Notes under the pieces: model-generated
Told to the model about the DNA's origin: nothing
Databases searched by the model: none
The model's input: the letters and a program-made list of their open reading frames with translations, nothing else
From: Serendipita indica DSM 11827
Taxonomy: Eukaryota > Basidiomycota > Agaricomycetes > Sebacinales > Serendipitaceae
NCBI GenBank assembly: GCA_910890315.1
Contig: CAJVGD010000052.1
Location: 62,001 to 126,000, forward strand
Direction: 5' to 3'
DNA length: 64,000 nt
Shown here: piece after piece, positions 1 to 64,000 of the stretch
Numbering within the stretch: the first letter of the stretch is position 1
Layout: the number at the start of each line of letters is the position of its first letter
Position numbers and translations under genes: made by a program

Positions 1-2
1 TC

Positions 3-480
3 GGAACGGTCGGCTACCACGTCTACAAACGCCCGACGCTCGTGACGGAACCCCGCATGAACGCCCGGCCACTCTCGTACATTGGCGCAGGTCTCTTTAG
101 TCTCTTTACCCTCGAATCTCTTGCTGCAGACGCCTATCTTCGTACGGCAAAGGTATGCCACAAAAAGGTCGAGAGGGCGTTCTGGAACTAACGACGCGGT
201 CTAGGGCCAGCAAGAACTCCGTCGTGCCGAAGAAGAAGGTCACTATTTGTACAACAAGACTAAAGAAGTCGTCCTCCGTCCCAAAGTCGCAGGGGGTCTC
301 CTCGGCGTCGCAAACCTCGCCGTCTTGTCCGCATTGGGCTACGGCGCATACACCCACTGGGACTCGCATATCGACAAAAAGAACATTTCATACGTGACAA
401 TTGGCCTCATCACCTGGTTTAGCGCCCAAGGTTGGGCAGTCGAGAAATACCTCCAAGAAGACATTCCCAGACGGTATTAA
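3..480 (+). CDS. OM14-like mitochondrial outer-membrane protein, 3-prime part
   Basis: This is the C-terminal part of a small membrane protein whose start lies before the window. Two exons can be read, 3-152 and 205-480, joined over a 52-nt GT-AG intron with the frame kept; the last codon is TAA. The product has a hydrophobic stretch around PLSYIGAGLFSLFTLES and a second pair of hydrophobic helices (VAGGLLGVANLAVLSALGYG and ISYVTIGLITWFSAQGW), ending in the charged tail QEDIPRRY. Small size, several helices and this tail recall the fungal OM14 C-terminal family, a mitochondrial outer-membrane protein linked to ribosome docking and import. The family call is from memory and uncertain; the gene model itself is firm. 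Confidence 0.6.
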
Positions 481-537
481 GAGCAGTGTTTATTTGCCTA
501 ATGATTCCTAATTCAACAAATTTTCTTCCTGTCTCTC

Positions 538-2689
538 CTAATCGTCCGCTTCCGGGACGTCCATCTTGAGATCCAACGAGATGCGTTGACGCTCTGCAGC
601 CGGTCGAGTGTACCCGCGTATGAGCTCGGTGAAAATGGTCGTCTCGCTGAGATCTGGAAACTTGCCACTGCACCCTATCAGTCAACTGCTTACATTGACA
701 AAACGTGACTTACTCTTCTCGCTTCTGCCTCTCATTCCCAATATCCACCAACTTGCACAAATCCATACACACCAACACGATACCAAGCGAATAGGCATCA
801 GCGAGGATTGGATCTATCCATTGTTTCGTCCGCGAATCGATGCATGTCCCACTACTCGCACGCAAAATCTCCGGCGCGCAAAATGGTCGCGAACCAGGAT
901 GAATCTGCTCTGCCTTGACAGGAGGTTTCTTTGGTACAGGGGGTGGTCGAGGTGGACCGTGCGTAGCGCCATAGTGGTCCGGTGGCGGCAACGGGTAACC
1001 ATAGGGATCCACAGGTGGATAGCCGTAGTGATCTGGAGGAGGGTATCCATAGTGCTCAGGCGGAGGAGGAGGATAGTCTGGTCCGTACCCTCCTCTTCTC
1101 GAAGGGGGTGGCGAGCGCGAGTGTCGCGATCGTGAGCTCGAGCGATGTGGGTGCAGGTGTGATGAACCATGCGCATATGCATGGCCATGCGGATAAAATC
1201 CTCGTGGAGAATTTGCATACTCGGCGGGTGTACCATACCGCGCAGGCGATCTCGACGTACGACGAGATGTCGGATGAGAGCTTGGAGGCGACCGAGTGCG
1301 GTAGTGAGGGTGATAGTAATTGTAAGGAGGATGATATCGGTCGTGCCCCCAATGGTGCCCGTAGGCTGACGTCGCGGATGGTGGTGGGGTATACATATCG
1401 GAATCTCGTCGAGACGGAAATCCATCGAATCCATAATCTCTCAACGAAGATCCAGACGAATGTGGCTGGAGCGTTGGAGCGCCATAGTTATTATCGACCG
1501 TCATCCAATCGTCTGGCTCCGATTCACCCCCATAGGTATTCGTGTCGCTATCCTGCGGAGCTCGTGGGCTCATAGGAGATGTCGATAAATGGTATCGCGT
1601 CTGTATTGGTCCCGTTGAAGAGGGACGGGACATGGACGGTCCCGAGCCATCTCTCCCAGCACCTCGTCCGCGCGATAACGTCACAGGCATATGCGTCCCC
1701 AAAGCCGCATGCAGCTGCTGTTGCTGCTGTAAGAGCCGAGAGGCGTGGTTGAGTGGGCGAGAAGGGTACTCCCCGCCTCCACCAGCAGGATTCCCATCCG
1801 GTATCGACACATCGAGCGTACCGAGTGGAACGCTACTCTTTGTCGACGAGTTAGTCGATCGGTCAAAGAGTTTTGGACGGGACTCGCGACCGCGGCTCGT
1901 ACCCCCTTCGCGTCCTGGCCTCGTTTCGGGTTCCACCCACGCACCCCCAAACTTGAACATTGCTGGCTCCTTCACCTTTGGTAACTTCTTATCTCCTTTC
2001 ATCGTCGGAGTTGGCCGTTCCGGTTCGTGCAAATATAGACTCGCACATGGGTATCCTTCGACGGACACGCTCCGTCCAAAATCGATGAGCTTGATGCTAT
2101 CAGAGCGTGTCTCAATGTGGATATTGAGCAGGCTCAGGTCTCCGTGGTTGAGGCCAAACGAGTGCAGGTGACAAAGCGCCTCCACGAGCTGATTGTACCA
2201 GGTAATCCTCCTCTTCTTTGACGGGTTCACATGTGGCGGCAACTTGACCTTTGGGTTTGGAGGCGATGGTCCACGGAGAATATCCAGCAAAGTTGGGCCC
2301 TCAATCCACTCGAGGACCATCCCGAGTCCCTCTATGCACCCTAAATAGCTCGCAAAACGTGCATTCTTTCCAACCTTTCTGTACACGCGCAACTCTGCGG
2401 CAAACTGGACTGCGACGTCTGCGGCGTTTGAGTGCAACTCGCCATTGATTTCGAGCGAGATCGGATTCGGTTTCTTGATGATAGCACGGAATAAATCAGA
2501 CGTTGAGCCTGTGCTGAACGGCGTCAGTAGATCAGTGGGATGTGCCGGCGCTGGCAAAGCGGGGAAATGGGCCACTAGAGTGGGCGGGAGGTGAAAGTTT
2601 TGTGGCGACGATTGCGAGCCTGGCTGATTTGTACTCTCTGGAAAATGATCTGCATTCTGTGCGCGACCTCGCCCGTCCTCGTCGTCCAT
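538..2689 (-). CDS. Protein kinase-like protein with a giant low-complexity insert
   Basis: Two exons, 714-2689 and 538-667, give about 701 residues; the intron has GTAAGT at its donor and GTGCAG at its acceptor. The first in-frame ATG is at 2689. The kinase fold is recognisable. There is an alpha-C Glu in FAAELRVYRKV and a catalytic loop HGDLSLLN, with HGD for HRD and the catalytic Asp and Asn kept. The metal-binding motif is in KLIDFGRS (about residue 203), followed by a CAPEIL motif (about 606) and an F-helix Asp in ADAYSLGIVL. About 400 residues lie between DFG and APE, where 20-35 is usual. They are rich in Ser, Pro, His and Tyr, with a short polyGln run and repeated HYGYPPP-like units. 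Substrate and pathway are unknown. The key residues suggest a possibly active kinase, but the interrupted activation segment makes this unsure. Confidence 0.75.
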
Positions 2690-2906
2690 CAAAGGAGGTG
2701 GGGGGCTTCAAGGTGTAAAGTGTTTGCCGTTGGCATCGGCGACTTGTGGCGAATCGGAAGACTATCCCTGTGGAAGGCTAACGCACGTGTTTAGAGCCCT
2801 ATCTAGTATACAACCGCAATAAGTACTACATTATGAAGGTCTAATGTCCTCCTCTCGCGGAGTTCCATATGCACGTAACAGATTAGGTAGATCACCTATG
2901 ACGCCG

Positions 2907-5900
2907 TCAGTCTGGCATCATCAATACAATACTCGGCTCACCTGGTCGTACAGGTTTGGTCAAGAATCCAGTCATTCCAGCAGATAAACATAGCTCTTTC
3001 GTCGACTCTTGACAATCTGCGCTGAGAGCAATAACTGGAACAACATAAGACCCAAGCAAGAACCAGCAACAAACAAACGTACTCGGTAGGTGTATCTTTG
3101 CTCTTTTTCTCCACTCTAGGTTTCTTATCCTCTTTGCAGCTTCGACGCCATCGCAAATGGGCATATCTATCCGAGATTAGCATTAGCCCGGGAGAGAACC
3201 AGGACATACGATGATCAAATAGAGCAAAGTGAAAGTATCCGGGGGGTCTTTTCTCCCATTCTTGCACCGCTTCACTACCGTCCATCGTAGATACGACGTT
3301 TAGATCGTACTTTTGCAGTTGTTTTACGAGTAATTTGTTCGCGACAGGGTTATCTACCAACCCATTAGAACGCATTTATCGAATTTAGGTAGACAGACCT
3401 TCAGCAATCAGAACATTTGCCGTCTTGAGTAGCTCCTGAGAAGATTCCATCGACTCGAGTGCCTGCTCGATTTGTGACCCTGTAAAGCCACCATCCGGGA
3501 CTGGAATATCCTTCAGATTGGCCAAAAGTTGCAGCAATCTTGCCCGTCGTGGGGGCTTATTCATCCTCACGAACCGGCCAAACGACACTGCTTTGGCCTG
3601 GAGCGCAAGCTGCGCCTCACGTCGTTGTGTGGACGCAAAGCCCGTGGCAGATGCCAATGCCATGTCGATTGTTCCTCTATCCGTGGTATCCTCTTCCTCG
3701 GCGGAGCCAGACTGTCGGATGGCGTCTCCAATCTGTTGAATAGCAAGCGGTGTTGGTGTATACAAATGAATGGCCTTGGTACTCGAGAATACGGGGTGGG
3801 CGTCCAAAATCCGAGCAATTTCCTCCAACTGCGATTGTGAGAAATAGTCGAGGATGAGAAAGTCGATCGTTGTGCCAGCAGATGCCGCTTGACGAAGCTG
3901 CTGTATAGTAGTCTCAAGACTGGCTACTGCCACGACTTCAAACTGGTTGAGAATCGTCGAAAGCCACGACCTTGTCGTATCAGATGGCGATGAAATGAGT
4001 ATGCGAAGCGGCAAAGGGTCACGAAGTTTCTTCAAGAGCGTCTCGAGATTTTCCTCGCTCTATGAGCCATGAGCATTTGTCCTCCCCGAATCCATGGTCG
4101 TACCTTTTTTGTTTCTGCTGACTCGAGGACCTTCATGGGAATATGGAACCAGAATCTTGAACCGACGCCAGGCTGAGAGGTTACACCAATGTCGCCGCCC
4201 ATGAGTTTGACAAGTGACAACGAAATTGAGAGTCCCAGCCCGGTACCACCGAACCGTCGCGTGCTAGAGTTGTCTGCTTGCGAGAATGGCTGCCATAGGT
4301 TCTTCATATCCGCTTCTGACATGCCAATACCGGTATCCCTTGGAAAAGCTCAGAGAAAGTCCAAAATCCATATGCTCAACATACTGAACAACCCATTTCA
4401 GCACCACTTCGTCCTCTTTGCATGGTATATTGGGGTCTACAGTGCACGTTGTAGAGACAGAGCCCCGCTCGCAAAATTTGAGACCATTGGCCAACAGATT
4501 CATGAGTACTTGTATGTATTAGAAACCCAGCAATATTCGCGAGGCGTACACACCTTGTCGTATCCGTGAGTAGTCACCAAGTGCCCAGTACGGGACATCT
4601 GCAGCAATCTCAAACGAGAGGTCGAGCTTGCGTGCAGCCTAGAAACTAGTGAATGCGACGCATTTAAAGGACCTTGGTTACGTACCAGTGGTAGGAGGAG
4701 CTCCACACAATCCGCTACTACATCCTCGACCAAGAATGGTACAGGCTCCAATTTGAGCGCCGAAGCTTCAAGCTTGGAATAGTCCAAAATAGAGTCGATG
4801 ATCTTGAGTAGCAACTCGCATGACTGCTTAGCCGTTTGGACTGTATCATCCATCAATACAACGTATATTGGCCCAAAGGTCATTTACCCAGTTCCTTCTG
4901 GTTCGCATCCAACGAAGTACCGCCGAGAATATCGAGCAGCCCATAGAAAGAACTAAATTTCTTAGAGAAGTCAGAACGCTGAGCTATCAACACACCTGAA
5001 CGGAGTTCTCAGCTCGTGGCTCATCGACGCAAGGAAGTTGCTTTTGATTTTCGTAGCCTTCATTGCATCCTCTCGACTCGACTGAGCCTCTTCCAAAGCC
5101 TGTATCTGAGTTTGGATCATTTGCAGGTTAGCTTTCGTCGCCTGCTGCACCGAGCGGAACAGCAATGCATTGGCAATGGAGATGGAAGCTTGCTGGGAGA
5201 GCAGGGTGAGTAATGCGACGTGTGTTTGCGAGAAAGATTCGTGGCTGCCTAAGTAGAGGGCACCATAGGTTTGACCCAGGTTGTTGGCAAACGGGATGCA
5301 GATGACAGACTTGGTTCGCGATTGGCCTGCCTCTTGTGCGAAGCGAGGTTCTAATCCGCTGTCGGTAAAAAAGACCTGAGCTCGACTGTTCAGACAGTGC
5401 TGGAGGACGGCTCTCTTCAGAGAGTCACCGATGCGCCGAACAGACTTTGGTTGTCTGCAACAAGTTAGAGAGAGACTTGGAATAAATCAAGACCACTTAC
5501 TCAAAGACGATGCATGGTTGAGGTGGCATTTGACTTGTCACGACGTTATAGTCACCCTCGTCGGTGCGCATCACAAACACGGCCTCCTGAGCATTCGAAT
5601 GCTCTACAGTACCAATCAGTGGCATTCCAATAGCAAGCAGTGTACAAACCGGTTGCAATCTCCGTTAATCGTTGTAGCGCTATAAAGCATGAGACATGTA
5701 TTCGTGTAGTGATAATCGACGCACAAGAGGTAAGATTGATGTCCGATGCAATGGATTGCGACCATTTGAGCACATCCGCCAGATCTGAAGCAGTAAGAAT
5801 CGAGGTCGCATCTTGGCCACGCCGCAGGCCAAGTTCCTCCGTCTGGGTCTTTGCAGCGACTGGAATTTCGGATGTCTGCGTGCCATCCGTCTGGACTAAA

Positions 5901-8900
5901 AAAAATGAGAAAACTTCATAGATATAGATAAAAACGTACCTCCTGCCTCAGAAGAGAAGATGTTCCTCTTGAGGGGCGTGGTGCTGACAGGAACGTGTCG
6001 GTTGAGATGATTCTATAGCTATGATGAGCACAAAGAAAGGTTTAAAGACGAAATGACCCACAACTATACCGAATGCTCCCCATTGCCGATGACGAGCAAT
6101 TCCTCGAGCCTGTAGCTCGGCACCTAGACCCCTGCATGTCATTTAGCGGACAGCTACAAAGAGATGAATGGACGTACTCGACTCCGGAGCGGATAAAATG
6201 CGACCCTTCCAAATACAATGCCCAAGCCTCCTCCATAATCCAGTCCTGATTAACGGCCATTCTAAAAGACATATATCAGTAGAGAGACAAGATAATGACG
6301 CAAGTCCCGACTTTATGGCACTATCATATAGCTTGAATGCCTCAGGACTCTCCTGCAGCGATGCCAATTCGGCCTCCTGCGCAAGGTGAGAAATATACGA
6401 GGACTGATATGGACATACTATAAGTGCGTGCCATACGCTATTGTTAATAGGACTCGGTGAGACCCAACTGAGGAGCTTTGGTAAGAGCGAAGACAGGATC
6501 AGAAAACGTACGCTCTAATGTATCGTTGGTTTGCCTCGATTTGCTTCATGTACTTTTCTTGTTGCATCGGCGGGATACTTCCATGGCGGAGACACTGGAT
6601 CATTGCGAGAGAGTGAAAAAATAGAGCATATCGAACGTGTCGATGACTGTACGATAGTCAGCATGCGCAAAAGAGAATCGTAATCTGATACCTTGGGAGC
6701 GTCAGACGACTTGCGTAAATATCAAACCCAAGCTCGGCTGCCCTCGAGTGGAAACCCAAGCTGTAAAGACCGGCAATCTTGAACGAATTGTACCTAGTCC
6801 CATGGTCAAAAGTGGCCAAAGAGACATGATTGATACTCGCCAGTTCATAACGAGTTCGAAGTTTCCACTGGACTCGTGCACCTTGTGGAGGAAATGCGCC
6901 TCCTTCCATTTGTCTGTGTCAAATGCGGTATCTGCGCTCCAAGTATTTGTCTCGCCAGCCAAAGCACGGATGGTCATGAGCATGCCTGTGCTAATTAGCG
7001 AATTCCTCCAAGGGCAAGTAACACGTACTCATAGCTAAAGAGTTTGTATCACTGTTGACCGTCCAAGCACGGACATCGTGAACAACTTCTTCTGCTGCCA
7101 AAAGGAGCTCGGAAACTGGCAATAATGATGAGACTTTCTCACAGATTTAGAGCAACAACGCACGATGGTCGGAGCAAAACACTCTCTGACTCAACCCGTG
7201 ACATCTTTGGACGCTGAGTTTGACTCTATATCTGAGTGAACAGACATACCGAGCAAAGCCTTCGTATACACGGTCCCCAGAGGACCGCGCCTCTGTAATC
7301 GCGCTTTCCATCCGTGGCATGACCGTCTTGATGTGCTCCGGAGCAAAGCCGGAAATCATAGCGCAATACAAGGTCTCGCATCGACTGTAGATATATGAGC
7401 CATGAATCACCCAAAATCGAGAACAGGATACCATTTATCGGCGATATTACCAAACCTATAGGCTATTTGGAGGGCTAGCTTGGCCAAGTCAGAGCAGAAG
7501 CGATACATTTGGCGACGCTCTGCCGCGCCTCCAAGACACCAGAGCAGGCCTTGCGCGGTGGAAGGTGAGATTCCATCACTAGGAGCAATCAGAATGAGAC
7601 TTGAAATAGGAGGAAGTGCGTACGACAAAGCCAAGTTGACCATCTGAAAGTAAAAGTCAGGTTTATTCACGGACATACCAATGCGACGCACCTTGATACC
7701 GATGAAATCTGCGACACCAAACGGTGCACCCCAAAAAGCATTCGTTGCCGCATCGCTCATGAGCGACACCACAAGGTCTGTGAGTTGATCTGTTGCGCGA
7801 GGCAAGTTGAGCAACTCGTCAAATCCGAGCTGTATGATTTTCGCCTTGAGCAGGTCAAATGCTTCATCAAGTTCCATTATCGTGACCACGGTTGGCAGCT
7901 GGGTGCCGAGTGCGGCAAGTGCCTCGCATGTATCACTGTAGGCTCCAGTGAAATCCTTTTGCACAAATCGATTTCTGGAGCGGAGTCGGAGAGCATGCGC
8001 ACGGTCTTCGGGCGTATTAACGTGGAGTAATGTCTCTGCGACAAGATGGCCTGACGACTCGTAGTTTCCTTGCGAGCCGTATAACCTGAGAAAGGATTCT
8101 GTCAACGCGTGGAGATTTGTTCGGATAGGACTTACTCGGCCAGTTTAAGAGTCAAATCTTTGGTTTTTTCCGGATTTTCGTGCCATGAGCCTTCTCCTAG
8201 AAGTGTACGAGCGTCCTTGAACGCCTGAAGCGCGAGCTGTGGACAGATGAGCACGAACAAGTGGATATTCTGTCAAAATACCTCGTGTGCTCCTCGCGCG
8301 GCTGACGAATCCGCAGCCTGAACCAAGCACTCGATGAATTCCTCTCGGTCGGGCCCTTCCCGGATGAGGGGAATGCATCTATAAACCCGCTTTAGCCTGA
8401 GACCTTCCACACAGATCAAGATAGGATACCTTCGAGCATACTCGGTGATACGAAAGACGTCTCTTTCGGGCTCCTACAAAGCATAAGACGAGGCGAATTG
8501 TGGGTGCTAGGGAAGCATACCTGCATGAGATACGTGGCAATCTATACACAAATAGATTAGGAAAACGATTAATAATCGCACATGACAGACCTTGAGACAC
8601 ATCCGCATGATGGTGATATCGGGAAGCTGGCCTGCCATATGTGTAGCGGCTTGTCGGTACTTGTCATGCGTAAAGCTGCACATGTCTCTTGCACGTGGAA
8701 TGATCCAACCCTGACCGACGACTTGCTGAAGTCCACGCATAGAGGGACGACTATATCCCGTGGGATGTACAGCTCCTCCATCTGCTTCGTGGTCGCTCGA
8801 AGAGCCCGCTGATCCCGATTCATCTTCGTCACTCCTATTTCGCTTCTCGCTATCCATCATATTGGCCACATCATTGGCTTTGAACCTGTCGACCAATAAT

Positions 8901-11900
8901 CAGGAGGGGTGGCACGGGTACAACTGTCGACCTACATCGGTCCGAAAATGCTTGCCCAGATGAGATATCTTTGCGCATCCTTGGATAACTCGCGGAAATG
9001 CGCGACAAGGAATGAAATGTCGGTCGGAGCAGAGACGAGCTGCTGGGCATGCACCGTCTTTTCGATCGCTTCCAGGTCATACTGCCAACTATTCACGCCC
9101 CACTCGTACCAAATCTATCAAACTTATCAGTAAGGGACCCCGGTTGGATTATGAGAATTACTCACATGCTTGAGTCTCCACACTGTCTGAAGTAAATTTC
9201 GCGCCAAGAACGGATTTCCACCAGAAACACGCGATACAAGCCTTATGAGCGGTGCAATATCCTCTTTGGGTCGCTGGAGCGTCGTCGAGACGAGCGAACC
9301 TAGCGCCTCGTTATCAAGTGGTAGCAATTGAATCCAGGTCGTGCGTGTCCGGCTAGCAAACAGACGTCGAATACGTGCAAGAGTCGGAAGGTCATCGTCA
9401 CGGCACGTTGTCATGATAAGAATGCGAGATCTAGATTCGGAAAGTAGCCCAATGAGCTCGAGCGTCGCTTTGTCCGCGAAATGAATGTCGTCTAAAAACT
9501 GTAATAAAGTGAGCAGATACCCAGAGACACGACTTACAGATACGCACCAATGCGAGCAACTTGACATCCGCTAAAGTTCCATATACGCATTCCACCAGCG
9601 ACTGAAAACGTGCTCCTAGCTCTTCGGTACTGAGCATGACCTTTGGCTCAGCTAGAACGATCCCAAAGGCAGCCAATAGATCCCTCAACTCGGGTACACC
9701 GTGGAAAAGGAGGGGGATGTTAAGAAGTTGTGCCCCTAGCCTAGCTTTGAGGAGTTGGACAAATGCCTGGCGGTCGTTTTGGAACATCATCAGCTGTCTC
9801 AGCACAGAAGAGAGACACGTCAACTAAATGCAGATTGTTAGTAGCCTGTATTGGAATGAGACTGAAATAGACGCACCACGGCAGTAAACGGGCTAGCGTC
9901 TCCTTTGACCATCTTTGCATGACCCCACAAGCCCTGTCGCCTCCAATACGCCTGATTCATCTGGATAAGTGAGCTCTTGCCGATCCCCGCCTGACCAACA
10001 ATCACAATCGCATGTGCCTGCGCCGTCCGGCCAGCGCGAATAGACGCAGGCGAGCCCGACATGGTACTCAAGCTATTCGACGTCCCATGCGAATGTATAG
10101 AATGACTGATCGTCGAATTGACGACCGAAGATGAGCCCAATGGGGGGAATCCATTCGGTCGGTGAAGGACCGAGACGGCAGATGCAGAGATGGGTGAAGC
10201 GTCGGTCATCATCGTCCCTACGCCCATTTCCTTTTGTGTAACACCTCCGGGACCGGGTTTGACCACCGAACGTTCAAAGATGTTAGCTTTGGGCGCTGAC
10301 GCGTCTGGTGTTTCCGGTTGGTTTTCGTCTTCATGCTTGACCGTACCGTTCATGGCCGTTTTATCCAGAGTCATACTCATCCCTGCTGGGAGATGAGACG
10401 ACGATATTTTACGACTATGACTTGCGTGGGGTGTAGTACCGTTTGTACTTGCCGAAGAGCTTGCAAGCGCGTTTCCGGAGGGTGAACCCGGCTGTGAATG
10501 CGGTGCCGAGTCATGTCGTCCAACCGATGCGTTCGAATATCCGACGCTGATATTTGACAGGGCGAGCGAGGTGGTGGACATGGTCTCCGGATTGGACGTC
10601 GAAGGCATGAACGAAAACGACGAATAGTCATATGCATGCGGATGCACACGCGCATTCATGAGCGTTGCTTCGACGGTATGTACTTGTGCAGACGCTGCTG
10701 CTGCCACGCTCCGTATCACGGATCGTATTTGCTGCATCTCCTTTTCGCGACCAAACTAGTTTACGTCAGATTTACTATTTGGATTCAAATGAATCACGTA
10801 CCAGGTCACCTGGAATCGTCAATTCCAGAAATACATCGTGTTGCCCGAGCTCGAAACTGGGTATGAGCTCAATCTCGCGAAGTGAGCTTGTTCCAGAGGT
10901 TTCAGCGTTTGCACAACTGAGCGTCAATCGCTTCTGACACTCCATCAAGTCATTCTTCAGCCCAATTGCTGAATTATATCGTCCATCGGGAGACTTGGAA
11001 AGCAGCTGGATTGACGTTAGCTTGAGAAGAAGATTGTGGAGAGTAATACCTTTGAAACAATTGCACTAATGACGGGCGGAACGTCCTGCCGAACTTCATG
11101 GACCTCTCGTGGCTTGGACTGCACAACCTTGTGCAGCATCTCGACAGGACTCCCGTCAAACGGCAGGGTCCCATGACCAACCTAGAACCAAATTACCGGT
11201 CAACTCGACCCTGAAAAAAGGGGCAACACTTGCCAGCATAGTCCAGAAGAGAACACCAAGCGCATACAAATCAGTGCGGTGATCTTCCGTGTTCGTTTCG
11301 GCTGTCCCCGTCTGTTCTGGCGCGAGATAGCAAATGGCCTCTTTGACCTTACGTATATCCCCCGAGTCACTCCTTGCGTCATCGTCTTCGACATTGCCAG
11401 TTTGCGCATCCAGCCCAGAAACGTCTTCTCTCGGACTCCCTACTTCTTCTCCACTCCCATTCCCCATCCCATTCATAGTGGCGATAGCACCACCGCTCGG
11501 AATAAGTCCACTCGCACGGAGCACGAGTTGACTCGGTCCACCCGTCTTTTCCAAACTCTCGCTCCTATTCCCAAAATGCGCAAAACGAACAGCACCCGTG
11601 TGCATGTTTACGTGAAAGGCATTTGCGCGGACTTCGCGATGTTTATGTCCAGATTTGTGTAAAATCTCGAGACAATGCGTGCTATGGATTGCAAATTCCA
11701 AAAAAGACGCGAGATCCATGACGTCGAGCGTAGAGTTTTGGGCATTGGAAAAGGACAAGGAGTCTGCGGGTGTCCATGGTTCGCTTCCGCTTGGTCGAGA
11801 TACGTGCCGTGGTGCTGATAGTTCCTGAATCGTTGTTGTGGATTGCATGGCGGTGTCGTCTACCTCCATTTGGGCTTCGTCCTCGGAGTCTTTTTCGGCT

Positions 11901-12644
11901 TCTGTCGGGTCAAGGAACCCTACAGAGTCCATGTCGACATCAAAGTCTGCTACTTTAAGTCCGTACAGGTTCTTACTCAGTCTCTCTCTCCTCGCCCGAT
12001 TGCGCTTGCCGTCGTTTGCGTCTATGGACGAGGCGCGATGGTTTGACGAAGGTGTAGAGCGAGGATGCCAGGGGAGTAAGAGGTCATTGATCGTTCCGGG
12101 TGGGAAATAGCGTCCGAGGGCGTTGAAGCCCGGGTTATGATAGATCACGACTTCGCAGTCGCCCGCGGCTTTGGGAATGGTGAGCGTCTCGAGCAAGGAA
12201 AGTGCAATGCGAGTTCCCTCTGGCATGGATGAAAGTTGGTTGTTGATGATGACTTCACGGCCTAGACAAATGGCGCTGTTCGAATGGGCGGGTGCAATCT
12301 TTGCCAAGACGTGTGAACCTGATTTGAGGTCGAAACCAGTAGCGAGGAGGGTAGATGAACCAATGTCATTCCATCGTTTGGCCTGATTTCGGGGACAGTA
12401 AGCAGTGTACGCAGGGCGCCAGTCAGCAGATGAATATGTGGAATGCAAATAGAATAAACAGTACCTTGCTGAACTTGTAGCCGGGAATGGTCAAATGGTT
12501 GTCTAGAAAGCCTAGACTGGCAACGGTGGTCGTGCTATAGGCAGCATTGGTCGCATCTGCGGGACGACGTCGTGTAGACGCCGCCCGCTCTGTTTTTGCC
12601 AGTATATGATTCGTTTTGACGGCCGCGTTTGGATTCTTCGCAAT
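2907..12644 (-). CDS. Chk1/Phk-type hybrid histidine kinase (pseudokinase, P-loop ATPase, GAF, HisKA, HATPase, REC)
   Basis: One long gene with many short introns; the protein should exceed 2,000 residues. Domains in order: a degenerate Ser/Thr kinase-like domain (12.6-10.9 kb; HRE and HFG in place of HRD and DFG), a P-loop ATPase (GQAGIGKSS near 9,980), a long helical TPR-like middle (9.5-6.3 kb), a GAF domain (about 5.8-5.2 kb), HisKA with the phospho-His in [13 protein letters not shown] (His codon 5016-5018), and HATPase_c (N-box [12 protein letters not shown]-boxes DTGIG and [11 protein letters not shown]). A weak receiver follows (4.0-3.4 kb, without the acidic pair), then a full C-terminal receiver (AEDNP, phospho-Asp in LFDHHMP, ALSAD, TKP). 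This order is that of fungal group X kinases such as Candida Chk1 and fission-yeast Phk/Mak proteins, which sense oxidative stress and signal through Ypd1 to a MAPK route. An acceptor at 12645 implies a further 5-prime exon that I could not place. Confidence 0.88.
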
Positions 12645-12911
12645 CTGTGGGGGGGCCGAGACCGTTCAAATGGTGGCTTGTGCTCTCCAAATAGACCGAA
12701 AAGAGGAGAATGAAGACTGCCTGAAAATTCTAAGACGGTTTCCTGGCGTCTGACCGCAGACCAGGGAGCAAAGCGCGGTCACGGTAGGTGGCAAGCTACA
12801 CTTCTACCCGGCGCCCATAAACTAGGTCTATCAATCTTCTCATTTGTTCGATTTATGGCCGTTGAGCGTGCACGGATCGTGTATCGGAGATTGCAAAAGC
12901 CTATATTCCAT

Positions 12912-13756
12912 TTATTTCCCTTTTGACTCTAACGGGACTAGACCACGAATCACAGCGCCTAGAACGCGCACACCATCCTCCAAAGTGCCGTTTGGGGGCA
13001 CATGTACGAACAGCACTCGCCTCGTCCCCTGTTCTCCAAACCGCTTGACAGCTTGATGTAGCGAAGTGTAGTAGATGAAATCACACAGATAGTGGCCAGC
13101 ATCCGTCGACACATTCACAGGCATCGGCTGATCAAGTGTCAGCAAGGCCAGAGTGTTCCTAAATACTTACCAAGTCTGGAAGATCACGACGTACAGCCTC
13201 TGCCAGGGCATTCACGTCAATCGAAGTGCGGAGGATGGGCTCAGCGGCTTGATCAAAGACGGGGAAGCCCCGCGGTACATTCGCGCCAAGGGGTTTTTGA
13301 CCAGCGACCCTAGATCCCGCCAAAAACTCTGCATTTTGGAGCGGGGGAGACTTGCCGTCGACGTCCAGCAGCGAATAGTCATCTCGGTGTGCAAGCGACT
13401 CGAGTTCATATTGACCGAGATATCCTGCACCGATGTGGATGAAATATGGAGGAGGTAGTCCATCATCTTCAGACGCATACAAGTCGTAGAGCTGTGGGAT
13501 GAGCTCGACAACCGTTTCATACGCGACATGGATGGCGTCTGGATGACGCAGCAACTGAATAGTCTGTGGTTTACTTTTGGATGTGTAAATCTTGAGTGTA
13601 TCTGGTAGAGCCTGGACGATCTGAAACGATGGATTGACGACAATATCCTTGAAAGGCTGACCGGCGTCAATTTGAATAACCGGTTAGTAAAGCAAGACAT
13701 ACTCCAAACCCCGTGAGTACAACGCGTGCAACGGGTCGAGTATTGTCCTCGCTCAT
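12912..13756 (-). CDS. Pyroglutamyl-peptidase I (peptidase family C15)
   Basis: Three exons (13703-13756, 13171-13656, 12912-13127) join in frame to 251 residues. The enzyme removes N-terminal pyroglutamate from peptides in the cytosol. The family start VVLTGFGPF spans the first intron. The catalytic Cys lies in DAGHYLCDFIYYTSL and the catalytic His in the following VHVPP segment; the middle holds the conserved region ending in HIGAGYLGQYELE. Length is close to the usual 210-250 for C15 enzymes. The start ATG at 13756 comes straight before the GFGPF block, as in relatives. The gene is divergent from the FIG4-type phosphatase, with only 42 bp between the two start codons. Confidence 0.9.
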
Positions 13757-13798
13757 TCTTCTAGTCGTGGGTCAAGAGTGGCAGACGGCGCTTGGACA
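13757..13798. promoter_or_regulatory. 42-bp head-to-head intergenic gap
   Basis: The ATG of pyroglutamyl peptidase (13756, minus) and the first ATG of the phosphatase gene (13799, plus) are separated by only 42 bp. Promoter elements of each gene must overlap the gap, the 5-prime ends or coding part of the other gene, unless the phosphatase has an unseen upstream exon. Confidence 0.45.
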
Positions 13799-16700
13799 AT
13801 GGCCATGGCAGACGAGCGAAGACAGGCTCTCGCAGCAGGTCCCTCCTTTAGCTCTTCCATCTCTCGTTTCTCAAAGGACGCCCCTTCAACCTTTTCAACT
13901 TCAAGCAACCCTCCCATTGCCGCCCAGCATCCTCCAGACCCCAATGCATCCACGCCTTCACTCAAACAGCCCAACACAACTCAGGATTCCAAGCCTTCCT
14001 TTTCCTCTGGTAGTCTACGAAGGCTCCAACAAGGCTTTCTCAGCAACTCGATGCCCCTTGTCAGCCCATCCGTTGGCATCACAGCTACAGAAGGTGTATA
14101 CGGAACATTTGCCGCAATGACTGGATCATCAGAGAGTCAGAACACTACATCCAACAAGGCAAACAATCCCTCGCCATCACTCAGACCCATGGCCAGCTCA
14201 AGCACGCTACCCTCAACAACCACAGGATATACCGAGAAACACACCTATGAAACATTTGCATCCAAGCAGCGTCCTCCCCCACCACCACCCTCTCATGCAG
14301 GCGCCATGCGCGTCAAGAGTTCTGTCCTCAACAAGTTTCTCCTATACGAGACCAAGACGCGGTTCTACATCGTCGCGTCGAATGCAAACGACAGTCGACA
14401 CAAGATGCTCAAGATTGATCGCACCCACGACGACGAACTGGTGGTGCACCAGGACGATACGACGTATACAGGCAAGCAGATGAACAGTATGCTCAAGATG
14501 TTGGAAGATGGGAATCGAGGGAGTGGAGGTCTAGGCAAACCCAGGACATTCTTTGGCATCGCTGGCACGTCTCCTCTTACTCCGGTCGACATTTCTGAAC
14601 ATGAACAGGATTCGTACGATTTACCGCTGGGTGGTACATGATCATCATGGTCAAACGTTCCGTCGTCGCGCTCATAGGCGGTCATTATCTCTACCACCTC
14701 GAAGGCACAGAACTCCTCCCATCTCCCCAATCCACAAAGTTGACAACCCAACGGAAGAGCAGCGTCTACTCACCATCTTCAAGCAAGTCGACATGACCAA
14801 AAACTTTTACTTTTCCTACTCGTATGACATTACTTCCACCCTGCAGCGCAATTTGACGGGATGTGCGAAAGCAGAAGCGAGAGGAAAGTGGAGTTTCAAC
14901 GAGAGGTTCGCGTGGAACCATCACATGTTGGATCCCGCATTTGGACAAGGTGTGAGTGCAGACGGCAAGAGTGTCGTAAAGAGCGATTGGGCGATTCCGC
15001 TGATGCACGGGCACGTCGACCAAGCAAGTAAGCACCATCCTCTTCTATTTCCTCTGTTGACACGTCGTTCTAGAGCTCACTGTTCTCGGTCGTGTCGTAT
15101 ACGTCACCCTCATCGCTCGTCGATCACGCTACTATGCCGGTGCGCGATACCTCAAGAGAGGCGTCAACGAGGATGGCGACGTGGCGAATGAAGTCGAGAC
15201 GGAGCAGATTGTTTTCGAGGCCAGCACCACGGGGTTTTACGCTCCTGCGCCTCGATTTGCGGGGTTTGATTTGCATGAAGATGATGGAGGGGATAGCGAA
15301 CTTGGAAGCACGAATTCTGCGGCAGATGAAGTGAAGAAGACTGGTGCCAAGAAGAGGAATAGGACGATCAACCCACGTTACACTAGCTTTGTGCAGGTAT
15401 GTGCGCTTTGGGCTTTTGCCGTGCTCATATAGTCATAGTATCGTGGAAGCATACCGATCTATTGGGCGCAAGAAGCTGCTGGCGTGAATCCACGACCTCC
15501 CATTGAGAGTAAGTTCAACCGCCGTATCAAAATAGGGTGCTGATATCTCTTCCTCGCAGTTACGATCGCAGACCCGTACTACGTCGCAGCTGGAAAGCAT
15601 TTTGACAATCTCTTTGAACGTTATGGTACACCAGTCATTATCCTCAACCTCATCAAAGTACATCTCCACAGTTATCATTTCTACAGACCCTGATCCTTGT
15701 ACAGTGGCGCGAACCACGCGAAAAGCTTCTCCTATACGAATACTCTCAATGCGTCGATTTCCTCAACCAGTTTCTTCCTGAGGACAAGAAGATGGTGTGG
15801 CGCGCATATGACATGGCACAAATGTACCGAGAAAAGGATAAAGATGTCATCTCGTATCTGGAAGATTTGGCCGAAGAGGCGATTAGCAAGACAGGCTTTT
15901 TCCATTCAGGACCGGAGCCGTATGCGCACAAGATGAAGGGAGACGATGAGTACGTATCCCAAGCTGTCTCCTCAGGAGAATATTGACAACGTCTAGGATG
16001 GCATACCGCGATCACATCTTGCTCCAGAACGGAGTTTGCCGTACAAATTGCGTCGACTGTCTTGACCGGACAAACGCGGCGCAATTCGTGTTTGGAAAGC
16101 GCGCTTTGGGACATCAGCTCTACGCACTTGGGATTGTTGACAGTCCGAACCTGGTGTTTGATTCGGACGCTGTGAACATGTTGACGGAGATGTACCATGA
16201 TCATGGGGATAGTGAGTGTGTCTTCGTTCTCGAACGAATTTCACTAATCAACTCAGCCATCGCACTACAATACACTGGAAGCGCTCTCGTGAACCGCGTA
16301 GAGATGTACCGCCGGATGCCCCATTGGAATTCGCATTCACGCGATATCATCGAGAATCTCAAGAGATTCTACCACAATCAAATGCTCGACGCGGACAGAC
16401 AGCTCGCTATCAACACGTTCCTTGGCATCACCGACGACAGGGGTATCACAGGCAAGAAGCCGACCAAGTTTGGCGGGTACGACAAGTGGTTTGACCCAGA
16501 AAAGATTGGTCTCGTCAAAAAGTCGCGCAAACTCAAGGATGGAGATTTGAAACACAATGGGAGCGAGCAAGTGGATTGGAGAGAGGTGCTCGACTGTCAC
16601 CATGGCGAGTGCCGGTTTGATCTCGATGTGTGCAAAGAGGCATTGGAGAGGTTTGCTGATGGGGATGGTGCGAGTTCGCCAGCTGCTCTGGACAAGGACC

Positions 16701-17640
16701 CTCACGATGCGACGACCACAGAGTTTTGGGTAGAGTATTACAAGCCGCTCATGTTTACCGGGTTGGTCAAGCATTTCTCCTATGGGATGAACAGCACGCT
16801 GAAGCTACCTGGGTAATGTTGACATACCTCGAGATAGGCAGGCGCTGATGTTCTGTAGGAAAACGGCAAATGATGTCCACAAGAGTCCTTTCGTACCCCG
16901 CGAGGCACACCTCCCAACTCAACCAAGGTACGTCACCGATTATTACTCAACGCAAGTAACTGACTTGGATAGGATTATGGCAGACTTTCGAAGATGGATG
17001 ATGGCGGGCAACCAGTCGACAGCAAATAATCGACGAAGCAAGTATGCGGGCTGGAGCGAGGGAACATCGAAACTGTCGAAAGATTCGGGCATGTTTGTTT
17101 CGGAGAAACCTATAACGGACCCGACGAGTATCGAAGCTGTTGTCGAACGGCTTCTGGATCCCCTTGTCACCGAAGAAGAGTTTGCGGATTACCAGAGGTA
17201 TGCAGATGTCTCATGAGAATCGATTCCATGGCTAAAAACTTACTAGATATGTCAATCAGTATCAAGCGCTCCTGGCTGCGCCGTCCGGACTAGAAGGAAT
17301 CGACAAGGCTGATCTCGAATTCTATGAAGCCGTCGTCGCGAGTTGCGCGGGTGAAGATCTGGATGAACCGTACTTTGCATCTTATCCTCCGGCCGGGACT
17401 AGCGAAATGGAACAAGACGACGTAATGGAAGGCACCGTCGTGTCAGGACCGACTACTGACGTCGAACGGTACCAACAACGTGTGCGAGAGAGACAGGAGA
17501 AGGAAGAGCTCTTCGCTTTGTACGTCGATAAACCGAAGAAGCTGGAGCGCGGTGCGGCTGGTGGACGTGGGCCGTCGAGTTTGGCAGAGCCGTATGAGCG
17601 TTGGTTGAAGGGATTTGACGCAGACTTGAGATTTGGATAA
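13799..17640 (+). CDS. FIG4: FIG4/Sac3-type phosphoinositide 5-phosphatase
   Basis: Multi-exon gene for a SAC-domain lipid phosphatase that acts on PI(3,5)P2 at the vacuole/endosome with Vac14 and Fab1. A Ser/Pro-rich N-terminus of about 170 residues is followed by the SAC N-lobe ([16 protein letters not shown], then MLKIDRT) and blocks such as [15 protein letters not shown] and [17 protein letters not shown], and then TSFVQ joined across an intron to YRGSIPIYW. The CX5R active site is [12 protein letters not shown], first Cys codon at 16049-16051. The C-terminal part (17.0-17.6 kb) is charged and ends at TAA 17640. The frame before the block [11 protein letters not shown] is restored only by removing 14565-14608, which has GC at its donor and AG at its acceptor. 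The first ATG in the frame is 13799, with another at 13805. Confidence 0.88.
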
Positions 17641-17938
17641 GATTTGTATATTACTTGCTACTCTTGTAGATATAGACACTTGTATATTTGTGGTCATTGG
17701 TGGTTTGGATTCCTGAACCGAACCCGCACTAGGCATTTCTGTCGATCTGCCAACTGTGCTAAATCCTGGACTCATTATAATTCTTGCCCATAGTTCGCTG
17801 TAAGTATCAACTTTTCAACGCGTTCAACCCTCTGCCACTCTCGAGAATGCTTAGCCTGTCTTGCATGTCCAGCTCCTTCTCATCTCGCCGGCCTCTACTT
17901 AGCATCAGTCTCAATCTTGCGACATAATATACGCCTTC

Positions 17939-20219
17939 ATGTCGTTTCTGCGACCCGCCTCGCCGAATCCACTGCAAAGAGCGAGCTCACCAATGGAAGG
18001 TTCACCTATGGACTTTAGTTCACCACCCGGGATAAGCACTTCAGGAAACAACCCCTATACAACCATGAATCCACTCTCTCGCGTAGCCCAGTCGCCGACC
18101 GCTGCACATCTACGAAACCGCACGCGCCGACCAAGTTCTCTAAGCATTGCACTCGATAGGACAAAATCATTCACCGGTTTCCCGTCTCCATCAAATATCT
18201 CGGGTGGTGGGAGTAGTAGTAGCGGTAGTCTTGGAGGAAACGGCAACGGAAATGCCGGCTCTATGCTGCAGCCCGCCGCGACGATCCAAGAGTATGGGTC
18301 GGGGGATATAGCAGGCAGAGGAAGGGCATCTTCTTCTGCTTCTTCCATGTCTATCGGATTATCACCGGCTAGGAGGAATACGAGTTTAGATGAAGTCGGG
18401 CTTGAGGCGAACGAGGAGACGCCCAACGCGAGACGGCAGACGGGCTTTGGGGCACAAGTGGCAAAGATGAAGAGATACAGGCAGATTATGGGTATGTCGG
18501 GTCCGAATGGGTCAGAGAGCGACCTTTCTACTGCATCGAATGGACGGACTACGCCGGATTTGGTCAACCAGAGAGGATTAGAGGACGACGTAGATGCCCT
18601 GGCTGTGGCCCCGGACCATAGCGTACATTCGTCACCCATGAAGGACTCGAGTCCTGCCAAATCTGCAGAGCCACTCTCTCCATTTTCTCTCAAAGGACCG
18701 GTGCGTATCCCATCATTGAACAGTTTGTGTCTGCTCACAGTACAATCAGCTCAAACCTGCGAGGCTACTCCGCGTGCAGAACGAACTCAATGCTCCCTTT
18801 CTTGACTCGGAAACAAAGTCGGAAGCCGCATTCTCTCGATTGGTCCAATCTACCTCAGATCTCGCTTCGAGACTACGCCTCACCATTTCCAACGCCGGAT
18901 CGTCCCCAGCTCGCAAGCGACAGACGCGCAACTGGATGGGCGAATGGGCCGCTTCCAATGTGAATACCGAACCCAAACATTGGGCTGGTCGGTTCCCCGA
19001 GTCTGTCGAGGGTGATGGTGAACTACCTAGCCCGGATACGGAAAGTGACGGAAGCGATCATGCAGCCGATACGACGCTCGTTGCGTCGCGGCCTTCATCT
19101 GTTATGGGCCAAGCTCCGATTGGGATACCAATCCAAGGGAGGTCAAGATCTGGTTCGACTATGACAGCGAATGGAGATATGATGCTGGTTGGAAGTTATG
19201 GAGGCAACGAGCAAGGCGAAGGATTGGCGGGCATGATGGATCTTGACATGGCCGTACGTCATTTCATCATCTTAGGTCACTACTAATCTATTCGTAGTCA
19301 AACATGAGCTCTCCGGTGTCGACACCGCTGACGACCAATTGGAGGGAACCAGCACCCTTCTTCCAATCCAAGAAGCGTAAATGTACGCTGTCGATCGTGC
19401 TTTTTCGATTGCTGATACTCATTAGTCTCAGTGACTGCGGATCAAGACAAGATTGAATATCAACCTCAAGCGAAGAAACGCAAAGGTCTCTCGCCATATG
19501 GTGCTCCGATGACCCTCCAAGCAGGCACGTCAAGCCCACTCTCCAACTCTGGGTCCGGATCTTTTGTGTTTCCACCCCCAAAGTCTCCTCTCCACTTGAA
19601 CGGTGCTTCTCTCCAATTGTCGATGACCGCCATGCCAAACGCATCGTTTGGTAGCTTTGGATTTCCTAACAACAATAACAACGGGGTGCATCAGCATCGC
19701 AAGTCGGGTTCGATCTCGATGGCATGGTCGAGGCCTGGTTCTGCTCACTCTAGCCCCCTTCTTCGTCCGACGAGCAGCCACTCGAACATGCCAGCGCCAC
19801 CGAGCGGAATGCTTCTAGGACCAACACTTCTTTCAAACAGTACGACCGCAACGCCGTCAGAGAATGGAGATGGGTTCAACTTTACGTTTTCGTCTTCAAA
19901 CGGCAGGAACATGGCAGGCGCGGCGATCAATCAGGGTACTGGAGAGAACTTTGGGCATGGAGGTGCTCCTCAGATGACACAGGGTGGTGTACAGCAAGGC
20001 TTTCCTTCGTACACACCTGGTGCGCAGCTTGGACAATACGGCGCACCCGTCACGTCAAGCCCAAGTGCGCGTCCAATGATGAAGTTGCCTACCCGCGCAT
20101 TGGGGGCAAATGGAGTTGGTTTTGGTTTTGGTGCGATCTCTCATCCGCCATCTCTTCCTGCGGGGACTCAGCAGCCACGGCTTGATGGAGGCGTTGTTGG
20201 TCTATCGCTGAACCCATAG
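17939..20219 (+). CDS. Ser/Pro-rich basidiomycete protein of unknown function (module 1 copy, whole)
   Basis: Four exons (17939-18700, 18750-19253, 19298-19382, 19432-20219) join in frame to 712 residues. I do not recognise the family. The N-terminal third is Ser/Gly/Asn-rich, with repeated SP motifs that could be proline-directed phosphosites. A folded-looking helical segment lies at the start of exon 2 (LLRVQNELNAPFLDSE, then LVQSTSDLASRLRLTISNAG). Basic clusters QSKKRK and QAKKRKG suggest nuclear import. The C-terminus is Gly/Asn/Gln/Pro-rich and disordered. This makes a nuclear regulatory or scaffold protein plausible, but that is inference. It is the only undamaged copy of a gene that recurs, decayed, at 25.87, 29.69 and 33.70 kb next to each NLR gene. 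Confidence 0.8.
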
Positions 20220-20259
20220 ATAATGTATAGACTCTAGGCCATAAAGTTGTAGAATATAC

Positions 20260-21480
20260 TGAAGGGCCCTCCGGGCGGACACCTGACCTTTATGTCCTTT
20301 GGGGCTCGACGATTTATCGTGGAATATACGTTATACACACAACTCGTGTGGGACCCCTTAGACGCTCGCAATGAACAAGGAGGAGGGGTGTGAACGAAAT
20401 AGGAGATTTCATCAGAGGCCTAAATGGCAAACAAGAGCAATCGCGCCATCTGGATCCAGGAGGAGACAGAGCACGCGGGCAGAGATTGTGAGGGGCACTA
20501 AGACTACGGGCCCAAGCCTTCAGTCCTCTTTCCCTTGATCTGCTGGAGCTCGTGCTCAGGTGCATAGAGTAAGCCGTTCGACAAAACAACGTAAGGTTTC
20601 AGCTGGTGATGCACTCACAATACTCAAGGGAGCAACGTCTCTCCTGGAAACAACAGATGCATGCAAATTCAACGGGTAACGAGTGGCATAAACGTCTCTG
20701 ACCGGTGAAACGGAGCGCAGAGGCTCGTGTGAACGACATTGGAATGCTCGAGTGGTATACAGGCAGCGCCGGCAATACCTACGGGCAGTCAGAGTAAGTC
20801 CAGGGGTATCAAGAGGTCCGACGCACCTTGAGGTGGCAAATTAGATAGCTTCACAGGAAAAAAGGTCAACGGTGAGTAGACTTCGAAGCCAAACTGAACG
20901 TGTTCGAGCGGGAGTGTTGTCTCGGGAGTGTCAGTACAGTCCATAGTGATAGGGAGAACGTACTGGTGAGAGCCTGTCGCGTGTAGCAAAACTCAATGAA
21001 TTGGGTGGGTGGCCCAGACGTTCGTCAATGTTTCCAATCAGATGAATGTGGCGAGCCAGAGTGTCGGATGCCATGGAAGCTAATGGCAGCATTGCAGCTT
21101 CCTTAGTATGCAGAAGCGTTGAAAGATACTGATAGAACCCCGAATTGTTGAGCGAAGGGTGGGCAAGATTGACTCGCCCTTCGGCATCGGTGCTAAAGTC
21201 AAGAAACCTGGAGGATAGGCCAAAAAGAGGCGGTCAGCCTGTACAATTAGCTGACAAAGGTCACTGATATGCATTGGGAGCACAAAGTGGGAGGGGAGGC
21301 CAGTAAGCTCGAGCCAGGAGAACAAAGACTTTAGGACAAAAGGTTCGAGCGGGGCTTTGAGGTGGCCGCCGCAGTTGAAAAGGAGCAAAATATTAGTTGA
21401 AAATCGTACAGATATTTCAATTACTGTGCCTTGTGAGGGCCTGCAAGTCCCTTCCCTCCACGTCGTTACGGTCAGGGGAT
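20260..21480. other. Sequence present only in the module 1 tail-to-tail junction
   Basis: In modules 2 and 4 the Ser-rich gene copy and the facing NLR are joined by about 110-120 bp. In module 1 the matching flanks (GTTGTAGAATATA near 20250 and TGAAAGTGTATCCGACATG near 21483) are separated by about 1.2 kb. I see no terminal inverted repeats and no clear target duplication. The segment holds a coding-like stretch on the minus strand (20669-21405) and, at 20314-20660, sequence where I see no supported gene. Confidence 0.55.
20669..21405 (-). pseudogene. 5-prime-truncated hypothetical gene fragment
   Basis: Four exon-like blocks on the minus strand join through plausible GT-AG introns into one frame ending at TGA 20669. 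Readable blocks include RVNLAHPSLNNSGFYQYLS, ASDTLARHIHLIGNIDER, YVLPITMDCTDTPETTLPLE, VKLSNLPPQ and IPLEHSNVVHTSLCAPFHRS. The frame is closed by a stop just upstream of 21405 with no ATG or good acceptor, so the 5-prime end seems missing. This fits a gene fragment brought in by DNA rearrangement, since introns are kept. I do not recognise the family. It could still be a whole gene with an unseen first exon. Confidence 0.4.
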
Positions 21481-21571
21481 TATGAAAGTGTATCCGACAT
21501 GTTTGTCTTATATCGTGAATAAATGCTATTTACACAAGGTTGTTCATTGTCAAGGTGATGCATGGGTGCCA

Positions 21572-24500
21572 TTATGCAGAACCCTGAAGCTGCAAAGCAC
21601 GCAGATCTTGCCGTATCCTCTCTGCCTCCTCCGTTTTGCCACAATTGTCCAAGATCCCCGCGAGGTTGTTCATGACCGCTATGGTATTGTGATGCCCTGG
21701 TCCAGATATGTCGAGCTGCAGCCTGAGCACGTCTCTCTGCATCTTCTCGGCTTCATCCAATTGACCACGATCACACAAGGTCAATGCAAGGTTGTTCATA
21801 GCCATGATGATTCCAGGATGCCGTGAACCAGAGATCTTGCGTTGCAAAGCGAGCACGTCTCGCTGCATCTTTTCGGCTTCGTCCAACTGACCACGACCAT
21901 ACAAGGTCGATGCAAGGTTGCTCATTGCGGCGATGGTGTGGGGATGGCGTGGTCCAGAGATCTCGAGTCGCAGAGCAAGCACGTCTTGCTGCATCTTTTC
22001 GGCTTCGTCCAACTGACCACGATCATGCAGGGTCAATGTAAGGTTGCTCATTGCGGTGATAGTGTCGGGATGGCGTGGTCCAGAGATCTTGAGTCGCAGA
22101 GTGAGGGTGTCTCGCCGCATCTTTTCGGCTTCGTCCAACTGACCACGATCATGCAAGGTGAATGCAAGGTTGCTCATTGCGGTGATGGTGTCGGGATGGC
22201 GTGGTCCAGAGATCTCGAGCCGCAGAGTGAGGGCGTCTCGCCGCATCTTTTCGGCTTCGTCCAACTGACCACGATCATGCAAGGTCCATGCAAGGTTGCT
22301 CATTGCGGTGATGGTGTCGGGATGGCGTGGTCCAGAGATCTCGAGTCGCAGAGCAAGCACATCTTGCTGCATCTTTTCGGCTTCGTCCAACTGACCACGA
22401 TCATGCAAAGTCAATGCAAGGTTGCTCATTGCAGTGATGGTGTCGGGATGGCGTGGTCCAGAGATCTCGAGCCGCAGAGCGAGCACGTCTCGCCGCATCT
22501 TTTCGGCTTCGTCCAATTGACCACGATCATGCAAGGTCAATGCAAGTTCGCTCATTGCGGTGATGGTGTCGGGATGGCGTGGTCCAGAGATCTCGAGCCG
22601 CAGAGTGAGGGCGTCTCGCCGCATCTTTTCGGCTTCGTCCAACTGACCACGATCATGCAAGGTCGATGCAAGGTTGCTCATTGCGGCGATAGTGTCGGGA
22701 TGGCGTCGTCCATAGATATCGAGCCCCAGAGCGAGCACGTCTCGCTGCATCTTTTCGGCTTTGTCCAACTGACCACGACCACGCAAGGTCAGGGCAAGGC
22801 AGTGCATTGTACTGATTGTATCATGATTCTCTCGTCCAAGAATCTCTAGTTGCAGAGCAAGTGTCTGTCTCTGCATCCTTTCTGCTTCACTTAATTGACC
22901 GCAACGCCACAGTGCCTCGGCGAGTTTGTTCATGACCCACATTGTGTTGCCATGCCTTTCGCCTTGCCTTTCTCGAGCTCTTTCGAGGGAATATTCTAGT
23001 AGCTCCCAACATGCCCTCCAATTCCCTAAATCATCATAGAACCCATTGAAAGCGAGTATGTGCGCTAGATTCTCTGATAGCACAGATCGAGGGATTCTGG
23101 TGGCGTGAGGAAGTAGGTGCCAAAGCGGCGCGTTGCTCCCTTCTGCTGGTCGGATTGCACCAAGTAGTAATTGTAATGCCATCCGGACGAAATCTCCTTT
23201 ATCCGCTGCCCCCAGAGAATCTTGGATATACATTTGGAGTAGAGGGTGTATGTTGTAGAATGCTCCATCCGTTGAGACATTGATAAACGATGCCTGTGCT
23301 GCCGAGTTGACAATCTCCTGGAATGCAACTTCGTCCCATGTCTCCCCAAAGATTTCCTGAAGCTTTGATATGAAATTCCTGTCACTCTCCGGCGGAGGGC
23401 AGCTTATCCGGACAGTGTATGTGGTGAAGCCGGACATTGTCGACAGCTCGAACAGCGATAGTGGAATGAGCGAGTGATGAAGGAACGCACACAGCCTCAA
23501 GAACTTCTGTGTACTGTTCGGTAATTGATGGAACGATAGGTCGAACGCAGCGTACGCCGACGACGTGTAATCTGAGCCAATATCTGGCTTCCTGCTCAGA
23601 AGTCGATTCCGATTCTTCCGCAATGTGCCGAGGTATGCGCTAAGACGTCGCGTCTGGCGAATATATGCCCCTGCTTGAGTAATCGCGAGTGCTAGCATCC
23701 CTAGTTCTTCCACAATATCCAAAGATTCAGTATCGGATACAGGTGCCACCTGAGCGACGGCGTGAAGGAGATTCACCGCCTCGCTCTTCTCAAGAGCGCC
23801 AACGAGAACCGCACCAGAAGGGGCATAGTTGATGCATTCCGCATTTCTGGTGGTGATTAAGACTTTGCCATGAGTAGAAGTAGGGAGGTATGGACGGAGG
23901 TCGAGTTTGGGTGAGTCGGCGTTGTCGATAAAGAGCAGCCATCCTTGATCTTTGTAGTCAAGATGTGCGACAGCATCCTCCCATGTCTTTTTGGTGTATT
24001 CAGGGCCTAAGCACCGGATAGACCGCTCCAAGTCCATTTCCACCTGGGATTGACTGGACGCGTCGACAAAGATCACCCGAGTAAAGCTAGCCAACGATTA
24101 GACATTCTAGGGCAGCATGTGGGACACATACCGGTCTTTGTTGGCACCAATCCAGTTTATCGCGAGCTGAGTCTTGCCTGCACCTCCAATGCCGTGTAAA
24201 ATACACCGTGGTTGATCCTTCACGGGTCTATCCGGAAGCAGTGCTTGACTGATGAGGGACTGGATATGCGTTCGCTCGATGTAGCCTCTGGACGACGGTG
24301 GACACGGCTTTGGAGAAATGATCCCCACAGAAGTGGCATCTACAAACCAGTCAGCCAAGTAGCGAAGGATGATTGACGACAAACTTCGGCAAATGTCCTC
24401 GACATCCCACTTCTTCTTCACCTCAGCAGGTGCATTCTTGACATAGTCTTGGAGATAGTGAAGAACAGTTTGATAACTGTTACTGTTTCTGGAGGTGAAT

Positions 24501-25542
24501 CTCACCATCTCGCGGTGGTCGGCAGGAAGTGGGATTGGCGTCCCATGGCGATCGCCTGCAATCACGGCTGAGTGGTATGGAACGTTCTAATTGTCTATGA
24601 GCGACTGGTTTATCATATGAACGCACCTACCAGTCCTCTTGTCGTATACTGGCCATAGAAGAAGATGCTCTCAATCGTCGTACTTGCTTGGGCATAGAGA
24701 CTCTGTACGTTCTCGAGTTCAGACGAGTTCGACCGAAGATCCTTGAGGATAATGTCTGTTGTCTCCATATATACTAACGCCAGGCGATTGACGGCTTCGA
24801 GGAGGGTAACGTCGGTGCCCGAATGCGGAGTTCCAAAGAATAGGATTGCATGAGTGGAGATGAGAATGTCTCGGAGATCACATTTAGACTCCAATGATTG
24901 ATTGTGACAGATTACCAGAGCCTTATTGCGAGTGTTTAGTGCTGGCTTGAAGTGTACCCAATGCTACGCACCCATTTGAGAATGATGCCTCCTAGATCAT
25001 GTGCAACAAAGATAATGGGTCGCTATCAATATGTTAAAACGAGTTCTCATACAAGGCGGAAGCACTGACTCGAGGAGTGACCTTGCGTTTCCTGGAAAGG
25101 GCCTTGGCGAATCCATCGGCATGCCGGCGCATCGTCTGGGTTGAGACACACTCGTGACTACGAGCATCAGCGTCGTAGCCGTATGTCAAGACTCGAGCAT
25201 TGGACAAGTCTGTGGGCAAGAAGTCGCGCAGCCATAAGCTTCCTTGATCTGTCGTCCAGGTCCTTTCTCTGTGTCCTTGCAATCCATGGATGGCGACAAT
25301 ACTGATGAGGTAGGCTCAGCTGCGGCGAACACGTGCGATAGATGGGTGTCTTACTCGACGATAGGATCAGTTCCGGAAGCAAGTTCTAGGAAGTCGAGCT
25401 GATCTGCTTTTGAGATGGGCTCCGATGTCGATGGCCTCGGGCTGTTGGAATTGGCATCCAATGTCGCGGATTTGTTTGTGTTCTTCGAAGATTTCTGAGA
25501 AGGACGGAAGACATTCCTCAAACGCGAGTGAAAACTGGACAT
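21572..25542 (-). CDS. NLR 1: hydrolase-like, NB-ARC, TPR receptor
   Basis: Multi-exon gene from ATG 25542 to the stop at 21572, about 1,200 residues or more. Parts in order: a Ser/Asn-rich lead; an alpha/beta-hydrolase-like (SesB-like) domain (IVAIHGLQGHRERTW, then HAILFFGTPHSGTD), whose nucleophile elbow reads FVAHDLGGI with Asp in place of Ser; a linker; an NB-ARC/NACHT-type ATPase with P-loop GIGGAGKTQL near 24,180, Walker B-like WLLFIDNADSP, sensor LITTRNAEC and GMLALAITQAG; a winged-helix-like part; and ten 42-residue TPR units plus a cap. Fungal proteins of this build are STAND/NLR receptors linked with non-self recognition and programmed cell death; ligand and effector here are unknown. 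It is tail to tail with the whole Ser-rich gene and head to head with the decayed copy in module 2. Confidence 0.85.
21575..22900 (-). repeat. TPR-coding tandem repeat, ten 126-bp units (NLR 1)
   Basis: Ten consecutive 126-bp units each encode a 42-residue TPR of the kinesin-light-chain kind, beginning GQLDEAEKM and containing SGPRHPDTI. A partial unit (GKTEEAERIRQD) caps the end. Units 3-8 differ at only a few codons. Variable sites cluster at residues 10-17 and at the residue after NLA or SNLA. Most units carry MSNL, while those of NLR 4 carry MNNL. Confidence 0.9.
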
Positions 25543-26015
25543 TATTCACGATTAATGGTTGGGTCCCAGGTCATTCGGTGGCCAGCGTCTAATGGCTGCG
25601 TCCAAGCCACTGAGCGGCTGTTTGCACAAGGACTTCATTCCCGACCAAAGAGCGTTGGCCGTCCTTCGCATTACGCACCGTCTGGACAAAGGCAAGCTCG
25701 AAATATTTCAGTCTTGGACCCCACATGGACATACCGACGTTCGATCCCGGGAGGGCAAGCACCGTGGACCACGTAGATGGCTTGTGCAGGCGGATATGGC
25801 GATTGAAAGTGGATATATCTGTCAACTGTGGTCCCTAGAATCATATCCTATACACTATCATCCCACTTCTCACCGAGTTCGGCAATAGAAGGCTCACCTG
25901 TCGACTATAGTTCACCACCCGGGATGAGCTCTTCAAGAATTAACCCGTATACGGCCTCGACCACACACTCCCGCGTAGCCCAGTCGCCGACTGCTGCACA
26001 TCTACAAAACCGCAT
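24693..26015. repeat. Recent segmental duplicate, copy 1 (partner 32528-33850)
   Basis: About 1.3 kb covering the NLR N-terminal exons, the head-to-head intergenic stretch and the 5-prime end of the decayed Ser-rich copy is almost base-identical to 32528-33850. The offset is a constant 7835-7836 bp. Similarity falls sharply below 24,690. This points to very recent duplication or gene conversion. Confidence 0.8.
25543..25866. promoter_or_regulatory. Head-to-head intergenic region of NLR 1 and the module 2 Ser-rich copy
   Basis: This 324-bp gene-free stretch must hold the NLR 1 promoter. It is nearly identical to 33379-33701 and weakly matched at 29.70-29.83 kb. It is not similar to the native promoter of the whole Ser-rich gene before 17939. 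The decayed Ser-rich copies therefore joined NLR-side sequence near their start codon. I see no clear TATA box. Confidence 0.5.
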
Positions 26016-28115
26016 GCGCCGACCAAGTTCTCTGAGCATTGCACTCCACAGGACAAAATCTTTCACTCATTCCCATCTCCATCAAACATATCAGGTGGAG
26101 GGAGTAGTAGTAGTAGCGGTAGCCTTGGGGAAATGGCAACGGAAATGGCGGATCTATGCAACAACCCGCCGCGACGATCCAAGAGTATAGGTCAGGGGAC
26201 ATAACATGCAGAGAAGGACGTCTTCTTCCGCCTCTTCCATGTCTATCAGACTATCACCAGCTAGGAAAAGTGCCAGTTTAGATAAAGTCATGCTGGAGGC
26301 GAAGGAGACGCCCTACGCGACAGACAGGCTTTGCCGCGCAAGTGGCAAAGATGAAGGAACCTAGGCAGACTATAGGTATTTCATCTCCGAATGGGTCTGA
26401 GAGCGACCTCTCTACTGCGTCTAATGGACGGACTACCCCAGATTTGGTCAACCAGAGAGGATCAGAGGACGACATAGATGCCCTGGCCGTGGACCCGGAC
26501 CATAGCGTACATTCGTCACCCATGAAGGACTCGAGTCCTGCGAGATCTGCAGAGCCACTCTCGTCATTCTCTCGAGCGACCGGCGCGTGGAGAATTGTTG
26601 ACCCTTTCTTTCGCTCACAGTGCAACCATCTCAAACATGCGAGGCTACTCCGCGTGCAGAACGAACTCAATGCTCCCGTTCTTGACTCGGAGACAAAGTC
26701 GGAAACCGCATTCCCTCGATTGGTCCAATCTACCTCAGATCTCTCTTCGAGACTACGTCTCACCATTTCCAACGCAGGATCGTCCCCAGCTCGCAAGCGA
26801 CAGACACGCCACTGGATGGGCGAATGGGCCGCTTCCATTGTGAATACCGAACCCAAACATTGGGCTGGTCGGTTCCCCGAGTCTGTCGAGGGTGATGGTG
26901 AACTACCTATCCCGGATACGGACATTTACGGGAGCGATCACGCAGCTGATACCACGCTCGTTGCATCGCGGCCTTCGTCTGTTGTGGGCTAAGCTCCGAT
27001 TGGGATGCCAATCGAAGGAAGGTCACGATCTGGTTCTACTATGATGGCGAATGGAGATATGATGCTAGTTGAAAGTTTTGGAGGCAACGAGCAAGGCGAA
27101 GGATTGGCGGGCATGATGGATCTTGACATGGCCGTACGTCATTTCATCATCTTATGTCACTACTAATCCATTTGTAGTCAAACATGAGCTCTCCGGTGTC
27201 GACACCGCTGACGACCAATTGGAGGGAACCAGCGCCATTCTTCCAATCCAAGAAGCGTAAATGTACGCTGTCGATCGTGCTTTTCGATTGCTGATACTCA
27301 TTGGTCTCAGTGACTGCGGATCAAGACAAGATTGAATATCAACCTCAAGCGAAGAAGCGCAAAGGTCTCTCGCCATATGGTGCTCCGATGACCCTCCAAG
27401 CAGGCACGTCAAGCCCACTCTCCAACTCTGGGTCCGGATCTTTTGTGTTTCCACCCCCAAAGTCTCCTCTTCACTTGAACGGTGCCTCTCTCCAATTGTC
27501 GATGACCGCCATGCCAAACGCATCGCTTGGTAGCTTTGGATTTCCTAACAACAATAACAACGGGGTACATCAGCATCGCAAGTCGGGTTCGATCTCGATG
27601 GCATGGTCGAGGCCTGGTTCTGCTCACTCTAGCCCCTTCTTCGTCCGACGAGCAGCCACTCGAATATGCCAGCGCCACCGAGCGGAATGCTTCTAGGACC
27701 AACACTTCTTTCAAACAGTACGACCGCAACGCCGTCAGAGAATGGAGATGGGTTCAACTTTACGTTTTCGTCTTCAAATGGCAGGAACATGGCAGGTGCG
27801 GCGATCAATCAGGGTACTGGAGATAACTTTGGGCATGGAGGTGCTCCTCAGATGACACAGGGTGGTGTACAGCAAGGCTTTCCTTCGTACACACCTGGTG
27901 CGCAGCTTGGACAATACGGCGCACCCGTCACGTCAAGCCCAAGTGCGCGTCCAATGATGAAATTGCCTACCCGCGCATTAGGGGCAAATGGAGTTGGTTT
28001 TGGTTTTGGTGCGATCTCTCATCCGCCATCTCTTCCTGCGGGGACTCAGCAGCCACAGCATGATGGCGGTGTGGTTGGTCTATCGCTGAACCCGTCGATA
28101 ATGTATAGGCTCTAG
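25867..28115 (+). pseudogene. Decayed copy of the Ser-rich gene (module 2)
   Basis: This aligns along its length with 17939-20219, keeping exon order and intron positions. The 3-prime half is almost identical; for example the last exon still encodes QAKKRKGLSPYG and the same Gly/Asn-rich end. The 5-prime third is worn: the start codon is altered, the frame is lost in the Ser/Gly-rich stretch near 26,070-26,200, and the codon matching CAA of the whole gene is TAA near 26,990. An internal reading frame (26342-26992) remains but is not a whole gene. The contrast between worn front and well-kept back suggests either a young 3-prime part or correction by conversion from module 1. Confidence 0.8.
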
Positions 28116-28224
28116 GTCATAAAGTTGTAGAATACATTCCGAAAACTATCCGACACTGTTTGTCTCATATAGTGAATAAATGCTACACAAGGACGCTCAT
28201 TGTCAAGGTGATGCATGAGTGCCA

Positions 28225-29636
28225 TTATCCAGAACCCTGAAGCTGCAAAGCACGCACATCTTGTCGTATCCTCTTCGCCTCCTCCGTTTTCCCGCGATTA
28301 TCCAAGATAAAGGCGAGGTTGTTCATCACGGTGATGGTATTGGGATGTCCTGACATGTTGAGCAACAGAGCGAGCGTATCTCTCTGCATCTTTTCGGCTT
28401 CATCCAACCGACCACGACCATACAAGATCGCTGCAAGGTTGCTCATTGCGGCGATGGTGTGGGGATGGCGTGGTCCAGAGATCTCGAGCCGCAGAGTGAG
28501 GGTGTCTCGCCCCATCTTTTTAGCTTCGTCCAATCGACCACACTTATTCAGTGTAATTGCAAGGACGTTCTCTAACCACATCAAGTCTCTATTCTTCGGT
28601 TTGTGAGACCGTTGAAGGGTTGTGTGAACAGTCTCCAGCAGCTCCCGACATGCTGTCCAGCTCCCCAAAGCACCATAAAGCTTGTAGAATGCCAGTACCC
28701 ATGCGATTTCTTTGTTTTGACCGACAGTGGGATGCTGTTGGCATGGGGAAGCAAGTCCCACAGATCAGCATTGCTTCCCTCTGATGGCCAGATTGAACCC
28801 AGTACCAGCTGTGTTGTTATGCAACAATAGCGTTTGCAATCCGCTTCACCAAGTGAATCCTCGATATAAGTCTGGAGTAGAGGGTGAATGGTATAAGATA
28901 ACCCGTCCGTCGAAACGTTGATAAATGATGCTTGTGAGGACGAGTGGATGATTTCCTGGAACTTAATTTCGTTCCATGTCTTGCCAAAGATCTTCCGCAG
29001 CTTTGTGATGAACTTTCTGTCACTCCAAGGCGGGCGGTAGCTATTTAAGACTGTGTACGTGGCAAAGCCTGACATTATCGATCGCTTAAAGAGGATAGTT
29101 GGAATACGCGAGTGGTTGAGGAATGCACATAGCTTTAGGAACTTCTGTGTCTTTCTCGGCAGCTGGTGGAATGATAGATTGAATGCGGTGTATGTCGAGG
29201 ACGTGTATCCTGAGCCAATATCCGGCCGCTTACGCAGAAGTTCACTCCGATGTTCCTGAAACATCTCAAGGTACGTATCAAGCCGCCGGGTATCGCGAAT
29301 ATAAACCCCTGCTTGAGTGATCGCAAGCGCCAGCATCCCAAGCTCCCTCACGATTTCGAGAGACTTGGTATCAGAAGCAGGCATTATTTGTGCGATTGTA
29401 TGAAGGAGGTTCACCGCCTCGCTCTCCTCAAGATCACCGACAGGAACTGCACCGTCCAGCGCGTAGTTGGCGCATTGGCCATTTCGTGTTGTGATGATAA
29501 CCGCTCCATGAGTTGAATTAGTGAGGTATGGTCGAAGGTTGAGTTCTGGTGAGTCGGCGTTGTCGACGAAGAGAAGCCATCCCTTCTCCTTGGCCATCAA
29601 GGTACGCTCATTCCACGCTTGAACCACGTTGGCCAC
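28225..29636 (-). pseudogene. NLR 2: truncated NLR remnant
   Basis: This is the back half of an NLR related to its neighbours. The ATPase part starts only at the Walker B-like block KGWLLFVDNADSPELN; the P-loop and the hydrolase-like part are missing. It continues through ITTRNGQC, GMLALAITQAG and the winged-helix-like stretch to just two TPR units and the usual cap (GKTEEAKRIRQD). Two overlapping frames (28581-29636 and 28225-28761) carry the protein, so the frame is broken near 28,700. It lies tail to tail with the decayed Ser-rich copy 110 bp away. The lost front adjoins a scrap of Ser-rich gene at 29.69 kb, so a deletion removed the head-to-head part of the module. Confidence 0.8.
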
Positions 29637-29689
29637 AAAATTAAATACACGATTTCAATCATTTCAAGATGCCCAACGTTTCTTAACAT

Positions 29690-29930
29690 GCGCAATGGAC
29701 GTGCTGGTGCTCGATCCCGGGAGGTACGAGTATAGTAGACGACGTAGATGGCCTTCAGGCCGAGGTGACAGTATTAGAAACATGAAATTAACTATATGCT
29801 CATAGCCTGGTCTGATACACACTATCATGCCATCCCTCCTTGCCAAAGCCACTGCGACTCGACGAGCGCAGTCGCAAATGGAAGGCTCACCCGTCGACTT
29901 TAGACCATCACATAAGTTCATTGTATAATG
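29690..29930 (+). pseudogene. 5-prime scrap of the Ser-rich gene with its NLR-side flank (module 3)
   Basis: The stretch 29,700-29,830 resembles the shared head-to-head region (a CGATCCCGGGAGG-like block, ACGTAGATGGC, and CACTATCATGCC before the start). Then 29,830-29,925 matches the first codons of the Ser-rich gene, including ATGGAAGGCTCACCCGTCGA against ATGGAAGGTTCACCTATGGA in the whole copy. The match stops soon after. It is the fourth trace of that gene and shows that module 3 once had the same layout. Confidence 0.6.
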
Positions 29931-30075
29931 CTCTATGCTCATCCGCCCTAAGCCATTCAGAAGACATGCCCGGCCTATCAAACTGAAGGAACACAGATTG
30001 TATTATCTATAATTACAAGTCTATTTCAACGATTCGTTCATGGGACTAGTGGGCTACGATCACGCCCACAGTTTC

Positions 30076-33000
30076 TTACAAATTGGGACGAGACTGAGCC
30101 GTGATGACTTCGATAAGTAGTTTCGATTGCTGAGTAATAGGGTGATCTTCGCCTAACACCTCACGGCGCATTGTCTGCGTCTCTCTCAGAAGCTGGAGAG
30201 CCTCCTCGCGCTGACCAAGAAGGCACAACGTGAAAGAGAGTGCGAATGACGTTTTGAGAGTGTCTGGGTGCCGCTGGCCGGAGATTTCGAGTCGTAAAGC
30301 AAGAGCGTCTCGCTGTAGCTTTTGTGCTCCGTCAAACTGACCAAGATCACACAAGGTAGACGCGAGATTGATCATTGCACGGATGGTACCACGATTCTTC
30401 GGTCCAAATATCTCGAGTCGTAGAGCGAGCACATCCCGTTGCATCTTTTCCGCTTCATCCAACTGACCGCGATCAGCCAAGGTGGCCCCAAGATTGCTCA
30501 TTGCAATGATGGTATCGGGATGAACTGGTCCAGATATCTCGCGTTGCAGAGAAAGCACATCTCGCTGCAACTTTTCCGCTTCTTCCAATTGACCAAGGTC
30601 CCCCAATGTCGCCGCGAGATTGCTCATGGCGACTATAGTATCAGGGTGCCGTGGTCCATACATTTCAAGCTGTAGATCAAGCATGTCTCGTTGCATTTTC
30701 TCCGCTTCTTCTAATCGACCACTCTGTTGGACGGCATTGGCAAGTTTGATCTTGACCCATGTCACGCCTTCATGTTCTTTGGCGTGGCTCAAGTGAAGTG
30801 AGGTAAGAACAGACTCTAACAGCTCCTGGCATATCGCCCAGCTTCCTATAGACTCATAAAGTGTATGGAACGCCAGTGCACAAGCCACATTCTCCGATTG
30901 TATCGACCGAGGGATACTGTTGGCATGCGGAAGTAGCTGCCAAAACTCAGCGTTGCTTCCCCATGGCCGGATTGCACCCAACAAGAGTTGTGCCGTCACA
31001 CGGCAATAACTTCTGTTATCCGTCTCGTCAAGAGAATCCTTGATATATGTCTGGAGTAGAGGATGGATCCCGTAAAATAACCCGTCCGTTGAGACGTTTA
31101 TAAACGATGCTTGTGAGGCCGAGTCGACGATGTCTTGGAACGCAAACTCGTCCCATGTATCGCTAAAGATCTCCCGCAGCTTTGAAATGAAAGCCGTGTC
31201 ACTCTCTGGCGGAGTAAAGTTCGTCCGGACTATATATGTGGTGAAACCGGACATTGTCGATTGTTTAAACAGAGTGGACGGAATGAATGAATGATGAAGG
31301 AACGCACAGAGCTTCAAGAACTCCTGCGACGTTCTCTGTAATTTATGAAATGATAAATCGAATGCGGTGTATGTCGAGGACGTGTAATCGGAGCCAATAT
31401 CTGGCTGCTTGCTCAGAAGTTGATTTCTGTGCTTGCGAAATGTCTCCAGGTAGGTGTCGAGGCGCCGCGTCTTGCGAATGTACACTCCTGCTTGAGTGAT
31501 AGCAAGTGCCAGCATCCCTAGCTCTCTCGCAATCTCCAAAGATTCGGCTTTAGATGCAGGTGCCATGCCGGCAATTGTGTGGAGGAGGTCCACCGCCTCG
31601 CTTTCCTCGAGGCCGCCAACTGGAACCGCTCCATCAGGAGCATAATTGATGCACTGAGCGTTTCTTGTGGTGATTAAAACTGACCCATGAGTCGACGTAG
31701 GGAGGTACGGACGAAGGTTGAGTTCTGGTGAGTCTGCATTGTCGACGAAGAGCAGCCATCCCTTCTCCTTGCCATCGAGATGTGCGACCGCATTCTTCCA
31801 CGTCATTTTACTATACTCGGGACCCAAGCACCGAATAGATCTCTCCAAGTCCATTTCCAGTTGATTTTGGCTGGAAGCGTCGACGAAGATCACTCGAGTG
31901 AAGCTAGTTAAAGGTCAGATCTGCTCGATTCAGCACCCAGATTATATACCGAGCTTCATTCTCTTGAATCCAGTTTGTCGCGAGTTGCGTTTTGCCAGCG
32001 CCTCCAATGCCGTGTAGTATACATCGCGGCTGATGTTTGACCGGACCGTCTGGAAGTAACTTCTGCGTGACGAGGATTTGGACATGGTTGCGCTCGATGT
32101 AGTTTCTTGAAACAGGTGGACGGGATTTTGGCAACACGGTCTCGTCAGAGGCGGGCTCCTCATTTGCAGCACCTATGGATCGATTAGATGAGTACAAAAC
32201 ATAAAATGGAGACCAACTGCGATATTTTTCCTCTTTCACCCACTTTTTCTTAACCTCCACAGGCGCATTATCGACGTAGTCTCTGAGATAGTGGAGAACC
32301 GTTTGATAGTTGTTCTTGTCTTTGGCTGCGAATCTGACCAGATTACGATGGTCGGCAGGGAGTACGATGGTTGTCGCATTACGATCGCCCGCAATTACGG
32401 CCGAGTGATACGGAACATTCTGATTGTCTATGAGCGACCATTCGCGAATATGAATATAAACTTACCAGTCCTTTTGTTGTATATCCTCCAGTAAAGAAGA
32501 TGCTGTTGATGTTCGCGCTTGCCTCGACATAGAGACTCTGTACGTTCTCGAGTTCAGACGAGTTTGACCGAAGATCCTTGAGGATAATGTCTGTTGTCTC
32601 CATATACACCGACGCTAGGCGATTGACGGCTTCAACAAGGGTAGTGTCGGTGCCCGAATGCGGAGTTCCAAAGAATAAGATTGCATGGGTGGAGATGAGA
32701 ATATCCCGGAGGTCGCATTTCGACTCCAATGATTGATTGTGACAGATTACCAGAGCCTTATCGCGAGTGTTTAGTAGCTGGCTTGAAGTGTACCCAATGC
32801 TACGCACCCATTTGAGAATGATGCCTCCTAGATCATGTGCAACAAAGATAATGGGTCGCTATCAATATGTTAAAACGAGTTCTCATACAAGGCGGAAGCA
32901 CTGACTCGAGGAGTGACCTTGCGTTTCCTGGAAAGTGCCTTGGCGAATCCATCGGCATGTCGGCGCATCGTCTGGGTTGAGACACACTCGTGACTACGAG

Positions 33001-33378
33001 CATCAGCGTCGTAGCCGTATGTCAGGACTCGAGCATTGGACAAGTCTGTGGGCAAGAAGTCGCGCAGCCATAAGCTTCCTTGATCTGTCGTCCAGGTCCT
33101 TTCTCTGTGTCCTTGCAATCCATGGATGGCGACAATACTGATGAGGTAGGCTCAGCTGCGGCGAACACGTGCGATAGATGGGTGTCTTACTCGACGATAG
33201 GATCAGTTCCGGAAGCAAGTTCTAGGAAGTCGAGCTCATCTACTTTTGAGATGGGCTCCGATGTCGATGGCCTCGGGCTGTTGGAATTGGCATCCAATGT
33301 CGCGGATTTGTTTGTGTTCTTCGAAGATTTCTGAGAAGGACGGAAGACATTCCTCAAACGCGAGTGAAAACTGGACAT
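30076..33378 (-). CDS. NLR 3: hydrolase-like, NB-ARC, short TPR receptor
   Basis: Same build and exon pattern as NLR 1, from ATG 33378 to the stop at 30076. The N-terminal exons are nearly identical to those of NLR 1. The nucleophile elbow again reads FVAHDLGG with Asp for Ser. The P-loop GIGGAGKTQL lies near 32,000, and WLLFVDNADSP and LITTRNAQC follow. It differs at the C-terminus: only five TPR units, well diverged from one another, and a different end (REVLGEDHPITQQ, then IEVITAQSRPNL) in place of the cap shared by NLRs 1, 2 and 4. It may keep an older, unexpanded form of the repeat region. Function as a recognition receptor is inferred from architecture. Confidence 0.83.
30079..30720 (-). 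repeat. Five diverged TPR units (NLR 3)
   Basis: Five 42-residue TPR units start with GRLEEAEKM, GQLEEAEKL, GQLDEAEKM, GQFDGAQKL and GQREEALQL. Unlike the arrays in NLRs 1 and 4, adjacent units differ at many positions, so recent unit-by-unit expansion has not occurred here. Confidence 0.85.
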
Positions 33379-33850
33379 TATTCACGATTAATGGTTGGGT
33401 CCCAGGTCATTCGCTGGCCAGCGTCTAATGGCTGCGTCCAAGCCACTGAGCGCTGTTTGCACAAGGACTTCATTCCCGACCAAAGAACTTTGGCCGTCCT
33501 CCGCATTACGCACCGTCTGGACAAAGGCAAGCTCGAAATATTTCAGTCTTGGACCCCACATGGACATACCGACGTTCGATCCCGGGAGGGCAAGCACCGT
33601 GGACCACGTAGATGGCTTGTGCAGGCGGATATGGCGATTGAAAGTGGATACATCTGTCAACTGTGGTCCCTAGAATCATATCCTATACACTATCATGCCA
33701 CTTCTCACCGAGTTCGGCAATAGAAGGCTCACCTGTCGACTATAGTTCACCACCCGGGATGGGCTCCTCAAGAATTTCCCGGTATACGACCTCGACCACA
33801 CACTCCCGCGTAGCCCAGTCGCCGACTGCTGCACATCTACAACACCGCAC
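32528..33850. repeat. Recent segmental duplicate, copy 2 (partner 24693-26015)
   Basis: Nearly identical to 24693-26015 across NLR N-terminal exons, head-to-head intergenic DNA and the first codons of the decayed Ser-rich copy, with only scattered substitutions and single-base indels. The neighbouring ATPase and TPR parts of NLRs 1 and 3 are much more diverged. Confidence 0.8.
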
Positions 33851-35527
33851 GCGTTGACCAAGTTCTAAGCATTGCGCTCGATAGGACCATGGCAAGTCTT
33901 TCACCGGTTTCCCATCTCCATCAAATATCTCAGATGGTGGGACTAGTAGTAGCGGTAGTCTTGGAGGAAATGGCAGCGGAAATGGCGGATCTATGCAACA
34001 ATCTGCCGCGACGATCCAAGAGTATAGGTCAGGAGACATAACAGGCAGAGGAAGGGCGTCCTCTTCCGCCTCTTCCATGTCTATCGGACTATCACCGGCC
34101 AGGAGGAGTACAGGTTTAGATGAAGCCGGGCTCGAGGCAAACAAAGAGACGCCCAACGCGAAACGACAGACAGGGTTTGCCGTCCAAGTGGCGAAGATGA
34201 AGAGATATAGACAGATCATGGGTATGTCGGGTCCGAACAGGTCAGAGAGCGACCTCTATACTGTGTCGAATGGGCTGCTTCCAATTCAGATATCGAACCC
34301 AAGCATTGGGCTGGTCGGTTCCCCGAGTCTGTCAAGGGGTGATGGCGAACTACCCGGCCAGGATACGGAAAGGGAGGGGAACGATCATGCGAGTGATAAT
34401 TATAAGACGCTTGTTGCCTTCGTCTGTTCTGGGCCAAGCTCTGATTAGGATGCCGATCCACGAAAGTTCCCGATCAGGCTCAACTATGACGGCGAATGGA
34501 GATATGATGCTGTTTGGGGATTATGGAGGCAACGAGCAAGGTGAAGGATTGGCAAGCGTGGTGGATCCTGACATGGCCGTATGCCGTTTCATCATCTCAA
34601 GTCACTACTAATCTACTCATCGTCAAACATGAGCTCTCCAGTGTCGAGGCCGCTGACGAATTGGAGAGAACCAGCCCCTTTCTTCCAATCCGAGAGGCGT
34701 AAATGTATGCTGCCGATCGCTCTTTTTCGATTGCCGATACTCATTAGTCTCAGTGACCGCGGATCAACATAAGATTGGTTATCAGCCTCGAGCAAAGAAA
34801 CTAAACGTATGGTGCTCCGACGACTCTCCAAGCGGGCACGTCAAGCCCACTCTCCAACTCTGCATCTAGATCATTCTTATTCTCACCACCAAAGTCTACA
34901 TTCATTTGAACGGTGCCTCTCTCCAATTGTCGATGACAGCCATGCCAAACATATCGTTTGGCTGCTTTGGGTTTCCCAATAACAACAGTAACAGACTCCA
35001 TCAGCATTCCAAGTAGAGTTCGATATCTATGGAGTGGCCCAGGCCCGGTTCTGCTCGCTCTGGTCCTTTCCTGCGTCCGACAAGCAGTCATTCAAGCATG
35101 CTAGCGCCGTCGAGTGCAATGATTTTAGGACCAAACCTTCTTTCAAAAAGTACGGCCGCAACGCCATCGGAGAATGGAGACCGGTTCAACTCTACATTTT
35201 CGTCTACAAACGGCAGGAACATGGCAGGCGTGGCTATCAACCAGAATAGTGTAGAGAACTTTGGGTATGGGGGTTCTCAGATGGCACAAGGAAAGTGCAC
35301 AACAGAGACTCGCTTCATAAGCGCCTGGTATACATCTCGGACAATACGGCGCACCCGTCACATCGTGCCTCAGTGCTCGTCCGATGATGAGGTTGCCTAC
35401 CCGCGCTGTGGGGGCAAACGCAGTTGATTTTGGTTTTGGTACAATGTCTCATCCACCGCCACATGCTGCAGGGACTCTGCAGCCACGGCTTGATGGCGGT
35501 GTTATTGGTCTATCGCTGAACCCTTAG
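33702..35527 (+). pseudogene. Decayed copy of the Ser-rich gene (module 4)
   Basis: This can be aligned with 17939-20219 from its start region to its last codons, but it is more worn than the module 2 copy. Stretches such as QVAKMKRYRQIMGMSGPN and the intron 3 region are still clear. A large part of the exon 1 to exon 2 region is missing (the sequence passes from the GMSGPN block almost directly to the region matching 18940). Several frame breaks and stop codons occur in the last exon. It ends 122 bp from the stop of NLR 4, tail to tail. It is unlikely to make a full protein. Confidence 0.8.
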
Positions 35528-35649
35528 GTGATGCATAGGCTCTGGCTTGCAACGTTGTAGAATATATTACGAAAGTCTACCCAACATTGTTCGTCTCATA
35601 TACTGTAGTAAATAAATGCTATACAAGGACGCTCATTGTATGAGTGCCA

Positions 35650-38600
35650 TTACCCAGAACCCTGAAGCTGCAAGGCACGCACATCTTGCCGTATCCTCTC
35701 CGCCTCCTCCGTCTTCCCGCAATTATCCAAGATCAACGCGAGATTGTTTATTACCGTATTGGTATCGGGATGCCCTGATCCAGAGAACTCGAGCCGCAGA
35801 GCGAGAACGTCTCGCTGCATCTTCTCGGCTTCGTCCAACTGACCACGACCACGCAAAGTCTCCGCGAGGTTGTTCATTGCCATGATTGTGCCGGGATGCC
35901 GTGGTCCAGAGATCTCGAGCCACAGAGCGAGCACGTCTCGCTGCATCTTTTCGGCTTCGTCCAACTGACCACGATCACGCAAGGTCCACGCGAGGTTGTT
36001 CATTGCCATGATGGTGTCGGGATGCCGTGGTCCAGAGATCTCGAGCCGCAGAGCGAGCACGTCTCGCTGCATCTTTTCGGCTTCGTCCAACTGACCACGA
36101 TCACGCAAGGTCATGGCAAGGCAGTGCATTGCAGCGATGGTGCCAGGATACCGTGGTCCAGAGATCTCGAGTCGCAGAGCGAGCACGTCTCGCTGCATCT
36201 TCTCGGCTTTGTCCAACTGACCACGACCACACAAGGTCGCCGCGAGGTTGTTCATTGCCATGATGGTGTCGGGGTGCCGTGGTCCAGAGATCTCCAGCCG
36301 CAGAGCGAGCGCGTCTCGCTGCATCTTCTCGGCTTCGTCCAACTGACCACGATCATGCAAGGTCCACGCGAGGTTGTTCATTGCCATGATGGTGTCGGGA
36401 TGCCGTGGTCCAGAGGTCTCGAGCCGCAGAGCGAGCACGTCTTGCTGCATCTTTTCAGCTTCGTCCAACTGACCACGACCGCGCAAGGTCGCCGCGAGGT
36501 TGTTCATTGCCATGATGGTGTCGGGATGCCGTGGTCCAGAGATCTCGAGCCGCAGAGCGAGCACGTCTCGCTGCATCTTCTCAGCTTCGTCCAACTGACC
36601 ACGACCACGCAAGGTCCACGCAAGGTTGTTCATTGCCGTGATGGTGTCGGGATGCCGTGGTCCAGAGATCTCGAGCCGCAGAGCGAGCGCGTCTCGCTGC
36701 ATCTTCTCGGCTTCGTCCAACTGACCACGACCATGCAAGGTCCACGCGAGGTTGTTCATTGCCATGATGGTGTCGGGATGCCGTGGTCCAGAGATCTCGA
36801 GCCGCAGAGCGAGCACGTCTCGCTGCATCTTCTCGGCTTCGTCCAACTGACCACGACCACGCAAGGTCGCCGCGAGGTTGTTCATTGCCACGATGGCGTC
36901 GGAATGCCGTGGTCCAGAGATCTCGAGCCGCAGAGCGAGTACTTTTTGCTGCGTCGTCTCCGCCTCCTCCAGCTGCCCTCGGCTATACAAGATCGATGCA
37001 AGGTTATTCATTGCCGTGATCGTGTCTGGATGTCGGTCTCCAGAGACCTTGAGCCGTCGAGCAAGTAGGTCTCGCTGCAGTTTTTCTGCTTCTTCCCATT
37101 GACCGCAAGATCGAAGGGTTTCGGCAAGTTTCGTGTCAATGTACATTGATTCTTCATGCCCTTCGTCTTGTATGAGCTGGAGAGCCGCCTGAGCAGACTG
37201 CAGTAAGTCCCGACACGCAGTCCAACTCCCTAGAGAGTCGTAAAGCGTGTAAAATGCCAATACGTGTGCCACGTCCTTTGATTGTACTTGCCTCGGAATG
37301 CTGTTGGCGTGAGGAAGGAGTTGCCAAAGCTGAGCGTTATTCCCATCTGGTGGCCGGATTGCCCCGAGGATAAGTTGTGCTGTCACGCGGCAATAATGCT
37401 CATTCTCCAATCCAACAAGCGAGTCCTTGATATAGGTCTGAAGTAGAGGATGGACAGTGTAGAATAGCCCGTCTGTCGAAACGTCGATAAACGACGCTTT
37501 TGAGGCGGAATCAACTATTTCTTGGAACCCATCTGCGTCCCATGTCTCGCCAAAAACTGCTTTTAGCTTTGATATGGACCTCTGATCACTCTTTGGCGGA
37601 GGGCAGCTTTCCAGAACCGTGTAGGTAGTGAAACCAGATCCTACAGATCGCTCAAAAAGAGAGAGCGGAATGAGTGAATGATGGAGGAACGCGCATAGCT
37701 TCAGGAACTCCTGTGGTTTTGTCTTTAGTTTCCGGAATGATAGGTTGAAAGCAGTATAGGTCGAGGATGTATACTCGGACCCAAACTCTGGCTTCCTTCT
37801 CAAAAGGCGCCTCCGACTCTTCCGAAAAATGTCGAGATAGTCTTCGAGGCGCCGCGTGGCGCGAATGTAGACCCCTGCCTGAGTAATTGCAAGCGCCAGC
37901 ATCCCTAGCTCCCTTACTATCTCCAAAGATTTGGCATCGGATGCAGGGGTGACTTCTGCGACTTTGTGAAGGAGGCTGAGCGCTTCAGCCTCCTCGAGGG
38001 GGCCAACAGGGACTGCTCCATCGGGAGCGTAGTTAACGCTTTTATTGTTCCTTGTAGTAAGCATGACCGCTCCATGAGTGGATTTTGGGATGTAAGGGGT
38101 AAGATCGAGGTCTGGTGCGTCCGCGTTGTCGAGGAAGAGTAGCCATCCCTTCTCTTTGCCCTCCAGGTACGCGATGGCATCCTTCCAGCTCATCTTGCTG
38201 TATTCGAGGCCTAAGCACCGAATTGACCGCTTTAAGTCCATTTCCAACTGAGTTTTACTGGAGGCGTCGACGTATATCACCCGAGTAAAGCTAACCAAGG
38301 ATTAGACATTCTTCAGCGGCGTTCGATGTTCGCACCGGGTTTCATGTTCCTGGATCCATTTCAATGCAAGCTGTGTTTTTCCTGAGCCTCCTATCCCGTG
38401 TAATATACATCGTGGTTGACGATCCGTGGGTTGGGCCGGAAGCAAGTTCTGCGTGATGAGGGACTGAACATGTGTTCGTTCGATGTACATTCTCCACGCA
38501 GGTGGGCAGGATTTTGGAAACATGGACACCTCAGAGACCGGCTCTTCCTTTGCAGCGCCTGCGTATCTATCAGACAAGTATTGAGCATAGAGAAGCTACC

Positions 38601-39741
38601 GACTGCGGCGATTATCCTCCGTAAACCACCTTTCTTTTATGTCCTCCACGGCATTTTCAACGTAGTCCTTGAGGTACTGAAGAACCGTTTGATAATTGTC
38701 GTTCGCTTTGACTGAGAATTTGACCATATCACGAAGGGAGGCGTGGAGGACAATCGCTGCGGGGTTTCGATTGCTCGAAGTTGAGAAATCCTACAGGTAC
38801 ATAAGCGGGGCGGTCTTGAATACGAGTACGCCTACCAGACTTCCAGCCGCATATTCTCCACACAAGAATGTGCTGTTGATGTCCGCGCTTGCCTCGACGT
38901 AGCGACTTTGTATGTCCTCTAACTCAGATGAGTTAGATCGGAGATCCTTGACCATGACGTCTTTCGCCCCTATGTACATCGAAGCCAAGTGACTAATGGC
39001 CTCAAGAAGGGAGACTTCGATACCGAAATCTGGGGTTCCGAAGAATAAGATTGCTTCGGTGGAGATCAGAATGTCTCGGAGCTCGCATTTCGACTGCAGT
39101 GTCTGATTGTGACAGAGTGCCAGGGCCTTTTCGTGGATGTTAGGAGCTCACTCGAAGGGGATTAAAGCATCACGTACCCATTGGAGAATGATACACCCTA
39201 AATCATGTGCTAGAAAGATGATGGGTCGCTACCAATGTATTAACCGATATCCAATTAGGGCGGATGCACTCACTCGAGGATTCCCCCTGCGCGTTCTCGC
39301 GAGCGCCCAGGCGAACCCTTCGGCGTGCCGGCGCATCGTCTGAGTTGATACACACTCGGGGCTACGAGTATCGGCGTCATATCCATATGTCAAGATTCGA
39401 GCATTGGACAAGTCGGCGGGCAGGAAGTCACGCAGCCACAGGGTTCCGCCGTCTGTCATCCATGTATTCTCTCTGTGACCCTGTAATCCATGGATTGCGA
39501 CAATACTGACGAAGGAAGCTCAGTGTCAAGTACGTGGGAGGTCCTAAATAACTTACTCGACGATAGGATCCGTGCCAGAAGCAAGCTCTAGGAATCCAAG
39601 GTGATCCACTTTTGATCCTGACGTCGGCTTCGATTGGTCAATGCTAGTGGAATCGACCTGCGGCATACATACCTTCACCTTGCACAAGGAGACTTTAAAG
39701 GGACACACGAGATTCCTAAAACGTGAGCCAATATGAGGCAT
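35650..39741 (-). CDS. NLR 4: hydrolase-like, NB-ARC, long TPR receptor
   Basis: From ATG 39741 (MPHIGSRFRN) to the stop at 35650. Same order as NLR 1: alpha/beta-hydrolase-like N-terminus, NB-ARC-type ATPase (P-loop GIGGSGKTQL near 38,385; WLLFLDNADAPD; LTTRNNKSVN; GMLALAITQAG), and eleven 42-residue TPR units plus the shared cap. The nucleophile elbow is AHDLGC, so the catalytic Ser is Asp here too and a following Gly is also changed. The N-terminal exons are clearly more diverged than those of NLRs 1 and 3, which suggests an older split or lack of conversion. The first residues differ from the MSSFHSRLRN start of the others. Role as an intracellular recognition receptor is inferred. Confidence 0.84.
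35653..37104 (-). repeat. TPR-coding tandem repeat, eleven 126-bp units (NLR 4)
   Basis: Eleven 126-bp units, each a 42-residue TPR, with units 3-10 near-identical. The residue after NNLA changes from unit to unit (A, W, W, A, W, A, then W, E), and the two residues before the closing Arg switch among HG, RG, HD, CG and RD. Almost all units share MNNL. The array and that of NLR 1 both begin at the same residue of the last large exon. Confidence 0.9.
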
Positions 39742-40804
39742 TATATGGGACGACAAGAGTTGGTAAAAAGTCCTTTTTCAACGGGGATACAAGCCCAGTT
39801 TTAATAGCTGATAAACGAGGACTTTGAGCCCGTTACCTGGAGCGTAGCGAGACTAAGCCTAGAATATTTACTAATCAGTAAGAGCGAATCCACGCGCCTT
39901 GGATCGAGCTCGAGATCGATGGCTCGGTCGAGAGCTGATTCCAAGAGTCCGGCCCGTCAATGTGCCAGCACTACTGAAACCCCGCACTCAGATCCGTAAG
40001 CTTGATCCAATAATATCTGTCTTCCTCTTGGGGAGCTGGCAAGCGTAGCTTTTGGCCAGGGCTCCAAAAATCCTAACGATAGGAACTCTCCAAGGCGAAT
40101 TTCAGTTATCGGCACACTACCTTAAGTAATTAGCATGTAACTCGAGACGAGTATTGCGGCCAGAGAGCCGCCATTGCGAAATGGTGAGGGGGCTGAAGGA
40201 ATTTGGATACATAGTGGTGTACGCAGAGGCACGACACCTCGCATAAGAAATTCCGAATACCTTTAGGAAAGGAGCCGTCCCTCTCTACCTCCGAGGATGA
40301 GAAGTTGGTTTCTGCCAGATGTTTTGCACCGTCTTTGGGACGGCTCACTCTAGACGCTCGTATATGATCAGAATGCAGTACATAGCACGAATTGTACCCG
40401 GTATAGACATAACAGGCCAGTTATCATGCGGTGTGATATGAGACCGTCATGGTAAAATGACCATATTCAAGTTATCAGACCCATGGGTGTAGAACCGACA
40501 TCAAGACTGTACTTTATTGCACCTTTTTAGCGCCAGGAATTCGCCCTTGTGGCCGACGGCGGGGACAACCGAAAATTGTCGGTCATGGGTGAATCCAAGC
40601 TGTAAGGACATTCTTCGTATGAGCCTTGGACGTCACACTGTAGGTAGAGGCCATTGAATGTGCGTACTTTGAGTACAAAAAGAGCTCGTTGTGTATCCTG
40701 AAACCCCATTCCTTCGAACGGCCAGGTGCCTCTTTGTAAGTGGCTTGAAACAAAAGTGGCGAACCTAACCCTTCTCTCAGCGTTTATTTTATCAAATTTC
40801 AGAA
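39742..40804. other. Gene-poor 1.06 kb upstream of NLR 4
   Basis: It must hold the NLR 4 promoter on the left and that of the small secreted peptide on the right. It does not resemble the head-to-head regions of the other modules. Short open frames exist (for example minus 40527-40709, 60 codons with an ATG) but I cannot support any as a gene. The module array ends here. Confidence 0.5.
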
Positions 40805-41137
40805 ATGAAGTGCTCCTCTCAACTCGTCGTGGTCCTTGTAGCCGCTCCCATGGTTGCCGCAGCCCCTCTCCCTCACCAGCACAAAGAGCACCACAACCAC
40901 GAGATCTCTACACCATCTACGAGCCCTAATGAACGCCACCACCCTTCTCCCAACGATATACCTTGGCACGTGCACGAAAAGCGTTCCATGCCTGGCTCAC
41001 TCCCCCCGGGCGCACGACCAAGCACCTCGCACGGTACGCCAAAGATTGAGAAGCACCCATCACTCCCCACTGGACACCGCCCATACGGCAAGCCAGCAGA
41101 GATTTCGTCAAAAGCGCGAGGGGGGAGGGTGGATTGA
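40805..41137 (+). CDS. Small secreted His/Pro-rich peptide precursor
   Basis: A single-exon frame of 110 residues. Residues 1-20 (MKCSSQLVVVLVAAPMVAAA) are a clear signal peptide with a likely cut before PLPHQ. The rest is rich in His, Pro and Ser and has no cysteine. A dibasic KR at residues 59-60 (HEKR, then SMPG) is a possible Kex2 site that would split the mature protein into two peptides. A TTTCAG directly before the AAATG start could also be an intron acceptor, so a non-coding or short first exon is possible. I do not recognise a family; a secreted metal-binding or signalling peptide are guesses only. Confidence 0.55.
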   Translation: MKCSSQLVVVLVAAPMVAAAPLPHQHKEHHNHEISTPSTSPNERHHPSPNDIPWHVHEKRSMPGSLPPGARPSTSHGTPKIEKHPSLPTGHRPYGKPAEISSKARGGRVD

Positions 41138-41692
41138 GACGAATGGTGACAATAGCTTCAACGGCGACTGCTTTCGTTGCCCAGTACCTGTCTGTCAGTG
41201 TAGAGTGGAGTGACCATAGTACAAGTATTGAAAGAAACTGCTACAAGGATGAGAGCCGAGTAGTTTATCTATCCGAAGAATCGATGTATCGGCAAGACTA
41301 AGACACACCTTGTCTGGAAGTAGACGTTCGAGGTCGCAATGAATTCATCGACAATGAACTGGGTACAAGAAAGGCACGTCGCGTTATTCATTCCAATTAT
41401 CTACAAAAAAGGTTGGAGTGGGAATAACCACCAGCGACAGAAGAGCCTTGCTTCGTACAGCGTTTATAGCACAAGACCATACAGAGTCAAAAAGGAGACG
41501 GGGATGGCGCCAAGCAAAGCGAGCCAAAAGGGGACCGGGAGTGATACGACCAAGTGCCGCTACGGGCACTGTATTTCGTCCAAGCAGAATAAAAGCCAGC
41601 GAGCGTTTGGAGAGAGACGGGGGTTGATTAAGCACTAGTATTGCCGATGGGTGAATAAACAGCGGGGGATTGCGACTTGACTTGTGCTCTCT
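41138..41692. other. Intergenic stretch between convergent genes
   Basis: 555 bp between the stop of the secreted peptide and the stop of the DUF6533 gene. It should hold both 3-prime ends. I see no supported gene or repeat here. Confidence 0.5.
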
Positions 41693-43318
41693 TTACTTGC
41701 GGCCATGGTAATCCACCTCGCGATCAATCGTCACTTTGACGCCCTCGTATCCTCTGGCAGCAGGGACGCCATATGCCTCGCCCTCTTTACCCTCGAGGAC
41801 CGACGAGCGGCCATCACTCGCACCTTCATTCCACTCTCCCTTGGCAGCCTTGTCGCGCATCTCATCAAGGGTATAGGCACCATCCTTGCCCACACCAGGA
41901 ACGCCACCGGAAAGCGACCCCTTGCGCTCGGGGTTGCCATAGGTGCCAATGTTGATGACATTGGCGCCGTTGCCAGCGTTTTGTGATTGGACGCCATACG
42001 AGTGTGTAGGACCAAACGACGATGGGTGAGGTGGGTTTGGGTTGCGACCAGACGACGAGAGGACGTGGGTGCTGTTGCCACGGTTCGACGACGAGATGGC
42101 CGAGCCGGCGTACGAGCCACCTTGGGCGAGCGAACCACGGACGGAGAGAATGATACGGAGCGTCATGGTGGTCGTGAGTACCGCGGTCATGCTAGAGAGT
42201 GGGACGAGAGATTAGCAAAAAATCAATTGAAATCGAGGTTGACTTCATTCTCACCTGGTGACCGTCGTCTTAATGCTGTCGTTTTCACCGGTGGGCTTGA
42301 CGATGAACCAGAAGCAGACGTTGACCATGTTAACGATCCAAATGGCACCGTAGAGGTTGAGGCCGTCGCGGAGCATGAGCTTCCATGGGCTGAGGGCCTT
42401 TGTCTGGAGTGACTTGATGGATCGATTGAGGGCGAGAGCGAGTGTCGTCGTGTAGAAGAGGGTGGGAGCAGCCCAGTAGATGCCGACCCAGTTGGCGGTG
42501 GGACCAGCGATACAGCCTTGGCCTGGAAGGAGCGGGATCACACGGTAGAACGCGGAGGATACTGCCATTACGGCAATCTAGAAAATAATGAAAAAAGCAA
42601 AATATCGTTAGCAAAGACGAGTTCCATGCCAGCACGAACAAGGTTTAGGCGATCGGAGACCCGGGGAACAGGCAAACCAAGTTGCCGTGACAGACACTGA
42701 AACCGAGGAGCTCGGAAAGCAAAGGCTAAACCAATGGGGTGGCACTTTTCAAGGCACCGAGCATCGTCGGTTACGTTCATTGCACATTTACGCCGTCAAA
42801 CTCGGCGTGGACCGGGAGTATCGCATGGCCAAGAGGGCAACGGGCTCGTAGAAATGGAGGAAAAATAGCGAGCGGCGAGCGTATGATGCAGAAAAGAACA
42901 GAGAACTCACCTGGATAAGCAAAAGGGCAGCCAGACCGGCGAGGATGGGCCTGCTCTTGTCGTAGATGGCGTGGATACGGATGACATGGACAGAGGAGCA
43001 GAGTGCAATGAGAATCATGGTGCAAATGGGCTCAAACAGGTAAAACTTGTTGCACATTTCGCGGGTGAATTTCGTGTCGAAAAAGGCGACGGCGACGATG
43101 ATAAACTCGACGGGCATGAGATAGCGGAGGACCTGGTAGACAATCTTGAGGACCGGCCACTCTTTCGTCTTCATCAACCGCCAAGAGCGCGGGGAGAGGA
43201 CGAGCGTGTCCCATGCAGCGACGGTGAGCGTGCAGACGAAGAAATACTTGTGGGCGCTGAGATGCGGGGGCAAGTTGAGATAAGGAGGAAGAAGTGCAGA
43301 AATATCGAGCCCGCTCAT
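41693..43318 (-). CDS. DUF6533-type multi-pass membrane protein
   Basis: Three exons (42911-43318, 42255-42577, 41693-42191) join in frame to 409 residues. The N-terminal block AAWDTLVLSPRSWRLMKTKE followed by a run of hydrophobic helices matches the DUF6533 proteins common in Agaricomycetes, which have about seven membrane spans. Hydrophobic segments include VEFIIVAVAFF, PICTMILIALCSSVHVIRI, LAGLAALLLIQ, a pair around WVGIYWAAPTLFYTTTLALA, and WIVNMVNVCFWFIV. The last about 120 residues are polar, Gly/Ser/Asn-rich and charged, likely a cytoplasmic tail. Function is unknown; a receptor-like role is sometimes assumed from topology only. The start ATG at 43318 is the first in frame. Confidence 0.8.
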
Positions 43319-43955
43319 GATGGCTGCTAGCTGTAACCAGTTGGTGGTGGGGGAGTCCAAGTGCGAGCGTTGCTTTGTCCCGCGCCAGAGGCTATAGTCG
43401 ATACCGACAGCGTGGGTAAAAACACTGCCACTCACAGTTTCTACAAAAACTCATAAAGCCATAGTTTGTACAGCCATGTACTGGTTTCCTGGGTGTCCAT
43501 ATCCTTGCCAAGGCTCCGGGACGTCTCCTTGCAACTAGTCGAGATTGGTCAAGATTCCCAGATGTGGTCAAAGTCGCATAATACAAATTGACTAATCCTA
43601 TATATCTTGGCTGCCGGCGCGTTTATGCTAGACGCGCGCTTCTGGTGCTTCTTGCGACCGTCATGAATTGCTTCAATTGTCTGCGAAAATGGTCGAGAGC
43701 TATCATCAACCCTTTCCGTGCCGTTTGAACTGCTCAAGCATACAGTGCAAGTCCAGTGGCTTCTATTCGTGATGGGCCTGCCCGATCGACGGATATTACG
43801 GATGTGAAAAAACCCTCGCAACTACTGTACGCATTCGTAAGGAGTGCCCTGGCTACCAGTCATGGCGAGCAGCATATAAACTCCGTCCGTCCGTCTGTCC
43901 CCTCCCTCTCTCTCCTTATTCCCCCTTCTTTCCCTTTCTATTCCTTCCACCCATC
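43319..43955. other. Divergent intergenic region of the DUF6533 and first DUF4436 genes
   Basis: 637 bp between two divergent start codons. The right part holds the TATA box of the DUF4436 gene and a pyrimidine-rich stretch (CT-rich, 43,890-43,950) just before its ATG, a common feature of fungal core promoters. I see no gene in the left part. Confidence 0.5.
43875..43880 (+). promoter_or_regulatory. TATA box of DUF4436 gene 1
   Basis: TATAAA 81 bp before the ATG, within the block CTGGCTACCAGTCATGGCGA plus GCAGCATATAAA. The same block recurs at 46,676-46,709 before gene 2 and in weaker form before 45,904. Confidence 0.6.
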
Positions 43956-45540
43956 ATGCAGGTCACAGAAATGCCTAATCCTCGTCCACTATCCATCCCC
44001 CGGAGGGATCTGGTCGGTGGTGGTGGTAGCAACGATGGTGTCAGCTCGACCTACCTCGGAGGAGACGGCAAGTCCTCCTGGCCACTCGACTCGGAAGAAA
44101 AAGCTGGCGAGCGCCCAAATCCACACCGCAAGTATAGCAAAAAATGGTTTGACTACGCGTGGGATCATGCCGTCGAAGTCGGCAGATGGCCCCGAGTGAC
44201 TTATGCCTCCGTCGGATTCATCTTGATCATGATCTGGGTCGGAATCATGTAATTATCCACTCTTACTTCTCGCAAACTCTCATAGCTGACCGACGTCAGG
44301 CTCACTTTTGCCAAAGAAGAAGTAAGAGCCCAGAGGAGAAACTCGGATTACAACGGAAGCAAAGGCCAATCCACAGGCGAGATTGCAGATTTCAAGGTAT
44401 GTTCTATCGATGGGTTTCATTCAGGTGCTGACGGATGCCCAGCTCTTGCTCAAAGGGACGCTCAAAAGGTTTGACCCAATTGAGCGCAATCTCCGCGTAT
44501 CTTGGGCACTCGTCTACGTGGAAAATGGAACCACCACCGTACAACCCTCAGGTCAAACTGTAAACGATACGTGGCAAGTCAACCTCTACCGCGACGTCCA
44601 TACGGTTCTCGAAGATCGCCAGGCCAGTCCAGCTCTGCTCGAACAAGCCGGAATCACCCAAGAACAGCTTGATAGCAGATTCCGGGTGGACAATATCACA
44701 CAACCTCCCATCGCTACCCTGGGGATGCATCCTTGGGATAGCGTGGACACCAGTATTGATTTCAACCAGGCAAAAGAGGAAGTCCCCTATGCGCAGCCAC
44801 TCTTTGGGTATCCGTTTGACATTTGTGCGATCCTATTCTTTTTTTTCCCTTGAATCCCCGCTCACCACTTGAACATTAGGGCAAGGGTCAATTGTTTTTG
44901 CCATTACAGACCGCAGTGAGCATCTTACCCTATTCGATTTCTAGTCACTCAGCCAGCCCTAGGGTTTTCCGATTCACTCAATCTAACAAACACGGGTATC
45001 CTACACCTCCAGGGAGCGATCCTAAGTGACAGCACTCGTAAGTTTGCCGAGACCGCTTTATTCCAATACTCACAAGGGCACAGTCAACTGGCGAATCCAG
45101 CTCGCTGCGAATGATACATGCGAAGTCGAGGCCATTGAAGCTGGATGCGAACTCCAACTCAACTTTACGGGCCGTCGCCCGGCGCTCGTTAGGTTTGCAG
45201 CTATCCTTGCAGTTCTGGTAAACTGGACGAGCACCATTGGTATCTTCCTCCTCACGTGCGAGTCGGTCGTCATGCGCCGCACCTACATCCTCTCCGACAC
45301 AGATATCCTGGGTGTCTGTGTCAGTGCGCTCTTTGCGCTGCCCAGTGTCAGGGCTATCCTGCCTGGTGCACCAGATTTCGGTGCTATCAGTATGCTGCTC
45401 TCATTCTTCTTCAAACCTCGCACTCACAACGTCCTTTAGTCGACCTGATTGGAATCATTCCGAATATCATCGTCGTCTCGCTCTGCACAACGGCTGTAGC
45501 ATTCTCAAAACTCGCTATGCGGCGACCAAAGAATGAATAG
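43956..45540 (+). CDS. DUF4436 membrane protein 1 (whole)
   Basis: Multi-exon gene from ATG 43956 to TAG 45540; introns include 44249-44299 and 44397-44442. A polar N-terminus (about 80 residues) leads into a first membrane helix (SVGFILIMIWVGIM). A large extracytoplasmic domain follows with LLLKGTLKRFDP, NLYRDV, GMHPWDSVDT, LFGYPFD and GSIVFAITDR. Then come three C-terminal helices (FAAILAVLVNWTSTIGIFLL, the VCVSALFALPSV region, and LIGIIPNIIVVSLCTTAV). This is the DUF4436 pattern known from fungi and mycobacteria, function unknown. Several Asn-X-Ser/Thr sites fit an extracytoplasmic domain. All introns keep frame, so this copy should be functional. Confidence 0.82.
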
Positions 45541-45880
45541 ATCCGTGCGGACGCGAGCGAGCTTTGAAGCTCACTTTGCGGCGGTAACTTATCTTCTCTG
45601 TCTTTCTTTTCGCGTGAATCTTTGCATAATTATCCTGTATCACGAACTCTCTTTATCACAAAGCATACCTTCTTTTTGACACACGTCGAACCCCTCACTA
45701 AATGTCCACCAAACTGATGCAAAATGGTGGATACATAAGAAAGCACCGTATTTATTACTAAAATGTTAAATACTGGTTGACCTGGTTCATTGATGGAGCT
45801 GGGAACCGCGGTCTTCTGGACTATTGAAAAGGTAAACCTCCGGTCGAGAACTTTCGGTGGTAATAAGGTATATCCATATT
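45541..45880. other. 3-prime flank of DUF4436 gene 1
   Basis: About 340 bp after the stop of gene 1. It includes a 3-prime stretch (near 45,600-45,650) that resembles sequence after gene 2 (CTTTGCATAATTATC in both), consistent with whole-gene duplication including the 3-prime end. No gene seen. Confidence 0.5.
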
Positions 45881-46230
45881 GGCTACATTACTCTTTGGCA
45901 CCATATAAAGCATCTTCCGGCTTTCCTTGCTCTTCCATTTCCTCCTTCGCACCTCTCCCCTCGGGCCGCATGCAGCTCACAGACGTGACTCGGCTGTATA
46001 TATTGTCCATATTCACAGTAATTCGGTCAGTGAACCTAGTAGCGGCCAGATGGCGATGGCGGAGGAGTATCTGTCGTCAAAGGAGACGGCGACAAGGGCA
46101 AACCCGAACTGGCATGAGATGCTAGAAGATAATCTAAACCGGTCATCCCTGCTAGTGGCGGAAATGACCGACGGAACTATCCACACGCTTGGCGTGGGCA
46201 AAGCATCGCCTTCAATATTTCCTACTACTT
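45881..46230 (+). pseudogene. Orphan DUF4436 promoter with decayed first exon
   Basis: A TATAAA at 45904-45909 with TGGCTACA ahead of it is followed by a CT-rich leader and ATGCAGCTCACAGACGTGAC at about 45,970. This parallels ATGCAGGTCACAGA at the starts of genes 1 and 2. The spacing from TATA to ATG (66 bp) is like that of gene 2 (60 bp). Downstream the match fades and no DUF4436 domain follows. It looks like the front of a lost array member. Confidence 0.45.
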
Positions 46231-46703
46231 GATCGTGGCTCAGCTATATACTGTTTAGATGAGTTTCAACATAATTGAAGCGGTTCAAGAGAGTCCTTGC
46301 CACTCGCCGAGTTTGGTCAAATCCACCGTTGGTATCCTTCCATGATCCGAAAACACGCCTTTATGGTACTTTGGAGTGCCCATCTTTGTGACTGCTGGGA
46401 CGCGGCTGCACCGCCCATCACATTAGCCGCGCGCAACTTGGAGCTTCTTTCGGCTCTCTTCAGTTTGTTGGTATTCACCGCGGAGAGGGACAGGAGCCAT
46501 CAGGTCTCATCCCTGCGTTCGGGACGGGCCAAGCATGAATTACCAGTCTATTCAATCACCACGGGCTCAAAAATTCTCCCTTTTTGCAATGGACCTAGGC
46601 CAACAGATGGAGTCCGCGGCTGTGAAAAAACGATATTGTAACCGCTGCTGGGCGCGCGCGTTTGGTGAAAGAAGGACCCTGGCTACAGTCACGTCGAGCA
46701 GGA
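46231..46703. other. Intergenic sequence before DUF4436 gene 2
   Basis: Contains no supported gene. The last 30 bp (CTGGCTACAGTCACGTCGAG plus the following bases) are the conserved array promoter. Confidence 0.45.
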
Positions 46704-46709
46704 TATAAA
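46704..46709 (+). promoter_or_regulatory. TATA box of DUF4436 gene 2
   Basis: TATAAA 60 bp before the ATG at 46764, in the same sequence block as the TATA box of gene 1. Confidence 0.6.
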
Positions 46710-46763
46710 GCCGTCACTCCGCGGGTTTCTCACCCATCCCCCCGTATCCTCCTCCTTCCCATC

Positions 46764-48356
46764 ATGCAGGTCACAGAGATGCCTCAACCACGACCACTGT
46801 CCATCTCTCGCAGGAATCTAGTTAGCGGTGATGGGAGCTACGAGGGGAACAGCTCGACGTACATCGGAGATGTCAAGTCCTCTCCCCCCGGCGCTACAGT
46901 CGATATTGAAGAAAAGACCAACACTCGCCGTTCAAATCCACATCGCAGGTTTAGCAAGAAGTGGTTTGACCACGCTTGGGACCAAGCCGTCGAGATTGGT
47001 AGATGGCCGCGGGTAACTTACGCTGTTATTGGATTTGTCCTTGTCGTGGCCTGGATCGGTGTCATGTAAGCACCATGTTCTTTCCCGTAGCATTTGATGG
47101 CTGATCAAGACTAGGCTTACCTTTGCGAGAGAAGAAGTAAAAGCCCAGCGGAAAAACTTGGACCCCAACGGCGGCAAGTCCCAACTCGACTCAGGACCCA
47201 TAACATACCAGGTATGTTCGACTAATTATGTCTTCTTGATGCTAATAAACCCTAGCTGCTGCTCAAAGGCACGCTCAAAAGTTTGATCCCATTGAGCGCA
47301 GTCTCCGTGTATCGTGGGGCCTCGTCTACGTTGGCGACGATAATCGCACAGTACAAGCTACAGGTCAAACTGTTAACGATACATGGGAGTGGAACCTCTA
47401 TCGTGATGTCAAGGCTGTTCCGGAGGACCGTGAAGCCAACGCAACAATCCTCCAGCAGTATAACATTACCCAAGAGCAACTGCAGTCCATCATCTACCGG
47501 GTCGACAACACCACGCAGCCGCCTATCGCTACACTGGGAATGCACCCGTGGGATGGCGTGGATACGGACATCGACTTTACCCAGGCTAAGGAAGAAGACC
47601 CTTTTGCACAACCACTCTTTGCCTATCCGTTTGATGTGTGTACGTTTTAATGTTCTTTTACTGGCACTGGATCGCCGCTTATGCTCTTGGATATCAGGGC
47701 AAGGGTCGATTGTATTCGCTCTTACAGACCGACGTGAGCTTTTTCACCTATTTCATCTATGATTACTCACCTGGCTTCAGGGTTCTCAAGGACAGTCAAT
47801 CTTACCAACTCTGGGATTACATCTCTATGGCGCTATATTGAGTGATAGTACCCGTACGTTCACCGAGCCCTATATTCATCCAAGCTCATATCAGAACAGT
47901 GAACTGGCGGATTCAGGTCAGTGCAAATGACACATGCCGGATCGAAGCAGAGGACGCTGGCTGTGAACTTCACCTCGATTTTACGGGCCGTCGCCCAGGA
48001 CTCGTCAAGTTTGCGGCCATTCTTGCAGTTCTCGTAAACTGGACGAGCACCATTGGTATCTTCCTCCTCACGTGCGAGTCGGTGGTCATGCGCCGCACCT
48101 ACATTCTCACCGAGACGGATATCCTCGGCGTTTGTGTTGGCGCTCTCTTCGCATTGCCATCCGTCCGAGCCATCTTGCCTGGGGCCCCTGATTTTGGCGC
48201 GATTAGTACGTAATTCTGGTTATTTTTAGATACTTGGGCTAACGGTGTCTCCCAGTCGACTTGATTGGAATCATTCCAAACATTATCATCGTCTCGCTAT
48301 GCACGACGGCTATAGCACTCTCGAAGCTCACCATGCGGCGACCGAAGAATGAATAG
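46764..48356 (+). pseudogene. DUF4436 copy 2 with two frame breaks
   Basis: Close paralogue of gene 1 with the same start (ATGCAGGTCACAGAGATGCC), introns, helices and TAG end. By alignment with gene 1, one base is missing near 47,280 (AAAAGTTTGATCCC against AAAAGGTTTGACCC). Two bases are missing near 47,800 in the segment before the LNWRI block. Between these points the frame is otherwise clean and encodes the expected domain (RSLRVSWGLVYVGDD, LGMHPWDGVDTDIDFTQ). Such slight damage means either a very young pseudogene or base-calling errors. The C-terminal helices after 47,900 are in frame and well kept. Confidence 0.7.
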
Positions 48357-48689
48357 ATCCGTGCTCCCTTGGGAGGTAACTTATCTTCGCTTCCGGTCAC
48401 TTTTAAGCATCATATGCATCTTTGCATAATTATCATGTACCCCAGGGAGCTTGATTTCCACAGAATACGTCCTGTTACCGAGTTATCGCAACTTTCTTCT
48501 GCATAGAGACGTCAGGTCCCATTCCAGCACTTTGAATTGCCCATTAACTCACTACTGGAACTCAATATACTCCTGTTCATGGGGCTAACTACAAAGGAAA
48601 GCGCGGCGGTTCAAGAACTGCTGGCCGAGCAGAGCTTTGCTGGCTCTATCTACTCGATTTATGATAAATAACGCGTCTCCGTGTCTCCA

Positions 48690-50068
48690 TCTCCCTGTCG
48701 TTTGTCCTCTCCCTTGGCCCAACGCTACCACTCCCCGAGATATCTCAAGCGCACCCTTTCTCCCTTCCGCGCAGGAGTGTGATCACGGGAATGGAAAATA
48801 CGAGGGGAGCACCTCGTACGTTGAAGAATCACTTCCCTTCTCACCTCCGGGCGCGGCCGTCGGCAAGGGAAAACCTGAAGCGGCTATCCAGCGTCCGAAC
48901 CCTCATCGCAGGTGGAGCAGGAAATGGTTTGGTCACGGCTGGAGCATGGCGGTACATTGCCACGAATCACCTATACCACCATTGGAATCCTTTTGCTTGT
49001 CGGCTGGGTCGGTGTCATGTATCCTGGGCACTTGTCCATGTTGGTGAGGACAACCACACTATTCAGGCTACAGGCTAAAGCATCGACGATACATGGAAAT
49101 GGAATCTTTACCGTGATGTCAAAGCCATTCCGGAAGACCGTCAGGCTAACGCGACCCTTCTCCAACCGTACAACCTCACCCAACAGGATCTGGAGGCCTA
49201 CATCTATCGGATAGATAATATCACACAGCCGCCCATCGTCGCACTAGGGATGCATCCGTTCGACAGCGTAGACACCAACATCGATTTCACTCAGGCAAAA
49301 GAAGAGGATGCCTACGCTCAACCCCTCTTTGGATATCCATTCGATGTTTGTAGGTCTTTTTCCTCCGACGAGGCAACTTTCGTGCTAATTATGCATTTTG
49401 ATTATCAGGGCAAGGATCCATCGTATCTGGCCTCACGGACCGAAGTGGGCAAACTAATTATTTTTACGTCTTGTTACTGAAAGTTTCCCAGACTTCTCAG
49501 AGTCCTCAATTTGACAAATACTGGTGTCCTATCTCTCCACGGAGCTTTGTTGGGTGACAGCACACGTGCGTTCATCCTGACCTGGCCCTATTCAAACTCA
49601 CATTCTGCTAGTTAACTGGTGTATCCGGGCGAGTGCAAACAACACCTGCCTGGTCGAGGATATTAACGCTGGATGTGAGCTCCATCTCGACTTTACAGGC
49701 CGTCGCCCGTCACTCGTCAAGTTTGCCGCCTTGCTGGCTGTCACCTTCAATTGAACGAGCGCCATCGGCATCTTCCTTCTCACATGCGAGTCGGTTGTCA
49801 TGCGCCGCATGCACATCCTTACCGAAGCGGATATCCTGGGTGTCTGCGTCGCTGCCCTCTTCGCGTTGCCGAGTGTCAGGGCTATACTGCTTGAGGACCC
49901 AGATTTTGGTGCGATCAGTGCATACATTCTATGAGTATCTGATCCTTAAGCTAACAGCTTCTCCTAGACGACCTGATTGGTATTATTCCAAACATTATCA
50001 TTATCTCCCTGTGCGCGACGGCTTTAGCAATCTCAAAAATAACCACGCGGAAACCAAAGAGCGACTAG
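48690..50068 (+). pseudogene. DUF4436 copy 3, internally deleted
   Basis: This aligns with copies 1 and 2 from the N-terminal polar region to the stop, but the ATG region is worn. The sequence passes from the first helix (GVM, 49,015) straight to SWALVHVGED, so exon 2 and the LLLKGTLKRFDP block are missing. A TGA stands in the second helix where other copies have Trp (LNW against FN-stop near 49,752). The rest, such as YAQPLFGYPFDV and the block RRPSLVKFAA, is readable. It is clearly not functional as a full DUF4436 protein. Confidence 0.75.
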
Positions 50069-50678
50069 GTGCAAGCGAGTGACTTCTGGAGATTGTCACG
50101 AAATTCTACCTTCACTTTCGGTCTCATTTCTGCTCAATATACCTCTTTAAAAATCATCCCTGTATCAGTGATTTTATCTCCACAAAAGGCTTTGTTTGTT
50201 CGAGAGGTTTACAACTTGGAGCCAGCCGCGACCTGCGTGGCCGCTTCTACTGTACTGAAAAGCAGAATTCAAAAGGCTTCATCATATTCTGGGAATCTCA
50301 AGGCTCACCTCAGCACATGTTCCGGAGCTACGCTTCCTCACAAATGAATAATGTTCGCAATGTCGGCCTCGTTGTCAACACGATGGTCGCCTCATTTGCA
50401 CCTTATTTCAATACTTGATGATTCTTCGCGTTGAATTTCTCATGAATGCTTGCCTCAATGTTCAAAAGCACGGTTCGGGCTCGACGCTCGGCGTATGACG
50501 CGCGAGCAAGGTCTTCTCATGTGCCATATTTGCAAATGTAACCAACTAAACATTTGATAATACATTTTCAGAGCCATGCGGTGCATGTTTGCCTCTAGCA
50601 CTTGACAACATAACTATCCACCGAGGAGAACTTGCAGCCAAGTTCTTCCTGTCGCGCTCTTTCTCATCTTGGTCAAAT
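50069..50678. other. Intergenic region between DUF4436 copies 3 and 4
   Basis: 610 bp with no supported gene. The conserved array promoter block seen before genes 1 and 2 is not evident, so copy 4 is probably controlled differently. Confidence 0.45.
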
Positions 50679-52462
50679 ATGGACCTCATACGCCGCAGAT
50701 CAGCTCCTCGAACCAACTCGTTGGAGAGTGCGCAAGAAAAGGGGGCGACCGTCGAGACAGTCGAAGAGGTCAAAATTAATCCTCCTCGGAAATTTAGCAC
50801 GAAATGGATGAGGCAGACGTGGGACAATGCGGTCGAACGCGGAAAGTGGCCAAGGATTGGATACATCGCGTTAGGTCTAGTCATTGTGGCGGCGTGGACG
50901 GCTATCATGTAGGTTTCTTCATTATGCATGTTATAACGCGAATATTTAGGGCTCCATAGGGTTGGTTTCGCTCACGATGAAGTCTTTTGGGCAACAGTGA
51001 ATATGGAAGGGAGTGCAGGGGGAAAGTCTGTCAACAAGTCTGAGCACGACGTTGGTGCTTGGTAGCCAGAGCATCCGACCGTCATTTGACTACTTTTTCT
51101 AGCTCTACATAAAAGGAACACTCAAACGGTTTGACCCTGTAGAGCGTAACCTTCGTGAGTAATGTCGATCGGGAGAATGAAAGTTGAATCGTTCACAGGT
51201 ATCTCGTGGTCGATGGTATATGTCGGAAACGACAACAAGACTTTCCTCCCACTAGGCGACAGGAATGAGAGTGCAACTCTCAACGTCTACCGTGATGTCA
51301 ATGCCACAAAGGAGGATAGGCCAATACCAGAGCAGTACCAGGAGTTCCAGAATAGCTTATGGCGTGTGGACAATATTACACTTGCCCCAATAGCTGTTCT
51401 CGGAATGTACGGAATTGATCATTGCCGCTCCAGCCATTCACTATTCGCAGGCACACAAGCGACTCGGTGGATACACAAATTGATTTCACACAAGCGGAAC
51501 CTGGTTCACCATGGCGACAACCACTGTATGGGTATCCGTTTGACGTTTGTACGTATATTTCTATCTGTCTCGACTCTCGCTTACATCATTACTAGGGACA
51601 GGGTCCATCACATTTGTCTTTACAGATAGAAGTACATATCCGTGCTTGCGATAGATACCATACTTACACTCGTCACAGTTTTTGCTGGAGAGCTTAACCT
51701 CACTAATTCGGCTGTTGTTGCTGTCCAGGAGCAGTCCTTGCTGACAGTACTTGTACGTCTCTGGAGACTCACTTTTCACTTTTTCACTATTGAGTATATA
51801 TCCAGTGAATTGGCGGATCAGCTATACGGACAAGCTGAACTGTGACGTTGACGATCCCGGATGCGAACTGCAAATCGACTTTACAGGACGCCGCCCGGGG
51901 CTCGTCATTTTCGCAACCATTATCGCCGTGATTGTCAATTGGCTTACCACGATCGGTATCTTCTTCCTTACAGCGGAGGCGGTTATTATGCGTCGCTACT
52001 ATATTATCTCGGTATGCGGATCGTGCCTTGCGGGTGCGATCGTGGTCACTCATCCCCAGTAGGATACGGACCTTCTCGGTGTCGCTGTCACAGGCATCTT
52101 CGCGCTTCCAGGTTTGTCTGCAGGTGTTTACAGGTTCATGCGTCGACTCACCTGGTTTAGGTCTGCGCGCCATTTTGCCAGGAGCTCCCGACTTTGGTGC
52201 GATTAGTAAGTGCAAGACTCGAGGAAGTATTATTACTAATCAATACCACGAACCTCTCCTTCAGTTGACTTGGTGAGTTGATTCGAAAATGTCATCCACA
52301 CAGACTGACTTGACGTAGATCGGAATCTTGCCAAACGTTGGTTCGATCCTGCCCTCAACGTTGGAAGGCTCACTTTGTCCGCAGGTCATCATCGTTTCTT
52401 TGTGCACGGTTACTATTGCGGTCTCCAAGGTCTTCAAGAGGAGGCCGAATAAGGAGGAGTAA
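50679..52462 (+). CDS. DUF4436 membrane protein 4 (divergent)
   Basis: ATG 50679 (MDLIRRRSAPRTN) to TAA 52462. The order of elements is that of gene 1: first helix (GYIALGLVIVAAWTAIM), KGTLKRFDPVERNLR, VYRDVNATKEDRP, YGYPFDV, GSITFVFTDR, CELQIDFTGRRPGLVIF and the three C-terminal helices (for example TIIAVIVNWLTTIGIFFLT). It has extra introns compared with gene 1, for example in the LGM block (near 51,410) and around IGILPNV (52,320-52,385). In the short segment before LNWRI one base seems missing against gene 1, or a longer intron skips it; this point decides whether the gene is whole. Low similarity to copies 1-3 makes it the oldest member of the array. Confidence 0.65.
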
Positions 52463-53392
52463 CAACCAAGAGGGATTGGGCCATTTTTCCACCCTTATTC
52501 ATCAATTGGTTATAAGTTATATCCATTTCTCTTACTTCCTGCCGTGAGAGGTGTTAGCGAGGATGATTTAGGCTGTTTCCCAAATCCGTCCTGAGATGCC
52601 TACGATTCACCTCAGGCTCGAGAAAGGCAAACAAACCAGTGAAGTTCGTGAGTGGATATGAATTTTTATCTTGAATCAGTTTGACAGGTCGAGTGTTGAA
52701 TATGGGATAGGGCGAGTGTGCGAAATTCGAGACGTCCTGCCAGTGTACTTGGACCGGACCGCCGAGGCGGAGTCAGTTCGTCGGGAGAATGTGGCATCTT
52801 GGCGCTTCACACTGTGTGCGCTTGCAATTACATAAGAGTGGCAAGCAAGGCTGACGGCTGATATATCGCAGTCGACAAGCCACTGATGATGTTGACAAAT
52901 ATCCGTACTCTCCCCGGCATCAATGAGCCAGATTCATCACCATAGATTTCTTTGAACATGCATAGAATGAATTCCCGCATATCTCACGACTGTGGTGCCT
53001 TCAGCTCGGGAAAGATCCTGTTTTGTTTTGCTGCGAGTGTCTTGGTTTGTGCAGCAATTGATACTCGATCAGTGCACCATGCGGTCGTGTTTGTCATCCC
53101 TCCGAGGATCATTCGACTAGTGCAATCCAGTACCTCAAGGCAGTGCTATGAAGGCGAATGAACGCCGAGGCCTTCAGGGAGGGGAATAATATAATGAGAA
53201 GCCCTTGCGCAGTAGCTCCACTGCGCCGATTGGATATATCTCTAAACCTTGGACTGACGTGATGTCATTGATTAGGTTGCGAGCGAAGTTCAACAAACGG
53301 CAGACTTTGATTCATGCTAAAAGAACGTAGACCCTATCAAGTTTCTACATCTTTTCTACTTCTCTACAATCTCTGTGTCTCGAACCGCTTGC
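52463..53392. other. Boundary region between DUF4436 and secreted-protein arrays
   Basis: 930 bp without a supported gene. Two short pieces resemble sequence upstream of secreted-protein genes: CCGTACTCTCCCCGGCATCA near 52,905 (compare CCGTACTCTCGCCGACATCA near 54,206) and AACCTTGGACTGACG near 53,242 (compare AACCTTGGACTGATG near 56,888). They may be what is left of a lost array member. Confidence 0.4.
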
Positions 53393-54078
53393 CTAGGGGA
53401 TGGTGGCAATAATACCAGCTGGGCGGCAGTCGCCGCGGGGATAGACCGACTTCTTGGGGTCAACATCATAGAAGATGTCACCACGTTCCGTGGGAGCAAA
53501 TGTCGGAATGAGATTATCGCAAAGGTAGAATTTGTTCGTGGCACCATTGACCGAAAGTAGGCCCTTCTTTGCGCTCTTTAAAGGTGACTAATTGAATAAA
53601 AATACCATATACACGAAGAGGAGAAAGGTGAGTATCGGCAAGTCGGCGGGAATAGGCGACGTACGTCAATGCAATAGATAGGATATTTGTACACCGGGTC
53701 GCCGACTCTGACCCTCTTGAACGAAGGAGACGTGTTCGCGGGAACTGGATTATCCGTCATGGTGTAGATGGCGATTTGGATGAGCGACGGGATCAGCACC
53801 TTGTCTTTGAGATACCAGCTGTCAATGGGAATGGCGCCGCAGTTTTCATTGCATGTCTGACAAGCCAAGTTAGATTCGTGTTTTCTATGCAAGCATGAAC
53901 GTACGAGCATGGTATACGAGTCAGCTCCATCCGAGATGAGCTTGACGGGGCGGATGTCGGTCGCGTTCGCCAAAGGGAATACGGACAGAGTAACACCGTT
54001 GGCTGTATCGATGCAGACAGCCTTGACAGCGACAGCAGCGCTTGAAAGAACGAATGTAGCGAACGCAGCGAGCTTCAT
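53393..54078 (-). CDS. Small secreted six-cysteine protein 1
   Basis: Three exons from ATG 54078 to TAG 53393. The signal peptide is MKLAAFATFVLSSAAVAVKA. The mature protein has six cysteines in the family order: one near the N-terminus (AVCIDTANG), a close pair (TCNENC), then PIYCID, FYLCDN and GDCRP. The family segment GLLSVNGATNKFYLC and the segment DIFYDVD are present. Intron 1 follows the TML codons and intron 2 follows YCID, matching the paralogues. This is the most divergent of the five. Function unknown; secretion is predicted. An effector or cell-wall role is possible but not shown by sequence. Confidence 0.72.
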
Positions 54079-54671
54079 GTTTTAGCGGGGGAGACTACAG
54101 AAGATGTCAGAATCCTGGGGGAGCCACTAGAAATCTGACCCACTTTTATACTAAGCAGAGACGTATTCAACGTCAAGTAGGAACAGTGAGGGGCGAGAAA
54201 ACCCGTACTCTCGCCGACATCAATCACCGTCAGGAGCCCGAAGTCGCACGCCAAGTCAGATAAATGACCAATGATAGCAAGAGGGGCAATTGCCCGGAGT
54301 GCTACGACTGCAAGATCAGTAGGAGAACGCGGAATAGGGACCGCTGGAAGCCGCGACGGGGTTGGTCACCCTGCCCGAGTGAACGTACGAGGGCTATGTT
54401 GAATTGCAACGCATTTTTCCCGCGCAAATTGACTTTTCGAGGCGCCCACTCAGACTCGGCGCGCAGAGACCATCGACGGCGGAGGTCAAGTTGGTCGGGC
54501 CACTTCTCCAGCCCGAGCCCAGGATCCAACGCATTGATTTCGCGCTTTCTAGGATCATAGAACATCCATCTATTTCGGGAGCAGGGACGGGAGCGCCAGG
54601 GTCTACAGAACGCTAAGAGTTCGCTTGAGACACTACAGGATATTGCATCAAGTCTTGGTAATTCCACCGCT
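54079..54671. promoter_or_regulatory. Upstream region of secreted protein 1
   Basis: 593 bp. On the minus strand a TATAAAAG (54143-54150) lies about 68 bp before the ATG of protein 1. The block CCGTACTCTCGCCGACATCA is near 54,206. No gene is supported in the rest. Confidence 0.5.
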
Positions 54672-55335
54672 TCAGTAAGAAGTTACTGCCAAGTTGACAC
54701 GGGTGCAGTTGCCCTTCATAGGGAAAGAGGGTGTGCCGGTCACGTTCACCCCATAATAAATGTCTTGCGTGGTGGTCCCGCCGAGGTTTAAATCGAGGCT
54801 CGGACAAGCGAAGAAAGCGTCTGAACGTCCGTTGGCCGCGAGAAGACCTGTCGTAGAGCCTTCTTTGCTAAACTATTGGAAGACGGTATCAGGGCTGGGT
54901 GTATCTCTGGCCAAGGGCATTCTCACCATCACGCAGTAGCTTGGATAGATAACAGGAGTAGAAATCTCGCCGGCCTCCCAGAATGAAAGAGGCTTATTCG
55001 GGACGACGAGATTGTTTTTGATGGGGCCTCGAGAATTTGTAAGAGGAACAGGTATCAACGAGTTATATTGCAGTATCCATCGCTGGACCGTGAGTGCGGG
55101 GCAGGAGGTGCATGTCTGTTGGTCTATCAGGCGCAATAGTCAGATGTAGCAAGCTACATGCCGCCATATTGTAATTCATCCTCGTAGTTCTCAGGAGTTT
55201 CGCAGGCTGAGGTGCGGACGCGGAATCGATAGGTACGACAGAGAGCGAGAAAGCGTTGAGAGAAGATTGACAATCCTGGGCTAGAGTTGCCGTCGATGCG
55301 AGAAGAATGGTATTGAGCGTGGATAAAAACTTCAT
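54672..55335 (-). CDS. Small secreted six-cysteine protein 2
   Basis: ATG 55335 to TGA 54672, three exons. The signal peptide MKFLSTLNTILLASTATLAQ is followed by DCQSSLNAFSLSVVP. Family features are the TCTSC pair, QRWILQYNSLIPV, NNLVVPNKPLSFWEAGE, YPSYC, GLLAANGRSDAFFAC and GNCTRVNLAV. Intron 1 (55116-55161, 46 nt) would start with GC rather than GT, at exactly the codon where the paralogues have GT donors (after NYNM plus one residue). Intron 2 is ordinary GT-AG. Reading frames join cleanly. Role unknown. Confidence 0.72.
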
Positions 55336-56100
55336 AACAGGCGTGACTACACTTACGCAGCTGGCAGCCTTCAGGCAGTCGGGGTTATATATCTTTTATG
55401 CACATTCCATCAGTTTCGATGCTAAACGAAAAGCTAGCATGCAGATTCTACTACCAGTAGGAGTAAAGGGAACCAAGGACTTGAATAACGATGTTCCCAA
55501 GCTTATTGGTGCCTTATCGCCTTTGATGCGGCTCATAATTGAAGCAAATCCCGCCGGCATCTCTTTAAACAAGCGTTGAGCACGTATTACATCCTTGAGT
55601 GAAGAACTTTCTCAGGAGAGATTGACGGACGGTTGCATTGGAAGACGGCATGCTTGAATGTATTGCACAGTCGCCTTCTCCTGATGACTTATCTTCTGAT
55701 ACCGGTCCGTACGCCTTTCTCCATTTGCAAGAGCTTTCGTCTCCGTGAAAAGCGCACTAAATCCCGCGCAAATGGCAGTAAATGAGATCCTTAATGAGAT
55801 AGAGCTTCAGGCGAGAGTTAGTTGGTGGTCTTGAAGTGGTGCTCATTGCCGTTGGCTGACCCTCTCAAGACTGGTGTTGGTTGGCCAAGGTATGGCACAG
55901 CATGTCTATTTGAAATTGTGGGCTTGGGCTTGGATCCGGTACAGAGAGGCTGCAGAGAGCAAACTGAGGTTTGCCCATATGCAGGACCGGACCACCCTCT
56001 ATTTCATCGCAAATCTATTCGATCTCATGGTATAAACGGATTACATATCTCTCTAAATCATTTAGAATTCATAGCGCATCAAATGGTGGCCTAACGTTTC
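55336..56100. promoter_or_regulatory. Upstream region of secreted protein 2
   Basis: 765 bp. A minus-strand TATATAA (55385-55391) lies about 50 bp before the ATG of protein 2. Beyond that I see no supported gene; short open frames here lack family features. Confidence 0.5.
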
Positions 56101-56772
56101 TCATGGGGATTTTACCGCCAAGACAACGCGAGCGCATTGGCCCCTTGTAGGCGAAGAAGCCGTGTCAGTAGTATTCACGGCATAGTAGATGTCGAAGGTC
56201 CCGGTATTTGCAAGACTCGGAGTGAGATTCTGGCAGGCGAAGAATAAGTCGGTACGACCATTGGCTGCAAGAAGTCCGGTGGTAGGGCTCTCTTTATTCA
56301 TCTATCGAATCAAAAGCTGTTCTCAGATTCGGGTATGACAGTGATGATCTGTGTCTTACCATTGCACAGTAGTTTGGGTAGATGACAGTCGGTGAGATGC
56401 CACCAGACGCTCGGAATGAGAGGGGCTTATTCGGCAGAACCAGTGTGTTCACAATGGTTCTCTGAGAACTATAATAGAGCCCAGCTATCAGCTCCTTGCC
56501 TCGAAGGCTCCACCGCTGAACAAGTGGAACTGAGCAAACATTGCACATCTATCCAAGTTTAAAACGTTTCAGGATTTTATTGAGCTAGTGCGCACCCCCA
56601 TATTGTAATTTAGGGTCTGGTTTGTCGGCACGAGCCTTGCCGGTGCAGACAATGAAGGGGTTGTAGCCGCAACAATAGACAATGAGAAGCTATTGAGCGA
56701 CGCCTGGCAGTCTTGCGCTAGAGCTGTTGCTAAGAAGAGAGATATCGCAGCGAGTATGGCTAAGAGTCTCAT
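56101..56772 (-). CDS. Small secreted six-cysteine protein 3
   Basis: ATG 56772 to TGA 56101, three exons. The signal peptide is MRLLAILAAISLFLATALAQ. The mature part begins DCQASLNSFSLSIV. Six cysteines: DC, the MCNVC pair, NYC, FAC and GQC. It keeps VLPNKPLSFRASGGISPTV and GLLAANGRTDLFFACQN, then FDIYYAVNTTDTASSP. Both introns are GT-AG and in frame (donor GTGCGC after NYNMG; second donor after YCAM). It is a good reference copy for the family. Confidence 0.78.
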
Positions 56773-57424
56773 GGTAGAAGTGTCTCGTCTCGGGGACGCT
56801 ATCTCTCCAACGCATCTGGGGACTGGTTATATGCCAAATACACAAAGCTAATTAGTTTTGATGGGAAGACGGGAGACAGATGCACAAACCTTGGACTGAT
56901 GCTTGTTGGAAGAGAGAGAACCAGAGCTAACTCCGAGGTTTCTCAATATCGATTGGGTTGCGCGAGTCCTACTATCACTTCCACAATGAGGTAGGATCTA
57001 GAATTCACATGATACCCCTCCTCTCCTATGCAATTTTGAGTGTGGTAGTACCGTCGGCCTGATTGGAGGACCGAGGACTCGCTGATTGACGTCGTATCTG
57101 GATACCCGAACGCTCTTTTGGGAAGAATAATGGAGTCGAGTCGTCTGCATGCGCCTTTCTTTCCTTCTAAATTCGACCTTTATGGGTTGGAGTCGCGGTA
57201 AGGTCTAAGAGGCGTGGTCGCTCCTTGGGCGGCACCGAACCTAGACAAAACCAACCAATGCAAGATAATGGACGTAGAAAAGGTTACCTATTGCCGCTAG
57301 AGGCATCCATTCGAGAGACGACGGACGGGCTGGCCGCTTATAAGGGCGATATGAGGGTAGTAAATAACCGTCTGATTTGCATGCTAAGACACTAGAAATA
57401 TGTCATCCGACTATGTTGGACTCG
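56773..57424. promoter_or_regulatory. Upstream region of secreted protein 3
   Basis: 652 bp. A minus-strand ATATAA (56827-56832) lies about 55 bp before the ATG. A TTGAGAAACCTCGG block (minus strand, near 56,940) recurs upstream of protein 5 (near 59,608). No gene is supported in the remainder. Confidence 0.5.
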
Positions 57425-58082
57425 CTACTTCGGGAACACTTCCAAGTTGATGGCTGCGCAATGACCTCTGGTAGAGTTGGACGCCGTATCGGTGGTATTT
57501 GGAAGGTAGTAAATATCGAACGCGGCAGTACCTGCGAGATTCGGACTACGATTCTCACAGGCGAAAAAGACATTTGTGCGCCCGTTGGCAGCGAGAAGTC
57601 CCTTGCCCTTGGAAAACTGACATATGAGAAAGACAGTGTTAGTACCTCTCATACACTAGTAGTACCTCCTCACCAATGCGCAGTAGCCTGGATAGAGCAC
57701 GGGAAGAGATATCTCACCCGCCTCCCAGAATGAAAGTGGCTTGTTGGCAACAACAAACTCGTTCTTGATCGACCCGTGGTCAGGGACAAAGGCTGTCAGT
57801 GAGTTGGATTGCAGGATCCAATGCTCAACTGTGGGCGCGGAGCAAGAGCTGCAAAACTATTGAAGTATGAGTAACAAAAATACCCGTATAGCGCTGTTCA
57901 CTTACCCCGAGGGTGTAGATCATCGTCGTATTGGTTGGTAGAAACCTCAAGGGCAAAGGCCTCGACGTCTCATCAGGTCGCGCGATGGATAGTGAAAAGC
58001 CGTTGAGCTCAGATTGACAACCTTGAGCCAACGATCCTCCAATCAGGAGAGTCAAACCACTGAATACAGTAACGAGCTTCAT
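57425..58082 (-). CDS. Small secreted six-cysteine protein 4
   Basis: ATG 58082 to TAG 57425, three exons. The signal peptide is MKLVTVFSGLTLLIGGSLAQ, then GCQSELNGFSLSI. Features: the CSSC pair, VEHWILQSNSLTAFVP, VVANKPLSFWEAGEISLPV, YPGYCALV, GLLAANGRTNVFFACEN, FDIYYLPNTTDTASN and GHCAAINLEV. Intron 1 has a GTAAGT donor after YTLG and intron 2 a GTGAGG donor after YCAL. All frames join. It is closest to proteins 2 and 3. Confidence 0.76.
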
Positions 58083-58814
58083 AGCGGGCGTCCTTTGGTT
58101 CTGCTCTTTCCAACGATTTGCAGGGGGGCCCTTTATGTGATTTCGCATAGGTGGTCAATATTAGTACTGAGGAGTAGAGAAATTCTTGGCGGCATTGAAC
58201 CAAAGTTCCCCGCCGAAATTCTTTAAACTTGATTGGCGCCGCGAAGGGATGACCGTTATACAGAAGAGCTTGAGCAAAGTAACGCCCATCTTCCCTCGTA
58301 TCAAGCAGGCTTCTCCTCTGAACGGAGAACTTTCTCAGGCAGAAATTGGAGGGACGGCTGGCATGCTTGGAGGACGGCATAGAAGTGAGCGCTTGATATT
58401 ACATCCTTGTTATATTCTGCGGAGGATTTGTAAGAGAGGGTGGATGAAGCGGTCGGGACGTCCTCTCTGTTCAGAATCCTGTTCCTTTCCCACTTGACGC
58501 TGGCTGATTGCAATAGATATGATGGATAAGTTTCGGTATGGGTGCGATATTGATCCCGCAGCAGGGTAAACAAAAGGCCAAATCGTGGTTGAGAGCAAGA
58601 TTGTTGCCGAGCCGGCACGACGCAGGACCATGGATTCAGGATAACAGACGTATTTCTGCCAAGATCACCTGCTAATTCGGGTTTCTAATATGAATCTCAT
58701 GCGATTCAGGATAAGAGCGCGCGTACATTTCATTCATTCAAAAGCCTATAGCGCTGAGAACAAACTGGCAATACCAAGTCTACAGAATTTCCTACATGCC
58801 TTTGTATCCTGACA
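58083..58814. promoter_or_regulatory. Upstream region of secreted protein 4
   Basis: 732 bp. A minus-strand CACATAAA (58131-58138) stands about 50 bp before the ATG, where the paralogues have their TATA box. No gene is supported in the remainder. Confidence 0.45.
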
Positions 58815-59471
58815 TTAGTTTGGAGTTACGACCAGGGTAACAGGGGTACATTTCCCCCTCGTCGGTGTAAACGCATCGGTCGCGTTTACGGCGTACCAGA
58901 TATCAAACGCGCCGGTACCTGCTAGCTGAGGGGAGAGGTTTTCGCAGGAGAAGAAGGAACCGGTATTGCCGCCTGCCGCGAGGAATGCCTTTGTAGTGCT
59001 ACCTTTGTCAAACTACCAATTCGCCTCAGAAAAGGAATATTGATTAAAGGGGGTGTTCTCACCACTACGCAGTAGCTTGGATAGATGACGGGGAGCGTGA
59101 TATTACCTGGCTGCCGAAAGAGAGAGGTTTATTGGGGAGGACGAGATTGTTCATAATTCGGCGCCCAAAATTGAACGATATGGTCGTGAGCTCGTTGCCT
59201 CGGAGGTCCCAGCGTGGGACCGACAGACTAGAACAGGATGCACAAGTCTACATGAGAGTAAGTCATAGAGTCTTGGACAGTGGAAGATACATACGCCCAG
59301 ATTAAAGGTGTTACTCGCGTTCGTTGGAAGGAGCGAGGCGCGTACAGGAGGAGAGGTAACGTCGACTGGAACTATGGAAATCCCAAAGTTTTCGAGCGAG
59401 GCTTGACATGTCTGAGCCACGACGTTTACGACGAGGAACCCAAAGGTGCCGAGGAGGGCGACTAGCTTCAT
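58815..59471 (-). pseudogene. Small secreted six-cysteine protein 5, probable single-base frame break
   Basis: ATG 59471 to TAA 58815 with the family layout: signal peptide MKLVALLGTFGFLVVNVVAQ, TCQASLENFGISIVP, the TCASC pair, VPRWDLRGNEL, NNLVLPNKPLSF, YPSYC, then FLAAGGNTGSFFSCENLSP, FDIWYAVNATDAF and GKCTPV. By alignment with protein 3 one base is missing just after the PNKPLSF codons (near 59,115), so the exon 2 frame breaks before the YPSYC block. Everything else is well kept. It is either a very young pseudogene or a base-calling error; if the base is restored in another read set this is a normal gene. Confidence 0.65.
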
Positions 59472-59907
59472 GAGGGGTGAGATCTGTTTCTTGGTTAGTG
59501 CCACCAATAACGCGCATCAACCGATTTATATACCCTCGGTATATCATTCGCATCAACTAGAGAAGTGTACTACATATTTAGGATCAAAGAGAACCTGGGT
59601 CGTTTCCGAGGTTTCTCAGGCCAGGATAATTGACGTTATGTTGTGATACTAGCGGGCTTAGAGATGCTGCCCGACTGCACTTGGCAGATTCATGATTTTG
59701 TATCGTCACCGGATAGCAGCCCGCGTGGAAGACGGGACTATGCTCGAATAGTTGGACCTTCTTCTCCTGATCTAGGGATATCTTTAGTGCTTTTGTATCG
59801 AAATTGCGTTGGTCTGGTCCTTGTGGTCGGAGGCAAGGGCTCGATTCACAATAACAAGATGGACAGTATAGTATGGCATGGTGATACAGAGCAAAAGATC
59901 CGTCAGG
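59472..59907. promoter_or_regulatory. Upstream region of secreted protein 5
   Basis: 436 bp. A minus-strand TATATAAA (59525-59532) lies about 54 bp before the ATG, and TGAGAAACCTCGG recurs near 59,608. The left end of the next gene follows. Confidence 0.5.
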
Positions 59908-61366
59908 CTATCGAATCGTCCAACTTCGAAGCAAGGTCCCAAGAATCCACCTCCACGAACGAATCGTCCATCTAGACTGTTCTATTCGTACATCCCCTTC
60001 GACGCCAACAGTCTGGAGCTCCCACTGCCCACGCCTCCTATCCGCACGGTGATCTGCATCCCACGAGCTACTGGAACGCGCAACGTGTCCCCACGCAGCC
60101 TCGAGTTCTTCATAACTCGGTGGACCTTCGCGTCGTCGGACGGTGAGTATGGCGACTTTGCCGTCTTGTGGGATGCCGTGGTTGATACCTTGTTTTCCTG
60201 GCGCAAGAAGGGTGGTGTTGTAGACAACTAGGATCGTGAACAAGTGCTCAAGGTCGATAGATCACAGGCGCATACCTTCCGTCTTCCACCATATCCCTTC
60301 GCTTATAGGACTCCACCTTGTCGGCTTCAATGCTCGCATAACAAGATGTTCTCGTCCAGCATTGTACCCATCCTGCTGGATATCGTGATGTGCGCCTGCC
60401 CATAGCTCCTTGGAGACACTACATCGCGTCAGCCCTCGATCAAGTCATGTAGAAGAGACGTACGCTAGGAACCACGCCCCTGTTCGCGCACCCGCACCAT
60501 CCTGCTTCCACGCACGGAAATGATTGCCTCCGACCAGACTCTCCCAACAGGTTCCATAATCCGGCCAGCCATACAACGGCCAATCAAAATTCTGCCTAGC
60601 CAGCAGCTGCTCCGTCTTATTCCCTCCCTGATGCGGGAACGGATCCGCATCTGGGTCATCGTCGGACGATGGTAGGCCTGTGGTGTGGAGTGTCGAATTC
60701 GTGTGTGGAATCGAGTCGCCTAGGTTGGCGATGTGCAGTGTTCCAATGTGAATTCCTAGACATTCTGTCGAGAATCCGATTGTTTGGGCGTAGTGCAAGA
60801 GACCACGGGTGGTGAGGATGTATGGATCGGAGAGACCGGAGATGATTGCGTTGAGTGGCTCGCCTCGACCAGGGAGAGTAAACTGGATTTGAGATGTATA
60901 AGGTTAGCAGAAGATTGTGTGGGAAAGATATACGCACATCAACCATCCGTCCGCCGCGGAGTCGTGGGTCTACCCATCCCATGGGCGCAAACGAGCTCTG
61001 AACTGACGGCTCCAAGTCCATTTCAATTGCTGAATCCGTTTTATTCAGCTGGAATCGAGGTTTCCTGTGCTCCTGCTGTGTAGAGGCGACGGCCACTTGC
61101 TGCGCAGCTCGTTGGGCGTAGACATTTGCGACGTCTAGAGCGTTCTGCTGGCTATTTTGGACGTCTTGCGCTCCGAATAGCGGGGAAGCCCTCGCTCCGA
61201 CGAACCACCCATGCGCGTCGACGTCATGAATCCGACAGGGGACTCCATCTACGCATGTCCGAGAGACAATGTCAGCATCCACTCGTGTTATTTGGTGTTT
61301 CCACTCGTGTACGATGAGAAATGCTGCGAGAACGAGTACCGCCGCTCGGGCGTGGCAGCGTTGCAT
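59908..61366 (-). CDS. Conserved fungal hypothetical protein, signal-anchored
   Basis: Four exons joined in frame from ATG 61366 (MQRCHARAAVLVLAAFLIVH) to the stop at 59908. The N-terminal hydrophobic stretch is a signal peptide or type II anchor. The body carries conserved-looking blocks: GWFVGARASPLFG, FTLPGRGEPLNAIISGLSDP, LHYAQTIGFSTECLGIHIG, IANLGDS, GWPDYGTCWESLVGGNHFRA, WKQDGAGARTGAWFLA, and GISEGIWW-like and NTTLLAPGKQG segments after the third and fourth splice. Relatives occur across basidiomycetes and ascomycetes as uncharacterised proteins; no catalytic motif is evident to me. Several Asn-X-Ser/Thr sites fit passage through the secretory route. The C-terminus after 60,000 is Arg/Trp-rich and may be species-specific. 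Confidence 0.75.
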
Positions 61367-61625
61367 CGACGTCGACAAGTATCGTAGATGAAATTAGAGT
61401 TCCAAATCCAACAAAGGAGGGTTGTTCGTGGCAGACTGGGTGTGGACAGATGGTGTCGGGGTCCAAGCTGTGCTAAAATGCTTGGTCACAAACTGCGATA
61501 GTCGACACCCACTTATTGGCTCAGAATCGACGGATAATGGCCATTTTACACTAAAATAGGATGTGTAAGCATCGATGGACTGCTCGCTGACTTATACACG
61601 GCATGCCTTGAACCCCACCACGACA

Positions 61626-62969
61626 ATGCCCATCGGTCACACCAAACTAAACGATGGCAGAGCTATCCCAAATCTCGCATTCGGTTCTGGCTCCGTCTTT
61701 CGTGACAAGGATGTCTACAACACCGTCACAGCTGCCCTCGACGCTGGCTTTCGCCATGTCGATACAGCCCAGGCATATCACAACGAAGACAGCGTTGGGA
61801 AGGCTATCAAGGACTGGATAGAATCGGATAAGGACGAGAAAAAGCGACAAATACCGAGGGCTCGGTGTGACTTGTGGATTACGACAAAATACAGTGGAGG
61901 TGCCGCTGGTCCATATGAAGAGTTGAAGACTAGTCTACAGAAAGTACGCTTTTTCCATCGAATACTAGTCCTTAAACTGACCAAAGTAGCTGCAACTCGA
62001 CTATGTCGATCTCTACCTCATTCATCACCCCATGTTTGTCGAAGGAAGGGTTGCACAAGCGTGGGAGGAGATGGAACGCGTAAAAAAGGATGGACTCGCT
62101 CGGTGTGTATCCCACTTTGACCAACCGACAGCGCTCACCGGACGCAGGAGTATTGGCGTCTCCAACTTTGCCACTTCCCACATCAAAGAACTCCTCAAGT
62201 CTGCCAAAGTGCTCCCAGCGGTGAACCAAGTGCGCCCGTCGTCGCCTTTTTTTACCGTGCTCACCTGCTATAGATTCGCCTGCATCCGTACATCTACGCA
62301 GAAAATCTCGAAACGATCCAGACATGTGCGAAACACTCTATCGTAGTCGAGGCTTACGGCTCTCTTTTGTAAGCTCTCCTCCCCGCCAAGGCGCTCGACT
62401 AACGGAGATAGCCCCATCACCCAACTTCCTTCCGGCCCAGTCACAGCAGCGCTGGAGAAACCCATCAAGAGACTACATGCTACAGCTGCTCAGATTCTTT
62501 TCCTATGGGTCCGCGCGAAACACGGCGTAATCGTCACGACCACCGGAAAGAAGGAGCGATTGGAAGAGTACCTCGGCATCCGAAAACTTGGTGCGTATGC
62601 CTTTTCTTGTCTCTTGCCCTATAATGACCTTTGGCTCTAGGTGAGCTAAAGGCGGAAGAGGTAGAGGCTATTGACAAGGCTGGACAAACTTCCGATGCAT
62701 GGATATATCACGCAGTGGAATCCAAGTATCAACGATTCGTACATCCAGTGTCCACCTCGCAAGCGTTCAGACGGGTTCTCGTCTTCGTTCTCGCCATCAC
62801 ATTGCTCCTTGTGACAGCATTCTGGGCCTACCTCGCAGGTGGATTCTCCGAAATGATACAAGCATATGGAGTTCCTCTAGGCATCGCGTATGGTCTCATT
62901 GCGCTAGCTGTTCTACGGCTCATCCGCCTTGCATCGAGCAATCAGGCCGAGGTCCTACCGTTCCCATGA
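61626..62969 (+). CDS. Aldo/keto reductase with C-terminal membrane extension
   Basis: Exons 61626-61943, 61990-62102, 62148-62229, from 62274, and later exons ending at TGA 62969. It is an NADPH-dependent aldo/keto reductase: start MPIGHTKLNDGRAIPNLAFG and the full catalytic tetrad, Asp (FRHVDTAQAY), Tyr (AYHNED), Lys (WITTKYSG) and His (YLIHHP). Further family blocks are SIGVSNFA, LPAVNQ and the cofactor-loop region ILFLWVRAKHGVIVTTTGKKE. Substrate unknown. Unlike usual soluble members (about 300-330 residues) it goes on for about 90 residues beyond the reductase, with two strongly hydrophobic segments (VLVFVLAITLLLVTAFWAYL and GVPLGIAYGLIALAVLRLI). It is thus likely tethered to a membrane. 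An upstream in-frame ATG at 61575 would add 17 residues; 61626 fits the family start better. Confidence 0.85.
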
Positions 62970-63573
62970 CGAGCAGAGTCTCGAAATACATACAATTTCA
63001 ATCCATCTATGAATAGTGAGCTGAGAATCTCTTTCCGGTAATCGTCGGAGTTTGAAAGCGCGACTTGAACATTGACCACATCCGGCATCTTGCCCGTTAG
63101 CGCGATTCACACCTTTTTCACAGTCAAAAGTGCTCTTTTCACTCGAAATGCATCACTTTTCCTCTCAGGTGAGTATTAGCCATCGTCTCTGTGGCCCAGT
63201 CCCGGCTGGCGTATCTTTGCATCCCGTTGGGGCGTAAGATGAGCTTACCAACCGACTAAAAGGTGATACAGGATCACTCTAGGCATGAAGAACTGAGCAT
63301 CCGTAACCAAGAGGATCTCCAGTGTCGCGGTCATCAGGTGAGTAGAGAGCGACAATTGGGATGATAGTTTGCTAACCATGTGATCTCCGGATATCAAAGA
63401 CTCTTCACTCTGATGCTTTCCCACCTCGCAAGGAATCAGTCGAGGATGCAGATGACGGCTTGACGGTTCGCGTTCTCTCCACACCCTAGCATAGTTATTT
63501 CTCATTTTACGACTCATAGCGCGCATTTCAAGTCAGCGAGCACATTGTTAGCATCCCTAATCCTTTGCGTATC
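62970..63573. other. Intergenic region before the last gene
   Basis: 604 bp between the stop of the aldo/keto reductase and the next ATG. I see no supported gene or repeat; it should hold a 3-prime end and the next promoter. Confidence 0.5.
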
Positions 63574-64000
63574 ATGATTCCATCGACGCCAGTCAAACCA
63601 CCGTCCTTCCTTTCCCCACGTCTCCAACAAGAGGATCCTGTGGAGCTTGCTTCCTCGCCCGCCTCGGAGAGTACTGCGAGTGACCTGTCGTTGGGCAATC
63701 CACCGAGCTACACCGACAAGACTCGGCCCCACAACTCAAACTTGGAGGAACCAGTCTCATATTCTCCCATGGAAAAGGGTAAATGGAGGATGCCAGTGGA
63801 GGAGAAGGACGGCGCCACGCCAGAGCCTTTTGGAGATAGCAACGAGCTCCACGGTCAAACGCCATCCCATGACCTGACGGAGTCTGAACGAGAAAGCATC
63901 ACGAATCAAGATGAAGAGTTGGCCATGGCTCTTCTTTTCGAAGACCTTCGCGAGCAAGGTTATTCGGCGGAACAGATTGAAGAGTATACGATCAACTTGC
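63574..64000 (+). CDS. Unknown protein with PPxY motif, 5-prime part
   Basis: From ATG 63574 (MIPSTPVKPPSFLSPRLQQE) the frame is open to the window end, 142 codons. The readable part is polar and disordered, with a PPSY motif (GNPPSYTDK) that could bind WW domains such as those of Rsp5-type ubiquitin ligases. A helical acidic segment follows (DEELAMALLFEDLREQGYSA, then EQIEEY). I do not recognise the family from this fragment. Confidence 0.6.
   Translation, partial: MIPSTPVKPPSFLSPRLQQEDPVELASSPASESTASDLSLGNPPSYTDKTRPHNSNLEEPVSYSPMEKGKWRMPVEEKDGATPEPFGDSNELHGQTPSHDLTESERESITNQDEELAMALLFEDLREQGYSAEQIEEYTINL

What the first reader, a model, noticed from the sequence alone, without database searches (positions are those of the whole stretch)
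17939..39741. Four tandem copies of a Ser-rich gene plus NLR module
Seen: the Ser-rich gene or its remains occur four times (17.94, 25.87, 29.69, 33.70 kb) on the plus strand, each followed by an NLR gene on the minus strand (21.57, 28.23, 30.08, 35.65 kb). The order is always the same, tail to tail, and neighbouring modules meet head to head. The unit of duplication is therefore the pair, not the receptor alone. Known: fungal STAND/NLR genes are often clustered and fast-evolving. Inference: this is a receptor locus that grows by copying a module whose founding partner was a unique Ser-rich gene.
Basis: partly seen in the sequence, partly recalled or inferred. Interest (0 to 1): 0.8.

Follow-up and report, generated by a model that had tools for sequence, protein, structure and literature searches.

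The report
Receptor gene array carrying dead neighbour copies
In a root-dwelling fungus, a cluster of immune-type receptor genes has been copied together with pieces of an unrelated neighbouring gene; the pieces look like dead passengers, while the receptors keep swapping parts with each other and with relatives elsewhere.

Summary
In detail: four Ser-gene copies (one intact, two degenerate, one ~85-bp stub) alternate with four NLR genes (three intact, one truncated) at the stated places. The genome is Serendipita indica. The NLRs are alpha/beta-hydrolase - NB-ARC - TPR proteins. A fifth Ser remnant, between NLR scraps in the same order, lies 71 kb further on.

Shared junctions show that Ser and NLR DNA was copied together. 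But the pair is not what is kept. Only Ser A is intact; B and D have 7 and 9 frameshifting exon indels. NB-ARC regions are about two to six times more diverged at fourfold sites than the Ser copies. NLR A groups with Ser-less NLRs outside the array; one clade of array NLRs is rejected (p = 0.00045). Three Ser-less relatives lie 5-17 kb left of the window. A 98.4%-identical tract (77% around it) shows recent exchange between modules.

Best reading: a known kind of NLR cluster diversifying by block exchange, with a bystander gene's remains as passengers, perhaps homology anchors.

The parts
17939..20219 (+). Ser A: the only intact Ser-rich gene found; exons 17939-18700, 18750-19253, 19298-19382, 19426-20219; 714 aa with KKRK stretches, no Pfam domain
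   Evidence: Spliced model equals database protein P0001 at 713 of 714 residues; homologues in Serendipita sp. 399 and 396; no Pfam family at E up to 1
20258..21490 (.). Dispersed 1.23-kb repeat between Ser A and NLR A, absent from modules B and D
   Evidence: 36 matches in the genome, 9 of them at or near full length including itself; spacer comparison
21572..25542 (-). NLR A, 7 exons, 1228 aa: alpha/beta hydrolase - NB-ARC - TPR (10 units counted by pattern)
   Evidence: model
25543..25859 (.). Head-to-head spacer A|B
   Evidence: region 25413-25874 is 98% identical to 33249-33709, the only other place the DNA search found
25860..28134 (+). Ser B, degenerate: 7 frameshifting exon indels, one in-register stop, ATG changed to ATC
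28135..28224 (.). Tail-to-tail junction of module B; homologous junctions in modules A and D
   Evidence: DNA search with 28125-28345: 3 matches in the genome, A, B and D
28225..29654 (-). NLR B, pseudogene: no hydrolase or P-loop match, frame broken between 28.58 and 28.76 kb
29695..29911 (+). B|C spacer remnant (29695-29826) and Ser C stub (29827-29911)
30076..33378 (-). NLR C, 7 exons, 1004 aa, 4 TPR units counted by pattern, family-type C-terminus
   Evidence: 99.9% identical over 1004 residues to P0014
33379..33694 (.). Head-to-head spacer C|D
33695..35566 (+). Ser D, degenerate: 9 frameshifting exon indels including a 404-bp deletion, 3 in-register stops
35650..39666 (-). NLR D, 7 exons, 1244 aa, 10 TPR units counted by pattern
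   Evidence: 99.4% to P0028 over 850 aa
24887..26007 (.). Recently exchanged tract (NLR A hydrolase exons, spacer, Ser B 5' end); partner at about 32722-33840
   Evidence: 98.4% identity over 1120 bp against 77.0% over 1204 other aligned bp; score 886 against a maximum of 104 in 1000 shuffles (windows)

Best explanation
A cluster of fungal NLR receptor genes formed beside a unique, unrelated Ser-rich gene. Shown by sequence: in A, B and D an NLR whose C-terminus ends in an unusual short TPR unit lies tail to tail with Ser (junction 1), and in A|B, C|D and decayed in B|C an NLR head region adjoins the start of Ser (junction 2); shared junctions mean that blocks of Ser plus NLR DNA were duplicated. 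A fifth, badly decayed block lies 71 kb away on the same contig. The carried Ser copies have decayed; only Ser A is intact and conserved. Shown: different parts of one NLR have different nearest relatives (NLR A: hydrolase end like NLR C, NB-ARC end like Ser-less NLRs at C50:54.8 kb and C11, C-terminal tail like B and D). Inferred: the pieces are exchanged by gene conversion or unequal crossing over, with the similar 126-bp TPR units and the duplicated Ser/spacer DNA as homology. Inferred from the NLR family, not tested: intact NLRs A, C and D are intracellular sensors whose TPR face binds the trigger and whose N-terminal hydrolase-fold domain signals; Ser A has no part in that.
For: Blocks. 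Gene models; NLR C equals P0014 at 99.9%; Ser A equals P0001 at 713 of 714. Junction 1: 3 places in the genome, A, B, D; junction 2: 2 places by DNA search plus a decayed copy; fifth block. Decay: 7 and 9 frameshifting exon indels. Fourfold-site divergence, Ser against NB-ARC: A-B 0.15 (0.11-0.19) against 0.85 (0.61-1.26); A-D 0.43 (0.33-0.56) against 1.16 (0.85-1.72); B-D 0.25 (0.15-0.36) and 0.45 (0.31-0.59) for the two halves against 0.96 (0.71-1.38). Tree: NLR A with C50:54.8 kb and C11, 100/99; array NLRs plus their database copies as one clade p = 0.00045. Segment relatives of NLR A: exon 2 99% to C, 71% to C50:54.8 kb; exon 7 73% to C, 81% to C50:54.8 kb. Exchange tract. Database protein P0007 of S. 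indica DSM 11827: 93% to NLR A over 934 aa, its last 76 residues identical to NLR D. Fold: hydrolase, CED-4-type NB-ARC, KLC-type TPR.
Against: The first 175 residues of the hydrolase are as diverged between A and D (fourfold 0.45, 0.27-0.74) as the Ser copies (0.43), which simple pair duplication predicts; it is the rest of the NLR that is older. The fifth remnant is again a Ser piece between NLR pieces, which favours copying of the pair as a block. Ser D does not look fully neutral: third codon positions differ 2.4 times as often as positions 1 and 2 and fourfold K is 3.5 times K at positions 1+2, so it may have been under coding constraint for part of its life. Introns give a lower neutral estimate for A-D (K 0.17, 87 sites) than fourfold sites (0.43). 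The B/C/D grouping is weak (81/47); held together with their copies it is itself marginally rejected (p = 0.047). No population data, no expression data for Ser B, Ser D or NLR A; the other nucleus's haplotype could not be read.
Confidence: 0.72

Rival explanations
1. Simple pair duplication: the Ser-NLR pair is the unit; all modules descend from one pair by tandem duplication, and the older look of the NB-ARC region has some other cause, such as fast change.
For: Shared junctions; a fifth Ser/NLR remnant in the same order; Ser A-D and hydrolase aa 1-175 A-D have the same fourfold divergence.
Against: Fourfold sites, not only amino acids, are older in NB-ARC; dN/dS over the pre-TPR part is low, 0.19-0.23 for the three pairs of A, C, D; NLR A groups with Ser-less NLRs; NLR C has a different C-terminus.
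Confidence: 0.15
2. Functional pair: Ser is the guarded partner or decoy of the NLR, as SEC-9 is for PLP-1, and the extra Ser copies were working variants before they decayed.
For: Tail-to-tail linkage in A, B, D; excess of third-position change in Ser D.
Against: Three of four array Ser copies are broken or a stub while three of four NLRs have intact models; the family is large and mostly away from Ser; in the listing none of the 4 named Serendipita sp. 399 relatives has the 23.6-kb contig of that species' Ser homologue (120 of 506 hits were listed).
Confidence: 0.07
3. Assembly artefact: repeats from the two nuclei of a heterokaryon were stacked into one false tandem array.
For: S. indica was judged most likely a heterokaryon (PMC3192844, section 8); TPR units are similar and hard to assemble.
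Against: NLRs A, C and D differ by 27-30% in DNA over exon 7, far above 2.6 SNPs per kb; separate records match C, D and Ser A.
Confidence: 0.04

Closest known systems
Fungal NLRs of the sesB-like/NB-ARC/TPR architecture (e.g. Podospora anserina Pa_2_10340; passages of PMC4986451)
   Same: Hydrolase-fold N-terminus, NB-ARC, KLC-type TPR units that resemble each other within a gene and vary in number (10, 4 and 10 counted here)
   Different: Array members carry Asp instead of Ser at the nucleophile elbow; A, B and D end in a short TPR tail joined to Ser DNA
[quoted passage not shown]
   Same: Physical clustering, exchange tracts, a pseudogene, relatives on the same contig
   Different: A bystander gene was duplicated along with the receptors and left as remains; in that paper 16 of 272 Sordariales clusters consisted of paralogous copies
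[quoted passage not shown]
   Same: A non-NLR gene beside an NLR
   Different: Partner copies are dead here and the relatives seen elsewhere have no Ser beside them; no amyloid motif or SNARE was looked for

Membership tests
Fungal NLR, sesB-like/NB-ARC/TPR | NB-ARC domain with intact P-loop | tested here: met
Fungal NLR, sesB-like/NB-ARC/TPR | N-terminal alpha/beta-hydrolase fold | tested here: met
Fungal NLR, sesB-like/NB-ARC/TPR | C-terminal superstructure-forming TPR units | tested here: met
   TPR_10/TPR_12 far above cut-off; match to P. anserina repeat structure 4y6w
Fungal NLR, sesB-like/NB-ARC/TPR | High internal repeat conservation (over 85% over at least 100 aa, definition in PMC4986451) | tested here: inconclusive
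   Mean unit-to-unit amino-acid identity over all counted units 71.9% (A), 54.4% (C), 83.5% (D); best DNA pairs 97.6% in A and in D; the paper's exact statistic was not computed
Active SesB-like serine hydrolase | Ser nucleophile in the GHSLGG-type elbow (motif from recall) | tested here: not met
   AHDLG(G/C) in A, C, D; of the 120 listed hits, which include copies of array members, 61 Ser, 18 Asp, 9 Asn, 6 Gly, 1 Cys, 25 without the motif; D149 of P0014 lies between strand 143-148 and helix 150-163
NLR with a role in cell death or allorecognition | Triggered cell death | not testable with these tools
   needs an experiment
Linked functional NLR-partner pair | Partner kept intact beside the NLR | tested here: not met
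   1 of 4 Ser copies in the array intact; the fifth remnant is a stub too
Linked functional NLR-partner pair | Linkage conserved in related species | tested here: inconclusive
   Only names and contig lengths in the listings; no related contig could be read
Tandem array by duplication of one unit | Copies share the same junctions | tested here: met
   Junction 1 in A, B, D; junction 2 at A|B, C|D and decayed at B|C
Tandem array by duplication of one unit | All parts of the unit tell the same history | tested here: not met

The most novel reading that the evidence does not exclude
The dead Ser copies are useful DNA: by repeating a stretch of unique sequence at NLR heads and tails they give the cluster homology anchors, so that receptor heads and tails can be exchanged in blocks between modules; a bystander gene thus became the recombination scaffold of an immune-receptor locus.
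Probability: 0.22. Interest if true: 0.62.

Novelty: new member of a known kind. Interest (0 to 1): 0.42.

Why it matters
One fungal survey gives 274 NLRs for this species, the top of its range (PMC4986451 passage), yet how such sets grow is mostly inferred from counts. This locus carries its own markers: remains of a unique gene show which DNA moved together, so block duplication, decay and later exchange can be told apart. It also warns that a gene standing next to an NLR four times over need not be its functional partner.

Tried and rejected
Pair duplication as the whole story: disfavoured. A Ser 5' breakpoint at codon 15 (first guess from the BLAST start 17982): rejected, because Ser C, D and the fifth remnant align to Ser A at or before its ATG; in the 18 bases before the ATG 10-11 agree with Ser A, in 60 bases 19-22. 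NLR C keeping its native 3' untranslated region: not supported; the flank alone (best 24.0 bits) scores no better than 20 shuffles, so only its coding C-terminus is claimed. Synteny by locus tag: the search with the right-flank DUF6533 gene listed no row named Serendipita sp. 399 among the 120 shown of 387, so the ancestral order stays open. Inverted ends on the 1.23-kb element: none seen by eye. End of contig C11 as a haplotype copy of C50: 985285-990683 matches C50:53061-57582 at 92-96%, but the match starts inside the fetched stretch; an ectopic copy is likelier, not settled. The 4-row AU test (p = 1.5e-6) is not relied on, since identical database rows lay outside the group. Paper searches; in these listings no paper on this locus was seen (one search returned none); most subscription journals are not held.
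Full report
What was checked. The window is G000:C50:62001-126000 of a 24.7-Mb genome in 55 contigs. Database proteins named Serendipita indica DSM 11827 match it: 518 of the 519 residues of P0002 lie in exact 12-mers of the Ser B reading frames, P0028 is 99.4% identical to NLR D over 850 residues, and the contig length listed for P0002 (249035) equals that of C50. So the organism is S. indica, a plant-root mutualist.

The observation. The window compared with itself gives the Ser/NLR blocks. Ser A-Ser B align at 91.6% over 2279 columns, Ser A-Ser D at 84% and 81% in two pieces. The Ser remnant near 29.69 kb needs a sensitive search: 29695-29832 matches the spacer upstream of Ser D (66%, E 1.3e-8 against the window) and 29834-29911 the start of Ser A (70.5%, E 6.6e-7). 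The four NLRs are on the minus strand with low ends 21572, 28225, 30076 and 35650.

Genes. Ser A has four exons and 714 codons and equals P0001 at 713 of 714 residues. P0001 comes from a 2360-base contig whose source is marked lgn (taken, from recall, to be assembled public read sets); since its protein runs on over three introns of the genome it should stem from spliced RNA (inference). The search gave 6 hits: P0001, the S. indica record P0002, Serendipita sp. 399 and 396, and two unnamed records. Ser B has 7 and Ser D 9 frameshifting exon indels, with 1 and 3 in-register stops; one of the indels of Ser D is a 404-bp deletion. NLR A (1228 aa), C (1004 aa) and D (1244 aa) each have seven exons and six introns of 44-53 bases. 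NLR C equals P0014, an lgn record, at 99.9% over 1004 residues, which confirms the splice model and implies transcription. NLR B shows no hydrolase or P-loop match and its frame is broken.

Where else Ser occurs. The DNA search finds 4 places, all in the array. The protein search finds 17 pieces, 16 in the array and one at C50:173025-173132 (E 8.9e-5). Read closely, C50:173001-173197 matches Ser A from 20 bases before its ATG (68.6%, E 2.7e-22); 172678-172738 matches the start of NLR A and C (69%, E 0.002), and 173322-173419 matches NLR TPR tails (best E 1e-4), all in the order and orientation of the array; the best of 20 shuffles reached E 0.016. The NLR pieces are marginal one by one; the Ser piece is not. 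It is a fifth, decayed block, 71 kb beyond NLR D, and no other NLR match was found in C50:126001-186000.

Junctions. The tail junction (28125-28345) occurs three times in the genome: modules A, B and D. There the NLR ends in a short TPR unit (LDN.GKTEEA.RIRQD.RALQLQGS); NLR C instead has a C-terminus of the kind seen in several relatives, and its coding tail matches three NLRs left of the window.

Discordant histories. At fourfold sites Ser A-B differ by 0.15 (0.11-0.19; 0.25 in the 5' half, 0.06 in the 3' half) and NB-ARC A-B by 0.85 (0.61-1.26); Ser A-D 0.43 (0.33-0.56) against 1.16 (0.85-1.72); Ser B-D 0.25 (0.15-0.36) in the 5' half and 0.45 (0.31-0.59) in the 3' half against 0.96 (0.71-1.38) (all 28 NB-ARC pairs of 8 genes were computed, the three with a Ser counterpart are quoted). 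Against my reading, hydrolase residues 1-175 of A-D give 0.45 (0.27-0.74), equal to Ser. A tree of 64 rows puts NLR A and P0007 with C50:54.8 kb and C11:987 kb (100/99), apart from B, C and D. Held as one clade, the array NLRs with their database copies are rejected (p = 0.00045). Five groupings were tested: 4 rows 1.5e-6 (confounded by identical rows), 7 rows 0.00045, B/C/D with copies 0.047, A/B/D with copies 1.5e-101 as printed, A/C with copies 1.8e-5. By segment, NLR A exon 2 is 99% identical to C and 71% to C50:54.8 kb, exon 7 73% to C and 81% to C50:54.8 kb.

Exchange. Between the A|B and C|D head regions a tract at 24887-26007 is 98.4% identical over 1120 bp, against 77.0% over the other 1204 bp; the segment score is 886, the largest of 1000 shuffles 104. 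Ser A-B have a tract of 1419 bp at 96.5% against 83.7% over 854 bp (score 782, shuffle maximum 301). TPR units of A and D resemble each other (mean 82.0% DNA) as much as units within A (80.7%), less than units within D (89.1%), and TPR DNA at the C11 end is 88-90% identical to that of NLR D although exon 7 is 72%. P0007, a DSM 11827 protein, is NLR A-like at the head (3 differences in the first 500 residues), departs towards the TPR side, and its last 76 residues are those of NLR D. The sequenced strain was judged most likely a heterokaryon with two distinct nuclei, with 2.6 SNPs per kb (PMC3192844, section 8 read), so P0007 may be the other nucleus's allele; a chimera of an older assembly is not excluded.

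Neighbourhood. Three Ser-less NLRs of the family lie at C50:44.6-57 kb on the plus strand, 5-17 kb before the window. Left of Ser A is a Fig4/SAC-type phosphatase gene. The hydrolase part matches 204 exon-sized places in the genome (149 of 240 candidates scored).

Comparison with print. Passages of PMC4986451 describe sesB-like/NB-ARC/TPR NLRs, repeat-number polymorphism, and 274 NLRs in P. indica. [quoted passage not shown] Passages of PMC10197012 describe NLR-partner systems. The locus fits the known kind; the carried-along gene remains and the block mosaic are its particular features.

Verdict. Ser and NLR were copied together as DNA, but the receptor, not the pair, is what is kept and reshuffled.

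Noticed in passing
G000:C50:172678-173419 (locus L038, 2678-3419), 47 kb beyond the window: Fifth Ser remnant (about 197 bp) between an NLR head scrap and an NLR tail scrap, in the order of the array; most like the B|C stub
   Followed up: yes
G000:C50:44600-57000 (left of the window; loci L026, L027): Three Ser-less NLRs of the same family on the plus strand; the one at 54.8 kb is 98% identical in exon 7 to one at the end of contig C11
   Followed up: yes
NLR A, C, D, hydrolase elbow (residue 149 of P0014): Asp replaces the expected Ser nucleophile; the elbow residue varies (Ser, Asp, Asn, Gly, Cys) across relatives, as if catalysis were dispensable or changed
   Followed up: partly
window 20258-21490: Dispersed 1.23-kb repeat with full and internally deleted (about 710 + 77 bp) forms, 36 matches in the genome, no inverted ends seen by eye
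   Followed up: partly
window 43950-50060: Three tandem related stretches (71-77% DNA identity in the pieces), another tandem family next to the NLR array
   Followed up: no
window 4974-10755, minus strand: Pieces of what looks like a large signalling gene or genes: GAF and histidine-kinase parts and an AAA ATPase part
   Followed up: no
Ser D (33695-35566) against Ser A: Third codon positions differ 2.4 times as often as the other two although Ser D is broken, a hint that the copy was translated for a while
   Followed up: partly
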